Shown piece after piece: positions 1-64,000 of a stretch of DNA of 64,000 nucleotides. Source of the DNA: Xanthostigma xanthostigma (taxonomy: Eukaryota; Arthropoda; Insecta; Raphidioptera; Raphidiidae); the NCBI GenBank assembly GCA_963575645.1, contig OY754466.1, forward strand, positions 37,976,001-38,040,000. Reading direction: 5' to 3'. The position numbers and the translations under genes are program-made. Each line of letters starts with the position of its first letter. Position 1 is the first letter of the stretch. The notes under the pieces were generated by a model. It was given only the letters and a program-made list of their open reading frames with translations, was not told the origin of the DNA and ran no database searches.

Positions 1-655
1 AAACAACCAATTTACTTATTGATTAACACTTTCCGTACGATCATAGTAACATTATGTATGTACACATACTGCATACAAACACTATTTATACATAATATGT
101 ATATATCTTGTTGCACATACATTGAGAACGTGCTGTTATTATTGCACTACCGTAAAATTACGTGCTATAACAGAAAATAAATGCAACATCTATTTATTTT
201 GTTATAGCTGCTTGCAAGATTTTATTATGATCATAATTCAATGGTGTGCAGTTTTAAGAAAGGATATGCATTTCGATTAATTAAAACAATTATCTAGACA
301 AACTTAAACAAATACAATTATGTCAGACAGATGTTGACGGATCAAAGACTCTCTCGAACCGAAGATCCGTTTTATATTTAATAGAATTCATATGTGTGAA
401 TCAACCTTTATTCTATTAGATAATGTTCTGACTAAATGCATTTTGCGTAAACTTATGTTTTCCGGTGTGTGATCTTTTTCGAATAGATTGATGCAAGCTA
501 TAATGTTTGGATGAAGAACTTTTTCGTAGCGTAGGATCACAAACAAAAAAAAAACTATGCGTACTGAAAATGTTTCTTTTTTTGAATTTTTGATTACCTA
601 TTAAAAACTTGAATACAAATATTCATATCCCTCCCCCTGAATTTTTGCTATAGTG
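1..655. other. AT-rich stretch, no gene seen
   Basis: I see no open reading frame with family resemblance, no terminal repeats and no RNA gene here. The sequence is mostly A/T with short homopolymer runs. Confidence 0.5.
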
Positions 656-937
656 CAGGGGTGGCGAACCTTTCTACACATGACCATGGCCATGACGTGC
701 CAACAAGCAACCAAAGAAATTTAGTTGTCAAAAAAATGAATCAAACAGATAAAAATGATAATTTTGACATTTTGAACGTTATGAAACTTTTTCATATTTG
801 TTATTTGGTGATAGTAAATTGTTTTCGGCATCTAGCATATTTTTAATTATTTCGATTTTGCACCATAATCAATGCCATGCCAACAATAATCTCTCGCATG
901 CCACCTGTGGCAACGTGCCATAGGTTCGCCACCCCTG
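656..937. mobile_element. hAT-type MITE with 8-bp target duplication
   Basis: The 282-bp element begins CAGGGGTGGCGAACCT and ends with the inverted AGGTTCGCCACCCCTG. It is flanked on both sides by the identical octamer CTATAGTG (648-655 and 938-945). An 8-bp duplication with CAGGGG-type termini is the mark of the hAT superfamily. It is too short to code for a transposase, and the small open frame inside it has no hAT features, so it is non-autonomous. The perfect duplication suggests a fairly recent insertion. Confidence 0.88.
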
Positions 938-1558
938 CTATAGTGAATCGGTGACATTCCACGGAACTGTGTAGCGGAAGTAGCGTTTGTGCCGGGTATT
1001 GCCTAAAGCGTATGTTGCAATAATTACCCTCATTAATGAGCTCAAAATTTGTATACTTGATACGCTACTGGTTACAGGAACTACCATTTATTAACAAAAA
1101 CTTAAGGGAAAACCCCGGTATATTTTTATAATCTGACTATGCATTATTTAAATCATTTCATGATTAAGTAACACAATAATATTTCCAAGCATTAATTAAC
1201 TTCTTTTAATTAAAACATCAGAAGATAGTTGTAACTTGAATGTACGTAGTTCAAAGGTACGATGGATCTCGTTTTAAATGTTCTCAATAACGACCCCAGT
1301 CCATGGGAACCCAGGGAGGGGCAGCTGCCCCCGCGGATTTTGGGAGACGTCATAAACCGTTTTGCTGAAGATCCTCAAAATTACTTTTAATATAGATGTC
1401 TTTTGAACTATAGGGTCAGCAGGTTCCAAAAACTGTACAACGAATACCTATGATATTTCTGTTTGCTCAGTCAGAAAAATTCCATTCATTGCATTCGCAT
1501 TCCAAATTCTCCTATTTTTAAACGCCGTGCACATTCGAATATAAAGATACTTACCAAA
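938..1558. other. no gene; one GC-rich palindrome
   Basis: Mostly AT-rich. The only notable feature is a GC-rich patch around 1310-1345 containing the 14-bp palindrome GGGGCAGCTGCCCC (about 1318-1331), perhaps the remnant of a transposon end. No partner end was found. Confidence 0.4.
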
Positions 1559-1575
1559 GAAGTAACTTATTTCAA

Positions 1576-1701
1576 ATCTTTATTTTTATATTTTTCAGTT
1601 CTGAAGAAGGTCCAAATCCGGACCGAAACATTAATGTATCTATTTTTATATTTTTTGTTATTCTTATTTGTCCAAAAAATTGGTCGATAATTTTATTTAT
1701 T
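1576..1701 (+). mobile_element. Penelope-like fragment with hammerhead-like core and TSD
   Basis: This short insert is flanked by near-identical 17-bp direct repeats (1559-1575 and 1702-1718, one mismatch), which look like a target-site duplication. At 1601-1628 it carries CTGAAGA, then a GGTCC/GGACC stem, then GAAA, the layout of a hammerhead ribozyme core (CUGANGA - stem II - GAAA). The tail GGTCGATAATTTTATTTATT recurs at about 4888-4912, 44665-44684 and 54545-54564. Hammerheads are known in the terminal repeats of Penelope-like elements, hence the assignment. No reverse transcriptase is present, so this would be a severely truncated copy. Confidence 0.5.
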
Positions 1702-1920
1702 GAAGTAATTTATTTCAATTATGCCAGACATGTTAACGAGGAATTTCGACGTCGTCACGTCGGCTTTAATTATTAATTACTAATAATGAGACACATATAG
1801 AAATTTAATTAGTAAGAACAATAAAACTTTATAATTTTTACGTGTCAGACTTATATTCAATTAAGACAAATTACAGCTTTTATTGTTTTCCGACTACAAG
1901 AACTCAGTTTAGTATTTTAA

Positions 1921-2143
1921 AATAAAATATAGTTTAAAAAAAACTAAAAAACACGCTTTATATCGGACTAAAAAGTAAAAAATAATTGTTTTAAAATAAG
2001 CTTAAAAAGCGTTGGGCGCTCGATGTACGAAAATGTGGAACAAAGCGCCCCACGCTTTTTAAGCTTATTTTAAAACAATTATTTTTTACTTTTTAGTCCG
2101 ATATAAAGCGTGTTTTTTAGTTTTTTTTAAACTATATTTTATT
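1921..2143. repeat. Foldback (palindromic) element
   Basis: Two arms of roughly 90 bp (about 1921-2012 and 2046-2143) are almost perfect reverse complements around a short centre. The arms share the motif GGACTAAAAAGTAAAAAATA and the outer AAACACGCTTTA with the palindrome at 14.0-14.3 kb, and more loosely with 17.7-17.9 kb and 55.4-55.6 kb. They therefore form one dispersed foldback family with no coding capacity. A transcript would form a long hairpin. Confidence 0.8.
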
Positions 2144-2171
2144 TTTCACTTTTTTAGTTTGAGGATCTATA

Positions 2172-2625
2172 AAAGAATTTATTAATCCTGGGGGTCCTAA
2201 TAAGGATAATGGGAAACTGTTATCAAATTATTGCATTGTCATCGGTCCTTGATACGTATGCAAAGTTTCAAATTAATCAGACTTCGGGAAATTGGTGAAA
2301 ATAAAGCGTTTACTACAGAGGATCTATAAAAGAATTTATTAATCCTGGGGGTCCTAATAAGGATAATGGGAAACTGTTATCAAATTATTGCATTGTCATC
2401 GGTCCTTGATACGTATGCAAAGTTTCAAATTAATCAGACTTCGGGAAATTGGTGAAAATTATGCTCAAAGATTTAAAAGAATTTATTAATCCTGGGGGTC
2501 CTAATAAGGATAATGGGAAACTGTTATCAAATTATTGCATTGTCATCGGTCCTTGATACGTATGCAAAGTTTCAAATTAATCAGACTTCGGGAAATTGGT
2601 GAAAATTATGCTCAAAGATTCCGTT
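2172..2625 (+). repeat. Tandem triplicate of the foldback tail unit
   Basis: A unit of about 150 bp starting AAAGAATTTATTAATCCTGG occurs three times in direct order (starts near 2172, 2328 and 2477) with almost no divergence. The core TCGGTCCTTGA.ACGTATGCAA is also found downstream of the related palindrome near 14.43 kb and in weakened form near 18.0 kb, so it is the tail of the same element family, amplified only here. The last copy runs into a CATA-rich tract. Confidence 0.85.
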
Positions 2626-3046
2626 ACGGACATACATACATAGTTAGTTACATACATAGTTACAACCCAAACTAATATAAAGCGTTTAAAAAGGAAGTTA
2701 AATTAAATATTGATTTCGGTTCGATTTTAGAAAATCAAGTTTCATCAGAACTCGACGTTTGAGGGTTCTAGGAAGCTATTCTATTACTGGATGGACGTCT
2801 GTATGTTTGATCGGGTTTTCCGGCATTCGAAAGAGTTTATTAGGACTGATTAAATTTTGGAATCAATCGGTCAAGTAGTTTCAAAGTTATTAAAAGACTT
2901 TTTACCCTTACCTGAAGCTGAAACCAACACGAAACAGCTTCCGGCAAACACTACTATAAAAATTAAAATGAACATTTTTTCACGTTTTTATTGCATAATC
3001 TCGTTATTATAAACATAATATAATCAATTTATCGCAACGTATTTAA

Positions 3047-3670
3047 GGAGGTTGATCCGTTACAGTCCCAATCAAAAGTAAGTTGAATTCTAAATGGAAA
3101 CTTTTATAGTTTATATGTCGATGATACCAATAAATTATTGTCATAAAGGCATAAATAAATATATTTTTTAATATTAATGAATTATTTCAGTACTTTATAC
3201 TTAATGGACTAACTTTTGTATTTTTTGTACAAAGTTAGGTTAAAAAAAATAAATTTATGTAAATATCTGTATTTTACATATTTTTTGCAGTAAATAAATA
3301 AAAATCTGTCAAGAATAAAAGTCCATAATCGAAAAGTGCTAAGGTTTAATAATTTTTTTTATTGATTAAAAGTCTCCTAATTAAATTGGAAAAAATATTA
3401 AAATATGCGTAAGACGTCGATGCTTTACATAGATAGTTTTCGGAACTGCTGATATTATTTGGTTATTTGCAAAAAATTAAGATGAACAGTTTGTATGCTA
3501 GCTTGACATATTTTCCATAAGACTACATGTAAAAGTTTTTTTTAATTTTTAACTTTATAAATCTCCTAATGATTTTGGATTTTTTACAGAAAATTTTGTC
3601 ATAAAAAAATCTATTAAAAAAACTTTATTTCAGATTTTTTTCATTATCTTCGTAAAACGGCTCAACCTCC
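3047..3670. mobile_element. TTAA-flanked terminal-inverted-repeat element
   Basis: The ends GGAGGTTGATCCGTT and AACGGCTCAACCTCC are inverted copies, and each is directly bordered by TTAA (3043-3046 and 3671-3674). TTAA duplication is typical of piggyBac and Kolobok transposons. The 624-bp interior is AT-rich and has no transposase, so this is a non-autonomous copy. The superfamily is uncertain because the TIR is short and does not start with the usual piggyBac CCC. Confidence 0.6.
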
Positions 3671-3674
3671 TTAA

Positions 3675-4563
3675 TACATAGCGGGAAGTTTTAGGGTTGG
3701 TACACAGATCAATCTCAAGCTTGAGAACATTCGAACTCGTAAAAATACCAATGTTTATGGGTTTTCAGTGGTTACAAATTTCCAGTTCTAAAGTTCTTAG
3801 AATTATCAATTTACATTCCGATTTTTTAAAATAAACAAATAGGTAATGTTAACGAAATATTTTGATCTTATAGGCTCTCTTAATTGTAAACAAGAATTTA
3901 AAAAATTGTATTCAATTCAACTAAGCCAGCACATCACTTTCGCGCGTGTAAAAAAAGAAGGATATCTATGGAAAGAGATGCATTACTACCGCATGATCAA
4001 AGTATAAAGAACCAGTGGGCGTCAGGCAGTTAATCAGTTGACGCTGCCTAGCTATAACGTAACTCCGTAGCGGGATTATTCTATGTTTAAAACTATAGGT
4101 ACACTGAAAAATACACTTTTCAGATTTTTTTCTTGTAGCAAAAGCTTTCAAGATATTATAAAAAAAACTGTTTTATTGTCTACTTGTAACGTAGATTCCA
4201 ATCCTAAAAAATGTGGAATGAGCCCATTACATATTTTCAAAAATATAGAGTTATTAGGTGTGGTACGCTACTGATCAACCGTAATTAATGCAATACAATG
4301 CGCGGATTGTTTTCAGGTGAAGTGTGAGATGGCATAACATAGAGTGGTTGCGGAGAAATAACTGCATGCAGAAAGCATTGTCTCAGTGTTTCTCAAACTC
4401 GTGTCAAATTTTCTTTTTAAGTTTTAAAATCAGGCGAGGTAGATCACTCGCGACAGTCGTAGACAAAAGTATAGCGTACCAACAGTTAGAGATTGACCGT
4501 GAATTTTTATAAGAGACTGTACCCAACACATCAAACTTTAATATACAGATACACTTATATACA
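3675..4563. other. no gene seen
   Basis: About 0.9 kb without recognisable coding or repeat structure. Short open frames of about 60 codons occur on both strands, but they lack any domain signature and overlap one another. Confidence 0.4.
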
Positions 4564-4790
4564 ACTAGTCGTTACCCGCGGCTTCCCACGCGATTGAGAC
4601 AAAACACGGATGCATTCCCATTATTTGGCATAGTTACTCCTTTCTCGACGTAGACCCCCCTAATACATTGTCAAATTGATGCCATTAACGTGATTAACGT
4701 CCTGATAAACCTTGAAAATGACACCTTTTTACATCTTTTCACCCTCTGAAGGGGTTGTTTTAGAAAAAGTATGAAACACGTGTTTATTTA
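4564..4790 (-). mobile_element. Helitron-like fragment (3' end)
   Basis: Read on the minus strand the element ends GCCGCGGGTAACGACTAG next to a T. This is the GC-rich hairpin plus CTAG terminus seen on the other Helitron-like copies in the window. The 5' end is not identifiable, so the left-over length is approximate. No Rep or helicase coding is present. Confidence 0.5.
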
Positions 4791-5205
4791 TTTGTTGACA
4801 GGAGTAGTCCTGCGTATTTTTGAATTGATAATATAATTAGTTTCTAATAAATTCGCTTGAAGTTTTTTTATAATATCGAAATATTGAAGAAATTGGTCGA
4901 TAATTTTATTTATTTTTCAAATTAAATATAAGGTACTTTTATTAACCTTATACGGTCATCAGATGGCGCTGTATTCAACGGATGGCGCTCCCACTGTCGT
5001 AAAATATTTGGTAAAGCGTGTGTTGCTTTAACGTCCAACAGATGGCAAGGTTAAAAAAAGACATGTTTTAAATGTGTCACAGATGTGAGACCTATAAGTA
5101 TAATAGATATAAAAACACGCGCGTATTCGAATTCAAACAAACGGAAGTTACTTTTTTATTTCCTATTAACCCCATAAAATGTAATTCCGAATACCGTTGT
5201 TGGAC

Positions 5206-5472
5206 CAGCCCCGGATCGGGGGGGAGCCAACCGGGGCACTCGCCCCGGGCGACAGTTTCAGATGGCGCCAAAATCATAATATAATGTGCGGGTTGAAAAC
5301 CACACCGATTTACTCAATCTGCTTGTTTTCTGACGGTTTCCTGTTCACGAAAAATGCCAACCATAATATATTTGTGAGTTTTTTTTTAAGTAATTCATCT
5401 CAAATGCTGGATAGAGGGGGCGCCATTATCGAGTTTTTGCCCCGGTTCGAAAAAATCGTAGATCCGGGGCTG
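5206..5472. mobile_element. hAT-type MITE, GC-rich ends
   Basis: Inverted ends CAGCCCCGGATC / GATCCGGGGCTG bound a 267-bp element. The flanking octamers TGTTGGAC (5198-5205) and TGTTGAAC (5473-5480) match at 7 of 8 positions, as expected for a hAT target duplication with one later change. Open frames across this GC-rich piece are by-products of composition. Confidence 0.8.
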
Positions 5473-5612
5473 TGTTGAACAGCCAGGTCATGAGTTACGT
5501 TGTGACTGAAAAGTAACAGTTTGGCTCATTAATAATTTATTGAGGCCGTTAGGCATAAAACTTAATATGTAGCCAAAGTCAGATTACAGAAAATATAACA
5601 TTTGAATTAAAA

Positions 5613-5985
5613 TTAATTTAAATCATTTAAAAGTTCTTTAAAAGAATAATATGCTTTATCAACTACATTTTTTTTAAAACATTTCTTGAACTTCTTTGCT
5701 GTCATGGTTTTGTACTGAGCAGGGAGTTTGTTGTAAGCTATTGTGCCTAAATAATGAAAACCTCTTTTATAAAAAGAGTGTTTGTGTTTAGGAATTGACA
5801 ATACTGATATTATGCTCCTTGTGCTGCAATGTTTCAAAATCTTTAAATACAGGCATCAGGTTTGGAAGATACAAAGTTTGAGAAGCATCGGTATTGTAGA
5901 AGGAGGACCGCTTAGAGGCAAAGACAAGATATAAATAGCCGTTGCAGAGAATTCCTCTACCGAGTCCACACTCCACATGTTTCAT
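5613..5985 (-). pseudogene. LINE reverse transcriptase, C-terminal fragment
   Basis: The minus strand encodes the end of a non-LTR retrotransposon reverse transcriptase. One frame (5613-5837) reads ...HSFYKRGFHYLGTIAYNKLP... and ends DKAYYSFKELLND. This matches the usual closing pattern of jockey/CR1-type polymerases: aromatic-x-G...YNxLP, a basic FKK helix, then AYYS.EE.LND. The upstream strand of the same domain (SQTLYLPNL) lies in another frame that overlaps it at 5788-5985, so a frameshift separates them near 5.83 kb. Only about 120 residues survive and the catalytic core is missing, so this is a 5'-truncated dead copy. The clade cannot be fixed from so short a piece. Confidence 0.65.
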
Positions 5986-6196
5986 TGTTACATAATACTG
6001 TTGCTATGTGTGCGACCTGACGGTAAACGTAATGTATCAAGTTTGTTGTATGATGATGACCGATTCCGTGCAACCATCGAATAACGTAACCATATACTAC
6101 TTTTATTCTATACTCAGCATAGGAATAAATTCGCAATCTAACCATTAGGGTGCAGCAAACATATACTTCTGTCTTTTTTTTACGCCGCGCCGTAAG

Positions 6197-6292
6197 CACT
6201 GGCGTATCCAGGAGGGCAAAACAAGCACGGGGGACCCGGCTTAAGAAATTTCTAATTTGCCCTCTCCTGGGCCAAAAGCTGGGTGCGCCCAT
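6197..6292. mobile_element. Possible hAT remnant
   Basis: The sequence starts CACTGGCGTATCCAGGAGGG and ends near CCCTCTCCTGGGCC...GCGCCCATG, resembling the two ends of a CAGTGGCG-type hAT element joined with almost no interior. The flanking octamers do not match, so this is a weak call. Confidence 0.3.
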
Positions 6293-6309
6293 GTTAACGT
6301 CATAAAAAA

Positions 6310-6475
6310 TGACAAAGTTTTTGAAACAGAGATACTTTATTCAGATTGAATGCAAGTACATCAACCAATCCTACCAGGGAATTACATCGAAGAAAGAAAC
6401 GCAGATATATTTTCGATTCGCTTTGTTGCCTTCACTCACCGCAAATTGAGTAGATAGACAAATGATTCATATAGT
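6310..6475 (+). repeat. Dispersed repeat shared with 28.67-28.80 kb
   Basis: The blocks GAATTACATCGAAGAAAG, ACGCAGATATATTTT and TTGAGTAGATAGACAA occur in the same order and orientation here and at 28675-28800. No coding sense and no termini were found. Confidence 0.6.
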
Positions 6476-6748
6476 AAATTATTAAAGATATGAACGTAAC
6501 CAATGCGCTATTCTTCATGGTACGATTGAAGTGTTAAAACATGGAGATTTTTGAGAGCTTGACACTTAAACAAACCTGTCGTACCTAGTCCAATCAAAAC
6601 ACTGCACATTTTTTCCTGGGTCACGATCTAAACTTTCTTATGTCACTCACAGAGTAGACCAATTGTCATTTTTGAAGTAAAACTTCTTTAGGCGCGACTT
6701 GAAAGTAACTCAGATATTTTTTCGGACGGAAGTAACGTGTTTACGCAG

Positions 6749-6985
6749 TTTCCGCTATTTAATGGCATTGACTGACATAATATGACGGAATCAAAACGGA
6801 TCTTTAGAAACCATCTTGAACGAAAGGTGAAACATAGCTACGATCGCAAACCAATTTTGCAATCGCTTTCCGCTATTTAAAGACATCGACTGACACGTGG
6901 CATCAAAACGCGTCTGTAGGAACCATATTGAATGAAAGGTGAAACATAGCTACGGAAGCAAACCAATTTTGTGATAGGCATTTTA
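6749..6985 (+). repeat. Two-copy tandem repeat, period about 118 bp
   Basis: The two units, starting near 6749 and 6867, share TTTCCGCTATTTAA, AAAGGTGAAACATAGCTACG and GCAAACCAATTTTG in the same order. They are visibly diverged, so the duplication is older than the triplicate at 2.2-2.6 kb. Confidence 0.75.
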
Positions 6986-6999
6986 AACATAGCCCACAT

Positions 7000-7510
7000 G
7001 ACTAAGTATATAGTGTCATATTAAGTTTAATCTTTTCAGTAATATCTGCCACAACCGTCAAAGAAGTTTAACTTCAGCCGCGCGTATAGATATAAGTTAC
7101 ACGCACCCATTTTGTCTTATCAATGTGATCAAATTTATTTACTAAGGTTTTTTTTACCTTTCGAATTAAATCCAAGGTTTTTTGCTCCCCGAAACCCAAA
7201 TTCAGTTAACTTCATCCAAACCGTTAGAGCAGTTTTCGAGAAGAAAAACGAACGTTTAATATTATATAGTAGGATTTATATATTAACACCATCGCTCGGC
7301 ATAAAAATGAAACACCAAACTGCTTTTGAATGACGTTAAATAAGGCTTTCAGTAGATCGGCTGACTCACGAACTCCGCGGCGTTCCTACTAATCGCCTGT
7401 CAACGTGGAACCGATACAAACGTATTCAAATTTCTGATTATCGTATGCAATTTTCGAAACGAAACTTCTATGGTATGGGTCATGTACCCGGGACTTGTCA
7501 GAATGGAAAC
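7000..7510. other. no gene; possible Helitron-like debris
   Basis: The stretch at 7150-7260 (CATCCAAACCGTTAGAGCAG and neighbours) resembles the interior text of Helitron-like repeats, but it has no ends. Nothing else is recognised. Confidence 0.3.
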
Positions 7511-7689
7511 TTAAGGCTCCTTCACACGATGCAGGATTTCGTGCTCGCTAGCTAGCATGAAGTCTTGCAGGCTGCCATGCATGGTATCCTGCTTGGTGAT
7601 TGGCAGGGAGCGCTGCTAGTTTCGCTTCACACGCAACTCGCTTGCTTGCTCGCTGTTTGACACTTGACAGTTATATTTGAAATTTAAAT

Positions 7690-7785
7690 ATGGATGTAAT
7701 GGTTGTGCAAGAAATAATTCGTCGTAGACGAATTGCTACTATGAATTTAATAATTATTGAAAATATGCTTTATACTGTAGTGTAA
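7690..7785 (+). pseudogene. Possible Harbinger transposase N-terminal remnant
   Basis: An ATG at 7690 opens a 31-codon frame with a basic stretch, VQEIIRRRRIATMNLIIIENML, placed just inside the left TIR where a Harbinger transposase would begin. The arginine run resembles transposase starts of this superfamily, but the piece is too short to prove it. It ends at an in-frame TAA. Confidence 0.3.
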
Positions 7786-8582
7786 TTTACTGAATGGGAT
7801 TCATTAATGTAAAGAATTTATTTTAATAAAAAAATTGGTTGTTTGTAAAGTCGGTTTACGGACGATAGTTTTACGTGATAACGTATTCCGTAATACATAA
7901 CCTAAACCTCCCAAAATTTGGTTTCAATCCGCTTATCCTTGGTGTCGGAATGATAAGAAATGTCAAAAGTGACGTTTGCAACTTACAAAGTATTATGTTC
8001 TAATAATAATTAGTTATTCCAATACTTAACTTAGAAGGCGTTGCATTTCACAAAATACTAATGTCAAAAAATTGAATTAAACATTAGAAATGCAGCCGTT
8101 TTCATGTTAAGACAAGACATACGTTATCTTCTAATTTCCATGTACGGCAAACAAAGACGACCGACCGCGTCGCGCCATGCATTAGACAACATTGCATTTA
8201 TACAGCTATTTTTCTATATAAATTTGTATAAAAAAACTGTTTAGGCAAATTCTGTTATACGAAATCTATGTAAAATGTTCTCCTCTTTCGTTTAAGACTG
8301 GTTTCAAACCGATCTGATTTAAATTGAGCGAGAAATTAGCAAAAAGCACGCACAGGGTCAGGCGGAACGTTACGCGTTACGCGTTACGAACGTTAGGATT
8401 TAGGAACGTTACACTTTTTCGTGCATGCAGCCGGTGTTTTATCAATTTATAAGATTGGTGATTCATCAATTTATAAGACGTTATCACGTATAAATAATCG
8501 TTTTTAAAAGAAAATCATTTAAAATTATTGTATTTATTGCCTTATTTTTAACTACAAAATGTTTCTTCGCCTTTTCTAAAAT

Positions 8583-8786
8583 TTAGAAATACTCTAATAA
8601 AATTGAAATATAAAGAATCAGATACATTAATTTATTAATATTTAAAGCTTCATTTCTTAAACGTTTATTGTGATAATTTACTGAAGAAATGGCGTATAAA
8701 AAAGGTTCATTTTTGTACGCGTCAATTAAAACACTTATTTCTTGTCGAGTCCATTTACATTTAGATTTTACAACCGTTGGCCCCAT
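8583..8786 (-). pseudogene. MADF-domain (Harbinger accessory protein) fragment
   Basis: The frame starting at ATG 8786 (minus strand) encodes KWTRQEISVLIDAYKNEPFL and, soon after, YHNKRLRNEAL. This is the classic MADF pattern: W-T-x-E/Q-x..L-I..Y..x-P-x-L, then a Y-x-N-K-x-x-R-x-E-A-x motif. MADF/Myb-like domains bind DNA, and in Harbinger elements such a protein helps the transposase reach the TIRs. Here only about 50 residues of domain remain before the frame runs into unrelated hydrophobic sequence and stops. The usual conserved tryptophan after P-x-L is replaced (LYAISS). Its position between Harbinger TIRs argues for transposon origin rather than a host transcription factor. Confidence 0.7.
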
Positions 8787-9063
8787 CGCTGTTCACTTGA
8801 AACTTTTTTTAAACTTTTAAACAACACTATATTTAACGAATGTCAGACGATATCATGTGATAAAATACGACTCCATAGTAATAATCAAACTAGCAGGCAG
8901 CGCGGCATGAAAAAATAGCACTGAACCTATCACCCAAACATAGCAAGATAGCGAGCAGCGGACCAATCAGTGACGTCATATCCAACAGCGTAGCGTGCAA
9001 AGCTGCCTGCTAGACTCCAAGCAAGCTAGCGAGCAGGAAATCCTGCATCGTGTGAATGGGCCT

Positions 9064-9800
9064 TTAATAACTACTTTTTATTTTATACTTTTTTATGGTT
9101 GGAAACAAGCGTTCTTAGCATTTTAGAAAAAATAGTAAGGTTTTTGTTGGAATCAAGCGTTGTTACTTTGACAGATCTATCACCGGTTAAAGTGGAAAGA
9201 TTCGGGGTTCGTATTCCGACGGTGACAGTGTTTGAAAAATATCTAATGGCATTGAGAACTGCCCTGGGGCAGGCCAGGCCGAATAGGTAACTAACGGTTA
9301 AGGAAATTTGTTTTACCCATTCGACCTGCCCTGTCCCGGGGCAGTTCTCGATGCCGAAAACGCCATAGTATAACGATGTAACAATGGATGTTTCTTAGCA
9401 ACTATAGCAAAAAATAACTACATCTACTTTTATAAATACTTTATAATTGCGAACATATAATATATTCGCACGAAAATTTACTTAAGTGTATGTTTTACAG
9501 AAGATTTACTGAACACCTGTATATATTACGCTAATTCGTTTCAGTCAAGTTATCTGATAAGCAAATCAGCATACAAATCTAGAATTACGAATGTTGTAAC
9601 TTGTAAAGCGATGTACGCGCGCTGCTTGAAATCAGTTATTGCAAAATACTTGTTGTGAATAAAGAAATGAATGACTTGAGGATATCGTAGGATTCGCAGG
9701 CGTATAGGGTACACTCCCGAGTTACTGCAGCATTTTAGTAATAGTAAGAGAGAACATTTTTGGGTAGGTATATTTAAGACAGCGTGAAAATTTGTGTAAC
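9064..9800. other. no gene; one short inverted repeat
   Basis: An imperfect palindrome spans 9246-9356 (GAGAACTGCCCTGGGGCAGG facing CTGTCCCGGGGCAGTTCTC). Otherwise no gene or element end was seen. Confidence 0.45.
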
Positions 9801-9805
9801 ACTTC

Positions 9806-10985
9806 TTTTATAATGTCTGAACACAAAATTGAAGACCTGGCTGAAGGGTAGTGAGGCTTAGCCAAGCCGTGAATTTTTATTTATAAAAAAATTCCTTGAG
9901 GATTTAGTATTTAATAAAATAAATAATTAATAAACCAGATCACTTTAGTCGGGCCTAAATGTCTGCCATGCGGTTACAAAACTGTCTTTTATACTTGAGT
10001 AATACAAATAAGATGTTACGGGTGTGCGAGAGAGATAGTATATGGGCTGAGTTGAAGTGAATTGCGGTGCGCTATATAAGCTATCTCTGCCTACACGTAG
10101 CGTCTTACCCGCACTCACGTATAATAGACAGTTTTATATCCGCCTGGCAGACTTTTAGATACGACCAAATATATAAGTTCCTCTAACTCCTAAGTGGAGC
10201 ATAGGACCTCTACGAAAATTTTTATTCTAGTCCTATCTTTTGCCATATTTTTGACTTGAATGATCCGGCTTATTTATTTTTTATTTTATTAAATACTAAA
10301 TATGAAGGTATTAAAAGTTTCAAAATTTCTCATTTTTTGCAAAGTAAAAAATTCACAGCTTGGCTAGCCATCATTACCCTTCAGCAGTGCCGGATTAACC
10401 TTTAAGCAAAGTAAGCACCTACTTAGGGCATCACGTTTCAGGGGGCACCAAAAATCACAACTCAGAAATGAAAAGCACCTCACCAGACCGTGTCAACAAC
10501 ATTTTTTGTTCTTTTTGTCATATGTTCTCAAAAATTTGATCCACTGATATAACACTGTCTTTAGAGTATAGAAGTTAAAAATAAATGATAGGTAATTTTT
10601 TGTTTTTTAAAATGAAATGTTTTTTCTTTAACTTTAAAGTCTTTGTAACTTTTTTTCAATTAATTGTATAAAAATGCCTAAGGACCGATTTTATAGACAG
10701 TAGAATTTTCAATGAGAGCATGGATTGTAAAATTCAATGTTTTTCCTAAAATTCTACGCTTTTTAAATTTTTTTCTACCAATTTTGATTTTATGACATTA
10801 ACAATTCGAAAAAAAACATTTTTTATTAACTTAACATGACAGAGACAGATAATATTAGATTTTTTCTAGACTGCTGTTAGAGATTATGACCCATAGGCAA
10901 CAAATGTTTAGGGCATCAAGGAGCCTTAATCCGGCACAGCCTTTCAGCCAGGTTTTCGGTTTTGTGTTCAGACATTACAAAAGTG
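9806..10985. repeat. Large foldback element interrupted by a hAT MITE
   Basis: The left side from 9806 pairs with the right side up to 10985: TAATGTCTGAACACAAAA and CTGGCTGAAGG on the left face CAGCCAGG...TTTTGTGTTCAGACATTA on the right. The pairing continues inward through AATAAAATAAATAATTAATA and GTCTGCCATGCGG/CCGCCTGGCAGAC to a centre near 10060. Removing the nested hAT (10385-10939) gives an almost continuous palindrome of about 620 bp. No protein is encoded. Confidence 0.8.
10385..10939. mobile_element. hAT-type MITE nested in the foldback
   Basis: The ends CAGTGCCGGATTAA and TTAATCCGGCACAG are inverted. They are flanked by CCCTTCAG (10377-10384) and CCTTTCAG (10940-10947), an 8-bp duplication with one mismatch. 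The duplicated octamer belongs to the right arm of the surrounding palindrome, so this element is younger than its host element. Confidence 0.85.
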
Positions 10986-11008
10986 CCTCAGATACCTACG
11001 CAAAACTA

Positions 11009-11173
11009 GGTTCGTTCCAAGCAGCCGCGGACGGTAATAGAACCGTACACAGTCTTGTCACTGCGCAAGATTAATTTGCGCACTAGCTCAAAAATCGATA
11101 CTGCGCAAAACAGTCTTACGCAGTAACAAGACTGTACGGTTTTATTACCGTTCGCGGCTGCTTGGAACGAACT
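11009..11173. mobile_element. Small palindromic MITE
   Basis: The arms AGGTTCGTTCCAAGCAGC and GCTGCTTGGAACGAACTT are near-perfect inverted copies. They continue through CGGTAATA and GTACA(C)AGTCTTGT to a 60-bp centre. There is no clear target duplication and no coding sequence. Confidence 0.7.
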
Positions 11174-11195
11174 TACTGTTTGATAGTTCTTGGAC

Positions 11196-11232
11196 TATAA
11201 GTTCTATTCCGTAATCCGCGATTGGTCAGTCA
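11196..11232 (+). promoter_or_regulatory. Candidate TATA + initiator core promoter
   Basis: TATAAG (11196-11201) lies 32 bp upstream of the A of TCAGT (11226-11230, A at 11228). This is the spacing of a TATA box and an arthropod initiator. A CpG-rich segment and a well-placed ATG follow. Short motifs like these occur by chance, so without transcript data this is only a candidate. Confidence 0.3.
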
Positions 11233-11291
11233 GCAAGTGGTCCGGTGTCCGTAGTACGATATACGAAATACATAGAACAAAACATAATCAC

Positions 11292-11378
11292 ATGGCAACG
11301 GAAAGCACCATGTCGTCGTCGTCGTCGCCGATGGTGCAGCAAAAGAAGAGCGAGAACGCGGGAAAGACGCATACATAG
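11292..11378 (+). CDS. Possible short first-exon or upstream ORF
   Basis: An ATG in good context (CACATGGC) opens a 28-codon frame: MATESTMSSSSSPMVQQKK, then SENAGKTHT and a stop. The serine run comes from a GTC trinucleotide repeat. It lies about 65 bp after the candidate initiator. The composition (hydrophilic, serine-rich start) would suit an N-terminal exon, but no splice donor in frame precedes the stop, so it could equally be an upstream ORF or chance. I do not recognise it. Confidence 0.2.
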   Translation: MATESTMSSSSSPMVQQKKSENAGKTHT

Positions 11379-11567
11379 CGTTTGACACGAGGTTTGCCGG
11401 GCCCCCTTGACCAACACACCGGCGGCCCACGAATGCCCGACACCATCGATATATACTATATACCTATGTACTATTATAGCCTGCATAGCTCTACATAAAG
11501 CTTGATCGACACCGCCGCATATATATGTTAAAAACAAATACATTGTCTTTCTCAAGTCACATTTTCA

Positions 11568-12190
11568 CCTATACTAATATATAAAGCTGAAGAGTTTGTT
11601 TGTTTGTTTGTTTGAACGCGCTAATCTCAGGAACTACTGGTTCAAACTGAATAAAATTTTTTTTGTTAGATAGCCCATTTACCGAGGAAGGCTATAGGCT
11701 ATATAATATTACGCTACGACCATTAGGAACGGAGCTTTAATGAAAAATGTTGCAAAAAGTATCTCAAAAATAAGCTTCAATTCATGTGAAATGCACTAAC
11801 TAGATATACTCATATTAGTGATGAAAGAACCCAACCTCAGGTAGATCAATCGGTAGCGCATACGACTGTCAATATCAGGGTCGTGTGTTCGAGCCCCACG
11901 TTGGGTGAATATATTTTTTTTTTATTTATTTTTTACATTGCTTTCTTTTAAGGCTTACATTTAAATTTAAATTTATTTTAATTTTAATTAATTCATTTAA
12001 AAAAAATTATTAGTTAAAAAAAGTTTAAATACTGCTCTTTATCGACAAAAACTTTTGAACGGTAACTCCGATCATCATGAAATTTGGACACAACATTCAT
12101 CTCGGTAAACTCAGATGAATGTGTGTACTCATGTCCCTTCCTTCCACATTCGTTCTTTTGCACCCGGGTGAAACCGGGCGGGACCGCTAG
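11568..12190 (+). mobile_element. Helitron-like element A with tRNA-like cassette
   Basis: The element starts with (TC)..TATACTAATATATAAAGC and ends GGGCGGGACCGCTAG followed by T, with a CACCCGGGTG/CCGGG hairpin just before the end. A TC start, a CTAG end, a subterminal hairpin and no target duplication are the Helitron pattern. It encodes no Rep/helicase and is non-autonomous. It matches five other copies in this window (B-F). Like C, D and E it contains an internal cassette with a tRNA-like sequence that B and F lack. Confidence 0.7.
11835..11907 (+). tRNA. tRNA-Lys-like sequence (anticodon position GTC), decayed
   Basis: The D-arm (ATCAATCGGTAGCGC), an anticodon loop CTGTCAA and the T-arm with B-box GTTCGAGCCCC are readable and resemble insect tRNA-Lys. 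The anticodon position reads GTC (Asp) rather than CTT. The 5' acceptor strand CCTCAGG does not pair with the 3' strand GTTGGGT, so it is unlikely to mature. It is part of Helitron-like copy A. Confidence 0.55.
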
Positions 12191-12834
12191 TCGAAAATAA
12201 ATCTAAAACGATTTTTCAATTCTGACAATGTAAAAAAAGCAAACCATCACATACAGTGTAAACTTTATGTAGCGATACACAAGGAACTGTGCAAATTGTG
12301 GCGTTATTGAGAGTTGCCGTTAAACGGAGAGAAGAAATAATCCATTTATCTGAATCCAAAGCGTCTTCCAACATCACTTATCTTTTCTCACGCCTCTATT
12401 GCGCGTATTAATAAAACTTTTTCGGCAATACAAAAAGATTTTCTTTTATTCGCCATGTTCACAGTTTGCAAGTTTGTGAGCAACTACGAATATGAAGAAT
12501 ATTGACAACTTATCGATAAGCAGCTGAGCTAAACATATGAAAGATAATCCCAACAAACGAAAGAACGAATTCCTTAGAATCTTCGGTACGCATGATCCCG
12601 CCAACAAAGCAACAAAATAACAAACAACTACGGTTTATTTCTTATTGATGACGTATTGTTGTCGTTATTTAGAGTGTATCAGGATATAAGCAACAAGATA
12701 ATTCAACTAGAGTTCAGTAATTTCCACGGTTTGAGGAGTTTGTCGTAATATCGAGTGACGTTAAATGGATTTTACACTGTAGTTAGCTTTATCTAAATAC
12801 ATAAGTCTTATAGAAAAGATAAAAATTGTAGATA
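12191..12834. other. no gene seen
   Basis: AT-rich single-copy-looking sequence with no open frame of note, no terminal repeats and no RNA gene recognised. Confidence 0.4.
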
Positions 12835-13588
12835 CAGTAGAACCTCGGTAAGTCAAAATTCAAGGGAGAATCCAAAAAATTCAATTTATAAAGTTTATGG
12901 ACGATTTCGACTTAGGGCGGTTTTATAAGGAAATTTTCGACTTGTGGAGCTTAAGAGTATTCGTCCCTGCAAACACTCCCTGCACCCTTCATCTCAAATC
13001 TTTTCCCCTCGCCTAAAAACGGTTCGCGCTCTCCCGACGCTATTTTTAAAGCTAGAGGGTTCTGGTAAACGCCAAATGAAAGACAAAGAATCAGACTACA
13101 GATCCTTCAGGCGAATTTTTTTAAAAACAGTTTCGCCTACGTGTGAAATATTACGTAACTTATAATTTTTTTCAAAAGGTTGTAAGTTTTTTCAGGAATT
13201 TTTTTTTCAAAAAATTCGCGTGAAGGATCTGTAGTCCGATTCTTTGTCTTTCATTTGGCGTTTACCAGAACCCTCTAGCTTTAAAAATAGCGTCGGAAGA
13301 GCGCGAACCGTTTTTAGGCGAGGGGAAAAGATTTGAGATGAAGGGTGCAGGGGGTATTTGCAGGGACGAATACTCTTAAGATTCATTCTAACTAATTTTG
13401 AGTTAGAGACAATTTCTATGTTCGAGATGCAAAGATCCAATTTATTTTTTCAAATTGACAATTTCGATCTATAGAGGGTTGAGAGTTCGAGTAATTGAGA
13501 TTTTGGGGCTTGAAGGGAAGGGAACAAAACATTTTTTCGAGTTTTGGAGGTTTTCAATGTATCGAGGTTCGACTTAAAAAGGGTCTAC
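12835..13588. mobile_element. pogo/Tigger-like MITE with long internal inverted repeat
   Basis: The left end is TA-CAGTAGAACCTCGGTAAGTC and the right end holds the inverted CGAGGTTCGACTT...GGTCTACT-A, as in pogo/Tigger elements with TA duplication. Inside, arms at about 12950-13116 and 13208-13383 are inverted copies of one another at over 90% identity (AGAGTATTCGTCCCTGCAAA facing TTTGCAGGGACGAATACTCT). The open frames on the two arms mirror each other and are not genes. The interior pine-like hairpin is much longer than the TIR itself. Confidence 0.7.
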
Positions 13589-14007
13589 TAAAATATTTTT
13601 AATTTCAATTTGAAATGGGAGACCACAGAACATGTGACTAGTGATAGGGAATTATCTAAATTTATTTATGCGTTTATTTATGCTCGATCTCACATGTCAA
13701 TATTTATTAGAACTTCTTGGTTTATAGAAGGGTCCAGAGTGATTTTAATAGTGCAATTAATATTAACTCATAAATACTCAACTTCTTTTTAATTAATAAT
13801 CTACAAAAATCAACACTATCAACATATTGCAATGACGCATTTCTAGGTTAGAGTTCAGCAACCATTGTGATCCATAAATCCGTCATACAAGGACCACGGA
13901 ACCATATATCATAAATGTGTACCGAATACGTGCTTTGCCGATTTTTTACATGTCAAATAAAGTGTACCACATTTCCATTGATAAATAAAATATTGGTTAT
14001 TAATAAA
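13589..14007. other. no gene seen
   Basis: AT-rich, with no recognisable element ends. A 60-codon frame at 13610-13792 has no family signature. Confidence 0.4.
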
Positions 14008-14530
14008 TTACAGTTTAAAAAAAACTAATGAAACACGCATTAATAGCAAACCGAACTAAGAAGTAGAAAATAATTATTAACAAAATAATTCAATCATAGT
14101 AAAAAAGCGTGGGGTGCTTGATATTAAATGTTACAATTATTTCATTGGTAGCTATATTTATAAAGTTAGAGTTATAATGAAAATATACTAATTGGCACCC
14201 CACGATTTCTTACTATAATTGAAGTATTTTGTTAATAACTATTTTCTACTTTTTAGTTCGGTTTGCTATTAAAGCGTGTTTTTTTTAAGTTTCTTTAAAC
14301 TATAATTTATTTTCTTAATTTTTAGTCTCAAAACGACATCAAACGGATTTTTTTCAAAACTTTCTAATTCAAATTTGTTTCAAATTTTTTTCTAATTCAA
14401 ATTTAAATATGAAATAATTGTATTGCCATCGGTCCTTGACACGTATGCAAATTTTCAAGTTAATCAGACTTCTTGAAATTGTTAAAAATTACGCTGAAAG
14501 ATTCCTTTACATACATACATATACAGGAAG
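14008..14530 (+). repeat. Foldback element with tail
   Basis: The arms at about 14010-14130 and 14190-14312 are inverted copies (AACACGCATTAATAGCAAACC facing GGTTTGCTATTAAAGCGTGTT, trimmed). They belong to the same family as 1921-2143. The downstream tail (14419-14515) matches the triplicated tail unit of 2.17-2.62 kb (CATCGGTCCTTGACACGTAT) and ends in a CATA tract. This fixes the family layout as palindrome, then tail, then CATA repeat. Confidence 0.75.
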
Positions 14531-15042
14531 CTATTAAAAGCGTGTTAAAAACGTGCGTTTGCGGTATTTGCCAAGCACTTGTAGAGTTTTATTTCAGCTG
14601 GACTCCTTGTATGTGAAAGGAAGGGGACCTTGATGCCTAATAGCATATACCTTAATCACCGCCTCTTTTCTGTGTGGCTCGACTTCTTTTTTTGTTTAAT
14701 GCATCTACATAATATTATATCAATGTACCTATACTAATATACGCACAGCTACAAATATCAACATTATGTATTAGACACATAATATTATGTATGCAATTTA
14801 TTAAAATTAACAACACGCGATTTTTAAAATAACAGATCCACCGGGCAGCAGATGGATTCCAAATAATAAAATCGTACCTATACGATTTAAAGACCGCGCA
14901 CACTTGTTACGCGCGAACCTGCACGACCAGCACATCACGAAGTAAAAAAAGCCTGTTCGTGAAGGTACGCACATGCAACCAACAGCCAGCAACGCCCGGT
15001 CAGTCAGTCACCTACAGTTTGTCTAGCCGTACTAAACCAATC
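14531..15042. other. no gene seen
   Basis: Contains a moderately CpG-rich patch at 14890-15010 with two adjacent TCAGT initiator-like motifs near 15000, but no TATA box or ATG context to support a promoter. Short minus-strand open frames have no signature. Confidence 0.35.
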
Positions 15043-15440
15043 TAAAAGCCGCTGCACACGAGGCTGAATTTGCCGCTAGATTTCTAGCGCTGGTTTTCTT
15101 GATGGCTTTTATGTGTTCGCTTCACACAAAACGTCTTTTCAAGCTTGTTTTGTGGATAGATCTGATGCGCGCGCAGTGACAGTTAAAATATAAACATAGA
15201 GCAAAGCATGTCCGTTGTCTGACTCTCAGCAGGATGACGCCTTGTTTGTGGGCGTTTGTTCATGTCGCCCTGCACGTGACAAGATACTGTTTCCCGATTG
15301 GTTCTGGCTCAGAGCAAGCAGTTGACCTAGCAAGAAAAATAGCCCCTGTTATGATTTTAAAATCTACCTTGTGTGCTAGCAGGCGAGCCCATAGCGACGT
15401 CATTTCCAGCCTTGTACCCAGCCTGCCGGCCAGCAGAAAA
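15043..15440. mobile_element. Harbinger-type MITE, truncated copy
   Basis: It begins AAAAGCCGCTGCACACGAGG and follows, in reverse orientation, the element at 40781-41229. Shared blocks include GCGCGCAGTGACAGTT, CACGTGACAAGATACTG and GACGTCATTTCCAGC. It breaks off near CCTGCCGGCCAGCAG, so the far TIR is missing. Open frames within it are by-products of GC-rich sequence. Confidence 0.7.
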
Positions 15441-15445
15441 CCAAA

Positions 15446-15541
15446 CAGGGCATTTCCGTCCTTCAGTGAGAGAGGTTAAATCATTCCAAATTAGTCATAG
15501 TTTCTTCTTCCGAGAGGAATATGAGCTGTTACCGGTCACCT
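15446..15541. mobile_element. Partial MITE joined to the Harbinger copy
   Basis: The segment from GGCATTTCCGTCC to GTTACCGGTCACCT matches the right half of the palindromic MITE at 26393-26786 (ATTCCAAATTAGTCATAG is shared). It abuts the truncated Harbinger MITE directly, forming a chimeric junction near 15440. Confidence 0.65.
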
Positions 15542-15550
15542 GTATAGTTC

Positions 15551-16500
15551 TGCATAGATTATTCTGTTAGCCTCACATTTCGCTCAAATAAATGATTAGC
15601 CTGAGCTGCCGAAAAGCGGTTACTCTCTACATAATTTCTTATAAAACTTGAGCGGCACGGTGACTAATAAATTATAAATAAACAAATATAATTAACTATT
15701 TTTATAGCAACATGTTCGTTGTCACGGTTGTACTGTTTTAACAAAACTGAAATTTCGACCTGAAAAAATTGTTAATGCAGAAGATCGAATGCAATTTTTT
15801 TTTGCACGCCACACAGTCATGGCTCAATGCGGATAACACAAAGTGCCCTATGCGTTTGTAATCTTTCAATAATACACCGTATACTTTATATATTTGACGG
15901 TCTATGCTACAGAGTGAACCAAAAAGTGATAAATGAAACATTATGTGGCCAAAAGGTATAATAAAGCTCACGCTGATTTTTTTCGTAATTTTGAGGTGAA
16001 AACAGCTTACAAATACGTATGAATATGTGCGTCCGTTCATATTTCTGAAAATCACAACTTTTATAATTTAGCATATTAATTACGGTACATAATACAAACT
16101 TATAGCTATTTTTGCCATTGGTGTTGTGTTAAACAGTTGCAATGCTATATACGAGTATGAGAAAAAAATATTTTCTAAGCAATGTCACTGTTGGGACTTA
16201 AACCGGAAATTTCCACTATCGCGGCGGATGACTTGTCAGTTAGTATACAAAGACACATCAGAACAACCAATCATTCTCATAATTAAAGCATATTTGCAAC
16301 TGTATTTCACATACTCCGACAGCCAATTTTTACATATTATGTCTCAAAGTTGGGCCCATATAAATTATAGCAAAATCGGTTCAGCGACTTTTTAGAAAAG
16401 TAACAAAAATCAAAAAAATATTGCAAAAGTCCTAGTTGTCGCGTGAACGCTGCACTCGGTTTCATTATACACTAAAAAAACACTAAAAAAATAAAAAACT
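15551..16500. other. no gene supported
   Basis: Open frames of 105 codons (minus, 15738-16055) and 89 codons (plus, 16126-16395) occur. Their sequence has no recognised domain and the composition is that of the background. No repeats with clear ends. Confidence 0.35.
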
Positions 16501-16510
16501 TTTTAAAATA

Positions 16511-16640
16511 ACTCCTTCAAAAAAGGCTCACTAAAAAGCGTAAAATAACAGAGTAATATGTACTTAGGTATATTAAATAGGTGCCGACCTCAAAACTTTG
16601 TTAGTTTACGCATTTTAGTGAGCCTTTCTGAAAGAGCTTA
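16511..16640. repeat. Short imperfect foldback
   Basis: CTTCAAAAAAGGCTCACTAA (from 16513) faces TTAGTGAGCCTTTCTGAAAG (to about 16635), with TTTACGC inward of it. The spacer is about 50 bp. Confidence 0.6.
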
Positions 16641-17312
16641 AACAAATTTTTTTTTCTATTTATAAAGCATACAGAAAAAAAATATTTCTAATAAAAATAA
16701 TTGTCGTTAATTTTCTTTAGATCAGGTAAAAAAAAGATTTGTCCAAAAGCGAAATTAACGCGAAGAAAGCCGTGGGTAAAGACTATATAGATTAATAAAA
16801 TATAAGTTCATTAAAAAATTCAAATTAAAGAACGTGTAATATAAATAATAATGTTTCGCCGTTAATGATATTTTATAGTGTTCACTGGGTCACATGTAAG
16901 TGCTAATTTGAATTGAAACCGTAGACAATGGATAGTTTAACAACTGGCACTTTTTTCCTTTGTATATTGTCTAGAGTTTCTATATTTATGTGTATGCAAA
17001 TCGTAGACAATCGTAAAACAAACACACTTCATCGACTTTGATATGAAATTAAACATCGGCAATAAATATGTACCTACTAGCGCACACTAATAAGTAGTAA
17101 GTACATAATAACGGTCTTCAAACATCAGTAAATAATGCAAGAACAGGTGTTAGAGACACTTCGTTGCTATTAAAATCAGTGTTGCCAGACCTAAGGGAGT
17201 TTTTTCTAGATCTATAGGGTGTTTCCAACAGTTTGGGTAATAAAAATTAGATTTTAAGAAACAAAAAAAAAATACTCCTTTAAAGCGATGTGAAATAAAA
17301 AGTAAAACATAA
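16641..17312. other. no gene seen
   Basis: AT-rich sequence without recognisable features. The 113-codon minus-strand frame at 17150-17491 overlaps a Helitron-like repeat and lacks a signature. Confidence 0.35.
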
Positions 17313-17740
17313 TCCTGACTATTGACTAATATTATAAATGTGAGTTTGTTTGTTACGCTTTCACGCGTAAACCGCTGAACAGACTCCGATAAAATTTGGC
17401 AAGGAGATAGATTGCATCCTGAGGAAGGACATAGGCTACTGTTTGTCTCTGATGGGGTGAAAGTTTGTATGGAGAACCGATCATTACTCAAGTTAGGGAT
17501 ATGAAAATGAATATTTAGGCTTTTGGTAAAAAATAAAGAATTACGTGTTTCGGCGTTTTTGCAAAATCATCAATCAAGAGGGTAAAATTAGGGATGATTT
17601 CAAAATTCACACGTAATATACCTGTGTATATATAGCACGCAAAAACTTCTGGCAAAAATATCAAAGTGTATAAAAACATTGGTACTACAATACGGTGGAG
17701 CCGTTGTCACTGTTTCATTTCAATCGCGGGTAGCAGCTAG
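17313..17740 (+). mobile_element. Helitron-like element G
   Basis: The 5' side has TTGACTAATATTATAAATG and GTTTGTTACGCTTTCACGC, and the 3' end is TCGCGGGTAGCAGCTAG followed by T. It shares the 5' text with the copy at 62.69-63.12 kb. Non-coding and non-autonomous. Confidence 0.6.
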
Positions 17741-17741
17741 T

Positions 17742-18015
17742 TTTTAAATAAAAGATTTTGTTTAACAGCGATAAGAAGTCCCTCTATATGGAATTGGAGG
17801 ACTTCCTATCGCTGTTGAAAGAAATCTTTTAATTCAAAAATTATTCCTTACTTTTTTGTCCACATTGCTATCAAAAAGTGTTTTAGTTTTAGTTTTTTGA
17901 AACACTAATTTTAATTATAACCCTAAAAACCAACACTCAAATAATTATGTTTAAATAAACTATTTACATATTCATAAATATTTATACAAATTATTGTATT
18001 GTCACGGGCTCTTAA
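17742..18015 (+). repeat. Foldback element plus decayed tail
   Basis: AAAGATTTTGTTTAACAGCG...TCC faces GGA...CGCTGTTGAAAGAAATCTTT across a short centre (about 17750-17833). The flanks contain the family text TTACTTTTTTGTCCACATTGC and AAAAAGTGTTTTAG seen at 55.4-55.6 kb. A weak copy of the tail (ATTGTATTGTCACGGGCTC) follows. Confidence 0.65.
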
Positions 18016-18025
18016 CACAAGTGCA

Positions 18026-18247
18026 AAAACGGTAGAGCCGAAGGCTCCACTGCGGATGTCACAGCCGAGCGGGACGCAACTCCGTGAGACAAGGCAGTCA
18101 TATATAATATAGTGGAACCGAAGGCTCCACTACTGTTGTCGCAGCCGAGCGCGCTGCCCCGTGAAGCAAGACTGTAATACGATGGAGCAACTTTTGCCGC
18201 TGCCGTGTTTCATCTCTATCGCGTACGAAGCCGCTGGTTGCGGCTAG
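18026..18247 (+). mobile_element. Helitron-like 3' end with two-unit minisatellite
   Basis: Two direct units of about 90 bp, each with CCGAAGGCTCCACT and GCAGCCGAGCG-type text, precede a terminus GGTTGCGGCTAG followed by T. Similar 'CCGAAGGTTCCACTACTG' text precedes a GGTAGCGGTTAG end near 36.13 kb, so the minisatellite belongs to a Helitron subfamily. Confidence 0.5.
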
Positions 18248-18610
18248 TTACAAAATTAAAATGTAAATTATTGTACCGTCTAAAAATAATATGACCTAAG
18301 ATAATAAACTTACGCACATCAAGATTTTATCAAGCTACAATTTTAAAGAAAAACTAATCTTCTTCAGTAAAAAAAATCTAAATGCTCATTTCGCAATAAT
18401 AAATTAGTTGTATATTATACGATTTTCAACGGTTTGATTTTTTCTAAAAAGCAACGCTTCCAGCGAAAAATAATCTTTTTACAATAAGCGCAAATATATC
18501 ATTATGTATAATATAAATGTGTGTAGTATTATTATTATACACACAATTTTAAGTGGACACATCAGTAGCGTACGTTTAATATTAAACTATTATTATATTA
18601 TTACATCAGG
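18248..18610. other. no gene seen
   Basis: AT-rich spacer with short TATTATTA tracts. No features recognised. Confidence 0.4.
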
Positions 18611-18612
18611 TA

Positions 18613-19796
18613 CCGTAAAATGGGGTGACTTTGACCAAAAACCAAAAAAATGTTTCATTGCTAAATACTTTCCGTATTGATATAATTATTCGGAAGTTTT
18701 ATTGCTTAAATAGTAAGCTAATATATTGTCAAAAGTTTTCATGTAAACAAAATGTTTCAATTTTTATCTGTACATGATACATACGAAGCCAAAGTCATAT
18801 GCGAAAGTTAATGAAAATTTGTAGTGCTCAAAGTATCATTAATATTTGCAAAACTAGAAACTTTACGACTAATTTCAATAACGTGATTCTTTTGTGTCAA
18901 AACGCAGTATTCTAAATATTCAACTTTGACAATATTTTTACGATTTTTGGGTTAACTTGACCGCCTGGGTGAAGTTGACTAGCTTGCAGAGACTTGCAAA
19001 AACTTGCTGTCTTGTGTGTCTGTATTGTTCTAACAACGCGGTTTGTTCTGTTGAATGAATGTGAGTGGTTGTAAAATTGAGTTCTTAATTATTTAAAAGT
19101 TGAATTTGACGATGCCGAGAATATATAAGCGTAAAGTGGGTACTCGATTTTTTAAAGATTATAGTGAAGAAACATTAGAAAAATGCTTAGAAGAGGTTTT
19201 AGAAGGAAAGATAAATGCAACTCAGGCTTCTAAAAAATATAAAAAAAAAAAACAATTGTGCGAACCCAAAACCGGTCGCAAAGGGGAATTTTCGTTTTAT
19301 TTGGACCTTTCGGCGTTTAATTTCCGCTAAAATGTTTTTTTATATTTGAAAGTAGTTTTAGTGATATTTTTATACATTTTTATTGACGTAAACTGCTTAA
19401 TTTTAATCTGATTTAAAGTAAACTGTTTAATTTCCATTTTTTTGCATTATTTAGGTTGTTCAGACTTTAATGTTCGTTTTTTTTTAATAAATGTTTCATA
19501 AAATGTTCTCTTTTCATATTCCTGTGAACAAACTAACCCCAACTAGCTAAAATAAACAATTAGAATGAAAATTAACGCTGTGGTCAACTTAACCCCATTT
19601 GCGGTGAAGTTGACTATTACGCCATTTTATTTTTTTTCTTGATAATGGTAAACAAACTAAAGAAACTATTTTTCCTTAACGTTAGTACTACCTAATACCC
19701 ATATTGTCAAAAAACATTATCCCTGAATTTTTGTAATCTTCACATAGAAATTTTAGTTCAAACCTAAAAATTGGTCAAAGTCACCCCATTTTACGG
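18613..19796 (+). mobile_element. pogo-family element, copy P1
   Basis: TIRs of 24 bp (starting CCGTAAAATGGGGTGACTTT, inverted at the right end) are flanked by TA on both sides. Internally the motifs GGTCAAAGT/TGGTGAAGTTGAC recur near both ends. The element keeps the first exon-like part of a pogo transposase (19112-19330) but no DDE region. The second copy at 58856-60113 is highly similar and about 70 bp longer, so P1 has small internal deletions. Confidence 0.85.
19112..19330 (+). pseudogene. pogo transposase N-terminus (HTH_psq-like)
   Basis: ATG at 19112 begins MPRIYKRKVGTR, followed by YSEETLEKCLEEVLEGK and ATQASKKY. This is the standard start of pogo/CENP-B-type transposases: a basic N-terminus, then a pipsqueak-type helix-turn-helix in which 'L..A...V..GK.....AA..Y.I' helices contact the TIRs. 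After about 45 residues the frame changes abruptly to KTGRKGEFSFYLDLSAF and stops at 72 codons. The recognition helix is cut short at the lysine run, and the CENP-B second HTH and DDE catalytic domain are absent. It could not transpose itself but could in principle still make a short DNA-binding peptide. Confidence 0.75.
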
Positions 19797-19809
19797 TATT
19801 CATATTATA

Positions 19810-20131
19810 CTAGCGGTCCCGCCCGGTTTCACTCGGGTGCAAAAGAACGAATGTGGGGAGGGACGCACGTTCATCTTAGTTTACCCAGATGAATGTTGTG
19901 TCCAAATTTCAAGATGACCGTAGTTCTTGTCGGACGGACAAATTTTGAGCTATATTTTGCAACATTTTTCATTGATGCTCCGCTCTTATTAGTCGTAGCG
20001 TGATATTATATAAATTATATAAATGGACTATCCAAGAAAAAAAAAATTTCAATTCGAACCAGTAGTTCCTGAGATTAGCGCGTTCAACCAAACAAACAAA
20101 CAAAATCTTCAGCTTTATATTATAGTATAGA
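19810..20131 (-). mobile_element. Helitron-like element B, short form without tRNA cassette
   Basis: On the minus strand it starts TCTATACTATAATATAAAGC and ends GGGCGGGACCGCTAG next to T. It is 322 bp long. The text GTCGGACGGACAAATTTTGA runs straight through the point where long copies carry the tRNA-like cassette. Confidence 0.75.
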
Positions 20132-21095
20132 TTTAGAAAACAATTTGGGAAAAACTTGAAAAAATGTTACCTACGAAGATAACAAATAACCCTCCATCGT
20201 GGTGCACGGATTGACTGATAAAGATCATCATAAAGTAGTTCGCTTTGGATCTCCTTCACCTCCAAGCAAAATTTTCAAACCTGAAATCCTATGGTTGAAG
20301 GCTAGGGGTTGGAGCTAAGGTTGAAGACAAGAAGTTGAAGCTGAGGGTTGGAGTTAATAGGGGTGGGCGCTCGGGGTTGAGGACTGGGAGACTGACACAA
20401 TAGTGAACATAAATACTTAATAAGCCAATTTTAACACTAGAGTGTCATTGTAATCCCAAAAACTGACAGTTATCCGTAAAGCCAGTTGGACATTTCGATA
20501 GTTTTTGCAGGTTTCAAAAAATGTAATATAACAAACAGTTTAAAAAAATGTACGAATCTTACAGTAGTCTCCAATGATGTGTAATATTTTTATTAATAAA
20601 TACTTATCTTTACCCAATTAACTTTCAGAAACGAATTCGTATAACGAACTATAATATAGTTATTTAATTTATTGAACGTTTATTTCACACTACATTTGTA
20701 AGAGCACGGTTGAGAGCTGTTTTCTTTCTCTTCCCCCCATTTTTTTTGTCTCTCTAATACGTTGCAGTACATGCTCCAATTGTAGATTGCACCCAAAAAC
20801 CATATTATATTATAGTAAATTGAATAGCCGCGCTTCTATAGGATAATAGGTTATATTTACCAAATAATGTTTGACTACGTGAGTGATTGAGGTTTTATTT
20901 ACTGTGAATATATTAAACTACTCTAGTCGCCAAAAATATTAAATATTTCCTTTCAGCACACTTTACTTCGTCTACTGCTAATTTTACATCGTTTACATCA
21001 AACATTTTTTCTGCACTAGCGCCATTCTGGTAACTTTTTAGACTGTGCATGATTTGACGCTTTCAGATGGACACTTTTTCAATTTTATACCCATA
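20132..21095. other. no gene; degenerate GGTTGAAG minisatellite
   Basis: At about 20285-20395 a purine-rich stretch repeats variants of GGTTGAAG/GGTTGGAG. The remainder is AT-rich without recognisable elements. Confidence 0.45.
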
Positions 21096-21653
21096 CTAGC
21101 GGTTCCGTCCGGTTTCACCCGGGTGTAAAAAAACGAATGGGGAAGGGAGGAACATGAGTACACACATTCATCTTAGTTTACCGAGATGAATGTTGTGTCC
21201 AAATTTCATGATGATCGGAGTTACCGTTCAAAAGTTTTTGTCGATAAAAAGCAGTATTTAAACTTTTTTTAACTAGGTAATAATTTTTTTAAAATTAATT
21301 AAATAAAATTAAAATAAATTTAAATGTAAGCCTTAGAAGAAAGCAATGTAGCAAATTAAAAAACAAATAAAAATATATTCGCCCAACGTGGGGCTCGAAC
21401 CCACGACACTGATATTGACAGTCGCATGCTCTACCGATTAAGCCACCTGAGGTTATTATTTTTGAGATACATTTTGCAACATTTTTCATTAAAGCTCCGC
21501 TCCTAATGGTCGTAGCGTAATATTATATAGCCTATAGCCTTCCTCGATAAATGGGCTATCCAACAAAAAAAAATGTTTTCAATTTGAACCAGTAATTCTT
21601 GAGATTAGCTCGTTCAAACAAACAAACTCTTCAGCTTTATATATTAGTATAGA
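21096..21653 (-). mobile_element. Helitron-like element C with tRNA-like cassette
   Basis: On the minus strand it starts TCTATACTAATATATAAAGC and ends CCGGACGGAACCGCTAG next to T. It is 558 bp long. It carries the tRNA-like cassette in the same position and orientation relative to the element as copies A, D and E. Confidence 0.75.
21380..21452 (-). tRNA. tRNA-Lys-like sequence (anticodon position GTC)
   Basis: On the minus strand the 3' two-thirds (GGCTTAATCGGTAGAGCATG, the loop CTGTCAA, then GTGGGTTCGAGCCCCAC) closely match tRNA-Lys, with intact A-box-like and B-box (GGTTCGAGCCC) promoters. The anticodon position is GTC. The 5' strand CCTCAGG cannot pair with GTTGGGC, so tRNA processing is doubtful. 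It sits inside Helitron-like copy C. Confidence 0.6.
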
Positions 21654-22485
21654 TAGATAAGATGGTTCTCCTTACCTCTACCCTCCATAGCTAAGATGTT
21701 TCACACCAAAAAACCCGGTTCACGGTAGTTCAAGGCGATGAAACGCTTTATTGAACTTGTAACGCCACTGTAGAATAAGTATATAAAATAATAGAAGTAT
21801 CTAAGAGCCAGACTGTTTTACATAATATACACGTACGACTGTATATCTGTATATTATTGTACATATATGTGGCTCTATATAGAATATACGCGTCAATTAT
21901 ATTAGTAATTCGCATACATTTTCGACCAACTTCCGCATGTTTTTTTCTCTGTTTAATCTGCGTTGCGAACTCACATTCGCTTGATCGACTAGACAGAGTA
22001 TGGCCTTGAGAAATGCCATTTACGAACTATGAATTCAACCTTCCCAAATTGTTGCTACTGATGAACCAACCAGTCGCTTACACGTATACAACATACACTT
22101 CACGCAATAAATTGTGTAATTGAATTATACCATTGTTTCATTGAAAGCCGGTTCGCAACCGAAACGTATCCCGCGCGCGCGCGCGCGCCAATATCACAAT
22201 CCAACGAACTCGAAATGCCACCTACGTAATGGAGTATAATGGATAAAATTTTGGTGAATGGGCTCCAACGATTGTGGTGAATTTAGAAACGCCCGAAACA
22301 GTCCATTGCTATAGGACAGTTGAAGAAGTAATTTATCTTAGAAACACACTTTTTTCAAGAAAGTAAAACTGTACAGACGCCTGATATTAATAGCACATAA
22401 TACTTAGTCATTTTTAATACCGTATAGCCATCTTGTTAAATACTTTCGGTATGGCCAATATCTATAAAATTCCCATCATTTAGAT
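21654..22485. other. no gene; (CG)8 tract
   Basis: The only notable feature is an alternating CG run at 22172-22188, striking in such AT-rich DNA. Nothing coding was recognised. Confidence 0.5.
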
Positions 22486-22488
22486 TCC

Positions 22489-22740
22489 AATTACGGGGTC
22501 GTTTTTTTTTTCGAAGTGAAAAAGGAAGGGCGTTTGGAGGGAGTTCTTTAAAACACAATTACGAGGTCGTGGCAATGCGATGGTGTTTTTTTTTACGCAG
22601 TGAAAAGGGAGTAGCGTTTGGGTGGAGTTATTTAAAAAAACAATTACGGGGTCGTATCAATATGATGGCGTTTTTTTGCTCAGTGAAAAGGGGAGGGCGT
22701 TTGGGGGGACTTTTTAAAAAAACATTTACGCGGGTCGTGT
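22489..22740 (+). repeat. Tandem repeat of 3 to 4 units
   Basis: Units starting ATTACGGGGTCGT near 22489, 22558, 22642 and 22722 each continue with a T-run, CAGTGAAAAGG and GGGCGTTTGG. Spacing varies between 68 and 85 bp because of length changes in the T-run and in the GCAATGCGATGG segment. Confidence 0.75.
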
Positions 22741-23079
22741 AGTTTAATAAAACACTATTAGTGTGCTCACACTGTTGAGTGAAATTCAATATGGTGTCTT
22801 TTGACGTTTGTGTGTGAAGTTCTTTTTCTGGCGTTTGTATTTTTTTTTTCTAGAAAAACAGTGTGTTTAAAGGCAAATGACTTTTGAAAAGTAATTTCTA
22901 AAATTAATTTTAGGAATTAATATTTTGCTTGACACCTTTCTTCGCGAGTATTCTTGTGTGATATTAATAAATCTTTAAAAAAAAGTGTTCTTTTTTTGCT
23001 TTTTGAAAACTTTTTGGAACCTTTTTTTATAACAAAAAAATTCCCAAAGTCGAATGATTAGTGTTATTTATTGTATTTA
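22741..23079. other. no gene seen
   Basis: AT-rich spacer between a tandem repeat and foldbacks. No features recognised. Confidence 0.4.
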
Positions 23080-23567
23080 GGATTTTTAAGTTGATTCTTT
23101 TTTTAACAGCGTGAGTAGAAATCAAATAGAGGAACAAATATTTCAAGTAGGTAACTTTTTTTATCAAAACTCAAAAATGAAAAAGAGACCGGCTTTCACA
23201 GTTTTAATAAATTTTGAGGTCAGTCCTGGTGTTATGTCATTATCAAGTATTCACAGAAATTGTTCGAAGTTGTCCTCGTTTTGTTGGACATAAAGATGCG
23301 TGCGTTGTAGTCAAGCCAATGCTTGTAGCAGCGATAAGGGCCATCCGCGAATTATTTGGGATGCATTTCCGATTCGTGCTATCATTTCTTCGCTTTTGTT
23401 AATCGGGCTTTTGAATTAATTATAAATAAAATTTGAAAAATACAATTAAACTTAGAACCGCTGTTTCTCTCTTATTTTTGAGTTTTGATGAAAAAGTTAC
23501 TTAAGACATTTGTTCGTCTATTTGATTTCTACACGCTGTTAAAAAAGAACAATCAACTTAAAAATCA
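23080..23567. repeat. Foldback element
   Basis: The arms of about 110 bp at 23080-23190 and 23460-23567 are inverted copies: TTTTTAAGTTGATTCTTTTT and AACAGCGTGAGTAGAAATCA on the left, their complements on the right. The 270-bp centre (23191-23460) is less AT-rich and has two short overlapping frames without family resemblance. Confidence 0.75.
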
Positions 23568-23591
23568 TTCTGTTTATTTTTAACGTTATAG

Positions 23592-23906
23592 TGTAGCAAG
23601 TTTTGTTACATTAACTCTCTCTCTCTTTTTTGTAATATTGTCAAAATTAGTTTTCCTTAGCTACACTGGAAAAATGATTTTGATTGTAAGCACTATTAAG
23701 TTCTTACTTAAAAACAATAAAACGCTTTAATTGAATTATAAATAATTCGTAAAATGGTGTTTTCTCTAAAGAAGAAATTAATCAATTAAATTTTTCCAAA
23801 TTATTAACAACATTTATTTTTCCAGCGTAGCTAAGGAAAACTAATTTTGACAATATTACAAAAAAGAGAGAGAAAGTTAATGTAACAAAACTTGCTACAA
23901 AAATAT
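23592..23906. repeat. Foldback element directly after the previous one
   Basis: GTAGCAAGTTTTGTTACATT, a CTCTCTCT run and TTTTCCTTAGCTAC on the left face their complements on the right, with arms of about 85 bp (23592-23676 and 23818-23906). Only about 25 bp separates it from the foldback at 23080-23567. Confidence 0.75.
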
Positions 23907-26392
23907 TAAACATTTTCTAGTCTCTCAGAATCTACCTCCCTGGGTAGTAACCCAATTTGCCCATGCCTAAATCCGGCACAATTTATGCATAAGGAATAAT
24001 GTGCACTAGCACTACACAAAGTTATCAATTGTTGATAGGCAGGACAACCCTACTGCAATAGTTTTTTTCTGTGATATATTCGCACAATATCAAACAGTCA
24101 ACTGTGTATACAGCATAATAATGTAAACATAGACGCCAACGTACACAAACTCATTGACAGTATATTATTATGCATATTGTAATACCTTTTTATGTATTTG
24201 GATACATGTGGCACGTAGATTTGGATTTCTGATAAGACGGTAACACCGTACGCAATATCAATCATTGGTAATGATCTCAGCTGTTGAGCGTCTACAATCT
24301 ACAATAGTTTAATTGGACTGAATGGGACCTGAATTTTATATTTTTGAAACACAAAATATTTTTTAGGGTGTTGGGCTTATTTAGGATGTAATGAAGGTAT
24401 ATTCAGTGAAAAACTAAATTTAACATTTACCGAATTTTGGAAAATCCTATGTCCACTGAAATGGACAACAGGTTAAACAAAATTTCTTTTACGGGAATCA
24501 TTGGCATAGGATGATGATAATAATAATAATAATAAAAATGTTTAATTATTTACTAAATATAATTAGTAAAGTTAACATCATAGAATTAAAATAAATACCC
24601 GCACAAGAAAAATAAATTACCTACATCATGAAAATACGTAAGTTATATTAAGTAATAATCAGAATGTACACTTTGCGTGAATCCATGACTCCAGGTCAAC
24701 ACTTGACTCGATATTTTGTCTACCCACATAGTGTTTCTTTTTTTTGTTTGGCATACCTACATCTCAGATAAGCTCCAAGAGCCTAGTCAAGAAGTGAGAT
24801 TCATGAGAAAAATAGATCCAACTCTCCAAAAAATATGAGCAATAGCTTATTCGATTCGGAAAAATATTCCGTAAAAGACGTTTTTTTATATTTTTCGGCG
24901 ACAAAAATTTCATTTGTTATTAACAAAAAACGAAAAGAAAAAAAAACGCTCATATTTTTGGCAATTACTCAAAAACTATAAGCGATAGCAGAAATTGATG
25001 AAAAAGATTCTTAAAGAGGAAAAAATTTCCAATAATAAAGTCCCACTCCCGAAATTCTATCTCTATTATTTATAGTTTTTATTTAATGTTGAAAATAGGG
25101 TTCCGAGCGGCCGTTACAGCTCGAGTACAACACATAAAATAATTTTGTATAGTATTCAATAACAATTTAAAAATTTGAATAAATTATGGTATCATTTTAA
25201 CACAAAGAATAAAGTTCCGTTCAAATTAAAAAAAAAATAAAAGTGAGGCTATTTTTTTTTAATAATCGTCTCCCTTGAAACAACAAAAAATGTTTAAATA
25301 ATTGGTCTATAAATTTGTTGCTTTACGGAGCCCTTTTTACATATATACTTAACAAGATATCGTTATAAAAGTTTTAAAATGCGTATTTTTTTCAATTTTT
25401 TCAAACCAGACTGAGTCACTGCATCGTGTGGCAGGGTTCAGCTAGTGCTCTATAGAAATATCATTCAACGTTTCGTCGGTCATCGCGAATATAATGGAAC
25501 ATATGAAATATAAAAAATTGATGGATACGATGTATTCGAAATAAGTACCTATATAAAGATAAATTTGAAGTAGAACTATTCGCAGAGTAGCTAGAAATAA
25601 TATTTGAATGCTGTTTAGAATGATAAAAAAACAGTCTAATACGTTTTTTTTATTATTATACAGTCAAAAGTTGAATGTTCTAAACATGACATGGATGACA
25701 GATCGGTGTCTGGTTGTCAAACTTTACTGCAAAAAAACTGTCCCATGCATCAAGATTAAAAAAAGAAGTGCGAATTGAATACGATGAACTATTAGATTTT
25801 ATCATATAGACTTAGACTGTATGTGCAACTTACATAATATCTATAAACACAATATTATTTTCCTGAAAGTAGGTATTTAGTTTTTATTAAATGTAATAAA
25901 TTTGGTTCTGTTCAACCAATTTTGCTCAAATTTCCGAGGCAACTCTATATTCCATTGGGAATTATTAAGAGAGCTTATTGAAAAGCAGTTTTGTTATTAC
26001 AATTTCTCCACAAAAATTCCTGTCTTCAAATTCTATGTCACTAAGCGCCTCTTTAAATAAAGTTTTAGAAAGACATTGAAAATAATAATCATATTCAAAT
26101 TTTAAAACAGTCCAGACCTAGACATTTTGCACACTCCAAAAATGACTGTTTCCGAACTAATAAGAAATAATAATAAAAATAATAATAATAATAGAATTTT
26201 ATTTGTAGCGACCAACAGGTATACATAACGTCAAAATACAAAATTCTTTACAATAGATAATAACTATAATAATATTCATATTATTATTATTAAGAATAAA
26301 TATAAATAAATTTAGCAATAATTTGAAACACGCGCGGTTTGTTTGCAAAACTTCATAAGGAAAAATATGTATAGGTATATATTATATAGTAT
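23907..26392. other. 2.5 kb without a supported gene
   Basis: AT-rich with AAT microsatellites at about 24515-24538 and 26165-26190. No open frame has a domain signature. A possible Helitron-type GCTAG end occurs near 25445 but has no partner. Confidence 0.4.
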
Positions 26393-26786
26393 AGGTGACC
26401 GGTAATTGCTCGTATTCCTCTCGGGAGAATTTGGGAGGTCGGAAATGCGTCGTTTTTTTACGATAATGACACTTCTGTGAAGAATTTCTAACATATTTTT
26501 TTATTTATTGTAAGTTTTAACAAACAACATAAAATCTAACAGTTTCCGTGGTTTTTAGCTTTAGGAATATTGGCCAATTAGCAAGCTATCAGATCATGGA
26601 AAAATTCAGGCCAAAAAGTGAGAATATTTTTTTTTTTTAATTTTTAATTCCCAAAATTCGTAGTTTTGTAAAAAGAAACCGAAGTAGATTTTCTAGAAAA
26701 TGACGCATTTCCAACTTCCAAGTGATAGAAGTCAAATCGTTCCAAATTAGTCATAGTTTCTTCTCCCGAGCCATTACCGGTCACCT
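26393..26786. mobile_element. Palindromic MITE with AGGTGACCGGTAA ends
   Basis: Inverted ends AGGTGACCGGTAAT / ATTACCGGTCACCT are flanked by short AT/TA sequence. Further inward CTCTCGGGAGAA and GAAATGCGTC match their inverted partners. A partial copy lies at 15446-15541. Confidence 0.7.
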
Positions 26787-27849
26787 ATATGCATTTAATA
26801 AAGTTAAAGTAACTAATAAGCACATGTTTATGACATAAATAAGAGGTGCAGTTGTCTAAAAGTTTAATATGTTTACGATTTGAAAACCTACAAGTCATAT
26901 TTCAAACGCATCAAGAAAGACGGTTATAAAAAACGAATTACTTCCAGCGGCGTTGCTTGCGTGAACGTCGAATTTATTCATGTCTGTTTTGACGTAAATC
27001 AAATCAAATAAAAATATTTGTTTATTTCGTTGCGAAACCAATATTCACCCCGTATCAACCGGGGCGAATACGTTATTTGTTGTTTGCTGAATTTGAAAAT
27101 TCAACGCCCGAATTTTCGCCGCAAGCTAATTGATTTTCCGACACAAAAATTTAAGCTGTGTAACTAGGTTTTTATAAGCTAAATAAGTGCACATTTTGAA
27201 CAGGAAACAAATTGTTTTTTTTTTTTTTTAACGCACTGAATTTATTAAATTTTTGGTTATTTTTTATACTGATTTCGTTGCCTATATTTCCGTGAATTTA
27301 TTAGTTCCGAAATATGTATATCGATTAAAGATTGATTGGTTTCAAAGAGTTGTTAACACAATGATATATTTAACAAGCTTGCTGGATTGCAGAAAGCTGT
27401 CAGAAAATTTTGATTGATAACGATTTTCGATTGTGTCTGCACATAATTTCTCTACAAGAAAATCGGCGTAAAATTAAAAAAAATATATATTGCGTTTGAC
27501 TCTCGCCCATTAAAAATGAAATTCCTTGGGCTCTAGCATTTGTTGACGATTTTTTTATTTCAGGATTAGAAAATGGTTATGTGTTTGTTACCGTGGCTAT
27601 AAAGAAAATGTTACGTATAGACCACTTTACCCTTCTAACGCATCTAAAAAAGTTTTACTTCAATAAATGCGATATTTTTTAAGTAAAACTTTTTGGCACG
27701 GTAGAGTAAAAATCATTCTTGAAATTGAAAATTGAAAATTTTTGTCCAGTAGCGGTTCTCGTAACCAATATCTTAGGTACTTCATAATTTTGGAATGAAT
27801 TATATTTTCCATATTTAACCAAAATTTAATGTTAGGAAATAGTGTAATA
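26787..27849. other. no gene; one small hairpin
   Basis: A hairpin at 27646-27702 (AAAAAGTTTTACTT facing AAGTAAAACTTTTT) is the only structure seen. Protein-coding signals are absent. Confidence 0.4.
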
Positions 27850-28130
27850 GTTACACAATCAATGCTAAAGTGTAACAGCCACCGGCAGACCACAAAACTC
27901 GCATGCGTTCTGTATGGCAGACTTTCTTGCGTTCAGGCGCTGTTCTGTGCTTCGAAGCAGCACATGAAACGTCATCATCAGATACCCCCGGTATACATCG
28001 TGAAACTTCTGATCCAGATCGGCTTTGGGCTGCATTTATCGTCCGTACATTAGTACAAATAAGCATCTGGCACTGTCACATGCTAATCTATCTCATTCAG
28101 TCAACACATTTGATGACTTAACTCGGCGGT
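27850..28130. other. GC-richer segment, possible exon or decayed element
   Basis: This 280-bp stretch is clearly less AT-rich than its surroundings and is open in several frames on both strands (for example 71 codons on minus at 27851-28066). I do not recognise any of these peptides. It may be a host exon, an untranslated exon or old transposon coding sequence. No TIRs or splice pattern can be asserted. Confidence 0.2.
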
Positions 28131-28674
28131 ACGTATGTCGGTACCTACATACACGATACAATACACACGGTTTATGGCAGAAGTGACTAGTCAGCAGTGT
28201 TTGAAAAAAGTTAATAATCAAAACTCCATAAACATGGACGTGAGTCATAATTTAATTAACCCTTTCTCTTCATTCCTTCGTGCTTCAGGTGGTACTTCCG
28301 GTTGATCCTGCAGAATACCCATTTCAAATGTTCACGCGCCGCCACTGATTGAAAAAATATTTAGATTAAAAAAACTATTACATAACCCGTTGTCTATTAT
28401 TGTTTAGTAACAATTAGCTAATAGCAGGGGACATGACTTATTACACCAGGCTGTAAGTGTATGATCTTACGGTTCAATAAGCTCGGTGAGATTTGCTGTA
28501 AGTGGATTTTTACATCCCAAGAATTCTTACATACAGTGCACAAAATGCATATACAAGGGGCGACCAAATAATTATATCGTCGATGATGTTGAAAACCGCT
28601 GAACGATCTGCAATACTGTCCCAGACCTCACAATGATCCAATGATGAGTTATGAGTGGCATAGAAAAAGACAAA
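28131..28674. other. no gene seen
   Basis: A CGCCGCCACTG motif near 28340 resembles a hAT right end but has no left partner. Otherwise nothing was recognised. Confidence 0.3.
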
Positions 28675-28800
28675 GCTTTTGAAACATCATCGGAGAAATC
28701 AGAGAATTACATCGAAGAAAGAGACGCAGATATATTTTAGATACGCTTTGTTGCCTTCGTTCACCGCACATTGAGTAGATAGACAATGATTCATAAATAA
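28675..28800 (+). repeat. Dispersed repeat, second copy of 6.31-6.48 kb
   Basis: It carries the same ordered blocks as the first copy (GAATTACATCGAAGAAAG, GCAGATATATTTT, TTGAGTAGATAGACAA). Its right edge meets Helitron-like copy D. Confidence 0.6.
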
Positions 28801-28805
28801 AATTA

Positions 28806-29554
28806 TCTATACTCTATACTAATATATAAAGCTGAAGAGTTTGTTTGATTGTTTGGTTGGTTGAACGCGCTAATCTTAGGAACCACTGGTTCAAATATAA
28901 AAAAAAATTGTTGGATAGTCCATTTATCGAGGAAGGCTATAGGCTATATAATATCACGCTACGACCAATAGGAGCGGAGCATCAATAAAAATGTTGCAAA
29001 ATGTATCTCAAAAATAGCTTCTATTCAGGTGAAATGCCGTATCTACAATATTAGGTCGTGCATTCACAAGCCCGGATAGGTCAGTCGGTAGAGCATGCAA
29101 TTGTTAATATCAGGGTCGTCGGTTCGAGTCCTACGTTGGGCGAATATATTTTTATTTTATTTTCCACATTGCTTTCTTCTAAGGCTTACATTTAAATTTA
29201 TTTTAATTTTATTTACGACTAATTCAAATTAAATAAATCTAATTAATAGCTCATTTGAAAACTGTTATAACTATATAGGTACCTATATAAAAATAATTAT
29301 CCTACAGTGTTTTCAATTAAATATTTATTACATTTTATTAATTACAGTAATTATTGATTAAAAAGAAATTTATTACTTAAAAAAAGTATAAATACTGCTT
29401 TTTTATCGACAAAATCTTTTGAACGGTAACTCCGATCATCATGAAATTTGGACACAACGTTCATCTCGGTAAACTAAGATGAATGTGCGTACTCTTGTCC
29501 CTCCCTTCCCCATTCATTTTTTTGCACCCGGGTGAAACCGGACGGGACCGCTAG
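28806..29554 (+). mobile_element. Helitron-like element D, longest copy
   Basis: It starts TCTATACTCTATACTAATAT (the first 8 bases are repeated) and ends ACCGGACGGGACCGCTAG followed by T. At 749 bp it is the longest copy. It has the tRNA-like cassette, plus extra AT-rich sequence downstream of the tRNA part (about 29215-29390). The DIRS element begins only 12 bp beyond its end. Confidence 0.75.
29070..29142 (+). tRNA. tRNA-Lys-like sequence, best-preserved copy (anticodon position GTT)
   Basis: It begins GCCCGGATAGGTCAGTCGGT and ends GTTGGGC plus G, so the acceptor stem can pair with the G-U pairs typical of tRNA-Lys. The D-arm, T-arm and both internal promoter boxes (TCAGTCGGTAG region and GGTTCGAGTCC) are present. 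The anticodon loop TTGTTAA gives GTT (Asn) instead of CTT, and the anticodon stem is imperfect. A functional tRNA gene is unlikely given its location inside a mobile element, but pol III transcription is plausible. Confidence 0.6.
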
Positions 29555-29566
29555 TTAAATATATGA

Positions 29567-29713
29567 AATTATACTACGCGTCTCGTTCTCGATGATTGAT
29601 TACTTGTAGTACTGTTAAGTATGCTTAAACTTCACAACGTTTAGATTTTAAATTTAAAACTTTTCCCGCGCGTTGGCCTAGGCACTCGCGCTCGCCTCTA
29701 TCGATCGTCATAT
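29567..29713 (+). repeat. DIRS left inverted terminal repeat
   Basis: The inner about 124 bp matches the complement of 34161-34284 almost exactly, including CGCGCGTTGGCCTAGGCACT. The first 43 bp are found complemented, without mismatch, at 33914-33956 in the internal complementary region. Confidence 0.9.
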
Positions 29714-29810
29714 TGTTTTGTTGTGACAACGCTTTCAGACGTTCAGAAAATTTATTCCGATAAATAATAATATAAAAACACATAATTAATATTAATTGAA
29801 TTTATTTAGA

Positions 29811-31070
29811 ATGGGCAAGAAGAGATCACGTTCACGATCAAAGGATCGAGATCGGGATGATCGAAAATCGAGTAAAAAACTCAAAGAAATGCAGGACCAA
29901 ATTAATAACCTAGCAGAATGTATGAATTTATGAAAGTATTTATGCAAAGTCAAAAGGATAAAACATTTGATAATGCAGGTGAGGAAAATAAATATACTAA
30001 AATATGAATATTCCAAACGAACATTCATATCGGGCAGCTCCACACGAGCTCGTCCCAGTTCCATACGAACGTTTTAAGCTGGTAGTACCTATACGGTACG
30101 TACTGGCCCAGTAGAGTGACGTTCAACAAGAACTCGATACTCCTGGCAGAAATAAATATATATATATACAAAAAGTATATATATATGTGTGTGTATATAA
30201 AAATATATATACTTTGACAGCAGTCTATATATATGTTCCCTCATTTTCAAATACTGCGGACAATAACAATAATTCTCAGGACACTGCTAATAAAGAGTCC
30301 GCGGAAACGGTGGTGACCGAAACACCGGTTATTCCTCTGGAAGTTGAGCAAGACTCAGTCAATAAGACTCCAGACGAACCAACTGGGGATCAACCAGAGT
30401 TGAACCAAGAATTTCTAGAGATGATGGGAGAGGAAGTCCCATCGACGAACTCTATAATGAAGACAGACGAAACTGTTGAAAAACAGTGGTCTAACTGGAT
30501 GTCCAAGGGCTTATCAGAGGAGTCTCGCAAGGAATTACTTAAGAAATATTCTCGAGTAGGAAAATTCCGTACCGAGGCACCTAAAGTCAATTTAGAAATA
30601 GTAAGCCACTTAACAGAGGTAGCAAAAAAGAGAGACCAACATTTCACTGATACCCAAAATTGCGTGGGTACACCTCTTGTTTCTCTTGGTGCAGCAATGG
30701 CAATGTTGATGGAGAATCCTGAAGAAAATCCTTTATCACTCCTAACCTTGACAAGGACATAAAGGCTACCTTAGACGCCACGGTCTCTGATGAGTGGTTG
30801 TATGGTGCAAAATTAACCGAACAGGTGAAAGACGCCAAAAATATTAAGAAAGCTGCAGCGTCTCTCAAAGCTCCTGAGAAACCATCAACTAAAAAGTCAA
30901 ATACTCCGGGAAACTGGAGAGGCCCGCCTGGAAAGGTCAAACAGGTGGGCTACTACCCGAGGCGACAATTCTCCAACGTGAAATACAAACCAAGGCCATT
31001 CCAAGCAAAGTTCCAGACATCAAATCGCTCGACAACACAGACGTCGAGCCGATCATTACCGAAGAAGTAG
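29811..31070 (+). pseudogene. DIRS gag-like region (fossil)
   Basis: The region starts with an arginine/serine-rich segment (MGKKRSRSRSKDRDRDDRKS) like the nucleic-acid-binding starts of DIRS gag proteins. It then holds a long acidic and helical segment and a basic, Q/N/S/T-rich end before the polymerase region. Gag would package the RNA. An AT-rich microsatellite tract (about 30145-30205) lies within. Identity rests mainly on position upstream of the RT inside a DIRS element. The region is broken. Confidence 0.65.
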
Positions 31071-31079
31071 GAAAGGTAA

Positions 31080-32840
31080 ATTTTATTGCAGGTAGATTAA
31101 AGCACTTTATTAAAGAGTGGAAAGAAATTACAAGTGATGAATTCATATTCTCCTGCTTAGAAGGGTACGATATAACCTTTGAAAGGGAACCAATACAGCT
31201 TCGGGAGCCAGATACTCCGAACTGGTCCCCAGAGCAATTTGAGAAAATCAACCAAGAAATTTCCACTCTTTTGTCTAAAAAAGCAATTGAACCACGCGAA
31301 GACTGCGAGGGCCAATTCGTGTCGTCCTACTTTCTAGTTGAAAAACCAGATAAATCTAATAGATTTATCATTAACCTACAAAAAACTGAATGAATTCATT
31401 CAAACCATTCATTTCAAAATGGAGGACCTGAGGGCAGCGAGAAATTTATTTTCTCGGGACGCCTATATGGGAACCCTGTACCTTAAGGACGCGTATTTAT
31501 TGATACCAGTTAGTAAAAATAACAGAAAATACTTAAGGTTTCGATTTAATGGTATCTTGTATCAATTTAGATGTCTCCCGTTTGGATTATCGACTAGTCC
31601 TTATATCTTCACTAAAATTATGAAGCCAGTCATAAATTTTTTACGCCTAAAAGGCTGGCTGTCAATAATATATCTAGACGATATATTATGTATTAGTGAT
31701 TCATACGAGATATGCTATGATAACATAAATTCCACTATCAAATTATTAGAAAAATTAGGATTTATTATAAACTATAAGAAAAGTTCCATAGTTCCAAATA
31801 AACGGTGTAAATATCTTGGTTTTATTTTAGACTCAAAAAAAAAATATTCAGTAGATTTGCCGGACCAAAAGAAAAATCAAATAATAAAAATTAAACCAAT
31901 TTGAAATAGGGAAACAATACAAAATCCGTACTTTTGCGCAAATACTGGGAACTCTAATCGCAGCATCACCAGCAGTAGAATATAGTAAGGTTTATTGTAA
32001 AAGACTCGAAAGAGCTAAATGGTTAGCATTAACTGTAAACGATAATAACTTTGAAGCTCGTATGAATATCACACAAGAGGTACTGGAAGATTTCGCTTGG
32101 TGGAAATCTCATGTACTGATCGGCACTAACCCAAACGATAAAAAATTTTCATATAAATTACCTAGAGCTCTTAGCTGCCTTTTTCGCCTTAAAATGCTTT
32201 GCATCTGAGCTCACTAACTGTGAAATCTTAATGCGTATAGATAATACTACGGCCATTTCCTATATATACAAAGCTGGTGGGGTAAAATTCCCACATCTAA
32301 GTGAACTTGCGCGAAAAATCTGGCAGTGGTGTGAAGCCAGAAAAATCTGGATAACTGCTTCATACATCGCTTCGAAAGAAAACGTCGACGCAGATGCTGC
32401 GTCCCGAGTGACTAATTTAGATACGGAATGGGAATTAGGTGGCAAATACTTTAGACAAATTATTAAAAAATTTGGTCCCTGTACTATTGATCTATTCGCA
32501 TCTAGAATTAACACGAAGTGTAAAAAATTTTGCTCGCGCTACCCAGATCCAGAGGCATCGGTAGTCGATTCATTTACAATTTCATGGGAAGAAGAACAAT
32601 TCTATGTTTTTCCGCCCTTCGCGGTTATACTACCAACACTAAGAAAAATTATTAGTGACAACGCAACTGAAGTAGTGGTCATTCCGAATTGGTACCCACT
32701 ATTTACTTCTCTTCTGTGTGAAGACACATTAATATTAGAGCCATCACCTGATCTTTTACTCTCTCCATGCAAGAACAGAAGTCATCCCCTGGCACACAAA
32801 CTCTCTCTAGTGGTAGGGAAGTTGTCAGGGAAGCATACTT
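31080..32840 (+). pseudogene. DIRS reverse transcriptase, RNase H and methylase-like region (fossil)
   Basis: Polymerase motifs are clear: LKDAYLLIPV (palm aspartate), FRCLPFGLSTSPYIFTK and the catalytic YLDDIL. An RNase H segment follows (MRIDNTTAISYIYKAGG ... SKENVDADAASR). The next block, TIDLFASRINTK...YPDPEA...SW...FPPF, is the region DIRS elements carry after RNase H that is related to Dam-type methylases. The enzyme would copy element RNA into cDNA for circle formation. The region is broken, and no attempt is made here to reconstruct it. Confidence 0.88.
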
Positions 32841-33790
32841 AAGCAAAGGAATTCCTAAAGACTCTGTAGACTTCATGGTAGACTCGATAACACCATCAAC
32901 TCTCAAGCAATATGAAGGATGTCTCAAAAAATGGGTTTCATTTGCCACAGAAAAAGGTTATAACATATTTGATCCTAGCAGTTCAAATATCATTGAATTC
33001 TTAACGAAGAGATTCAATGAAAAAGCTAGCTATGGAACCTTGAATTCGTCAAGATCGGCGATTTCACTGATAGCAAAACGCGATGTATACAAGGACGCCC
33101 TCATATCCAGGTTTTTTTTCAAAAGAATTTTCAAACGCCGACCTACCACGCCTAAATATTCCACCACTTGGAATACAGAGCAGGTTTTGGAATATATAGA
33201 AAAACTAGATTTGATAGATAATCAAAAATTAAAGGTTGTATCGGAAATCGCAGCGACACTCCTAATACTCGTGACGGCTCATAGACTCCAAACTATTGCC
33301 TTAATTAACATAGATAACTTAAGCGAAACTTCATCGGGGCTTCAGATAAAGATCCCTGATTTGATAAAAACGTCGAAACCAGGGAAAAACCAACCAGGTC
33401 TCATGGTTCCCTTCTTCGAGAAGCGACCAAAGCTCTGCGTAGCTTAATCTATAATTTTACACTACCTCAAACTTACAGAATCATTTAGGAGAGATAACAA
33501 AAACTTGTTTTTATCTACAGTGAAACCTCACAAGCCAGTTAGCCCTCAAACGATCGGGCACTGGATCAAATCCTTATTGAGCAAAGCAGGTGTAGATACT
33601 CAAAAATTTAGCGCATACAGCGCCAAGCACGCTGCCGTCTCAACGGCTTACCGAAAAGGATTAGATATTGATACAATAAGAAGAACAGCAGGTTAGACGA
33701 AAAATTCAGAAACATTTGCACGTTTCTACAACAGACCTCTTTTGGAATCAAATACTAAGTTTGCTATGGCAATATTATCAAAAAATAATT
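32770..33790 (+). pseudogene. DIRS tyrosine recombinase region (fossil)
   Basis: It overlaps the end of the RT frame, as usual in DIRS elements. An N-terminal SAM-like DNA-binding part (TLKQYEGCLKKWVSF) leads to a catalytic part with TAHRLQTIALINIDNL, then PQTIGHWIKSLL and YSAKHAAVSTAYRKG, and ends in an FYNRPL box where the family has its tyrosine nucleophile. This enzyme would integrate the circular DNA copy, so no integrase or protease of the LTR type is present. The region is broken. Confidence 0.85.
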
Positions 33791-33913
33791 AAGCATGGTT
33801 TTTTGTTAAGAATTTTTTATACCTAATAAAATACATTACTAGTTCAAAAATAATTGTTATGTATTAAAGAAAAATAAACATACAATTAAAGCTCTATCAC
33901 AGACGCTAAAAAT

Positions 33914-34032
33914 CTACAAGTAATCAATCATCGAGAACGAGACGCGTAGTATAATTGACCGATCAAACGAGCCCGCCGAAGGCGGGCGAAGTTCGATCGA
34001 AATTATACGAAGCGTCTCGTTCAAAGATGATC
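33914..34032 (+). repeat. DIRS internal complementary region
   Basis: 33914-33956 complements the outer left end over 43 bp. 33957 to about 34032 complements the outer right end, including the CCCGCCGAAGGCGGGC hairpin. The junction TATAATT|GACC corresponds to the two element ends joined head to tail with a single AATT. In DIRS1 this region templates completion of the ends during circle formation. Confidence 0.9.
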
Positions 34033-34039
34033 ACTTCCC

Positions 34040-34090
34040 ACCCAAAACAAAAAAAAAAAAAAAAAAAAACAAAAAAAAAAAAAAAAATAC
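34040..34090 (+). repeat. A-rich tract inside DIRS
   Basis: Two long adenine runs separated by one C lie between the internal complementary region and the right terminal repeat. They are probably slippage products and have no coding sense. Confidence 0.7.
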
Positions 34091-34160
34091 CCTCTGCCCG
34101 TAATCATCTTCATAAAACTGTGATATCGCTGTACAAAAACAAAATTAAATACTCTAAAAT

Positions 34161-34356
34161 ATATGACGATCGATAGAGGCGAGCGCGAGTGCCTAGGCCA
34201 ACGCGCGGGAAAAGTTTTAAATTTAAAATCTAAACGTTGTGAAGTTTAAGCATACTTAACAGTACTACAAGTAATCAATCATCTTCGAACGAGACGCTTC
34301 GTATAATTTCGATCGAACTTCGCCCGCCTTCGGCGGGCTCGTTTGATCGGTCAATT
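34161..34356 (+). repeat. DIRS right inverted terminal repeat with extension
   Basis: It is the inverted partner of 29567-29713, but it continues about 47 bp further outward (34310-34356) with a GC-rich hairpin (CGCCCGCCTTCGGCGGGC). A longer right end with unequal outer sequence is a known feature of DIRS1-type repeats. Confidence 0.88.
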
Positions 34357-36486
34357 ACTGAATGATAACTTGCACCCCATTCTTGGCCTACTCGAATATG
34401 TTCATTGCAAAACAAACTGTATTGTAGCGATGCCGAAGGTACTTAACTTTTATTTTAATCATAGATGCAGTGTAACTAGTCAAAACAATTCGTTACGGTT
34501 AAATCTAAAAATGTCTAACAAAAAGTGATGAACTGCCGTTGAACTCTTGAGACAAAAAATATACTCAGGAATGTATTTTCATGTAAAATATTAGTTACAC
34601 GATACGCGGAGATCTAAAACGCATTATAGTCATAAAAATCATTTTTAAATCTTCGCAATAAAATAGCCATCCTTCTGAGTTTTGGAGAGTTAATTAATGT
34701 TTCGCTTCTACAGTATAATTATCTGTAAATAATAATAATGTAACATCTATCTGGAGATCAGAACACTTGTACTTACAGTAAAACTCATGTATTTTCAACC
34801 TGTCGGGACGAATCGACTCATGTATTTTCAACATCTCCTTCATCCTCACCAATCAGAAAAAACCTTCATAAATTTTGAGGTAAAACGTTCTTAAAAGTAT
34901 TCAATTAAAAACATAAAATGTAAAAAAAATGGCAAGTTTCGCAACGCAGTTCTTCCGCTACAAAAAGTTGTGAGATCTCATGTAAAACCAAGTTAGTTAT
35001 AAATTTTAGTTAGTCTATGGAAGTACCTGTCCAACAACTTTGTTGGTGTATTTGCCTTAGGCACTTACACTATTGGCGTCGGTCGGATAGTGGGACCTAG
35101 GGGTCGGCCCAAAATTTCTCGACGTTTTATAGCCTCCTAAAAAGTTTGGCACCATTTTTAGGAAAAGTCTGTTTATATATGTACGGGCTATAACTTTCGA
35201 AGGAGTAAATTGACTTTAGCGAAATTTGGACCACACATTGAAATCCATCACTGCACGAAGCTTATTTAAAATTGGGCTAATCGGACCACTTTAAGGGTGG
35301 GTTTTAGAGGTTGAAAAATATTTTTGGGTCCACAAATTCCGAAAAAAATTTCCGAATCGTTTCAAAATTGAAATTTAACGCATTAGTAAAGATGAAAATG
35401 TGCTGCCAATTTTTTTTTTAAATTGCCCCGACAGGACCGGACTTAAAAATTTTATGAAAACGTTAGTTTGTAGATATGGATTTACTTAGTGAAGGGTGAA
35501 TTTAATTTGGTAAATTGATAGTAATATTGAAATAAGAAAAAAAATATTTTTTAAGGGATGTGTTAAGGGGTTAAAATTTTTATTTTGTCCGAAAACAAAA
35601 GGGTTAAGTTCACATAATAAAGCCACACTGCCAGTGTAAGCAAATACACTATATTGTCGGCAGGGTTTCGCACTGCGACCCGGTTTTTTTAAATTGTTAC
35701 CTAATCAGTTGCCAACATTTAGGTATAGTGACCGTATCAATAGACATCTTCATTTCTATAAAAATTAAAATGTCTTAGCAATTAGGGGGTCAATTCTGCA
35801 TTAGAGCCCCGTGTCCCATATTAGAGAAAATGTCCCGCATCATTATGTGAATTTTACGAACCCGTGTGGCTATATATTTTTTTAAAATTAGGTTACTTAA
35901 AAAAGTCATTTGTTTTTGGCGTAAGCTATATTTAACTTAAGAAAGATATTTATTTTATTTATTTTTAAATTAAAAAATAATAATAATAATGTACATGACA
36001 CTAAAAATTGCAGACATCCGACAAATAGCCAACAAATAATACTGTGGTGTACGATGGATCCGAAGGTTCCACTACTGTTGTATAATACATTGTTTTTCAA
36101 TAACGTGCGGAGTCGTGGGTAGCGGTTAGTATTTTCAGAAACGGGTATAACATTTTGAAACGAGCTGTATATTCGTCAAACAAATGATTTTGCGTAGACA
36201 TTTTTGTATTGAAGTGGAGACAGCACCAGCTGATTCCTTGTTATCGATTTTACACGACAAAATATAGTTCAATGTAATTTATAGATTTTACTGTAAGGAG
36301 TAGGTACAATAATAATATACAGTAATAGTAATTGTTACAAAAACTGTATGTACCCACTCTCTTGAGCGCTATCGACAGTAAAAGCCTATACTTTGCGTTA
36401 CACGTTTACAGGAAATACTTAGCCGCAATTTTGAGGTATTATACACTGTGTCCCAGAAGTAACGTCGAGAATTTTAAAAGAATATT
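34357..36486. other. no gene; possible decayed repeats
   Basis: At 35040-35660 weakly inverted ends (GTGTATTTGC..TTACACT) may bound an old element. At about 35990-36129 there is Helitron-like 3' text (CCGAAGGTTCCACTACTG, then GGTAGCGGTTAG-T). The remaining sequence shows nothing coding. Confidence 0.4.
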
Positions 36487-36494
36487 CCTTTCTG

Positions 36495-36692
36495 CAGTGG
36501 TGTAACTATCGGGTGACAGAAAGATCAAAATTTCACGGGCCTCTGGCCTGAGAGGGCCCCCGGCCCGAGAGACCGTTAGGACAGGAGTTACTTAACATTT
36601 ATAAAGATGAAACTATACAACGTGAAACTTTTTTATATTAAGAGAGGGCCCCATCCGATGAATTTTCCACGGGCCTGAGGTACGCCGCACTG
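36495..36692. mobile_element. hAT-type MITE
   Basis: The ends CAGTGGTGTAAC and GTACGCCGCACTG are inverted with small changes. They are flanked by CCTTTCTG (36487-36494) and CCTTCCTG (36693-36700), an 8-bp duplication with one mismatch. The interior is rich in GGGCCC blocks. Length 198 bp, non-coding. Confidence 0.75.
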
Positions 36693-36885
36693 CCTTCCTG
36701 ACTTGATCTAGTTTTTTCAGCGCCTGATGTTTTTTCAGCAAGTGCGCTCGCTACGAATGAGAGTTTCATATTACTAAATTTCACCGCGGTTTTAGCCATA
36801 GCTCGCTTCTGCCGCGAATAAGAATAAAATCGTAAAGATTTGTTGAAATCTGAAAGTAGAGTCGATATGTTTTTCATAAATTCGT

Positions 36886-37097
36886 ATTACGATGAAGGAA
36901 GGTTTTGGTTGAGGATTATAAAAATACGCTTTACCAATGTTACGCTAGTGGCCAACGTTTCGAAAAATTTATTTTTATCTTCAGGGTCTATAAACATGTA
37001 TATATAATATTTTTTTCGAAACGTTGGCCACTAGCGTAACATTGGTAAAGCTTATTTATGATCCTCAACCAAAACCTCCCTTCATCGTAACATTCTA
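36886..37097. repeat. Snapback element with hammerhead-like core on minus strand
   Basis: The arms of about 85 bp (GAATGTTACGATGAAGG... and its inverted copy) enclose a 45-bp centre. On the minus strand the centre reads CTGAAGA (36984-36978), an A5/T5 stem with TAAA loop, then GAAACG (from 36961). This has hammerhead core order, although stem II is A/U only. Arm sequence GGCCACTAGCGT follows and could close a short stem III (ACG/CGU). Confidence 0.55.
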
Positions 37098-37175
37098 TTG
37101 GATCAACACTACTTTATACTTTATAAATTCGGCAGTAGTTCGTCATTGTCGCCAGGCAGTTATTACAGTTTTTTT

Positions 37176-37503
37176 AATCAAAGCACGTCGACTCGACATC
37201 GCGACAACTCGCACGAGACTGGGCAGCCACTCGAATTATGTGGACAGCACAGGCGAGCCGAGCTACTGGCGTGCGAGTTCACAATTCGAGCAGCTGTCTA
37301 CTGTCAGGTCAGCAGCTCGCAATGTGTAAGCCAGAGATTAATCAAAGCACGTTGACTCGACATCGCGACAACTCGCATGAGATTGGGCAGCTACTCGAAT
37401 TATGTGGACAGCACAGGCGAGCCGAGCTACTGGCGTGCGAGTACACATTGCGAGCAGCTTGTCTATTGTCAGATCAGCAGCTCGCAACGTGTAAACCAGC
37501 CAT
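37176..37503 (+). repeat. Two-copy tandem duplication, period 164 bp
   Basis: Unit 1 (37176-37339) and unit 2 (37340-37503) both run from AATCAAAGCACGT through CGACATCGCGACAACTCGCA to CAGCAGCTCGCAA.GTGTAA. They are over 90% identical and GC-rich. Open frames here are a consequence of the repeat and are not counted as genes. Confidence 0.85.
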
Positions 37504-37510
37504 AAGAGTA

Positions 37511-39172
37511 GGTTGTGACAAAAAGGCAAAACAGCTTTTATGTCGAATTTTTCGGTAAAATTAGATTAATCTTTATTGATCCCAACTGAGTCATACTTAT
37601 AATGATTTTTATCGTAAAATTATGTGGTAACAGGCAAATTCACATGATTTATTTTCTATGCCTGGTTAGTTTTGTGACTCCCTAAGAGATTAGATAGTAC
37701 TATTTGATATAATGAAATTGATTATCATAAATGCATTATGCAAACAATTATTTTGAATTTATCGTATTTATAAAAAAAAACATTGCTACAAATAAAATTT
37801 AAACGGGGAGGACCATGCGATTAGCATTGTTACTTGTTCAAGTGTTCTCAGTTTTCTTAAGTCACAAATATTCTCCAGAGTATAAACAAAGGTAGTGCGT
37901 AAGCCTTTTGGTTCAAAAAATCACCTCAATTTTTTTCGAAATTAAAAAAAAAAACATATAGCAGTTACAACTGGCCCACCAATAGAAAATTCTTAAAAAC
38001 ATTTTTTTATATAGTGGCTTGTGTGGAAAACATTCTAAAGTAACCGCAATTTTGTCCAACATTTTTAAGAAAATATATCGAAATATTTTTATCCTAAAAA
38101 ATTAAGGTGATTTATTCTAAAAGGTAACTTTTCCACGCTAGCCACCGTGAAAATGACACAAATTCTACGAAAAATCTTAATATAAAAAAACCTTTAAAAA
38201 ATAAACATGTAAATTTCGTTGAATTGAAACATTTAATATGAATGAAAATATCGATTTACGCCAAGTTTTTTTAACGGTTAAATTATTGAAGCATATTTGT
38301 ACAGTTAATAATTTTTACCAAAAATAATATGTTGTAACATTTTTTGTATTTATTTTATTTAAATCAAATATAATTGTCGACCAGCGTTTCTCCTATTCTT
38401 TATACCTAGATGTCTATTTATGTTCTTGAAAAAAGATTACGTATTGACCGTATACTTTTGAAAATTCTTGTTCGATTCTGTCAGTTAGGTTCGGGCGTTT
38501 GACAAGTACAGGTTTAATTTTTTTCGTAAGCTTTATTGGCTTATTACTATTTAAATATTCATTTTCAATCAGAAATCATATAGCTGTATTATCATTTCTC
38601 TAACTCGATATATTTTGTGGTAAATGCGAAGCGGAGTAATTTTCTGACAACGCAAAAACAATTGCATCGATTTATATTTAATCGTGGTACCGAGATTTTG
38701 GATTATAGACGCTCGACAATTGAACTCATTAGTGTTTCTGTGATACCAACAACGAATATTTTTTAAGTTTTTTGTATTGACGTTTTGTTCAAATTGAATT
38801 GTTTTCGAATAATTCTGTGAAAAGTGTAAAAAAACTGTCATGGTTACTGAGAAATTCTAATCATTTGTTCCAGTCAAGAATTTATCAGCGCCATGAGTTG
38901 AAGTCTTCCGTTTAGTCGAAGTTTGTAGAGATACCATCATTCAGGTTGGTAATGTTCATCTAATTGTTATTAAGAGTACTTTTTTTAAAATCCCTCCGAT
39001 TTAAATAACTCAACAATTATTTAAATAAACAATTAATTTTAAAAGACTGCATAACAATGTCTACCTATTTAAAGCATGTTTTAAGTCATTAATATTTTAT
39101 TGTCGGATTTAGTTCTGTGGCTTCAAATTAACACCCAATATAATTTTCTGAGTTTGTTTAAATATATCATAA
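37511..39172. other. 1.7 kb without a supported gene
   Basis: AT-rich with many homopolymer runs. A 90-codon minus-strand frame at 38569-38841 has no recognisable domain. Confidence 0.4.
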
Positions 39173-39820
39173 CTAGCGGTCCCGCCCGGTTTCACCCGGG
39201 TGCAAAAGAACGAATGGGGAAGAAAGGGACATGAGTACACACATTCATCTTAGTTTACCGAGATGAATATTGTGTCCAAACTTTATAATGATCGGCGTTA
39301 CCGTTCAAAAGTTTTTGTCGTTAAAAAGCAGTATTTATATACTTTTTTTAAGTAATAAAATTTCTTTCAAGACATATAATAAATATTTAATTTTAATTAG
39401 TCGTAATAAAATTTTAAAAAATTAAAATGTAATCCTTATAAGAAGCAATGTATAAAATAAAAAAAATAAAAATATATATTCGCCGACGTGGGGCTTGAAC
39501 CCAAGACCCTTGCATTAAGAATCTTGCACTCTACCGACTGAGCTATTCGACCTGTAACCGTCGTGCGCTAATATTGCAATATATAGTTAAGGCATTTCAC
39601 CTGATAATATTTGCCGAACGGACTAATTTTGAGGTACATCTTGCAACATTTTTCATTGACGTTCCGCTCCAATTGGTCATAGCGTAATATTATATAGCCT
39701 ATAGCCTTTCTCATTAAATGGGTTATACAACAAACAAAATTTTTTTCAAATCGAACCAGTAGTTTCTGAGATTACCCTGTTCAAACAAACAAACTCTTCA
39801 GCTTTATGTATTAGTATAGA
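39173..39820 (-). mobile_element. Helitron-like element E with tRNA-Lys cassette
   Basis: On the minus strand it begins TCTATACTAATACATAAAGC and ends GGGCGGGACCGCTAG next to T. It is 648 bp long. It retains both the short-form text (CAAAATTAGTCCGTTCGGC) and the cassette, so it shows most clearly where the cassette sits. Confidence 0.78.
39481..39552 (-). tRNA. tRNA-Lys-like sequence with CTT anticodon
   Basis: On the minus strand TAGCTCAGTCGGTAGAGTG is a canonical D-arm/A-box. The loop TTCTTAA carries the genuine Lys anticodon CTT, and GGGTTCAAGCCC gives the T-arm/B-box. The acceptor strands (GGTCGAA / GTCGGCG) pair poorly. Of the four tRNA-like cassettes it is the only one with a lysine anticodon, pointing to tRNA-Lys(CTT) as the ancestor. 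Confidence 0.6.
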
Positions 39821-39859
39821 TTACTTTTATATTGTCATCAATTGTGCCAAATCTTTATA

Positions 39860-40200
39860 TAATATATAAAATACCGGTGTGCGTGTGTTCATATTTTCGT
39901 AATCTATCCTCAACGGCTTGACCGATTTTGATTAAAATTTTTTTTTGTACGTATGCGGGGTCACCACGGTGGTTCTTAGCTATAGTTGGACCCGGTAGGT
40001 AACGCTGTTATATAAATCAAGATTTTTTTAATTTTTCGACCAAATTTTTTTAAAATATTGCTTTAGATTTCTCACATAAAAAAAACATCCTAAATTTTCA
40101 GATTCGCAGCACCTCTCAATATTTTTTCTTATATTCATGATATGTCTATGTTGAATAAGTAACCTACAAATCCGGGCGAAGCCGAACCGGACCGTGAGTT
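39860..40200 (+). mobile_element. Decayed Helitron-like fragment
   Basis: The text TTGACCGATTTTGAT at the left and CCGGGCGAAGCCGAACCGG at the right is typical interior and near-terminal sequence of insect Helitron-like repeats. Exact ends are lost. Confidence 0.35.
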
Positions 40201-40780
40201 CTCTCAACGATTTCGTATAGAACACGGTATGTATAAATGTGAAAAAGTCACCTTGAAAAAAATTCTTCAATATGTATCAAGGTCGATGCAATGATATAAT
40301 ATTATAAAAAAATCCGTTTAACAAATAATTACCTATCAATTACTACATAAATTACATATACTTAAAGACTGTATAAATATGCACTTGAAAAAAAATCGCA
40401 AAAATTATATTTGCTGGCTTAATAGTCCTGAGTTGTAGAAAGCATTGTCAGAAAATCTGATTTAACACTGACAGATTGAGACCACACATATTTCTCCATA
40501 AGAAAAGCATATCGTAGGATTTTTCAATTGACACTAGGCTCGAAAAAATAAATGGTCGATTAAAATGGTAGGTACATATATGAGTATTTAATATAGTTTT
40601 TTTTATACGATTTCCACTTTGAAACAACACTTTCCAAAGCATATTTCAAAATTTGACAACGACATAAATCCACTTCTGCACTTACAAAAATCAATTAATT
40701 ATTAACAGGACACAGGAGTAGTGGTAATTTATGTTTTCTGATTCGCATATTTCAGTACTTCATTCGATTTACATTTGCTT
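40201..40780. other. no gene seen
   Basis: AT-rich spacer with no coding or repeat signal. Confidence 0.4.
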
Positions 40781-40782
40781 TA

Positions 40783-41227
40783 GGCACAAAAGGCTAGAAA
40801 CGCCGCTAGAAACACTGCTTGGAGCTCTGCTGGCCGAAGGGCTGGGTACGAAGCTGGAAATGACGTCACTCGCTTGCTAGCTCACAAGATAGGTTTTAAA
40901 ATTAGAACAGGGGCCATTTTCCTTGCTAGGTCCGCTGCTAGGTATGAGCAAGAACCTATCAGGAAGCAGTATCTTGTCACGTGGGCAACTTGAAAAAAAC
41001 GCCCACAAACCAACATGGCGTCATTCTACTCAAAGTCAGACAACATACACGTTTTGCTCTGTGATTATATTTGAACTGTCACTGCGCGCGCACCAGATTT
41101 GAGCTTGAAAAGATGTCTCGTGTGAAGCGATCACATAACAACAATCAAGAAAACCAGCATTAGAAAACTAGTAAATAAATCTAGCAAGGCATTTAGCGCA
41201 GCGTTTCTAGCCTCGTGTGCAGCGGCC
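40783..41227. mobile_element. Harbinger-type MITE, complete copy
   Basis: Near-terminal inverted repeats (AAAGGCTAGAAACGCCGC at the left; inverted, ACGAGGCTAGAAACGCTGCG at the right) are bordered by TTA on each side, matching the TWA rule. The related but truncated copy is at 15043-15440. A CRE-like TGACGTCA lies at about 40862. Confidence 0.72.
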
Positions 41228-41755
41228 TTTAGATAAAAGTACACTACAATTTACAAATAAGATTATAATACTACGACGTGCGCACAAAGGTTGATTGAAA
41301 AATAATAATAAAATTAGATATTTCAAAAATTAAAAGATTATTTACTAAGACTCTGTAAAAAAGAATAATTATCATTTTGAAAATGATTAGTGAATGTAAT
41401 TAAGAGTGAAAAGTTGCAAATTTTGCACTTGTGCATGCATTATATTACATATTATTTTATATCTACATAATAGATAATGTATTAAGTGGGGTCATTTTAT
41501 AAATGCATACAAAAATAAAATCATAAAATTAAGGCCAGGGTCTTTCTAATCTATATAATTTGTTGCTCATGTACGGACATGAGCGAATGCAAATACAATT
41601 TGCAAATTTAAAGTAGCTACTTACTGTTCATAAACTTCATATTTAAATCCGCAACCAGTGTTGCCAGACTAGGAAATTTCTCCCTATACAGGCTTTGTTC
41701 CGGTTTACGAGACCTCTTTAAGAAGTATCAAAAAACAGACAAATATAAATACCAA
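41228..41755. other. no gene seen
   Basis: AT-rich sequence, nothing recognised. Confidence 0.4.
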
Positions 41756-42060
41756 TCTATACAACTAAATAAAATTAAAGTGTCTGTTTGTAATGACAAA
41801 ATAACAGCTTTTTACTATATGCATATATGAAAGTAAATATATGGTACCTACTACCTATTTATAACAAAAAAAAAATTAATTTTGTCTGTCTGTTTGTTCC
41901 GGCTAATTTGCGAAACAACTGAATCGATTTTGACGGGAATTTTACTGGAAGATAGCTAAAGTTATAAGGAGTAACTTAGGCTACTTTTATTTTAGAAAAT
42001 GAATTAGGGCCGCGCAAAAAAATTAAAACCCATGCGGACGAAGTCGCGGGCAACAACTAG
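41756..42060 (+). mobile_element. Helitron-like element I
   Basis: It starts TCTATACAACTAAAT and ends GACGAAGTCGCGGGCAACAACTAG followed by T (shown trimmed in part: GTCGCGGGCAACAACTAG). The interior contains CAACTGAATCGATTTTGACG. It has the Helitron layout with ends different from copies A-F, so it is another subfamily. 305 bp, non-coding. Confidence 0.6.
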
Positions 42061-42139
42061 TCGTCAATAAATATGGTTAACTTGGAAGTACCTTGATAAA
42101 AATTAGATCAAAAAGTTTTATAAAATATGAAAATATATT

Positions 42140-42835
42140 TTTTTATCCACCTACGTGCAAAAGTGCCTAAACGGATCGAAGCCAAATTTTGGTAAGATGT
42201 TTGACACGTAAATAGAACTGTTTTTGAGGATTATAACAGTATACTTTTCATGATTATTCTACCCATTTAAAAAAGTTTTTCTAAACTTCGTAGTTTTGAA
42301 AATATACATACCTAAATGTATTTTAAAAATTCCACAAGTGAGGAATTGTAGTCAAAATTGACATTTTAAAATTATTTTTTCGGTTTTAAAGTCCTCTGAG
42401 TTCAAAAAACATATTTTTGGATTTTTGAAAAAAAGTATGTTTTTCTGTGAGCATGGTACAGTTCGAACGGCTGAGTGAAACACAACCAAATTTTAGAAAT
42501 ATGTCCTATTATTTTTGGGAGAAACTGGCGCATGCGCAGAACCGATATGCGCTATAACGTTGTTTTTTTTCCTGTTATAATGGTATACTTACCATAACGG
42601 TGTATCCAAGAAACTTTTGTAAAAAATGTTTTTTCTTAATTTTATACTTTCGCAATATTTTTGAGTTAACTATTTTTAAAATAGAAAAAATCAGTTGTTC
42701 TTTTGCTCTGAAGATCTGTCAAAAAGAAATTAGGTATAGCTGACAAGCATGCTTTGGTTAATTTTTACTTGTGAAACCATATATTATGTTACCATGTAAA
42801 TGAACAGCAAATATAAAATTTATTACTAGATGTTA
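42140..42835 (+). repeat. R4 family repeat, copy 1
   Basis: Its text is shared with 43517-43550 plus 44689-45125, with 57495-57955 and (inverted) with 61790-62420. Diagnostic blocks are AAACGGATCGAAGCCAAATT, GGCGCATGCGCA (42528-42539), CTATAACG and TAGCTGACAAGCATGCTTTG. No protein is encoded. Superfamily unknown. Confidence 0.65.
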
Positions 42836-43516
42836 GCCTCTCTGAAAAAGGGTTCGTTTATTTTGAAAAGTTTCAGAGCTTCATTATAGTTAAACAAAAA
42901 CAGTGCGTAATGAAATTTTACGGCTAAACATTTGTAACCAAGTGAACACAAAACAGAAATGGGCGTGTCAATCGAGTTTCCCCTTATCCGCCAGCCAATC
43001 GGTTTCGATTCTTCACTGGCACTTATTCCCCCACTCCTCACGGTGTCGTTTTTCGTCAGTTTTTTCCGCAACATTGTTGAACGAAGTTATCTCTCATCGC
43101 GGTTTATACAGTTATACTTCAATAAGTTTTGAATTTTTTGTTTAAAGTTCTATACTACAAAAAAATAGACAATTATGCTGTGACACAGTAAAATTCAAAA
43201 TTTATTTCGCGACTTAATTAACATGCAGAAACGATTAACGAGTACAACAAATCGTTAACGATTTGTGTAATGAATTTAGCATTTATAATAATCTGAAATG
43301 TTAAATTTGTGTAATAAAAACTGCATTGCATGTGCGATTTTTTCGGTAGCACAGAGTGAAATCTGACAGCAGATTTGTGTATTGCACCAGTGTAGAGTTA
43401 AGTAATGTGCAAACAACAGCATACACATAAAAAAAACTCTGGTCGCAGTGCCAAGCCATGTGGACAAAATAATGTAGAGTTGCTGATCTATTGTGACATT
43501 GCACTGGTTTTTTTTA
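42836..43516. other. no gene seen
   Basis: Overlapping short frames on both strands at 42826-43145 and 43276-43504 have no signature. No repeats with ends. Confidence 0.35.
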
Positions 43517-43550
43517 ACATTCCAACAAGTGGGGAATGGTACTAATTTAG
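43517..43550 (+). repeat. R4 copy 2, left part
   Basis: AACATTCCAACAAGTGGGG then AATGGTACTAATTTAG is the left portion of an R4 copy, split by the Penelope-like insertion that follows. The last 13 bp are the target duplication. Confidence 0.6.
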
Positions 43551-43611
43551 ATCTTTGATTAACGTCTGATTAGAACTCTTCAATAAATAAAATTATCGAT
43601 CAATTTTTCAG

Positions 43612-44329
43612 AGGCACATAAAGTGTTACAGAGCAATAGCACTCAAACTATTGATCATATCCAAAAATGTTTCAGACAAAAGTTTTAGTGTTCGAGAAGG
43701 TCGTCATACTGGACCACACTATTTTTTTTATCGGTGGAGGCGCTGAAGCTAAGTCAAGGACAACTTCACTTTTTTAAACACAACCATGTATTTTTTTTTC
43801 GATGACATTATTAGCGATTTTAAGACGAATTCAGCAGCCTTCAACACAAGGTCATTCAAATTATTTTATTTTTATTTATTTAAAAAAAATTCAAAATTTT
43901 TATTTTTAGAATAATCTGTTCAATATTCAGAATATTCAAAATAGTCTCGTATGTACCGAAATTACACCACAAATGTCATCATTTCGAGCATCTTCCGTAG
44001 GTAGACCCAAGTAAAGGTTAGTGGATCCTTTAAAAGTGAATATTCCGATATGTTTAGATTTTTCGACTACGATTTTGCGTGATTAGAATGACCTTGTGTT
44101 GTAGGTTGCTGAATTCGTCTTAAAATCGCTAATAATGTCATCGAAAAAAAATACATGGTTGTGTTTAAAAAAGTGAAGTTGACCTTGGCGTAGCTTCAGC
44201 GCCACCACCGATAAAAAAATAGGGTGGTCCAGTATGACGGCCTTCTCGAACACTAAAACTTTTGTCTGAAACATTTTTGGATATGATCAATAGTTTGAGT
44301 GCTATTGCTCTGTAACACTTTATGTGCCT
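43612..44329. repeat. Foldback nested in the Penelope-like snapback
   Basis: The arms of about 245 bp (43612-43856 and 44089-44329) are over 90% identical in inverted orientation, starting AGGCACATAAAGTGTTACAG. The centre is 230 bp and AT-rich. In the snapback family without this insert (54443-54569) the flanking words TTTTTCAG and ATTAACAAAAA are nearly adjacent, which shows it is an insertion. The 63-codon minus-strand frame on one arm is mirrored on the other and is not counted as a gene. Confidence 0.8.
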
Positions 44330-44371
44330 CACTCTGTATTAACAAAAAAATATATAGTTAATACATTAACG

Positions 44372-44399
44372 TTTCGATCCAGATTTGGATCTTCTTCAG
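44372..44399 (-). ncRNA. Hammerhead-like core, minus strand
   Basis: On the minus strand it reads CTGAAGA, then GATCC/GGATC stem II, then GAAAC. It is the left-arm twin of 44588-44615. Stems I and III are not convincingly resolved, so cleavage activity is uncertain. Confidence 0.4.
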
Positions 44400-44587
44400 A
44401 ACTGATCTAAAAAATATAAAAAATAATTAATATTTAATTTCTAATTAGCTTTTAATTATTTTTTCAAAATATTGAAAAATGATTATTTTTTCAATATTTT
44501 GATATTAATTAATAATTTTGAAGGAATTTTATAAAAAGCTAATTAGAAATTAAATATGAATTATTTTTTATATTTTTTAGATCAGTT

Positions 44588-44615
44588 CTGAAGAAGGTCC
44601 AAATCCGGATCGAAA
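44588..44615 (+). ncRNA. Hammerhead-like core, plus strand
   Basis: CTGAAGA, one A, GGTCC, loop AAATCC, GGATC, GAAA. It contains both invariant hammerhead boxes (CUGANGA and GAAA) around a 5-bp stem II with one G-U pair. ACGTTAATGT follows and could form a short stem III. The extra A before stem II departs from the consensus. Confidence 0.45.
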
Positions 44616-44688
44616 CGTTAATGTATTAATTATATATTTTTGTTAATATATTGTCTGAAAAATTGGTCGATAATTTTATTTATTGAAG

Positions 44689-45125
44689 GGTACTAATTTA
44701 GGTCAAAATTCACTTTTCAAAATTTTACTATATTGTTCTCTTTTGAGATCCCCCGAATCTAAAAAAGCATATTTTCAGAAAAAGTCAGTGCGCCTGTTTG
44801 TGAATACGGCATAGGTCAAACGGACGAGCGGATTTGAAACCAAATTTAGGAAGATGTTTGATATGCAAATATGAAAAGCCGTTTTGTTTTTGGAGGAAAT
44901 CGGCGCATGCGCAGATGAGATATATACTATAACAGTGTTTCTTATACATTAATAGTATACTTTTCAATACTGCTTATTCTATATATTTTTATAAGAAAGT
45001 ATTGTTAAAAAAGTAAGTGTTTCTTTTGTTCGGTAGATCTGTCATAGGTAGCTGACAAGCATACTTTGGTTAATTTTTATGTAGATACGCAAACAAATAG
45101 CAAACATAATATTCAACACTAGCCG
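44689..45125 (+). repeat. R4 copy 2, right part
   Basis: It resumes R4 after the insertion with CCCCGAATCTAAAAAAGCAT, GGCGCATGCGCAGA (44902-44915), CTATAACAG and AGCTGACAAGCATACTTTGG. It ends next to a reversed CTAG-type Helitron terminus. Confidence 0.65.
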
Positions 45126-45235
45126 TTTCCCGTGTCACTGCACACGTTAACATTTTTTTTTCTTTATTATGATATATCAAATGTCAATATTTTTGAGGTT
45201 GGAATAGTCCCGCCGCTCTTACATTCTTTACATTT
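45122..45235 (-). mobile_element. Reversed Helitron-like 3' end beside R4
   Basis: CTAGCCGTTTCCCGTGTCAC begins here, followed by TATCAAATGTCAATATTTTTGAGG. The same arrangement follows R4 at 57958. The far end is not identified. Confidence 0.4.
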
Positions 45236-46670
45236 TTTTTCTATTTCAGGAAATAATGTTGTCAATTCAACATCTGCAACACGTCATTTAGTAATTCATT
45301 ACCCGCAAACTAATGTTTTCACAAATGAAAGTTTACCGATTTTTTAATATTTCAGGAACATATCTTTACCAAAGATTAAGTTTGAAACATAATTCCGAGA
45401 ATTAAGATTCTACATACAACCATTAATATGTTCCGATTAAACCCTTTTTAAGATTTCGTGCGGTGATATATTACAGGTTAATTAAATCTTTGGTGCCAAA
45501 TTGTTTCGAAATATGTAAAACGCGGTCTGGCCACTAGCTTTCGTCATCCGACCGAAGTCAATAGTGTATGCGTCAAATACTATGTACCTCTAGCCAAATA
45601 CAGTTAACAGACAGTAAAAGTACGGTTCACAAACCTCAGTCACGTTAGAACAAATTATGCATTATTTTATGTCCTTTCTAACGAACAATTCCTAAGTCAA
45701 CGGTTGAATTAGGAATTTTTTTTGGTGTTAACCTATTATAATATTACAGATTAAAAATACGAGTTAGACAGTTTTTGATTAAACAAGGCTTACTCAAAAC
45801 AGTTCCAAAAATGGAACTTTCCGAGCGCTTTTCTTAATGGCCATGCCGCGTAGTAGTCAAATGTGGTTTCCGCGTTGTGGCAGTTTTTACAAGGGCCACA
45901 ACACGAATTTAGTGTCTGACCGAAATTTCGGTTTCCGGCTAGTTTGGGCCAAAAAACTGGTTTCGGCTGCCCATCCGGCCGAAACTAGGGCCGAAACCGA
46001 AACTACATTCGGGAGATTTCGCGCTGAAATGCGGTGCAGCTGCGAGCAACGAAGTGTCTTTTATGTCTGCGCGCTACGAGGTTTTTTTTTTCAGTTTGAG
46101 AGAAAACTTTTTTTATTTTGATACTTTCGATTGAAGAATTATTTGCATTAAAAATTTATTTAGTTGTTGTATTTGGTAGGTAGGTACTGATTAATTTATA
46201 TTTTATTGTAGTTCGTTAACAAGAGTACCATACAAAATGACCAAAGTTTAGAAGAAATAATTTTGTTCTTAAGATGAAAGAGTGTTTTCTTTTTTTTGTT
46301 GTGCGTAGCGTACCTACCTAAACATATTTATTAGGTAAATATACTTTTTACTAAGAAGTAATTTTGTTTAGTAGCTTTTATTTTATTTCATAATATTCAA
46401 AAAAAGTATATTTATTTGTACCTAAATGTTAGACTTTCTGCCTTACAATTGATGCTAAAAGTATGTACTTTCGATCGAGGTATGAAGAAAAATATATTAT
46501 ATTCTTATTTTTTCAACAATGAGACTGTTCATAAAGTCCAAAATTTGAGATATTATGATGTATGTCACTAAGAAAAACATCTCTTTGAAATTTTAACAAA
46601 GCTAAATCATTTTGAATTTTTGACCCGACCTCTTTAGCGTAAACGTCAAACAGCCTGAACTCGTGTATAG
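45236..46670. other. no gene; CCGAAA-rich patch
   Basis: At 45930-46020 the sequence repeats CGAAA/TTTCGG motifs (CCGAAATTTCGGTTTCCGG), probably a decayed transposon end. A 94-codon frame over it has no other support. Confidence 0.35.
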
Positions 46671-47474
46671 GCCAGTCATATCGAACATTAAAATTGCAAA
46701 CTAACGTCTAGTTCTGATTTTTTAATATGTTGTTAGGACCACTACCAGTAGCGTATATCCAAGTTTGCAGCTTCGAAAGACCTGTGCTAACTTTGCAGCA
46801 CTCGAAAAACCGCGAAATTTTCGGACTTTTTTTGGCATTCTCAATATAGGTCCTAAACCATGCATTTTTTTTATAAAATATTTTCTACACGTTTTTAAGT
46901 AGACTAAAATTGCTACAATTTGAGACCAGAACCAGCTCTGTAGGCTCAATACTTACCGAGATACAGCTTTCGAAAATTGACCATTTTTTTTCAAAAAAAT
47001 GAAATTTTATGATTTGGTCAATTTTCGACCCCGATATCGAGAAAAATACTCATTTTAAGGGTAAAATCATAGGAAAAGATATTGTAGCAAATGTAATTAG
47101 CTTTAATTTAAGCAGAGAACAACGTCTGTGGGCCATAATATAGTTTATTCACAAATCTTAAAAATCCAAAAAATGGAAAGACTGCATTTTCGCAAACTTA
47201 AATATAATACATAGTAATCGTTATGTAAATCCATTCAGTGATTTTAATGTGGTTGAGTAACAAAATTGAGTAACATAGTAACATAAATGAGTAACATAAT
47301 AAAAAAAGTGCAAAAATTTCGCGGTTTTTCGAGTGCTGCATAGTTAGCACAGGTATTTCGAAGCTGCAAACTTGGATATACGCTACTGGTAGTGGTCCTA
47401 ACAACATATTAAAAAATCAGAACTAGATGTTAGTTTGCGAGATTAGCGATTTTTAGTGTAAGATATGACTGGGC
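46671..47474. repeat. Foldback element of 0.8 kb
   Basis: The outer GCCAGTCATATC faces GATATGACTGGGC. Longer inner arms (46695-46825 and 47310-47439) with CTACCAGTAGCGTATATCCA match their inverted copies at over 90%. The centre of about 480 bp is AT-rich. The open frames at both arms mirror each other. Confidence 0.8.
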
Positions 47475-48204
47475 TAGTAAGTTACGCTTCGGAAATATAA
47501 ACAGACTTTCAAAAATGAACCGGCAGAAGAAAAGTTTGTATATCTCTGTATTACGTGCAATAAAACACAGCTGATTAATTGTCATCTGCATATTCGCGTA
47601 TATGGGGGAGGCGATAGTTGTTCTGTTGCGTTGAACTGGCAACATAATATTATGTATAGAGCCGTCGGAATACTTGCTATACCTATTATACTTGTGTGTG
47701 TTATACGCGTGTAAAAAACAATTGCGAACTGCCAAACCGCGCAAACACACACACACACACACACTGCCACAACACTCATACATGTAATGATTTCGCACTA
47801 TCTGAGAAACGTACTTAGTGATAAGAATTTAATGACTAAAAATAAATATGAACGAGCTCGCGTATATCGGAAATAAATTTATACAAGCGTTGAATTTGGA
47901 TGCCAAATTAACAATCAAAATGGCGAATCTGGTACCTATTTAATTTGAAGTATATAAGTATATAACTGCACACCTGGTAGCGTGGTATTGGCTCTCGCGA
48001 CGCCATTTCTAATATTCAGGTGCCAGGTTGGCTTTGCTATTAGAACATAATCAAACTGTCGAATGTGTGTGTACATACCTACATTTTTTATTTCGGTTCA
48101 AATAATTATTCAGTAACATTGGTCGACTGAACTTTTTCCACTACCTCTTAAAATTACTTATAGTCTAAGATCCCGATTTGGCTTGATCTTCACTCTTGTA
48201 TACG
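47475..48204. other. no gene; CA microsatellite
   Basis: A (CA)n tract lies at about 47746-47764. Minus-strand frames here are caused by the repeat. Nothing else was recognised. Confidence 0.45.
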
Positions 48205-48745
48205 CTAGGAAAGTATATTTTGACAAGCGACATTTGCGCCCTCTCGTGTTTTTTTTTTAATACTGGTTCAGACAAAACAGTGTTATATGTTATACGTGCA
48301 TTTTAATAAGGATTAATTGTTGAATAAAATGGGTAAAAAGCTATCAATCGGAAGTGCTGTGTTGTTGATTGTAAAGATACACCAACTTAACATCCAGAAT
48401 TACAATTCCACCGTTTTCCTGGATTTTCTTATGAATTAGAGAGCGAAAAAAAATGGACTGCAGCAGTACGTCGTCAAGGGAACTTAAATTTTATTTTACG
48501 TCTGTAATCATTATTAACTACTTGAAAAATGTAATTGTTATTTTGTTAATAAAAATAAGATTAAACAAATTTTGAAATAAAAAATGTATATCATTAATTA
48601 TGTAGTTTTTTTACTGACATTGTGCGTAAATATTTTTTTTATAATTAAGCTGGTTTCCATGGGATTGTAAGTTTTGAGTGAACCAGATTTTTAAAAATCA
48701 AACACAAGATGGCGCAAAGATCGCATGTCAAAGATATTTTCCTAG
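48205..48745. mobile_element. TIR transposon remnant carrying a THAP fragment
   Basis: The ends are inverted over about 45 bp: CTAGGAAAGTATATTTTGAC at the left against, inverted, CTAGGAAAATATCTTTGACA at the right, followed by TTTGCGCC.TCT.GTG on both. The flanks (TGTATACG and TGTATTTA) hint at an 8-bp duplication but match at only 5 of 8. THAP domains are typical of P-element transposases and also occur in Kolobok-type proteins. The 541-bp copy has no transposase core. Confidence 0.7.
48352..48498 (+). pseudogene. THAP zinc-finger domain fragment
   Basis: One plus-strand frame reads KCCVVDCKDTPT, then a stop, then HPELQFHRFPGFSYE and EKKWTAAVRRQG. This is the THAP pattern: C..C start, a buried FHRFP motif, then the conserved W with A.RR. 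It is the N-terminal DNA-binding finger of a P-type transposase or relative. An ATG with MGKK lies 20 bp upstream (48329) in another frame, which suggests a frameshift after the start codon. A stop interrupts the finger, and the final C..H pair and AVPTIF-type box are lost. Not functional as protein. Confidence 0.65.
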
Positions 48746-49411
48746 TGTATTTATTTAGTATTAAATATTATATATGATATTTGTTACCTACATATGTTCC
48801 GCGTGTTCACAATAAAATTATCTATACTTTCATATATTATTATTAATACAATATAGAAAACCCTATAGCTGCAAAATACTAATTCGAAGGTGCTGGTCTA
48901 TACCTGGTTTTATGCCAGGAATCAAAATGTCGAACAAACTTTGGCATTTTATATACATATTTTACACACGAACTTCAACATGAATTTTGTTTGTTTGTGT
49001 ATGAATCGTTCAAACAATATTAATCACAAATTGATAGATATTAAGATAAGTTCTCTAGAAAAGTCCCAAAAAATCAATATGAACGGCGACTTATAAATTA
49101 CGATTTCAAAAAAAAAAAACGCTGATAACACATATCGATTCTGTTTTGTTTTCATAAATTCTAAATCAATTATTCAAGCACATAAATAACCTAATGATTT
49201 AATACAAACAACAATTTTTAATTTCAAGATATTTGCCAGCTTATAGGACAAAGATTATACTGGCATAACTTTTAATTTGACATTAGATTTTTGAACAGTT
49301 ATGAGTGGTTTGCCAGTGGGTTAAATAAGGGAACGGACAATATTTTTTTAATAATTCATATTTCTATTGACGAAAGCTTCTTGCAAATAATAAAATAAAG
49401 ATATAATAATA
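48746..49411. other. no gene seen
   Basis: AT-rich sequence. A 68-codon frame at 48890-49096 has no signature. Confidence 0.4.
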
Positions 49412-49581
49412 TAAAAAATAAAGAATAGTTACTTCTTACCCCAACAGTTTTATTAGCGGATGTACATTTCGGGAGCTATGCACTAAACTTTAGTGTTTGC
49501 TGAAGATGAGAGCATAGCTCCCGAAATGTACATCCGCTAATAAAACTGTTGGGGTAAGAAGTAACTATTCTTTATTTTTTA
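49412..49581 (+). repeat. Snapback with the clearest hammerhead-like motif
   Basis: The arms of about 70 bp are perfect or nearly so: AGAATAGTTACTTCTTACCC and GCGGATGTACATTTCGGGAG on the left, their complements on the right. They enclose a 30-bp centre, CACTAAACTTTAGTGTTTGC and onward. This resembles the end repeats of Penelope-like elements. There is no coding sequence. Confidence 0.7.
49482..49545 (+). ncRNA. Candidate type-I hammerhead ribozyme
   Basis: CTGAAGA (49500-49506) is followed by a stem II (GAGAGC / GCTCCC, one mismatch), GAAA (49523-49526) and ATGTACAT closing a minimal stem III, then C at 49534 as the expected cleavage base. TTAGTG upstream can pair with CGCTAA downstream as stem I, though four bases are unpaired before the core. 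Short stem III is characteristic of hammerheads in Penelope-like elements. Only the plus strand has both boxes. Confidence 0.5.
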
Positions 49582-50176
49582 TTTTTGTTTCAACCACAGT
49601 GGCTCTTATAATATTTGTATAAAGATAATATATAAAATGTCATTCAAAAAACATAAATTTTAATAGACTAAATTTTGGTTTGTCGTTTATTAAGCTCGCC
49701 AACCAATTTATCTTGAAATAGAGGTAAGAAATAGTTTTTTGACATTGGATTTTTGTTTGTTCAAAATTCTGTTCCTGAAATAATAACTTTAAGAGTAGTT
49801 TGCCAGACGTTTAGGTCAAACGTAACGGTGGCAAATGCATTTTTTTCCTTATAAATAAAACATACCCTTGTGCTTTATGCGTTAATTTTATCAAAAAAAT
49901 TATTAACAAAATATTTCTTATTGCAAAACTGGACAAGTCAAAGAATCCATTTTTCATTTACCTATAAATTTTAGCTTTGCTATAATTTTTTTTCATGAAT
50001 TTTATGGGGTGAATTTTGCTGCAATGGTTGCTCCGCCTATATTATTTTTTTATGGAAGGATTATATCGTTCGTAAATAGGTTTAAAAATAATTGTGTTCA
50101 AATTAAGTTTCTATGAATAGAACTTGAACATTACTATTCAACTTATTGGTGAGCGATCAATAACTTTCGTCTATAT
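49582..50176. other. no gene seen
   Basis: AT-rich sequence, no recognised features. Confidence 0.4.
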
Positions 50177-50400
50177 TCTATACTAATATTATAAAAGTGG
50201 ACAGTTTGAATGTGTTTGTCTGACCTGGGTAATGTCAGGAACTACTGAACCGACTAAAAAAAATCTTTCACTGTTTACCTACTTCTTCCCGTGTAACACT
50301 GTTATGCTATACTATATGATAAGACATAACAAGTTGCTTTTTATTATTTCGATCTCAATCTAAAATTTATCCAGGTGAATCCGGACCGGAAATCCAATCA
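50177..50400 (+). mobile_element. Helitron-like 5' end
   Basis: TCTATACTAATATTATAAAA followed by GTGTTTGTCTGACC...GGAACTACTGAACCGA is the usual 5' text of these elements. No CTAG terminus was found downstream, so the right limit is approximate. Confidence 0.45.
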
Positions 50401-52750
50401 CATATCGAACGCGCTAAATAAATAAAAAAGTATTTTTTGCACACCCCACTATAAAATACCCGTATAGCGGTGGCAAAATGACCCATTTCGCACAAGTGCG
50501 TGAAGTAAAACAAAAGAAATGCGGTTCTACCAATCTAACAGTAATTGACTAAAAGGCCTGTCAATTACCATTTGAAAATTTATAAGCGACAGAGACAGTA
50601 AAGTAGGCGTAGTCTTCGCAAACTTTCAAATAGATTCCAATATGGCCGAACAATGAACTATCAGTTATATAAATATACACTATTATGAAAGTGCAAAAAA
50701 TGTAGTATGTGTCTTATTATGACTCGTGTGACTGTAAAACCTCATTGGCATCTCGTTTTAACATAATAGCACAGCTCGTATATAACTGCTTTTACGTTCT
50801 GAATACATAATTACATTAATAGCAAAGCCAAGGTCGGGTAAAGTTTTCTACCACAATATAAGTGATTTTTTCCGAATATTTATAATTCAGTATACTGGCT
50901 CTTGTGTATTTAGTCAAGACATTTTTTATACAAAATTTTACGAATGTTTGTTTCAAGTATCTAAATATAACACTCAGGAAATATTATTTCAAAGTTTAAG
51001 TAAATTAATATTGAAACCCTTCGTTTCACCAACATAAATTTCTACTTAATTAAATCATAATAGAACAAATAATGTTATACAAATCTACAAACAGTATTGT
51101 AGTAAAATGATTCAAAATGGCGCTTGTACTATCTATTATACAATTATTATATTACGACAGCCACTCCTTTCAAAAAGTTCCTAAAATATATCATGAACAA
51201 AAATACATCAGGGAAAGGAATAGAAGGAGTGGCTCAATCACTGATAATTATTTCTCATTTGCAACGTTTCGTTACAGTTTCAGAACAAATATGTTTTAAT
51301 ATATAGTTATATAATGGTACTGAACCATCAAGTTAAAAATACATTAATATTATGTAAAAATATGGACTATAATAATGATAGAATGTAATTAATTATTTAA
51401 TTATTTTTTCTACAAAAAATATTGAAATATTTTGATTATAAAATGTAAAAAAATCTAAATCCATAGAATTTGAGAAAGAATTTTACAAAAAAACGAATCT
51501 TTCAAGATGGCGCAGCCCCCGGTTCCGGAAACAAAAATGTTTTTTAGAAAAGTGTTAACGAAAATAGTTACGTTTGAAATATCATAATTATTTGAATTCG
51601 ACTGTAAAAATAAAATAGATCTGCAAAAAGAATATTTGCAATATTAAATAATTTTAAGAAAAATGCATTAAAGATATAACTCGAAATGAACATACTGACA
51701 AATGTTAATTTTTGAACGGGGTATTTAATAAAAAATTTAAAACATATCACACTATAATGTAAAAAATTGATGTATAAATAAATTAACAAAAAAAATTAAT
51801 TAAATACAGCTTAAATTTAACGAAAAAACGCACTTTTTCATTAGTAAATACTCTTGAAAAAGATGACGCGACGTGAAATGGAATTAAATAAGAATGTAAG
51901 GAGGAAGAAGAAATACAGAGAACAAAAACTCAACAACTCCTGGCCCGCGCAACACGTGCTACAATCACCGCATATCCTTGAAAAGCATTCTGACAATTGG
52001 TCAGTATTTGACGTTAATATGTAATAATAATAATGTGCATTTGCAAGTCTCAAAATATAACGAACTATTGTATCAAAAATTTGTGCACAGTTTTTGATAT
52101 CCGCCGCAGCCCATACCGGAAATGAACGCAATATAACAACGCAATCATAGATTTGATGTACATTTAAAACGAACCAAATTTGAATAAATTTCTATTAAAA
52201 GTTACCGTCAAACAATATAAGAACTATTTAATCTAAAGTAATTTTTCTATTTTATTAGTCAGTTACAATACATTTAGTTAAAAAAATTTACAGTTGTTTC
52301 TATAAATAATACCAAAATTAAGGTTTTATCCTGTAAGCTTCAGAAAATAGCAATGTGCAGCTTATAAAGTCTAAAGAAATTGATCGGTAAACTTTTCTTA
52401 CCGTTTTTGATCACTTGTTGAAGTTTCCCAACAATAAGTACGCGGAAACAAATGTTACGTAATAAGATAACACACGATTGGTTATGCAACATACATAGAT
52501 AAATAAAGACGGGTACATAATTATGTTTGTGTGTAATGATTAATAAACTTGTGTTGGTGAAATAGCACTCAGTTCGGTGAAGTTTTCTAAAACTATTGCT
52601 GATAATTGTGTAGAATAATTTGATAATTAACAAATTAATTACCTTGCTACATATACGACACACGATGCACTATTTTATAAAAATGTATCGACACACACAC
52701 AGAGAGAGTACGTCTTTAATAGGTACACTTTTCTTGTTTTGCAATTTTAT
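50401..52750. other. 2.3 kb without a supported gene
   Basis: AT-rich throughout. Short frames on both strands (up to 107 codons at 52340-52663 minus) are low-complexity or lack signatures. No terminal repeats found. Confidence 0.35.
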
Positions 52751-52779
52751 TTTGACTGAGTGTTAAGTTTTAGAGGTAT

Positions 52780-53240
52780 AAGTTTTGATGCGCGAACGGA
52801 GGAGCGAAGCAAGCAGCGACAAATGCAAGCTGACCCGGCCTACTATGACGTCGCCGGTCAACTGTCTGTACAGTCTCGACGATCGTGAAGCGAAAACGCT
52901 CGACTCGCAATAATACTCGTGCAGATTCGTTCGAGCGCGCGTATGTGTGTGTGTATGCGTTCTGTGCGTCGCGGCGTGCACTCCGTTGCCGCGTTGTTGC
53001 TATTGCCTGCTGCTGCTGCTCTGCGATCGGAGTCGCGATTCTCGCCGCGCGGCACCGCCGACGTTGTACTTGCCTCTTGCATCCAACGTGCATAACACAC
53101 ACTCATACCGATTCCGTTCCTCCTGCGCTGCGCCGCGCTCGCTTTATTGCAAATTCTCTATATGCTACGTGCACCCGTCTCTTACCGCGCTCACCATTTG
53201 TTTCACGTCGCGTCCTCAAAGCCATCCAAGATTGCACAGG
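52780..53240. promoter_or_regulatory. CpG-rich island, candidate host promoter or 5' exon
   Basis: This is the most GC- and CpG-rich stretch of the window. It has a CRE-like TGACGTCG at 52846-52853, GTGT and CTG triplet runs, and open frames in at least four registers (up to 139 codons on plus). Such overlapping openness reflects GC content rather than coding. The context fits a promoter or untranslated first exon of a host gene whose other exons lie outside. A TCAGT initiator-like motif is present on the minus strand near 52752. Direction and identity are unknown. Confidence 0.35.
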
Positions 53241-54442
53241 ATCTCAGTTATCAAACAAATTATATTACCTCTCGCATGGTTTTATTGGTCGATTGTGTTC
53301 TTAACTCGACTCTCGCAAAAGTATTTCTCAGTTATCAAAATATCATAAATAATTATTTCTTACAAGACTTTACCATCGGTTACTGTAGATTAATTGACAA
53401 ATCAACCAACGCAAAATTGGGAGATTCAGGTTTGAGTCCTGATATTAAATAGTTGTAGATATATTTAAAACTTTTCCATATTGATAACTGAACATTTTCA
53501 ATAGTGCGTGATTAAAAGAAACACTTATTATATAGATAAGAGTGTAGGTACTCTTTTTTTTCAACGAGTTAATTATATCCTACCAAAAACAGTCGTAAAC
53601 AAGCCGTTAGAAGTTTACACCCTCGAGATCCACACGACCAACTTCCCAGTAAATATTTAATATTAAATCAGATTCGAGAAATCTTTTTCAAAAAAATCCT
53701 ACAATACATTCTTATACTATGTTAAACGACAGGACTAATTTGGATAAAATTTCTGGATAAAGTTCCGGTTAAAGGACATGCTTGATTTTTACGTGTTAAT
53801 CTCGATTAGTGATGAAAATTCCCAAACGGATTTTTGGCTCAAATTCACCATAAATATTTTATGGGAGTAAGGTTTCAATGATTTATAGTCATTTAAAAAG
53901 TTGCCAAATGTTGTGATTAAGTTGATCTTGACTACATATAAATAATATCCAAAGGAGGTTTGACTATTATATACCGACCTGATATTTTTATTGAGGTTTT
54001 CATTTTCACGTCATATTAACAACAGACTTTAATCATTGTCCACAATGCTTTGAGTGAATCGCGCTTCGATTTTTGACATCGACGACGCCAATTCACGACC
54101 CATCCACCGCCATGAAGACTCGATATTTTGCATAAGGTGAAGTGGGGTAAGATCGGACCGGTTTCTGTAAAGTTCCACTTTTAACACATTTATTTTTATG
54201 TTCTTTTAAAAATATTTAACCTGTATTGGTTTCAAAGCAAAGTAGAGTTAATACTCTATAATTTGTTTTAAAAAAAACACCAATTTCCCTTAGAAATTTT
54301 CATTTATATAGAAAATTAAACAAACTGTACCCACTGCGAACTTGCCCCGCATCCGGCGCAAGTTCGTATAAACAACTATTTAAAACCAATTGAAATGTAT
54401 CTTACCGTGTTCTACTTCTGTATAATGAATATATTATATATT
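53241..54442. other. no gene supported
   Basis: AT-rich. Plus-strand frames trailing out of the CpG island have no domain. No repeats with ends. Confidence 0.35.
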
Positions 54443-54569
54443 ATTCAATAAATAAAATTATCGACCAATTTTTCAGAAAATAATTAACAAAAAAATATAA
54501 AATTAATACATTATATTTTTTTGTTAATATATTGTCTGAAAAATTGGTCGATAATTTTATTTATTGAAT
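54443..54569. repeat. Minimal snapback of the Penelope-like tail family
   Basis: TTCAATAAATAAAATTATCG and CCAATTTTTCAG face their inverted copies across a centre of about 35 bp. It is the same family as 43551-44688 but without the hammerhead-like segment and without the nested foldback. Confidence 0.75.
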
Positions 54570-55427
54570 GTTATGGGGCATTCGCGCTAAAAATCCTTTG
54601 GGGATTTTTCATGTACAATCAAGGTCAACAAATGCCCAAAGTTTCATCTCGATCGGACGTGTCTCCTAATCGACACTTTACCCAAATTTCTTTCGGATCA
54701 TATTGACGATAATACGTTTCGGTTAGCACCCTGACAGTCCATAGGGACATCCATTAATTCCGTGAAAGGGGTAAGACAAAATTTCACCAAATCTTTGACA
54801 TATTTGCTTGTACAGTAATATCGATAATAAATTCTATTCTTATTTAAATCGAGGAGACAGAAAATGATATCAAAATTTTGATTGATGGCAATTTCTTAAC
54901 ACAGTTTGCAACCTTCAATTACGTTAACATTGGCAAAATAATCGACTCGGGGACCCTTTAGAAAAATATGTGTCAATTTCATTACTGTTGCCCAATAAGG
55001 CTGGCGCAGATAAAATAATGAGAATAGGGTTCTGCTTTTTGGACACGGAACCCTAAAAATAGTAAATTAATATGAATGACGTAAAAGAAACTTACTCCGA
55101 ACACGCCACAACATCTCAGATAATAAATGCATCGACAGTTTACTCGGTCATTTGTTATAATTTATTATTTATCCAAGACAGCAAATAATAATGGCTAGAT
55201 GAACGATTTCGTAACGTATTGTATAAGGTTATGTTTAGAACGAAACACTACATCTAGAATCTTCGTGGATCCAAAGAAAAACCCTGTTAGCTTTTCAAGT
55301 TTATTTTTATTAGTTTCGTTTACAATTAAATTTCACAATTAAAACCAACGGGGGGAGCTATGGTGCATTAAAACATCGGTTTTAAGTAGCTCAACTTTTT
55401 TACTTATACAACGTTCAATTATAATTA
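54570..55427. other. no gene; short GGAACCCTAAAAA repeat end
   Basis: At 55020-55063 AATAGGGTTCTGC...GGACACGGAACCCTAAAAA matches the end of the GACA-bearing repeat at 63.29-63.50 kb. Otherwise nothing was recognised. Confidence 0.4.
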
Positions 55428-55640
55428 GAATTAGAGTTTAAAAACTCAAAAAAAAAACACTATTTTATAGCAATGTGGGCTAAAAAGTAAAAAACATAAT
55501 GATTTTGTTCAACAGCGATAGGAGCGAGTTGGGGAACTTTCTTCGCTGTTGAACAAAATCTTTGTTTAAAAAATATGCTTTTTACTTTTTAGCCCCTAAA
55601 TAAAATAGTGTTTTTTCAAACTCTAATTTTAATCACAAAT
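55428..55640. repeat. Foldback element
   Basis: GATTTTGTTCAACAGCG faces CGCTGTTGAACAAAATC across a 35-bp centre. Outer arms with GGGCTAAAAAGTAAAAAACA and AAACACTATTTTAT face their complements. Same family as 17742-17940. Confidence 0.75.
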
Positions 55641-56411
55641 ATAGCGGAAAAAGGTATAGGGGTCCTCTGGAATCGGGAACAAACTGTCGCATTTGTCAAC
55701 ATTTTTTGTCCTCCTCTTTTTTGACAGTCCTGTCACCGAACTATACCGAACCGGGAATTAATAACTAACCACATTCATGCCTACTATGTTTAACGACTTT
55801 TAAAAATTCATCCACTTTATGGCTTCTAAAGAAAATCTTAAAATAAAAAAAATATGAAATTTGAAAAACCCACAAATGGATAAGTATCTAGTTCGCATCA
55901 ACAGAAAATGTCACAGTATTAAAAATTTCTAAAAAAGATGTGACAGTAATTTATTACTTACAAACTGCACCAGGCAAATTATTTGTTGAAATTGTAACCA
56001 TTTTTGTTGACTCCGAATGGAATTGTCCGTGAAGTTTTGCCAGCATTGTCTGAAAAAAGAAAAGTTTTGTTGAATCACTATTTGAAATAAAAGTTTTTAA
56101 TCTGAAATTACGTTTGATTTTGTCAAAATAATTGAGAAATAAAAATATGTTTGCCCATAAATATTTTTTTTTAATTTGCACAAAATTGTCATTATAAGTA
56201 GGGTAGCATAAGTTATTCTACGTATTTTGAAACAGTAGTTTATGTATCTAGGACGTAAAAATGGGAGGGAATCTCCCTTAAAGGGCGGGAAGAGTCAATG
56301 AAAATCTCACGTCAATTTTTTAATTCAGAGAATAAGCATTATTAGAACAGGTAACATTTATAAAGTATTTAGAGGGGTCCCACCACATCTTACCACAACC
56401 ACATAGAGCTT
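55641..56411. other. no gene seen
   Basis: AT-rich sequence with no signature. Confidence 0.4.
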
Positions 56412-57258
56412 CTGAACTTTTTGTGAAGCTGATTTAGGCATGGAAATGACATACCTACTTTACTCAGTGCAAACAATGAAAATGGAACAACTGGACTTGG
56501 TGATGCAAAATGTCATTTTCAATCACCAAGTCCAGTTGTTTCTAGGGATAATCAACCCCTAAATATGCATCAGTAGGGTTGAAAACGTCAACTCATTTTG
56601 GCAAAACTAAGATTTTCACAGGATTTTAAATGCACATTTTCTAAACTATATTTAAAAATGCAGAACTAAATTTCGGTCGGAACACCCCGAGACACTCCTT
56701 TGAAGGAGTGAGATAAGGAAATTTTGTTCTGCCTTTTTAAATATATAGTTTAGAAAAGGTACATTTGAAACCCTGTGAAAATCTCAGTCTTGCCAAAATG
56801 AGTTGATGTTTTTAACCCTACTGATGCATATGACTGGACTATTGAGTAAGCACCAAAGTTGCTTAACTTGCTTTGATCACTTTCGCTGACAAGGGTGGAG
56901 GGGTCAAAAACTACGTAATGCTTGAATGGCAAAATGTCATTTTCGTTGTTTGCACTGAGTATACTAGCTGCGGCGAAAGATGAAGCCACCACGTCATAGT
57001 GACGTGAACGCATTGCGCCCGCCATCTAGCTTGCTATTGGCTGTTTTGGAGATCCATGTGCGTCGAGTGTTTATTTCTATTCTACCGCTATAAATGGATA
57101 TGTCGAATTTATTCCACACGTCACTGTCTGCGGGAAAGTAGGCGTTCACTAGCATATTATTGATGACGTGCCTGGCTTCAACTCTCACCGCGGGCACTAT
57201 AAACTACATTATAAAGTGTGTCACTTCCATGCCTAAATCAGCTTTCAAAAAGTTCCGT
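56412..57258. repeat. Two-level foldback element
   Basis: The outer inverted ends (GAAGCTGATTTAGGCATGGA and its partner near 57225-57250) enclose a second palindrome at 56461-56962 whose ends are TACTCAGTGCAAACAATG and its inverse. Inside, CAACTGGACTTGGTGAT/ATCACCAAGTCCAGTTG forms a further hairpin (about 56489-56540), as does the pair CACTCCTTTGAAGGAGTG. The right shoulder (56963-57220) is GC-richer and has short frames of no known family. Confidence 0.7.
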
Positions 57259-57494
57259 AGCTATCGGTCTATAACTATAAGGGTCTAACAATCGGAATTC
57301 CGCGCTAGGAACGCAAACCCGGGAGGGCGCAATTAGCAATGCGGATTATGATTGTTGTATTTATACACCATATTATATCAACCAATCAAGTGTTGAGGGC
57401 GGCAAAATCTTGAGATGGGGGCCGATGAGTCCAGTAATACGACACTGTTTGCAGTATTTAGTATTCGAATACTGTTTGTTTCGAGTATTTAAAT
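57259..57494. other. no gene; unknown GC-richer patch
   Basis: A moderately GC-rich piece with CCCGGGAGGGCGC near 57318 and GGGGGCCGATG near 57418 looks like decayed transposon ends. Nothing is assignable. Confidence 0.3.
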
Positions 57495-57955
57495 ATCCTT
57501 TACCATTTCAACCCACAAGTGAGGAATGGTACTAGTTTTGAGGTTCCCCGAATCCAAAAAACATATTTTTGGAAAAAATCTGTGCGTCTGTTTGTCTGTG
57601 AGCACGATACATGTCAAACGAATGGGGATTGAAACCAAATTTTGGGGGGATGTTTGGTATACAAATATGAAGAGTCCTATTGTTTTTGGGGAAAATTGGT
57701 GCATGCGCAAAAGAAATGTATGCTATAACGTTTTTTATATAATAATGGTATTCTTTTCATAACGATTTATTTCTATTTTTTCAAGAAAATTTTGTATTAA
57801 AATTTTTTTTATTTTGAAAATAAAAAAATCAGCTGTCCCTTGTTGTGTAGATCTGTCAGAAATAAATTAGTTAAGCATGCTTTGATTAATTTTTACATGA
57901 CGTGGAACATATTATGCATCTAACCACGGCAACGAATAGCAAATATCATATTAAA
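57495..57955 (+). repeat. R4 family repeat, copy 3
   Basis: It begins ACAAGTGAGGAATGGTACTAG and includes GAAACCAAATTTTGGGG, TGCATGCGCA (57700), CTATAACG and TAGTTAAGCATGCTTTGATT. Open frames on both strands (57489-57762) span the repeat and are not conserved between copies. Confidence 0.65.
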
Positions 57956-57956
57956 T

Positions 57957-58090
57957 ACTAGCCATTACCCGCGTCACCTAGCGCGATATCAGAAGTTTTA
58001 TTCTCTTTATACTATATCAAATGTCAATATTTTTGAAGTTGGGATGGTCCCGTCGCCCAATTGGCTGGAATTTATTTTGTATTAGATTCA
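57957..58090 (-). mobile_element. Reversed Helitron-like 3' end beside R4
   Basis: CTAGCCATTACCCGCGTCAC is followed by CAAATGTCAATATTTTTGAAG and GATGGTCCCGTCGCCCAATT. An inverted copy of this latter part is at about 60395-60450. Confidence 0.4.
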
Positions 58091-58114
58091 AGTTTGATTT
58101 GACTATATATATTA

Positions 58115-58476
58115 CTAGCGGTCCCGCCCGGTTTCACCCGTGTGCAAAAGAACGAATGGGGGGCGAGGGACATAAGTACGCACATTAATCTTAGTTTACC
58201 GAGATGAATGTTGTGTCCAAATTTCATGATGATCGGAGTTACCGTTCAAAAGTTTTTGTCGGACGGACAAATTTTGAGTTACATTTTGCAACATTTTTTA
58301 TTGATGCTCCGTTCGTATTGGTCGTAGCGTGATATTAAAGCCTATAGCCTTCCTCGATAAATGGGCTATCCAACAAAAACAAAAAAAATTCAATTCGAAC
58401 CAGTATTTCCTGAGATTAGCGCGTTCAACCAAACAAACAAACTCTTCAGCTTTATATATTAGTATAGAAGTATAGA
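58115..58476 (-). mobile_element. Helitron-like element F, short form without tRNA cassette
   Basis: On the minus strand it starts TCTATACTTCTATACTAATA (the first 8 bases duplicated, as in copy D) and ends GGGCGGGACCGCTAG next to T. GTCGGACGGACAAATTTTGA is uninterrupted, as in copy B. Confidence 0.75.
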
Positions 58477-58855
58477 TTATGCTACGAATAGTTTGGTGCG
58501 CGTGTTTCGTGCTTGGCGTAATATTATGTGTGGGTCGGTACAGCATTGTGGCGTATAAACGATAGAGCAGGAGACCTTGATGGTACCTCGCGCTACACAC
58601 ACACACACACAGTCAAACAAACGCATTGCACGCACATACACACACATTGACGGGACGTACACGCGCTCCGCACCAAGGACGATAGACGCAAGACTTGGAA
58701 TACTCGAGCCTCACGCACTTTGAAAATGTGTAGGCTTTGCACGTGGTTTAGCTCGTGTTGTTTTTGACATAACCTTATCTTAATCAAATCGCAATTGAAT
58801 AAAAAATGGCCGTTACTTTCAGGTTGGTAATGTACCAACACTACCAACTTCAATA
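58477..58855. other. single-copy-looking region with CA repeats
   Basis: (CA)n tracts at about 58596-58611 and 58637-58648 lie in moderately GC-rich sequence. Minus-strand frames of 61-102 codons are cysteine/valine-rich because of the repeat. No gene recognised. Confidence 0.4.
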
Positions 58856-60113
58856 CCGTAAAATGGGGTGACTTTGACCACTGGGGTGAAGTTGACCAAA
58901 AACTAAAAAAATGTTTCAGTGCTAAATACTTTCCGTATTGATATAATTATTCGGAAGTTTTATTGCTTAAATATTAAGCTAATATATTGTCAAAAGTTTT
59001 CATGTAAACAAAATGTTTTAATTTTTATCTATACATGATACATACGAAGCCAAAGTCATATATGAAAGTTAATGAAAATTCGTAGTGCTCAAACTATCAT
59101 TAATATTTGCAGAACCAGAAACTTTACGACTAATACCTATGTTTCGTTATTTTAATAACGTGATTTTTCTGTGTCAACACTTTATTATCATATTTTACAT
59201 AACTTTAATAACTGGATCGCAGTATTCTAAATATTCAACTTTGACAATATTTTTACGATTTTGGGGTTAACTTGACCGCCTGGGTGAAGTTGACTAGCTT
59301 GCAGAGTCTTGCAAAAACTTGCAGTCTTGTGTGTCTGTACTGTTCTAGCAACGCGGTTTGTTCTGATGAATGAATGTGAGTGGTTGTAAAATTGAGTTCT
59401 TAATTATTTAAAAGTGTAATTTGACGATATGCCGAGAATATATTTAGGTGCTCGAGTTTTTAAAGATTATAGTGAAGAAACATTAGAAAAATGCTTAGAA
59501 GAGGTTTTAGAAGGAAAGATAAGTGCAACTCAGGCTTCTAAAAAAATATTAATAAATACATATTAATTAATATTAATTGTACGAACCCAAAACCGGTCGC
59601 AGAGGGGAATTTTTGTTTAATTTGGACCTTTCGGCGTTTAATTTTAGCTAAAATGTTTTTTTATATTTGAAAGTAGTTTTAGTGATATTTATATACATTT
59701 TTGTTGACGTAAACTGCTTAATTTCAATCTGATTTAAAGTAAACTGTTTAATTTCTACTTTTTTGCATTATTTAGGTTGTTCGGACTTTAATGTTCGTTT
59801 TTTTTTTAAATAAATGTTTCATAAAATGTTCTTTTCATATTCCTGTGGACAAAGTAACCCCAACTAGCTAAAATAAACAATTAGAATGAAAATTAAAGCT
59901 GTGGTCAACTTCACCCCATTTGGGGTGAAGTTGACTATTACGCCATTTTATTTTTTTTCTTGATAATGGTAAACAAACTAAAGATACTACTTTTAACGCT
60001 AGTACTACCTAATACCCATATTGTCAAAAAACAATATCCCTGAATTTTTGTAGTCTTCACATAGAAATTTTAGTTCAAACCTAAAAATTGGTCAAAGTCA
60101 CCCCATTTTACGG
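58856..60113 (+). mobile_element. pogo-family element, copy P2
   Basis: It has the same 24-bp TIRs and TA flanks as P1. It shares P1's interior in full and has about 70 bp more near 59140-59220. A decayed transposase start is present (MPRIYLGARVFKDYSEETLE from about 59429), with a deletion in the basic region relative to P1 and stops soon after. The paired 'GGTGAAGTTGAC' words near each end are candidate transposase-binding sites. Confidence 0.85.
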
Positions 60114-61580
60114 TAAAAATAAGTTCTCGAGTACAGACAGTCAGTCTAAAAACACATTTATCGATTTAGATATCGACCTAAACCCTAAACCTACGAAAAA
60201 TCCTGCAAAATTACAGACAGACATCGTAATATTTTATTTTTATATGTAGGGTTGTCATCCGTCAGGGTTTCCCCGAATTTGATCTCTTTCTAAGGGCGTC
60301 CGGGGAGCGTCCAGGTGGCGTTTTGTGAACAGAAACGATAGTAGAACTGTTTTTTAATTTGAAAAAACAATATTTTTGTTTATTTGAAAAAATTCCAGCC
60401 AATTGGACGACGGGATCATTCTAACTTCAAAATATTGACATTTAGTGAGCTGATATGATATATATAGACCCATTTTAAGATAAGAGGGATAAAAAATGTT
60501 AAAGATGGTTAAAAAATAGTTAAAATTTAAAAAAAATTCTGCCGCTTCGTATTTAGGTTCTGTTGGTTCTTAGGTTCAATTAAACACAACATTCTAAAAT
60601 ATAGTTCAAAAGCATTATCTATATACTTAATTACTTAATATTATAAATAAGCTTCTATTGGATAGTAGAAGAACTTGATTTAATATCCAATCTTGGTTTC
60701 CTTGTTATAGTTTTTAAAGTGTATTATTAATATTTTTTGTAGTGTATTTTATAAATTGTCTTTTATACATATTATGGGCAGATGGAAGACGAAGCATTTG
60801 CTTGAATTCTGTACCTTTTGCTTGTAAATAGGAGCAATAAACATATTATTATTATTATTATATAGGCTAAATCTAGACCCATTTTAAGATAAGGGGAATA
60901 AAAAATGTGAAAGATGGAAAAAAAATAGTTAAAATTAAAAAAAAATTCTGCCGATTCGTTTTTAGGTTTTGTTAGATCCAAATGACCGGAAAATACCAGC
61001 CGCAATAATTTTTTACCAATTGCACCCTCCCCAAGCCACTCCTAAGAAATTGGATTTATGTTCATAAATCCACTTTCAAAATTCCGAGTTTTTTGAGCTT
61101 CTTATCCTTATCGACCTTAAACATGGCAACTCTATTTATATGTAGGTAATACTAATAATAGAGTAATTCCCATCAAAAATGAAATATTATCATTATTTTC
61201 TCGTTTTTTCAAATCGATCCTGAATTTGACCATACTATTTTCTATCTCCCTTGGGAGAAACGTACGCTTTCTAATATTTATTATACAGAGTGTTTATGAA
61301 ATGCAATCGATTCAAGGCATAAATACAATATACACACTCTCGATAATCATTACCCTCTTTCTGGGACAGTCTGGTAAAAAAGAGAGAACGCTGCTATATA
61401 TATATTTTTTATTATAAAAAGGCGGTTATACAACTCGAATAATTTTTTATGTTTGATGACTCTTATTCTATTTAAAACAGCATATTTTCAGGGTAATCCC
61501 ACATAAGTTTTACTTAAAGCGGTTCAGTAGTTTTCTTTTTATATGCCTAGTTTTAAGTTTAGTTAAGAAAATATAAATAA
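60114..61580. other. no gene; one spaced direct repeat
   Basis: Two direct copies of about 105 bp (60462-60570 and 60875-60980) share TAGACCCATTTTAAGATAAG and ATTCTGCCG.TTCGT. The inverted R4-side segment lies at about 60395-60450. A TTA/ATT microsatellite is at 60843-60861. Confidence 0.5.
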
Positions 61581-61650
61581 AAAAGCGGTCAAGTGTGAGT
61601 CGGACTCGCACACGAAGGGTTCCGTACACTATGTACTTTTTAAACACTTT
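61581..61650 (+). repeat. Dispersed repeat start (AGTCGGACTCGC type)
   Basis: AGCGGTCAAGTGTGAGTCGG, then ACTCGCACACGAAGGGTTCCGTA, trimmed here as ACTCGCACACGAAGG. I recognise this as a common interspersed repeat of Lepidoptera. Only the start is present. Confidence 0.5.
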
Positions 61651-61789
61651 TTTAAAAGAAACAAGAGAGGCGCTATAACAATATGTAACCAGTGGGAGTA
61701 TGCAAGTAGTTCAAGAATTTCAAGGCGTTTTTATATTATAAACACTTTTTCTTACAAAAATTTCTTGTAGAATAAAATAATATAAAGTT

Positions 61790-62345
61790 TTGATAAATAT
61801 ACCATCATATCAAATAACAACGTTACGGCAAATATCTCTGTTGCGCATGCGCCGATTTCCCCAAAAAAAATACAAAACTTTAGAATATTAAACCATTATG
61901 AAAAATATACCATTATTATATAAAAACAATGTTATAGCACATATCTCTTCTGCGCATGCGCCGCCTTTCCCCCTAAAACTTTTTACAAAACTTTCTTTTA
62001 AACCATTATGAAATATATACCTACTATCATTAAATAAAACAACGTTATTGCATATATTTCTTTTGCGCATGCGCCAATTTTTCCCAAAAAAATTCCAAAC
62101 TTTTGTAAACACAGATAGAATAATAAACCGTTATGAAAAGTATGTCGTTATTATATAAAAAACAGCCTTATAGTATATATTTCTTCTACGCATGCGCTGA
62201 TTTTTTTCAAAAATTTATTTTACAAAACTCCTGTAAAACAAAATAATATTACGAAAAGTATACTATTATCTTATAAAAACAACAATATAATATATATTTC
62301 TTTTGCGCTTGCGCCGACGTCTCTCAAAAACAATAGGCCTCTTCA
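61790..62345 (-). repeat. R4-derived tandem array, five units
   Basis: A unit of about 115 bp is repeated five times in the inverse orientation of R4. Each carries TGCGCATGCGCC or a variant (61842, 61951, 62064, 62188, 62304), then an A-rich part, AAACCATTATGAAAA and ATATATTTCTT. In the R4 copies elsewhere this segment occurs once, so it was amplified locally. Units are diverged, so the expansion is not brand new. Confidence 0.8.
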
Positions 62346-62688
62346 TATTTGCATATTAAAAATCCTCCCAAAATTTGGTTTCATTCTGTTCATCCATGGT
62401 GTTGGAATGGTAAAAAATATCAAAAATGACGTTTGCATCTGTCAAAGCAATATGTTCTAATAATTAATTAATTGGTTATTCAAATCGTTAACTCAGTAGG
62501 CGTAGCATTTCACAAAATACTAATGTCAAAAGACTGACTAATATTTGAAATGACATTCATTTTTGAACAAATGCAATCTTTTTTTTTAAGACAAAACATA
62601 CGCAATTTTTAAATTCCCATAGTACACTATGCAACAAACGAAGACAGACGATCCCCGTGTATGCTATGGATTAGACAAAATTGAATTT
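62346..62688. repeat. R4 continuation, shared with the interior of the 7.5-kb Harbinger
   Basis: CCTCCCAAAATTTGGTTTCA, CACAAAATACTAATGTCAAA and AGACAAAACATACG appear in the same order at 7910-8190. The match resumes after the Helitron at 63116-63260. Confidence 0.7.
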
Positions 62689-63115
62689 ATTAATATTATA
62701 AATGCGAATGTAAGTTTGTTTGTTACGCTTTCACGCAAAAACTACTTAACCGATCATCATGAAACTTTGCACATACACTCTTGAAGGTATTAGAAGTAAC
62801 ATAGGATACTTTTTATTAAAAAAAAATAAAAATTTTTTACGAAAAATCATATCATATCATATTAATATTATAAATGCGAATGTTTGTTACGCTTTCACGC
62901 AAAAACTACTTAACCGATCATCATGAAACTTTGCACATACACTCTTGAAGGTATTAGAAGTAACATAGGATACTTTTTATTAAAAAAAAATAAAAATTTT
63001 TTACGAAAAATAAGAAAATTGTTTGTCAAAATATGTGCAATACCTCAACCCCTGATATGCATGTCAAAAGTCGATTTCCATCTCAATCGCGGGCGTAGCC
63101 GCGGGTAGCGGCTAG
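62689..63115 (+). mobile_element. Helitron-like element H with duplicated 5' end
   Basis: The 5' segment of about 150 bp (TAATATTATAAATGCGAATG to AAAAATTTTTTACGAAAAAT) occurs twice, near 62690-62848 and 62863-63009, apparently identical apart from TAAGTTTG in the first copy. The 3' end is GCCGCGGGTAGCGGCTAG followed by T. The matching repeat at 7.9-8.35 kb lacks this insert. Confidence 0.7.
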
Positions 63116-63260
63116 TACATTATATTTCTATATAAAGCTGTATAAAAAAAGTGTTTCGACGAATTCTGTTATACAAAATCTATGTAAAATTTTCTCCTCT
63201 TTCGTTTAAGACAGGTCTCGAAACGATCTGATTTAAATTGAGCGAATTATAAGCAAAAAA
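63116..63260. repeat. R4 continuation after the Helitron
   Basis: ATTCTGTTATAC.AAATCTATGTAAAAT and TTCTCCTCTTTCGTTTAAGA match 8250-8300 in order. Confidence 0.65.
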
Positions 63261-63264
63261 CTTA

Positions 63265-63394
63265 GTTTGCTCCTCTTTTGGGAGTTTTGGGGGGTTTTTA
63301 ATTATTTGTTGTTCTAGCGGCAATAGAAATACATACTCTGTGAAAATTTCAACTCTCTACCTATTACGGTTCTTGAGATACAGCCCGCTGACAG

Positions 63395-63432
<38 letters not shown>

Positions 63433-63497
63433 GGACAGCGGAGGCTTAGTAATAGGGTTCCGTTTAAGCACCCTTCGGGTACGGAACCCTAAAAAGA
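63265..63497 (+). repeat. Interspersed repeat with GACA satellite and GGAACCCTAAAAA end
   Basis: TGAAAATTTCAACTCTCTACC leads through TTGAGATACAGCC to a (GACA)n tract (63390-63437) and TAGGGTTCCGTTTAAGCACC, and closes CGGGTACGGAACCCTAAAAA. I recognise this as a common lepidopteran interspersed repeat end, probably SINE/LINE related, though that class is from memory. Confidence 0.6.
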
Positions 63498-64000
63498 ACG
63501 TACAAATTCAAGAAAAAGCAAAAAATAATTTAAAAAAAAATTGAGTTTCTTTCTGAAAAGCAATATGCTAATAATATATTTTTTTATTGTTATTTTTTAT
63601 TTTTTTACTAAAAATAATTTGAAAATAGACCTTTTAGATAAAAAAGATAATACCAGAGATAAGAAGATATTTTATTAAGTTTATTTTAAAAAATGAGTTA
63701 TAATATCGTGTTGGGGAAAGTCCTATCTTTTTATTTAAAAATCATGTTTAGTGCGCATGTTCCTATAAAAGTTTTTTTTTAGTTTTTTTAAACTAGAATT
63801 TTTTTCTATCCTTCACGACGTTGCGCAAAATAATAAAGCAATGAGTACATCAGTAAACTGCACGTGACCTTCCGGAAAGTTCGGAGTAAATGGTGTGCGG
63901 ACGCGATCGGATTTGTCACCCTGTATTTGTTTTCTTTTAGTGTTTATACATATACGTATAAATACGTCCATTATAATGTAACTATAGATTGTGACCTCTT
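63498..64000. other. no gene; possible foldback edge
   Basis: AT-rich. TTTTTTTTAGTTTTTTTAAA at about 63772-63792 resembles the outer arm of the 1.9-kb foldback family, but no partner arm lies in the window. Confidence 0.35.

Follow-up and report, generated by a model that had tools for sequence, protein, structure and literature searches.

The window, a stretch of 64,000 nucleotides on contig OY754466.1 of Xanthostigma xanthostigma, contains one non-autonomous Helitron in six full copies, of which two (B and F) have a short form and four (A, C, D, and E) a long form (Table 1). A sequence-only reading of this DNA had described a single Helitron family with and without an internal tRNA-Lys-like cassette, and this observation is confirmed: the six copies have common ends, with small departures in A, B, and C. 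B and F, said to run uninterrupted through GTCGGACGGACAAATTTTGA, carry the only exact matches to it in the window; E has one 3-mismatch match, and shuffles predict 0. The extra DNA proposed to lie at this point in the other four copies is present, and its size, put at 250–430 bp, is measured at 216–393 bp by the gaps between BLAST pieces of F (A, 273 bp; C, 216 bp; D, 393 bp; E, 289 bp). Each of these four cassettes contains a tRNA-like stretch in the Helitron sense, as the claim of a constant orientation held, and direct reading returned the same four sets of anticodon letters. The short-form text GTCCGTTCGGC described beside the cassette of E was found there and is absent from A, C, and D. 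Copy C alone passes the Rfam tRNA threshold (29 bits) in the window, and ARAGORN in bacterial mode found no tRNA there.

Table 1. Helitron copies and their tRNA-Lys-derived parts in the window. The strand of each copy follows the 5′ to 3′ sense of the Helitron (+ for A and D; - for B, C, E, and F).
Feature	Position	Strand	Description
Copy A	11568..12190	+	Long form; 5′ end CCTATACTAAT
Copy A, tRNA-Lys-derived part	11835..11907	+	Anticodon letters GTC; followed after 6 bp by a T4 run
Copy B	19810..20131	-	Short form; reads TCTATACTATAAT (small end departure)
Copy C	21096..21653	-	Long form; cassette leader mostly missing; 3′ end AACCGCTAG
Copy C, tRNA-Lys-derived part	21380..21452	-	Anticodon letters GTC; Rfam tRNA 29.7 bits
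Copy D	28806..29554	+	Long form; mixed copy, its arms falling among those of short copies
Copy D, tRNA-Lys-derived part	29070..29142	+	Anticodon letters GTT
Copy E	39173..39820	-	Long form; short-form text GTCCGTTCGGC retained beside cassette
Copy E, tRNA-Lys-derived part	39481..39552	-	Anticodon letters CTT
Fragment (seventh piece)	50170..50247	+	5′ end only, common to the family
Copy F	58115..58476	-	Short form; small duplication of its own 5′ end

The family is a non-autonomous Helitron by its TC and CTAG ends, its insertion between A and T, and its lack of target duplication. With positions set from BLAST, 69 of 86 copies start with TC, preceded by A in 65 of the 69, and 74 of 86 end with CTAG, followed by T in all 74, while a 6-bp flank repeat indicative of target site duplication occurs in 0/86. 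A clean empty site (L082/L046) is available for the 727-bp copy of L082; three joined-flank matches were viewed, one clean, one gapped, and one extending only 16 bases beyond the join. The A|T insertion, the lack of flank repeats, and the empty site support movement of the family as DNA in the manner of a Helitron. The best 3′ fold is a predicted hairpin (CCCGG-6-CCGGG) located 12 nt from the end, and it is no stronger than in shuffles (z 0.2). Matches to PF14214 number 89 in the assembly, and the stretches read at six of these, in which some element ends were not reached, contained no arms or ends of the family that would identify an autonomous partner.

Both forms are abundant across the 623-Mb assembly, with pattern counts of 6,933 for the short junction, 8,361 for the cassette trailer, 8,507 for the long-form right junction of the cassette, and 10,373 for a 51-mer of the 3′ arm, against 0, 1, 0, and 0 matches, respectively, in backwards-pattern controls; the cassette is therefore present in thousands of other genomic copies. 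Two patterns had 0 exact matches in viral contigs. Among 20 loci chosen by an exact 3′-arm match, which omits subfamilies A (mostly) and X, eight were short, 12 were long, and none was of another kind. These loci support the view of one family with two stable forms and, carrying one of only two junctions in 20/20 cases, speak within their scope against an origin of the short form by several scattered internal deletions. The amplification of several tRNA versions, also put forward earlier, is supported. In two cassette loci, L092 and L102, other internal deletions stop at one common boundary, CGACAAAAAC, but do not yield the short form. Sampled long copies share one right boundary, apart from those of subfamily X and a few that carry deletions (locus L029, assigned to X by a loose pattern, has arms that group with E and is probably misassigned; L083 was cut at the wrong place and dropped). 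Since the left junction comes in at least three versions, and the right junction is a different one in subfamily X, one clean capture is less than certain.

Across 17 copies, the tRNA part of the cassette has 57–63 of 73 positions in common with what we take to be the tRNA-Lys-CTT sequence, in support of the tRNA-Lys-derived identity first suggested. A T4 run begins 4–12 bp past the tRNA part in 17/17 copies, custom patterns fit box B in 15/17 and box A in 11/17, and the box B window ranks 9th of 141 for conservation. The highest Rfam tRNA score is 57.3 bits, at L101, where the fold is cloverleaf-like; the threshold was reached in 5 of 20 loci scanned, four of the five having been picked by a tRNA pattern, and in 1 of the 14 trailer-picked loci among these 20. 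By similarity and tRNA fold, the cassette derives from a tRNA-Lys(CTT) gene, and its promoter-like boxes and terminator-like T-run would constitute a putative pol III unit, as in the hybrid of pol III transcription and Helitron movement that the earlier reading raised. Searches of the assembly with patterns from the assumed tRNA sequences brought up no source gene flanked as the cassette is; in them, tRNA-Lys-CTT gave 21 places, all with 2–3 mismatches, its 35-mer and 34-mer gave 140 and 146 places, respectively, with 0 exact, and a tRNA-Lys-TTT half gave 13 places with two exact. Cassette leader and trailer are present at the small loci L129 and L130. A third small locus, L131, consists of an isolated tRNA-Lys-like copy with CCA directly after it.

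In a tree of the arms, these sort by form, with two short/long changes compared to a mean of 22 and a minimum of 18 in 200 shuffles, the groups having been chosen by patterns or as best matches of E, which sharpens them. The tree used 71 of 92 sequences (20, including copy B, did not have both arms nearly complete, and L045 had an odd gap), L009 and copy E being the same locus, and copy D is revealed as a cassette joined to short-form arms. Identity is 0.80 in the tRNA part, 0.78 in the leader, 0.90 in the trailer, and 0.89 and 0.93 in the arms (L078, without a 3′ arm, is omitted). No selection is visible on the tRNA part, because it is as variable as the leader and more variable than the arms.

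We consider it probable that a non-autonomous Helitron took up a tRNA-Lys(CTT) gene between its arms, and that plain and cassette lineages were both mobilized in trans, with the cassette most likely a passenger. The favored direction is gain of the cassette into a short-form ancestor, presumably in a single capture, in which the gene would have been taken up in the Helitron sense along with ~60 bp of upstream and ~135–265 bp of downstream flank. Helitron proteins acting in trans would have copied the plain form and several cassette lineages, which would have spread as DNA to thousands of places by insertion between A and T, and the tRNA part of the passenger would have worn while the arms stayed similar.

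The reverse direction, with a long ancestor from which the short form arose by one internal deletion (e.g., via CGACAAA repeats or a template switch) and then spread, appears rather unlikely. In E-type copies, the cassette lies between two direct repeats of 7 bp, CGACAAA, which may be either an insertion duplication or the guide of such a deletion; removal of the cassette and one repeat from the E-type long form gives exactly the short junction, the deletions in L092 and L102 share their boundary, and there are several cassette subfamilies with unequally worn tRNA parts, all of which would suit a long ancestor. However, divergence from the respective consensus is greatest among short copies (0.048–0.050 vs. 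0.029–0.047), and the short consensus is the hub of a star, lying 0.028–0.043 from each long consensus where the long ones are 0.049–0.062 from one another (with the exception of E-D2, at 0.018); both points are moderate evidence, as patterns were used to choose the samples and young copies are overrepresented in the E set.

Insertion of a tRNA-derived SINE into the Helitron, which then carried it along, would account for the tRNA-Lys-like part and the CGACAAA repeat, and such SINEs are known in Lepidoptera (excerpted in PMC3272025), but this origin is improbable and was rejected on the terminator position and because no cassette stood alone at the loci read. The T4 run lies so soon after the tRNA part that a pol III transcript would therefore stop before the body, and ~60 bp upstream of the tRNA part is not expected in a SINE. 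Stand-alone cassettes with target duplications number zero among 61 cassette loci read with flanks, and the cassette adjoins Helitron arms in 61/61: in 30/30 of the best 30 E-cassette matches (some arms incomplete), 19/19 exact-pattern loci on contig C1 (both arms in 18), and 12/12 tRNA-pattern loci (both arms in 11). The comparison with SINEs that had been suggested thus speaks against one, and the cassette has the look of a tRNA gene that was captured terminator and all, given the T4 run in 17/17 copies and the box B in 15/17.

It is very unlikely that the cassette functions as a pol III unit to the benefit of the Helitron, e.g., by transcription through the element or attraction of TFIIIC, which the boxes, the T-run, the conservation rank of the box B window, and the thousands of long copies would fit, whereas the whole tRNA part is kept no better than the leader, the short form also reached thousands of copies without it, and few loci attain the Rfam threshold. 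It is hardly to be expected that the Helitron made the gene into a mobile pol III unit from which some copies are transcribed to this day, with consequences for the element or even the host.

Helitron capture is, to our knowledge, known chiefly for pieces of protein genes and hardly for RNA genes. A silkworm survey, considered here from excerpts, describes non-autonomous Helitrons that capture gene fragments (PMC3789558); these resemble the present family in their TC/CTRR ends, A-T insertion, lack of target duplication, and foreign DNA multiplied along with the element, but what the present family carries is a non-coding tRNA gene and its terminator. That survey sought cargo by BLASTX against proteins and was therefore blind to tRNA genes; "tRNA" has 0 occurrences in its text, as in that of the Lep1 Helitrons of Lepidoptera (PMC4038834), which by their description in part of that source are likewise small and non-autonomous, with acquired sequence and A|T insertion. 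The available portions of PMC6685494 and PMC8010984 contain nothing on a Helitron with a tRNA. In Arabidopsis, tRNA-Cys repeats overlap Helitron annotations, and the authors remark, in the section considered, that a tRNA amplified by a Helitron would represent the first case of non-coding RNA capture (PMC10701932). Both cases place tRNA genes inside annotated Helitron sequence, but the Arabidopsis one comprises four tandem genes in a Helitron unconfirmed by three prediction tools, whereas here thousands are dispersed with insertion marks. The HaSE1 and HaSE2 SINEs of Lepidoptera, as excerpted (PMC3272025), also have a tRNA-related part and pol III boxes, in contrast to the Helitron ends, DNA insertion marks, early terminator, and absence of observed stand-alone copies in this family.

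What is new here is the tRNA-gene cargo, a variant of already known Helitron capture. A whole tRNA gene and its terminator spread thousands of times would mean that RNA genes can serve as Helitron cargo, and one genome in which these arms occur both with a pol III promoter and without it offers a paired natural test. Helitron copies may be included among the tRNAs counted and the SINEs annotated in such genomes. Because three assumed tRNA-Lys-CTT patterns have 0 exact matches in the assembly, Helitron-borne copies might, if they are indeed mobile pol III units that are still transcribed, provide the host with its tRNA-Lys-CTT.

The sequence-only reading proposed a single Helitron family that exists with and without a cassette, and this is borne out by 20 loci picked by an exact match to part of the 3′ arm, of which eight have the short junction, where the arms are joined directly, 12 have the long right junction between cassette and 3′ arm, and none has any other arrangement. 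These loci were cut from 100 exact 51-mer matches listed on one contig (C1), and they cover part of the family because an exact match omits subfamily X and most copies resembling window copy A, whose arm differs there. When the arms of 27 short and 44 long copies are placed in a tree, with one long locus entered twice, two changes between short and long suffice, whereas 200 shuffles needed 22 on average and never fewer than 18; the groups look sharper because the rows were chosen by patterns or as best matches to copy E. Copy D is the exception in this tree, with its cassette joined to short-form arms.

The six full copies in the window all belong to one small repeat with Helitron ends. In the long copies A, C, D, and E, additional DNA separates the 5′ arm (about 200 bp) from the 3′ arm (about 143 bp; both lengths are those of copy F). 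This cassette comprises, in the Helitron sense, a leader, a tRNA-like part of 72–73 bp, and an A+T-rich trailer, with the leader largely absent from copy C. A further piece has the 5′ end of this Helitron but a different interior, and is perhaps another Helitron family sharing the 5′ terminus. Elsewhere in the window, the second of four reading frames scores 77.9 bits against the reverse transcriptase domain PF00078, while the third and fourth give weak methyltransferase-like matches and a weak integrase SAM-like match, respectively, these weak matches being slightly below Pfam cut-offs; this is the frame order of a DIRS-like retrotransposon.

Features of the window
Feature	Position	Length or unit
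Copy B, short form		322 bp
Copy F, short form		362 bp
Four reading frames	30187-33447	
Piece sharing the 5′ end	50170-50247	
Tandem array	2161-2620	unit ~150 bp
Tandem array	22500-22739	unit ~83 bp
Tandem array	37174-37499	unit ~164 bp
Tandem array	61791-62103	unit ~109 bp

Movement of the element is of the Helitron type. In a set of 86 short and long copies from the window and the loci, 74 end in CTAG, always followed by T, and 69 begin with TC, preceded by A in 65; a 6-bp flank repeat was found in none of the 86. The flanks of a 727-bp long copy (L082), joined by script, align at 160 of 194 positions to an unbroken stretch of another locus (L046), with no bases added or missing at the join. 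Searches of the whole assembly (623 Mb, 28 contigs) returned 6,933 matches to the short junction (27 bases, two mismatches), 8,361 to the cassette trailer (28 bases, three mismatches), 8,507 to the long right junction (32 bases, three mismatches), and 10,373 to 51 bases from the 3′ arm (three mismatches), with one reversed-pattern control match for the trailer and none for the others; differing mismatch limits make the comparison of short with long counts not strict. Assuming about 640 bp per long and 340 bp per short copy, the two forms together constitute an estimated 1.2% or so of the assembly.

Copies resembling window copy E carry GTCCGTYCGACAAA to the left of the cassette and CGACAAA to its right, and A-type copies are without the left piece. 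Subfamily X (L093 and L095–L099) has a right junction different from that of other long copies and a tRNA-Lys-like sequence, gapped in L096 and L098. By left junction, 61 loci fall into classes E/D2 (35), A/D (13), X (eight, one probably wrongly assigned), and none (five). Two loci, L092 and L102, are internal deletions, both stopping at the same CGACAAAAAC boundary. Sequence comparison suggests that the cassette was probably gained by a short-form ancestor. Deletion between the CGACAAA repeats of a long form would give the same junction, but gain is favored because the short consensus lies 0.028–0.043 from each long one, long consensuses lie 0.049–0.062 apart (except E-D2, 0.018), and short copies show the greatest divergence of all groups from their own consensus.

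We read the cassette as a probable captured tRNA gene plus flanks. Compared with tRNA-Lys-CTT, 17 long copies (the four in the window and 13 trailer-picked loci) agree at 57–63 of 73 positions; box B and box A, as defined by patterns of our own, are present in 15 and 11 of them, respectively. The sequence-only reading had called for comparison with SINEs, and a SINE fits poorly, since a T4 run starts 4–12 bp past the tRNA part in all 17, so that a putative pol III transcript would end right after the tRNA, as fits a tRNA gene. The Rfam tRNA threshold was reached by five of 20 scanned loci: L101 (57.3 bits), L103, L092, and L095 (37.9 bits), which were pre-chosen by tRNA pattern, and L075, which was not. 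Selection on the tRNA part is not apparent, its mean pairwise identity in the 17 copies being 0.80, with 0.78 for the leader, 0.89 and 0.93 for the arms, and 0.90 for the trailer, a value inflated because a trailer piece served to pick 13 of them. Box B (0.91) stands above the rest, ranking ninth of 141 windows, and CpG decay may account for part of the tRNA wear.

Both arms adjoin the cassette in all of the best 30 matches to that of copy E, some arms being incomplete. On C1, 20 stretches were cut at exact trailer or tRNA-pattern matches, one of them miscut and left out; the cassette adjoins an arm in all 19 others and both arms in 18. All 12 tRNA-pattern loci lie within arms (both in 11), and of three further small loci two carry leader and trailer, the arms being outside the stretch read. 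The third (L131) is a solitary tRNA-Lys-like copy that is followed by CCA and is without leader, trailer, or cassette context, as expected for a copied mature tRNA.

A candidate autonomous partner was looked for at Helitron_like_N, which has 89 matches in the assembly, many within frames of about 1,555 codons; this family's arms or ends are absent from the stretches at six of these, where some element ends lie beyond the reading. None of three tRNA-Lys-CTT patterns is matched exactly anywhere in the assembly, while half of a tRNA-Lys-TTT has 13 matches. The loci sequences are free of N, and the tRNA-Lys-CTT gene may differ in this genome or be missing from the assembly. Literature titles and abstract openings, from a search with most subscription journals outside it, described no Helitron with a tRNA gene. 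The nearest published case found is the tRNA-Cys cluster of PMC10701932, which states that this cluster, were it amplified by a Helitron, would represent the first capture of a non-coding RNA.
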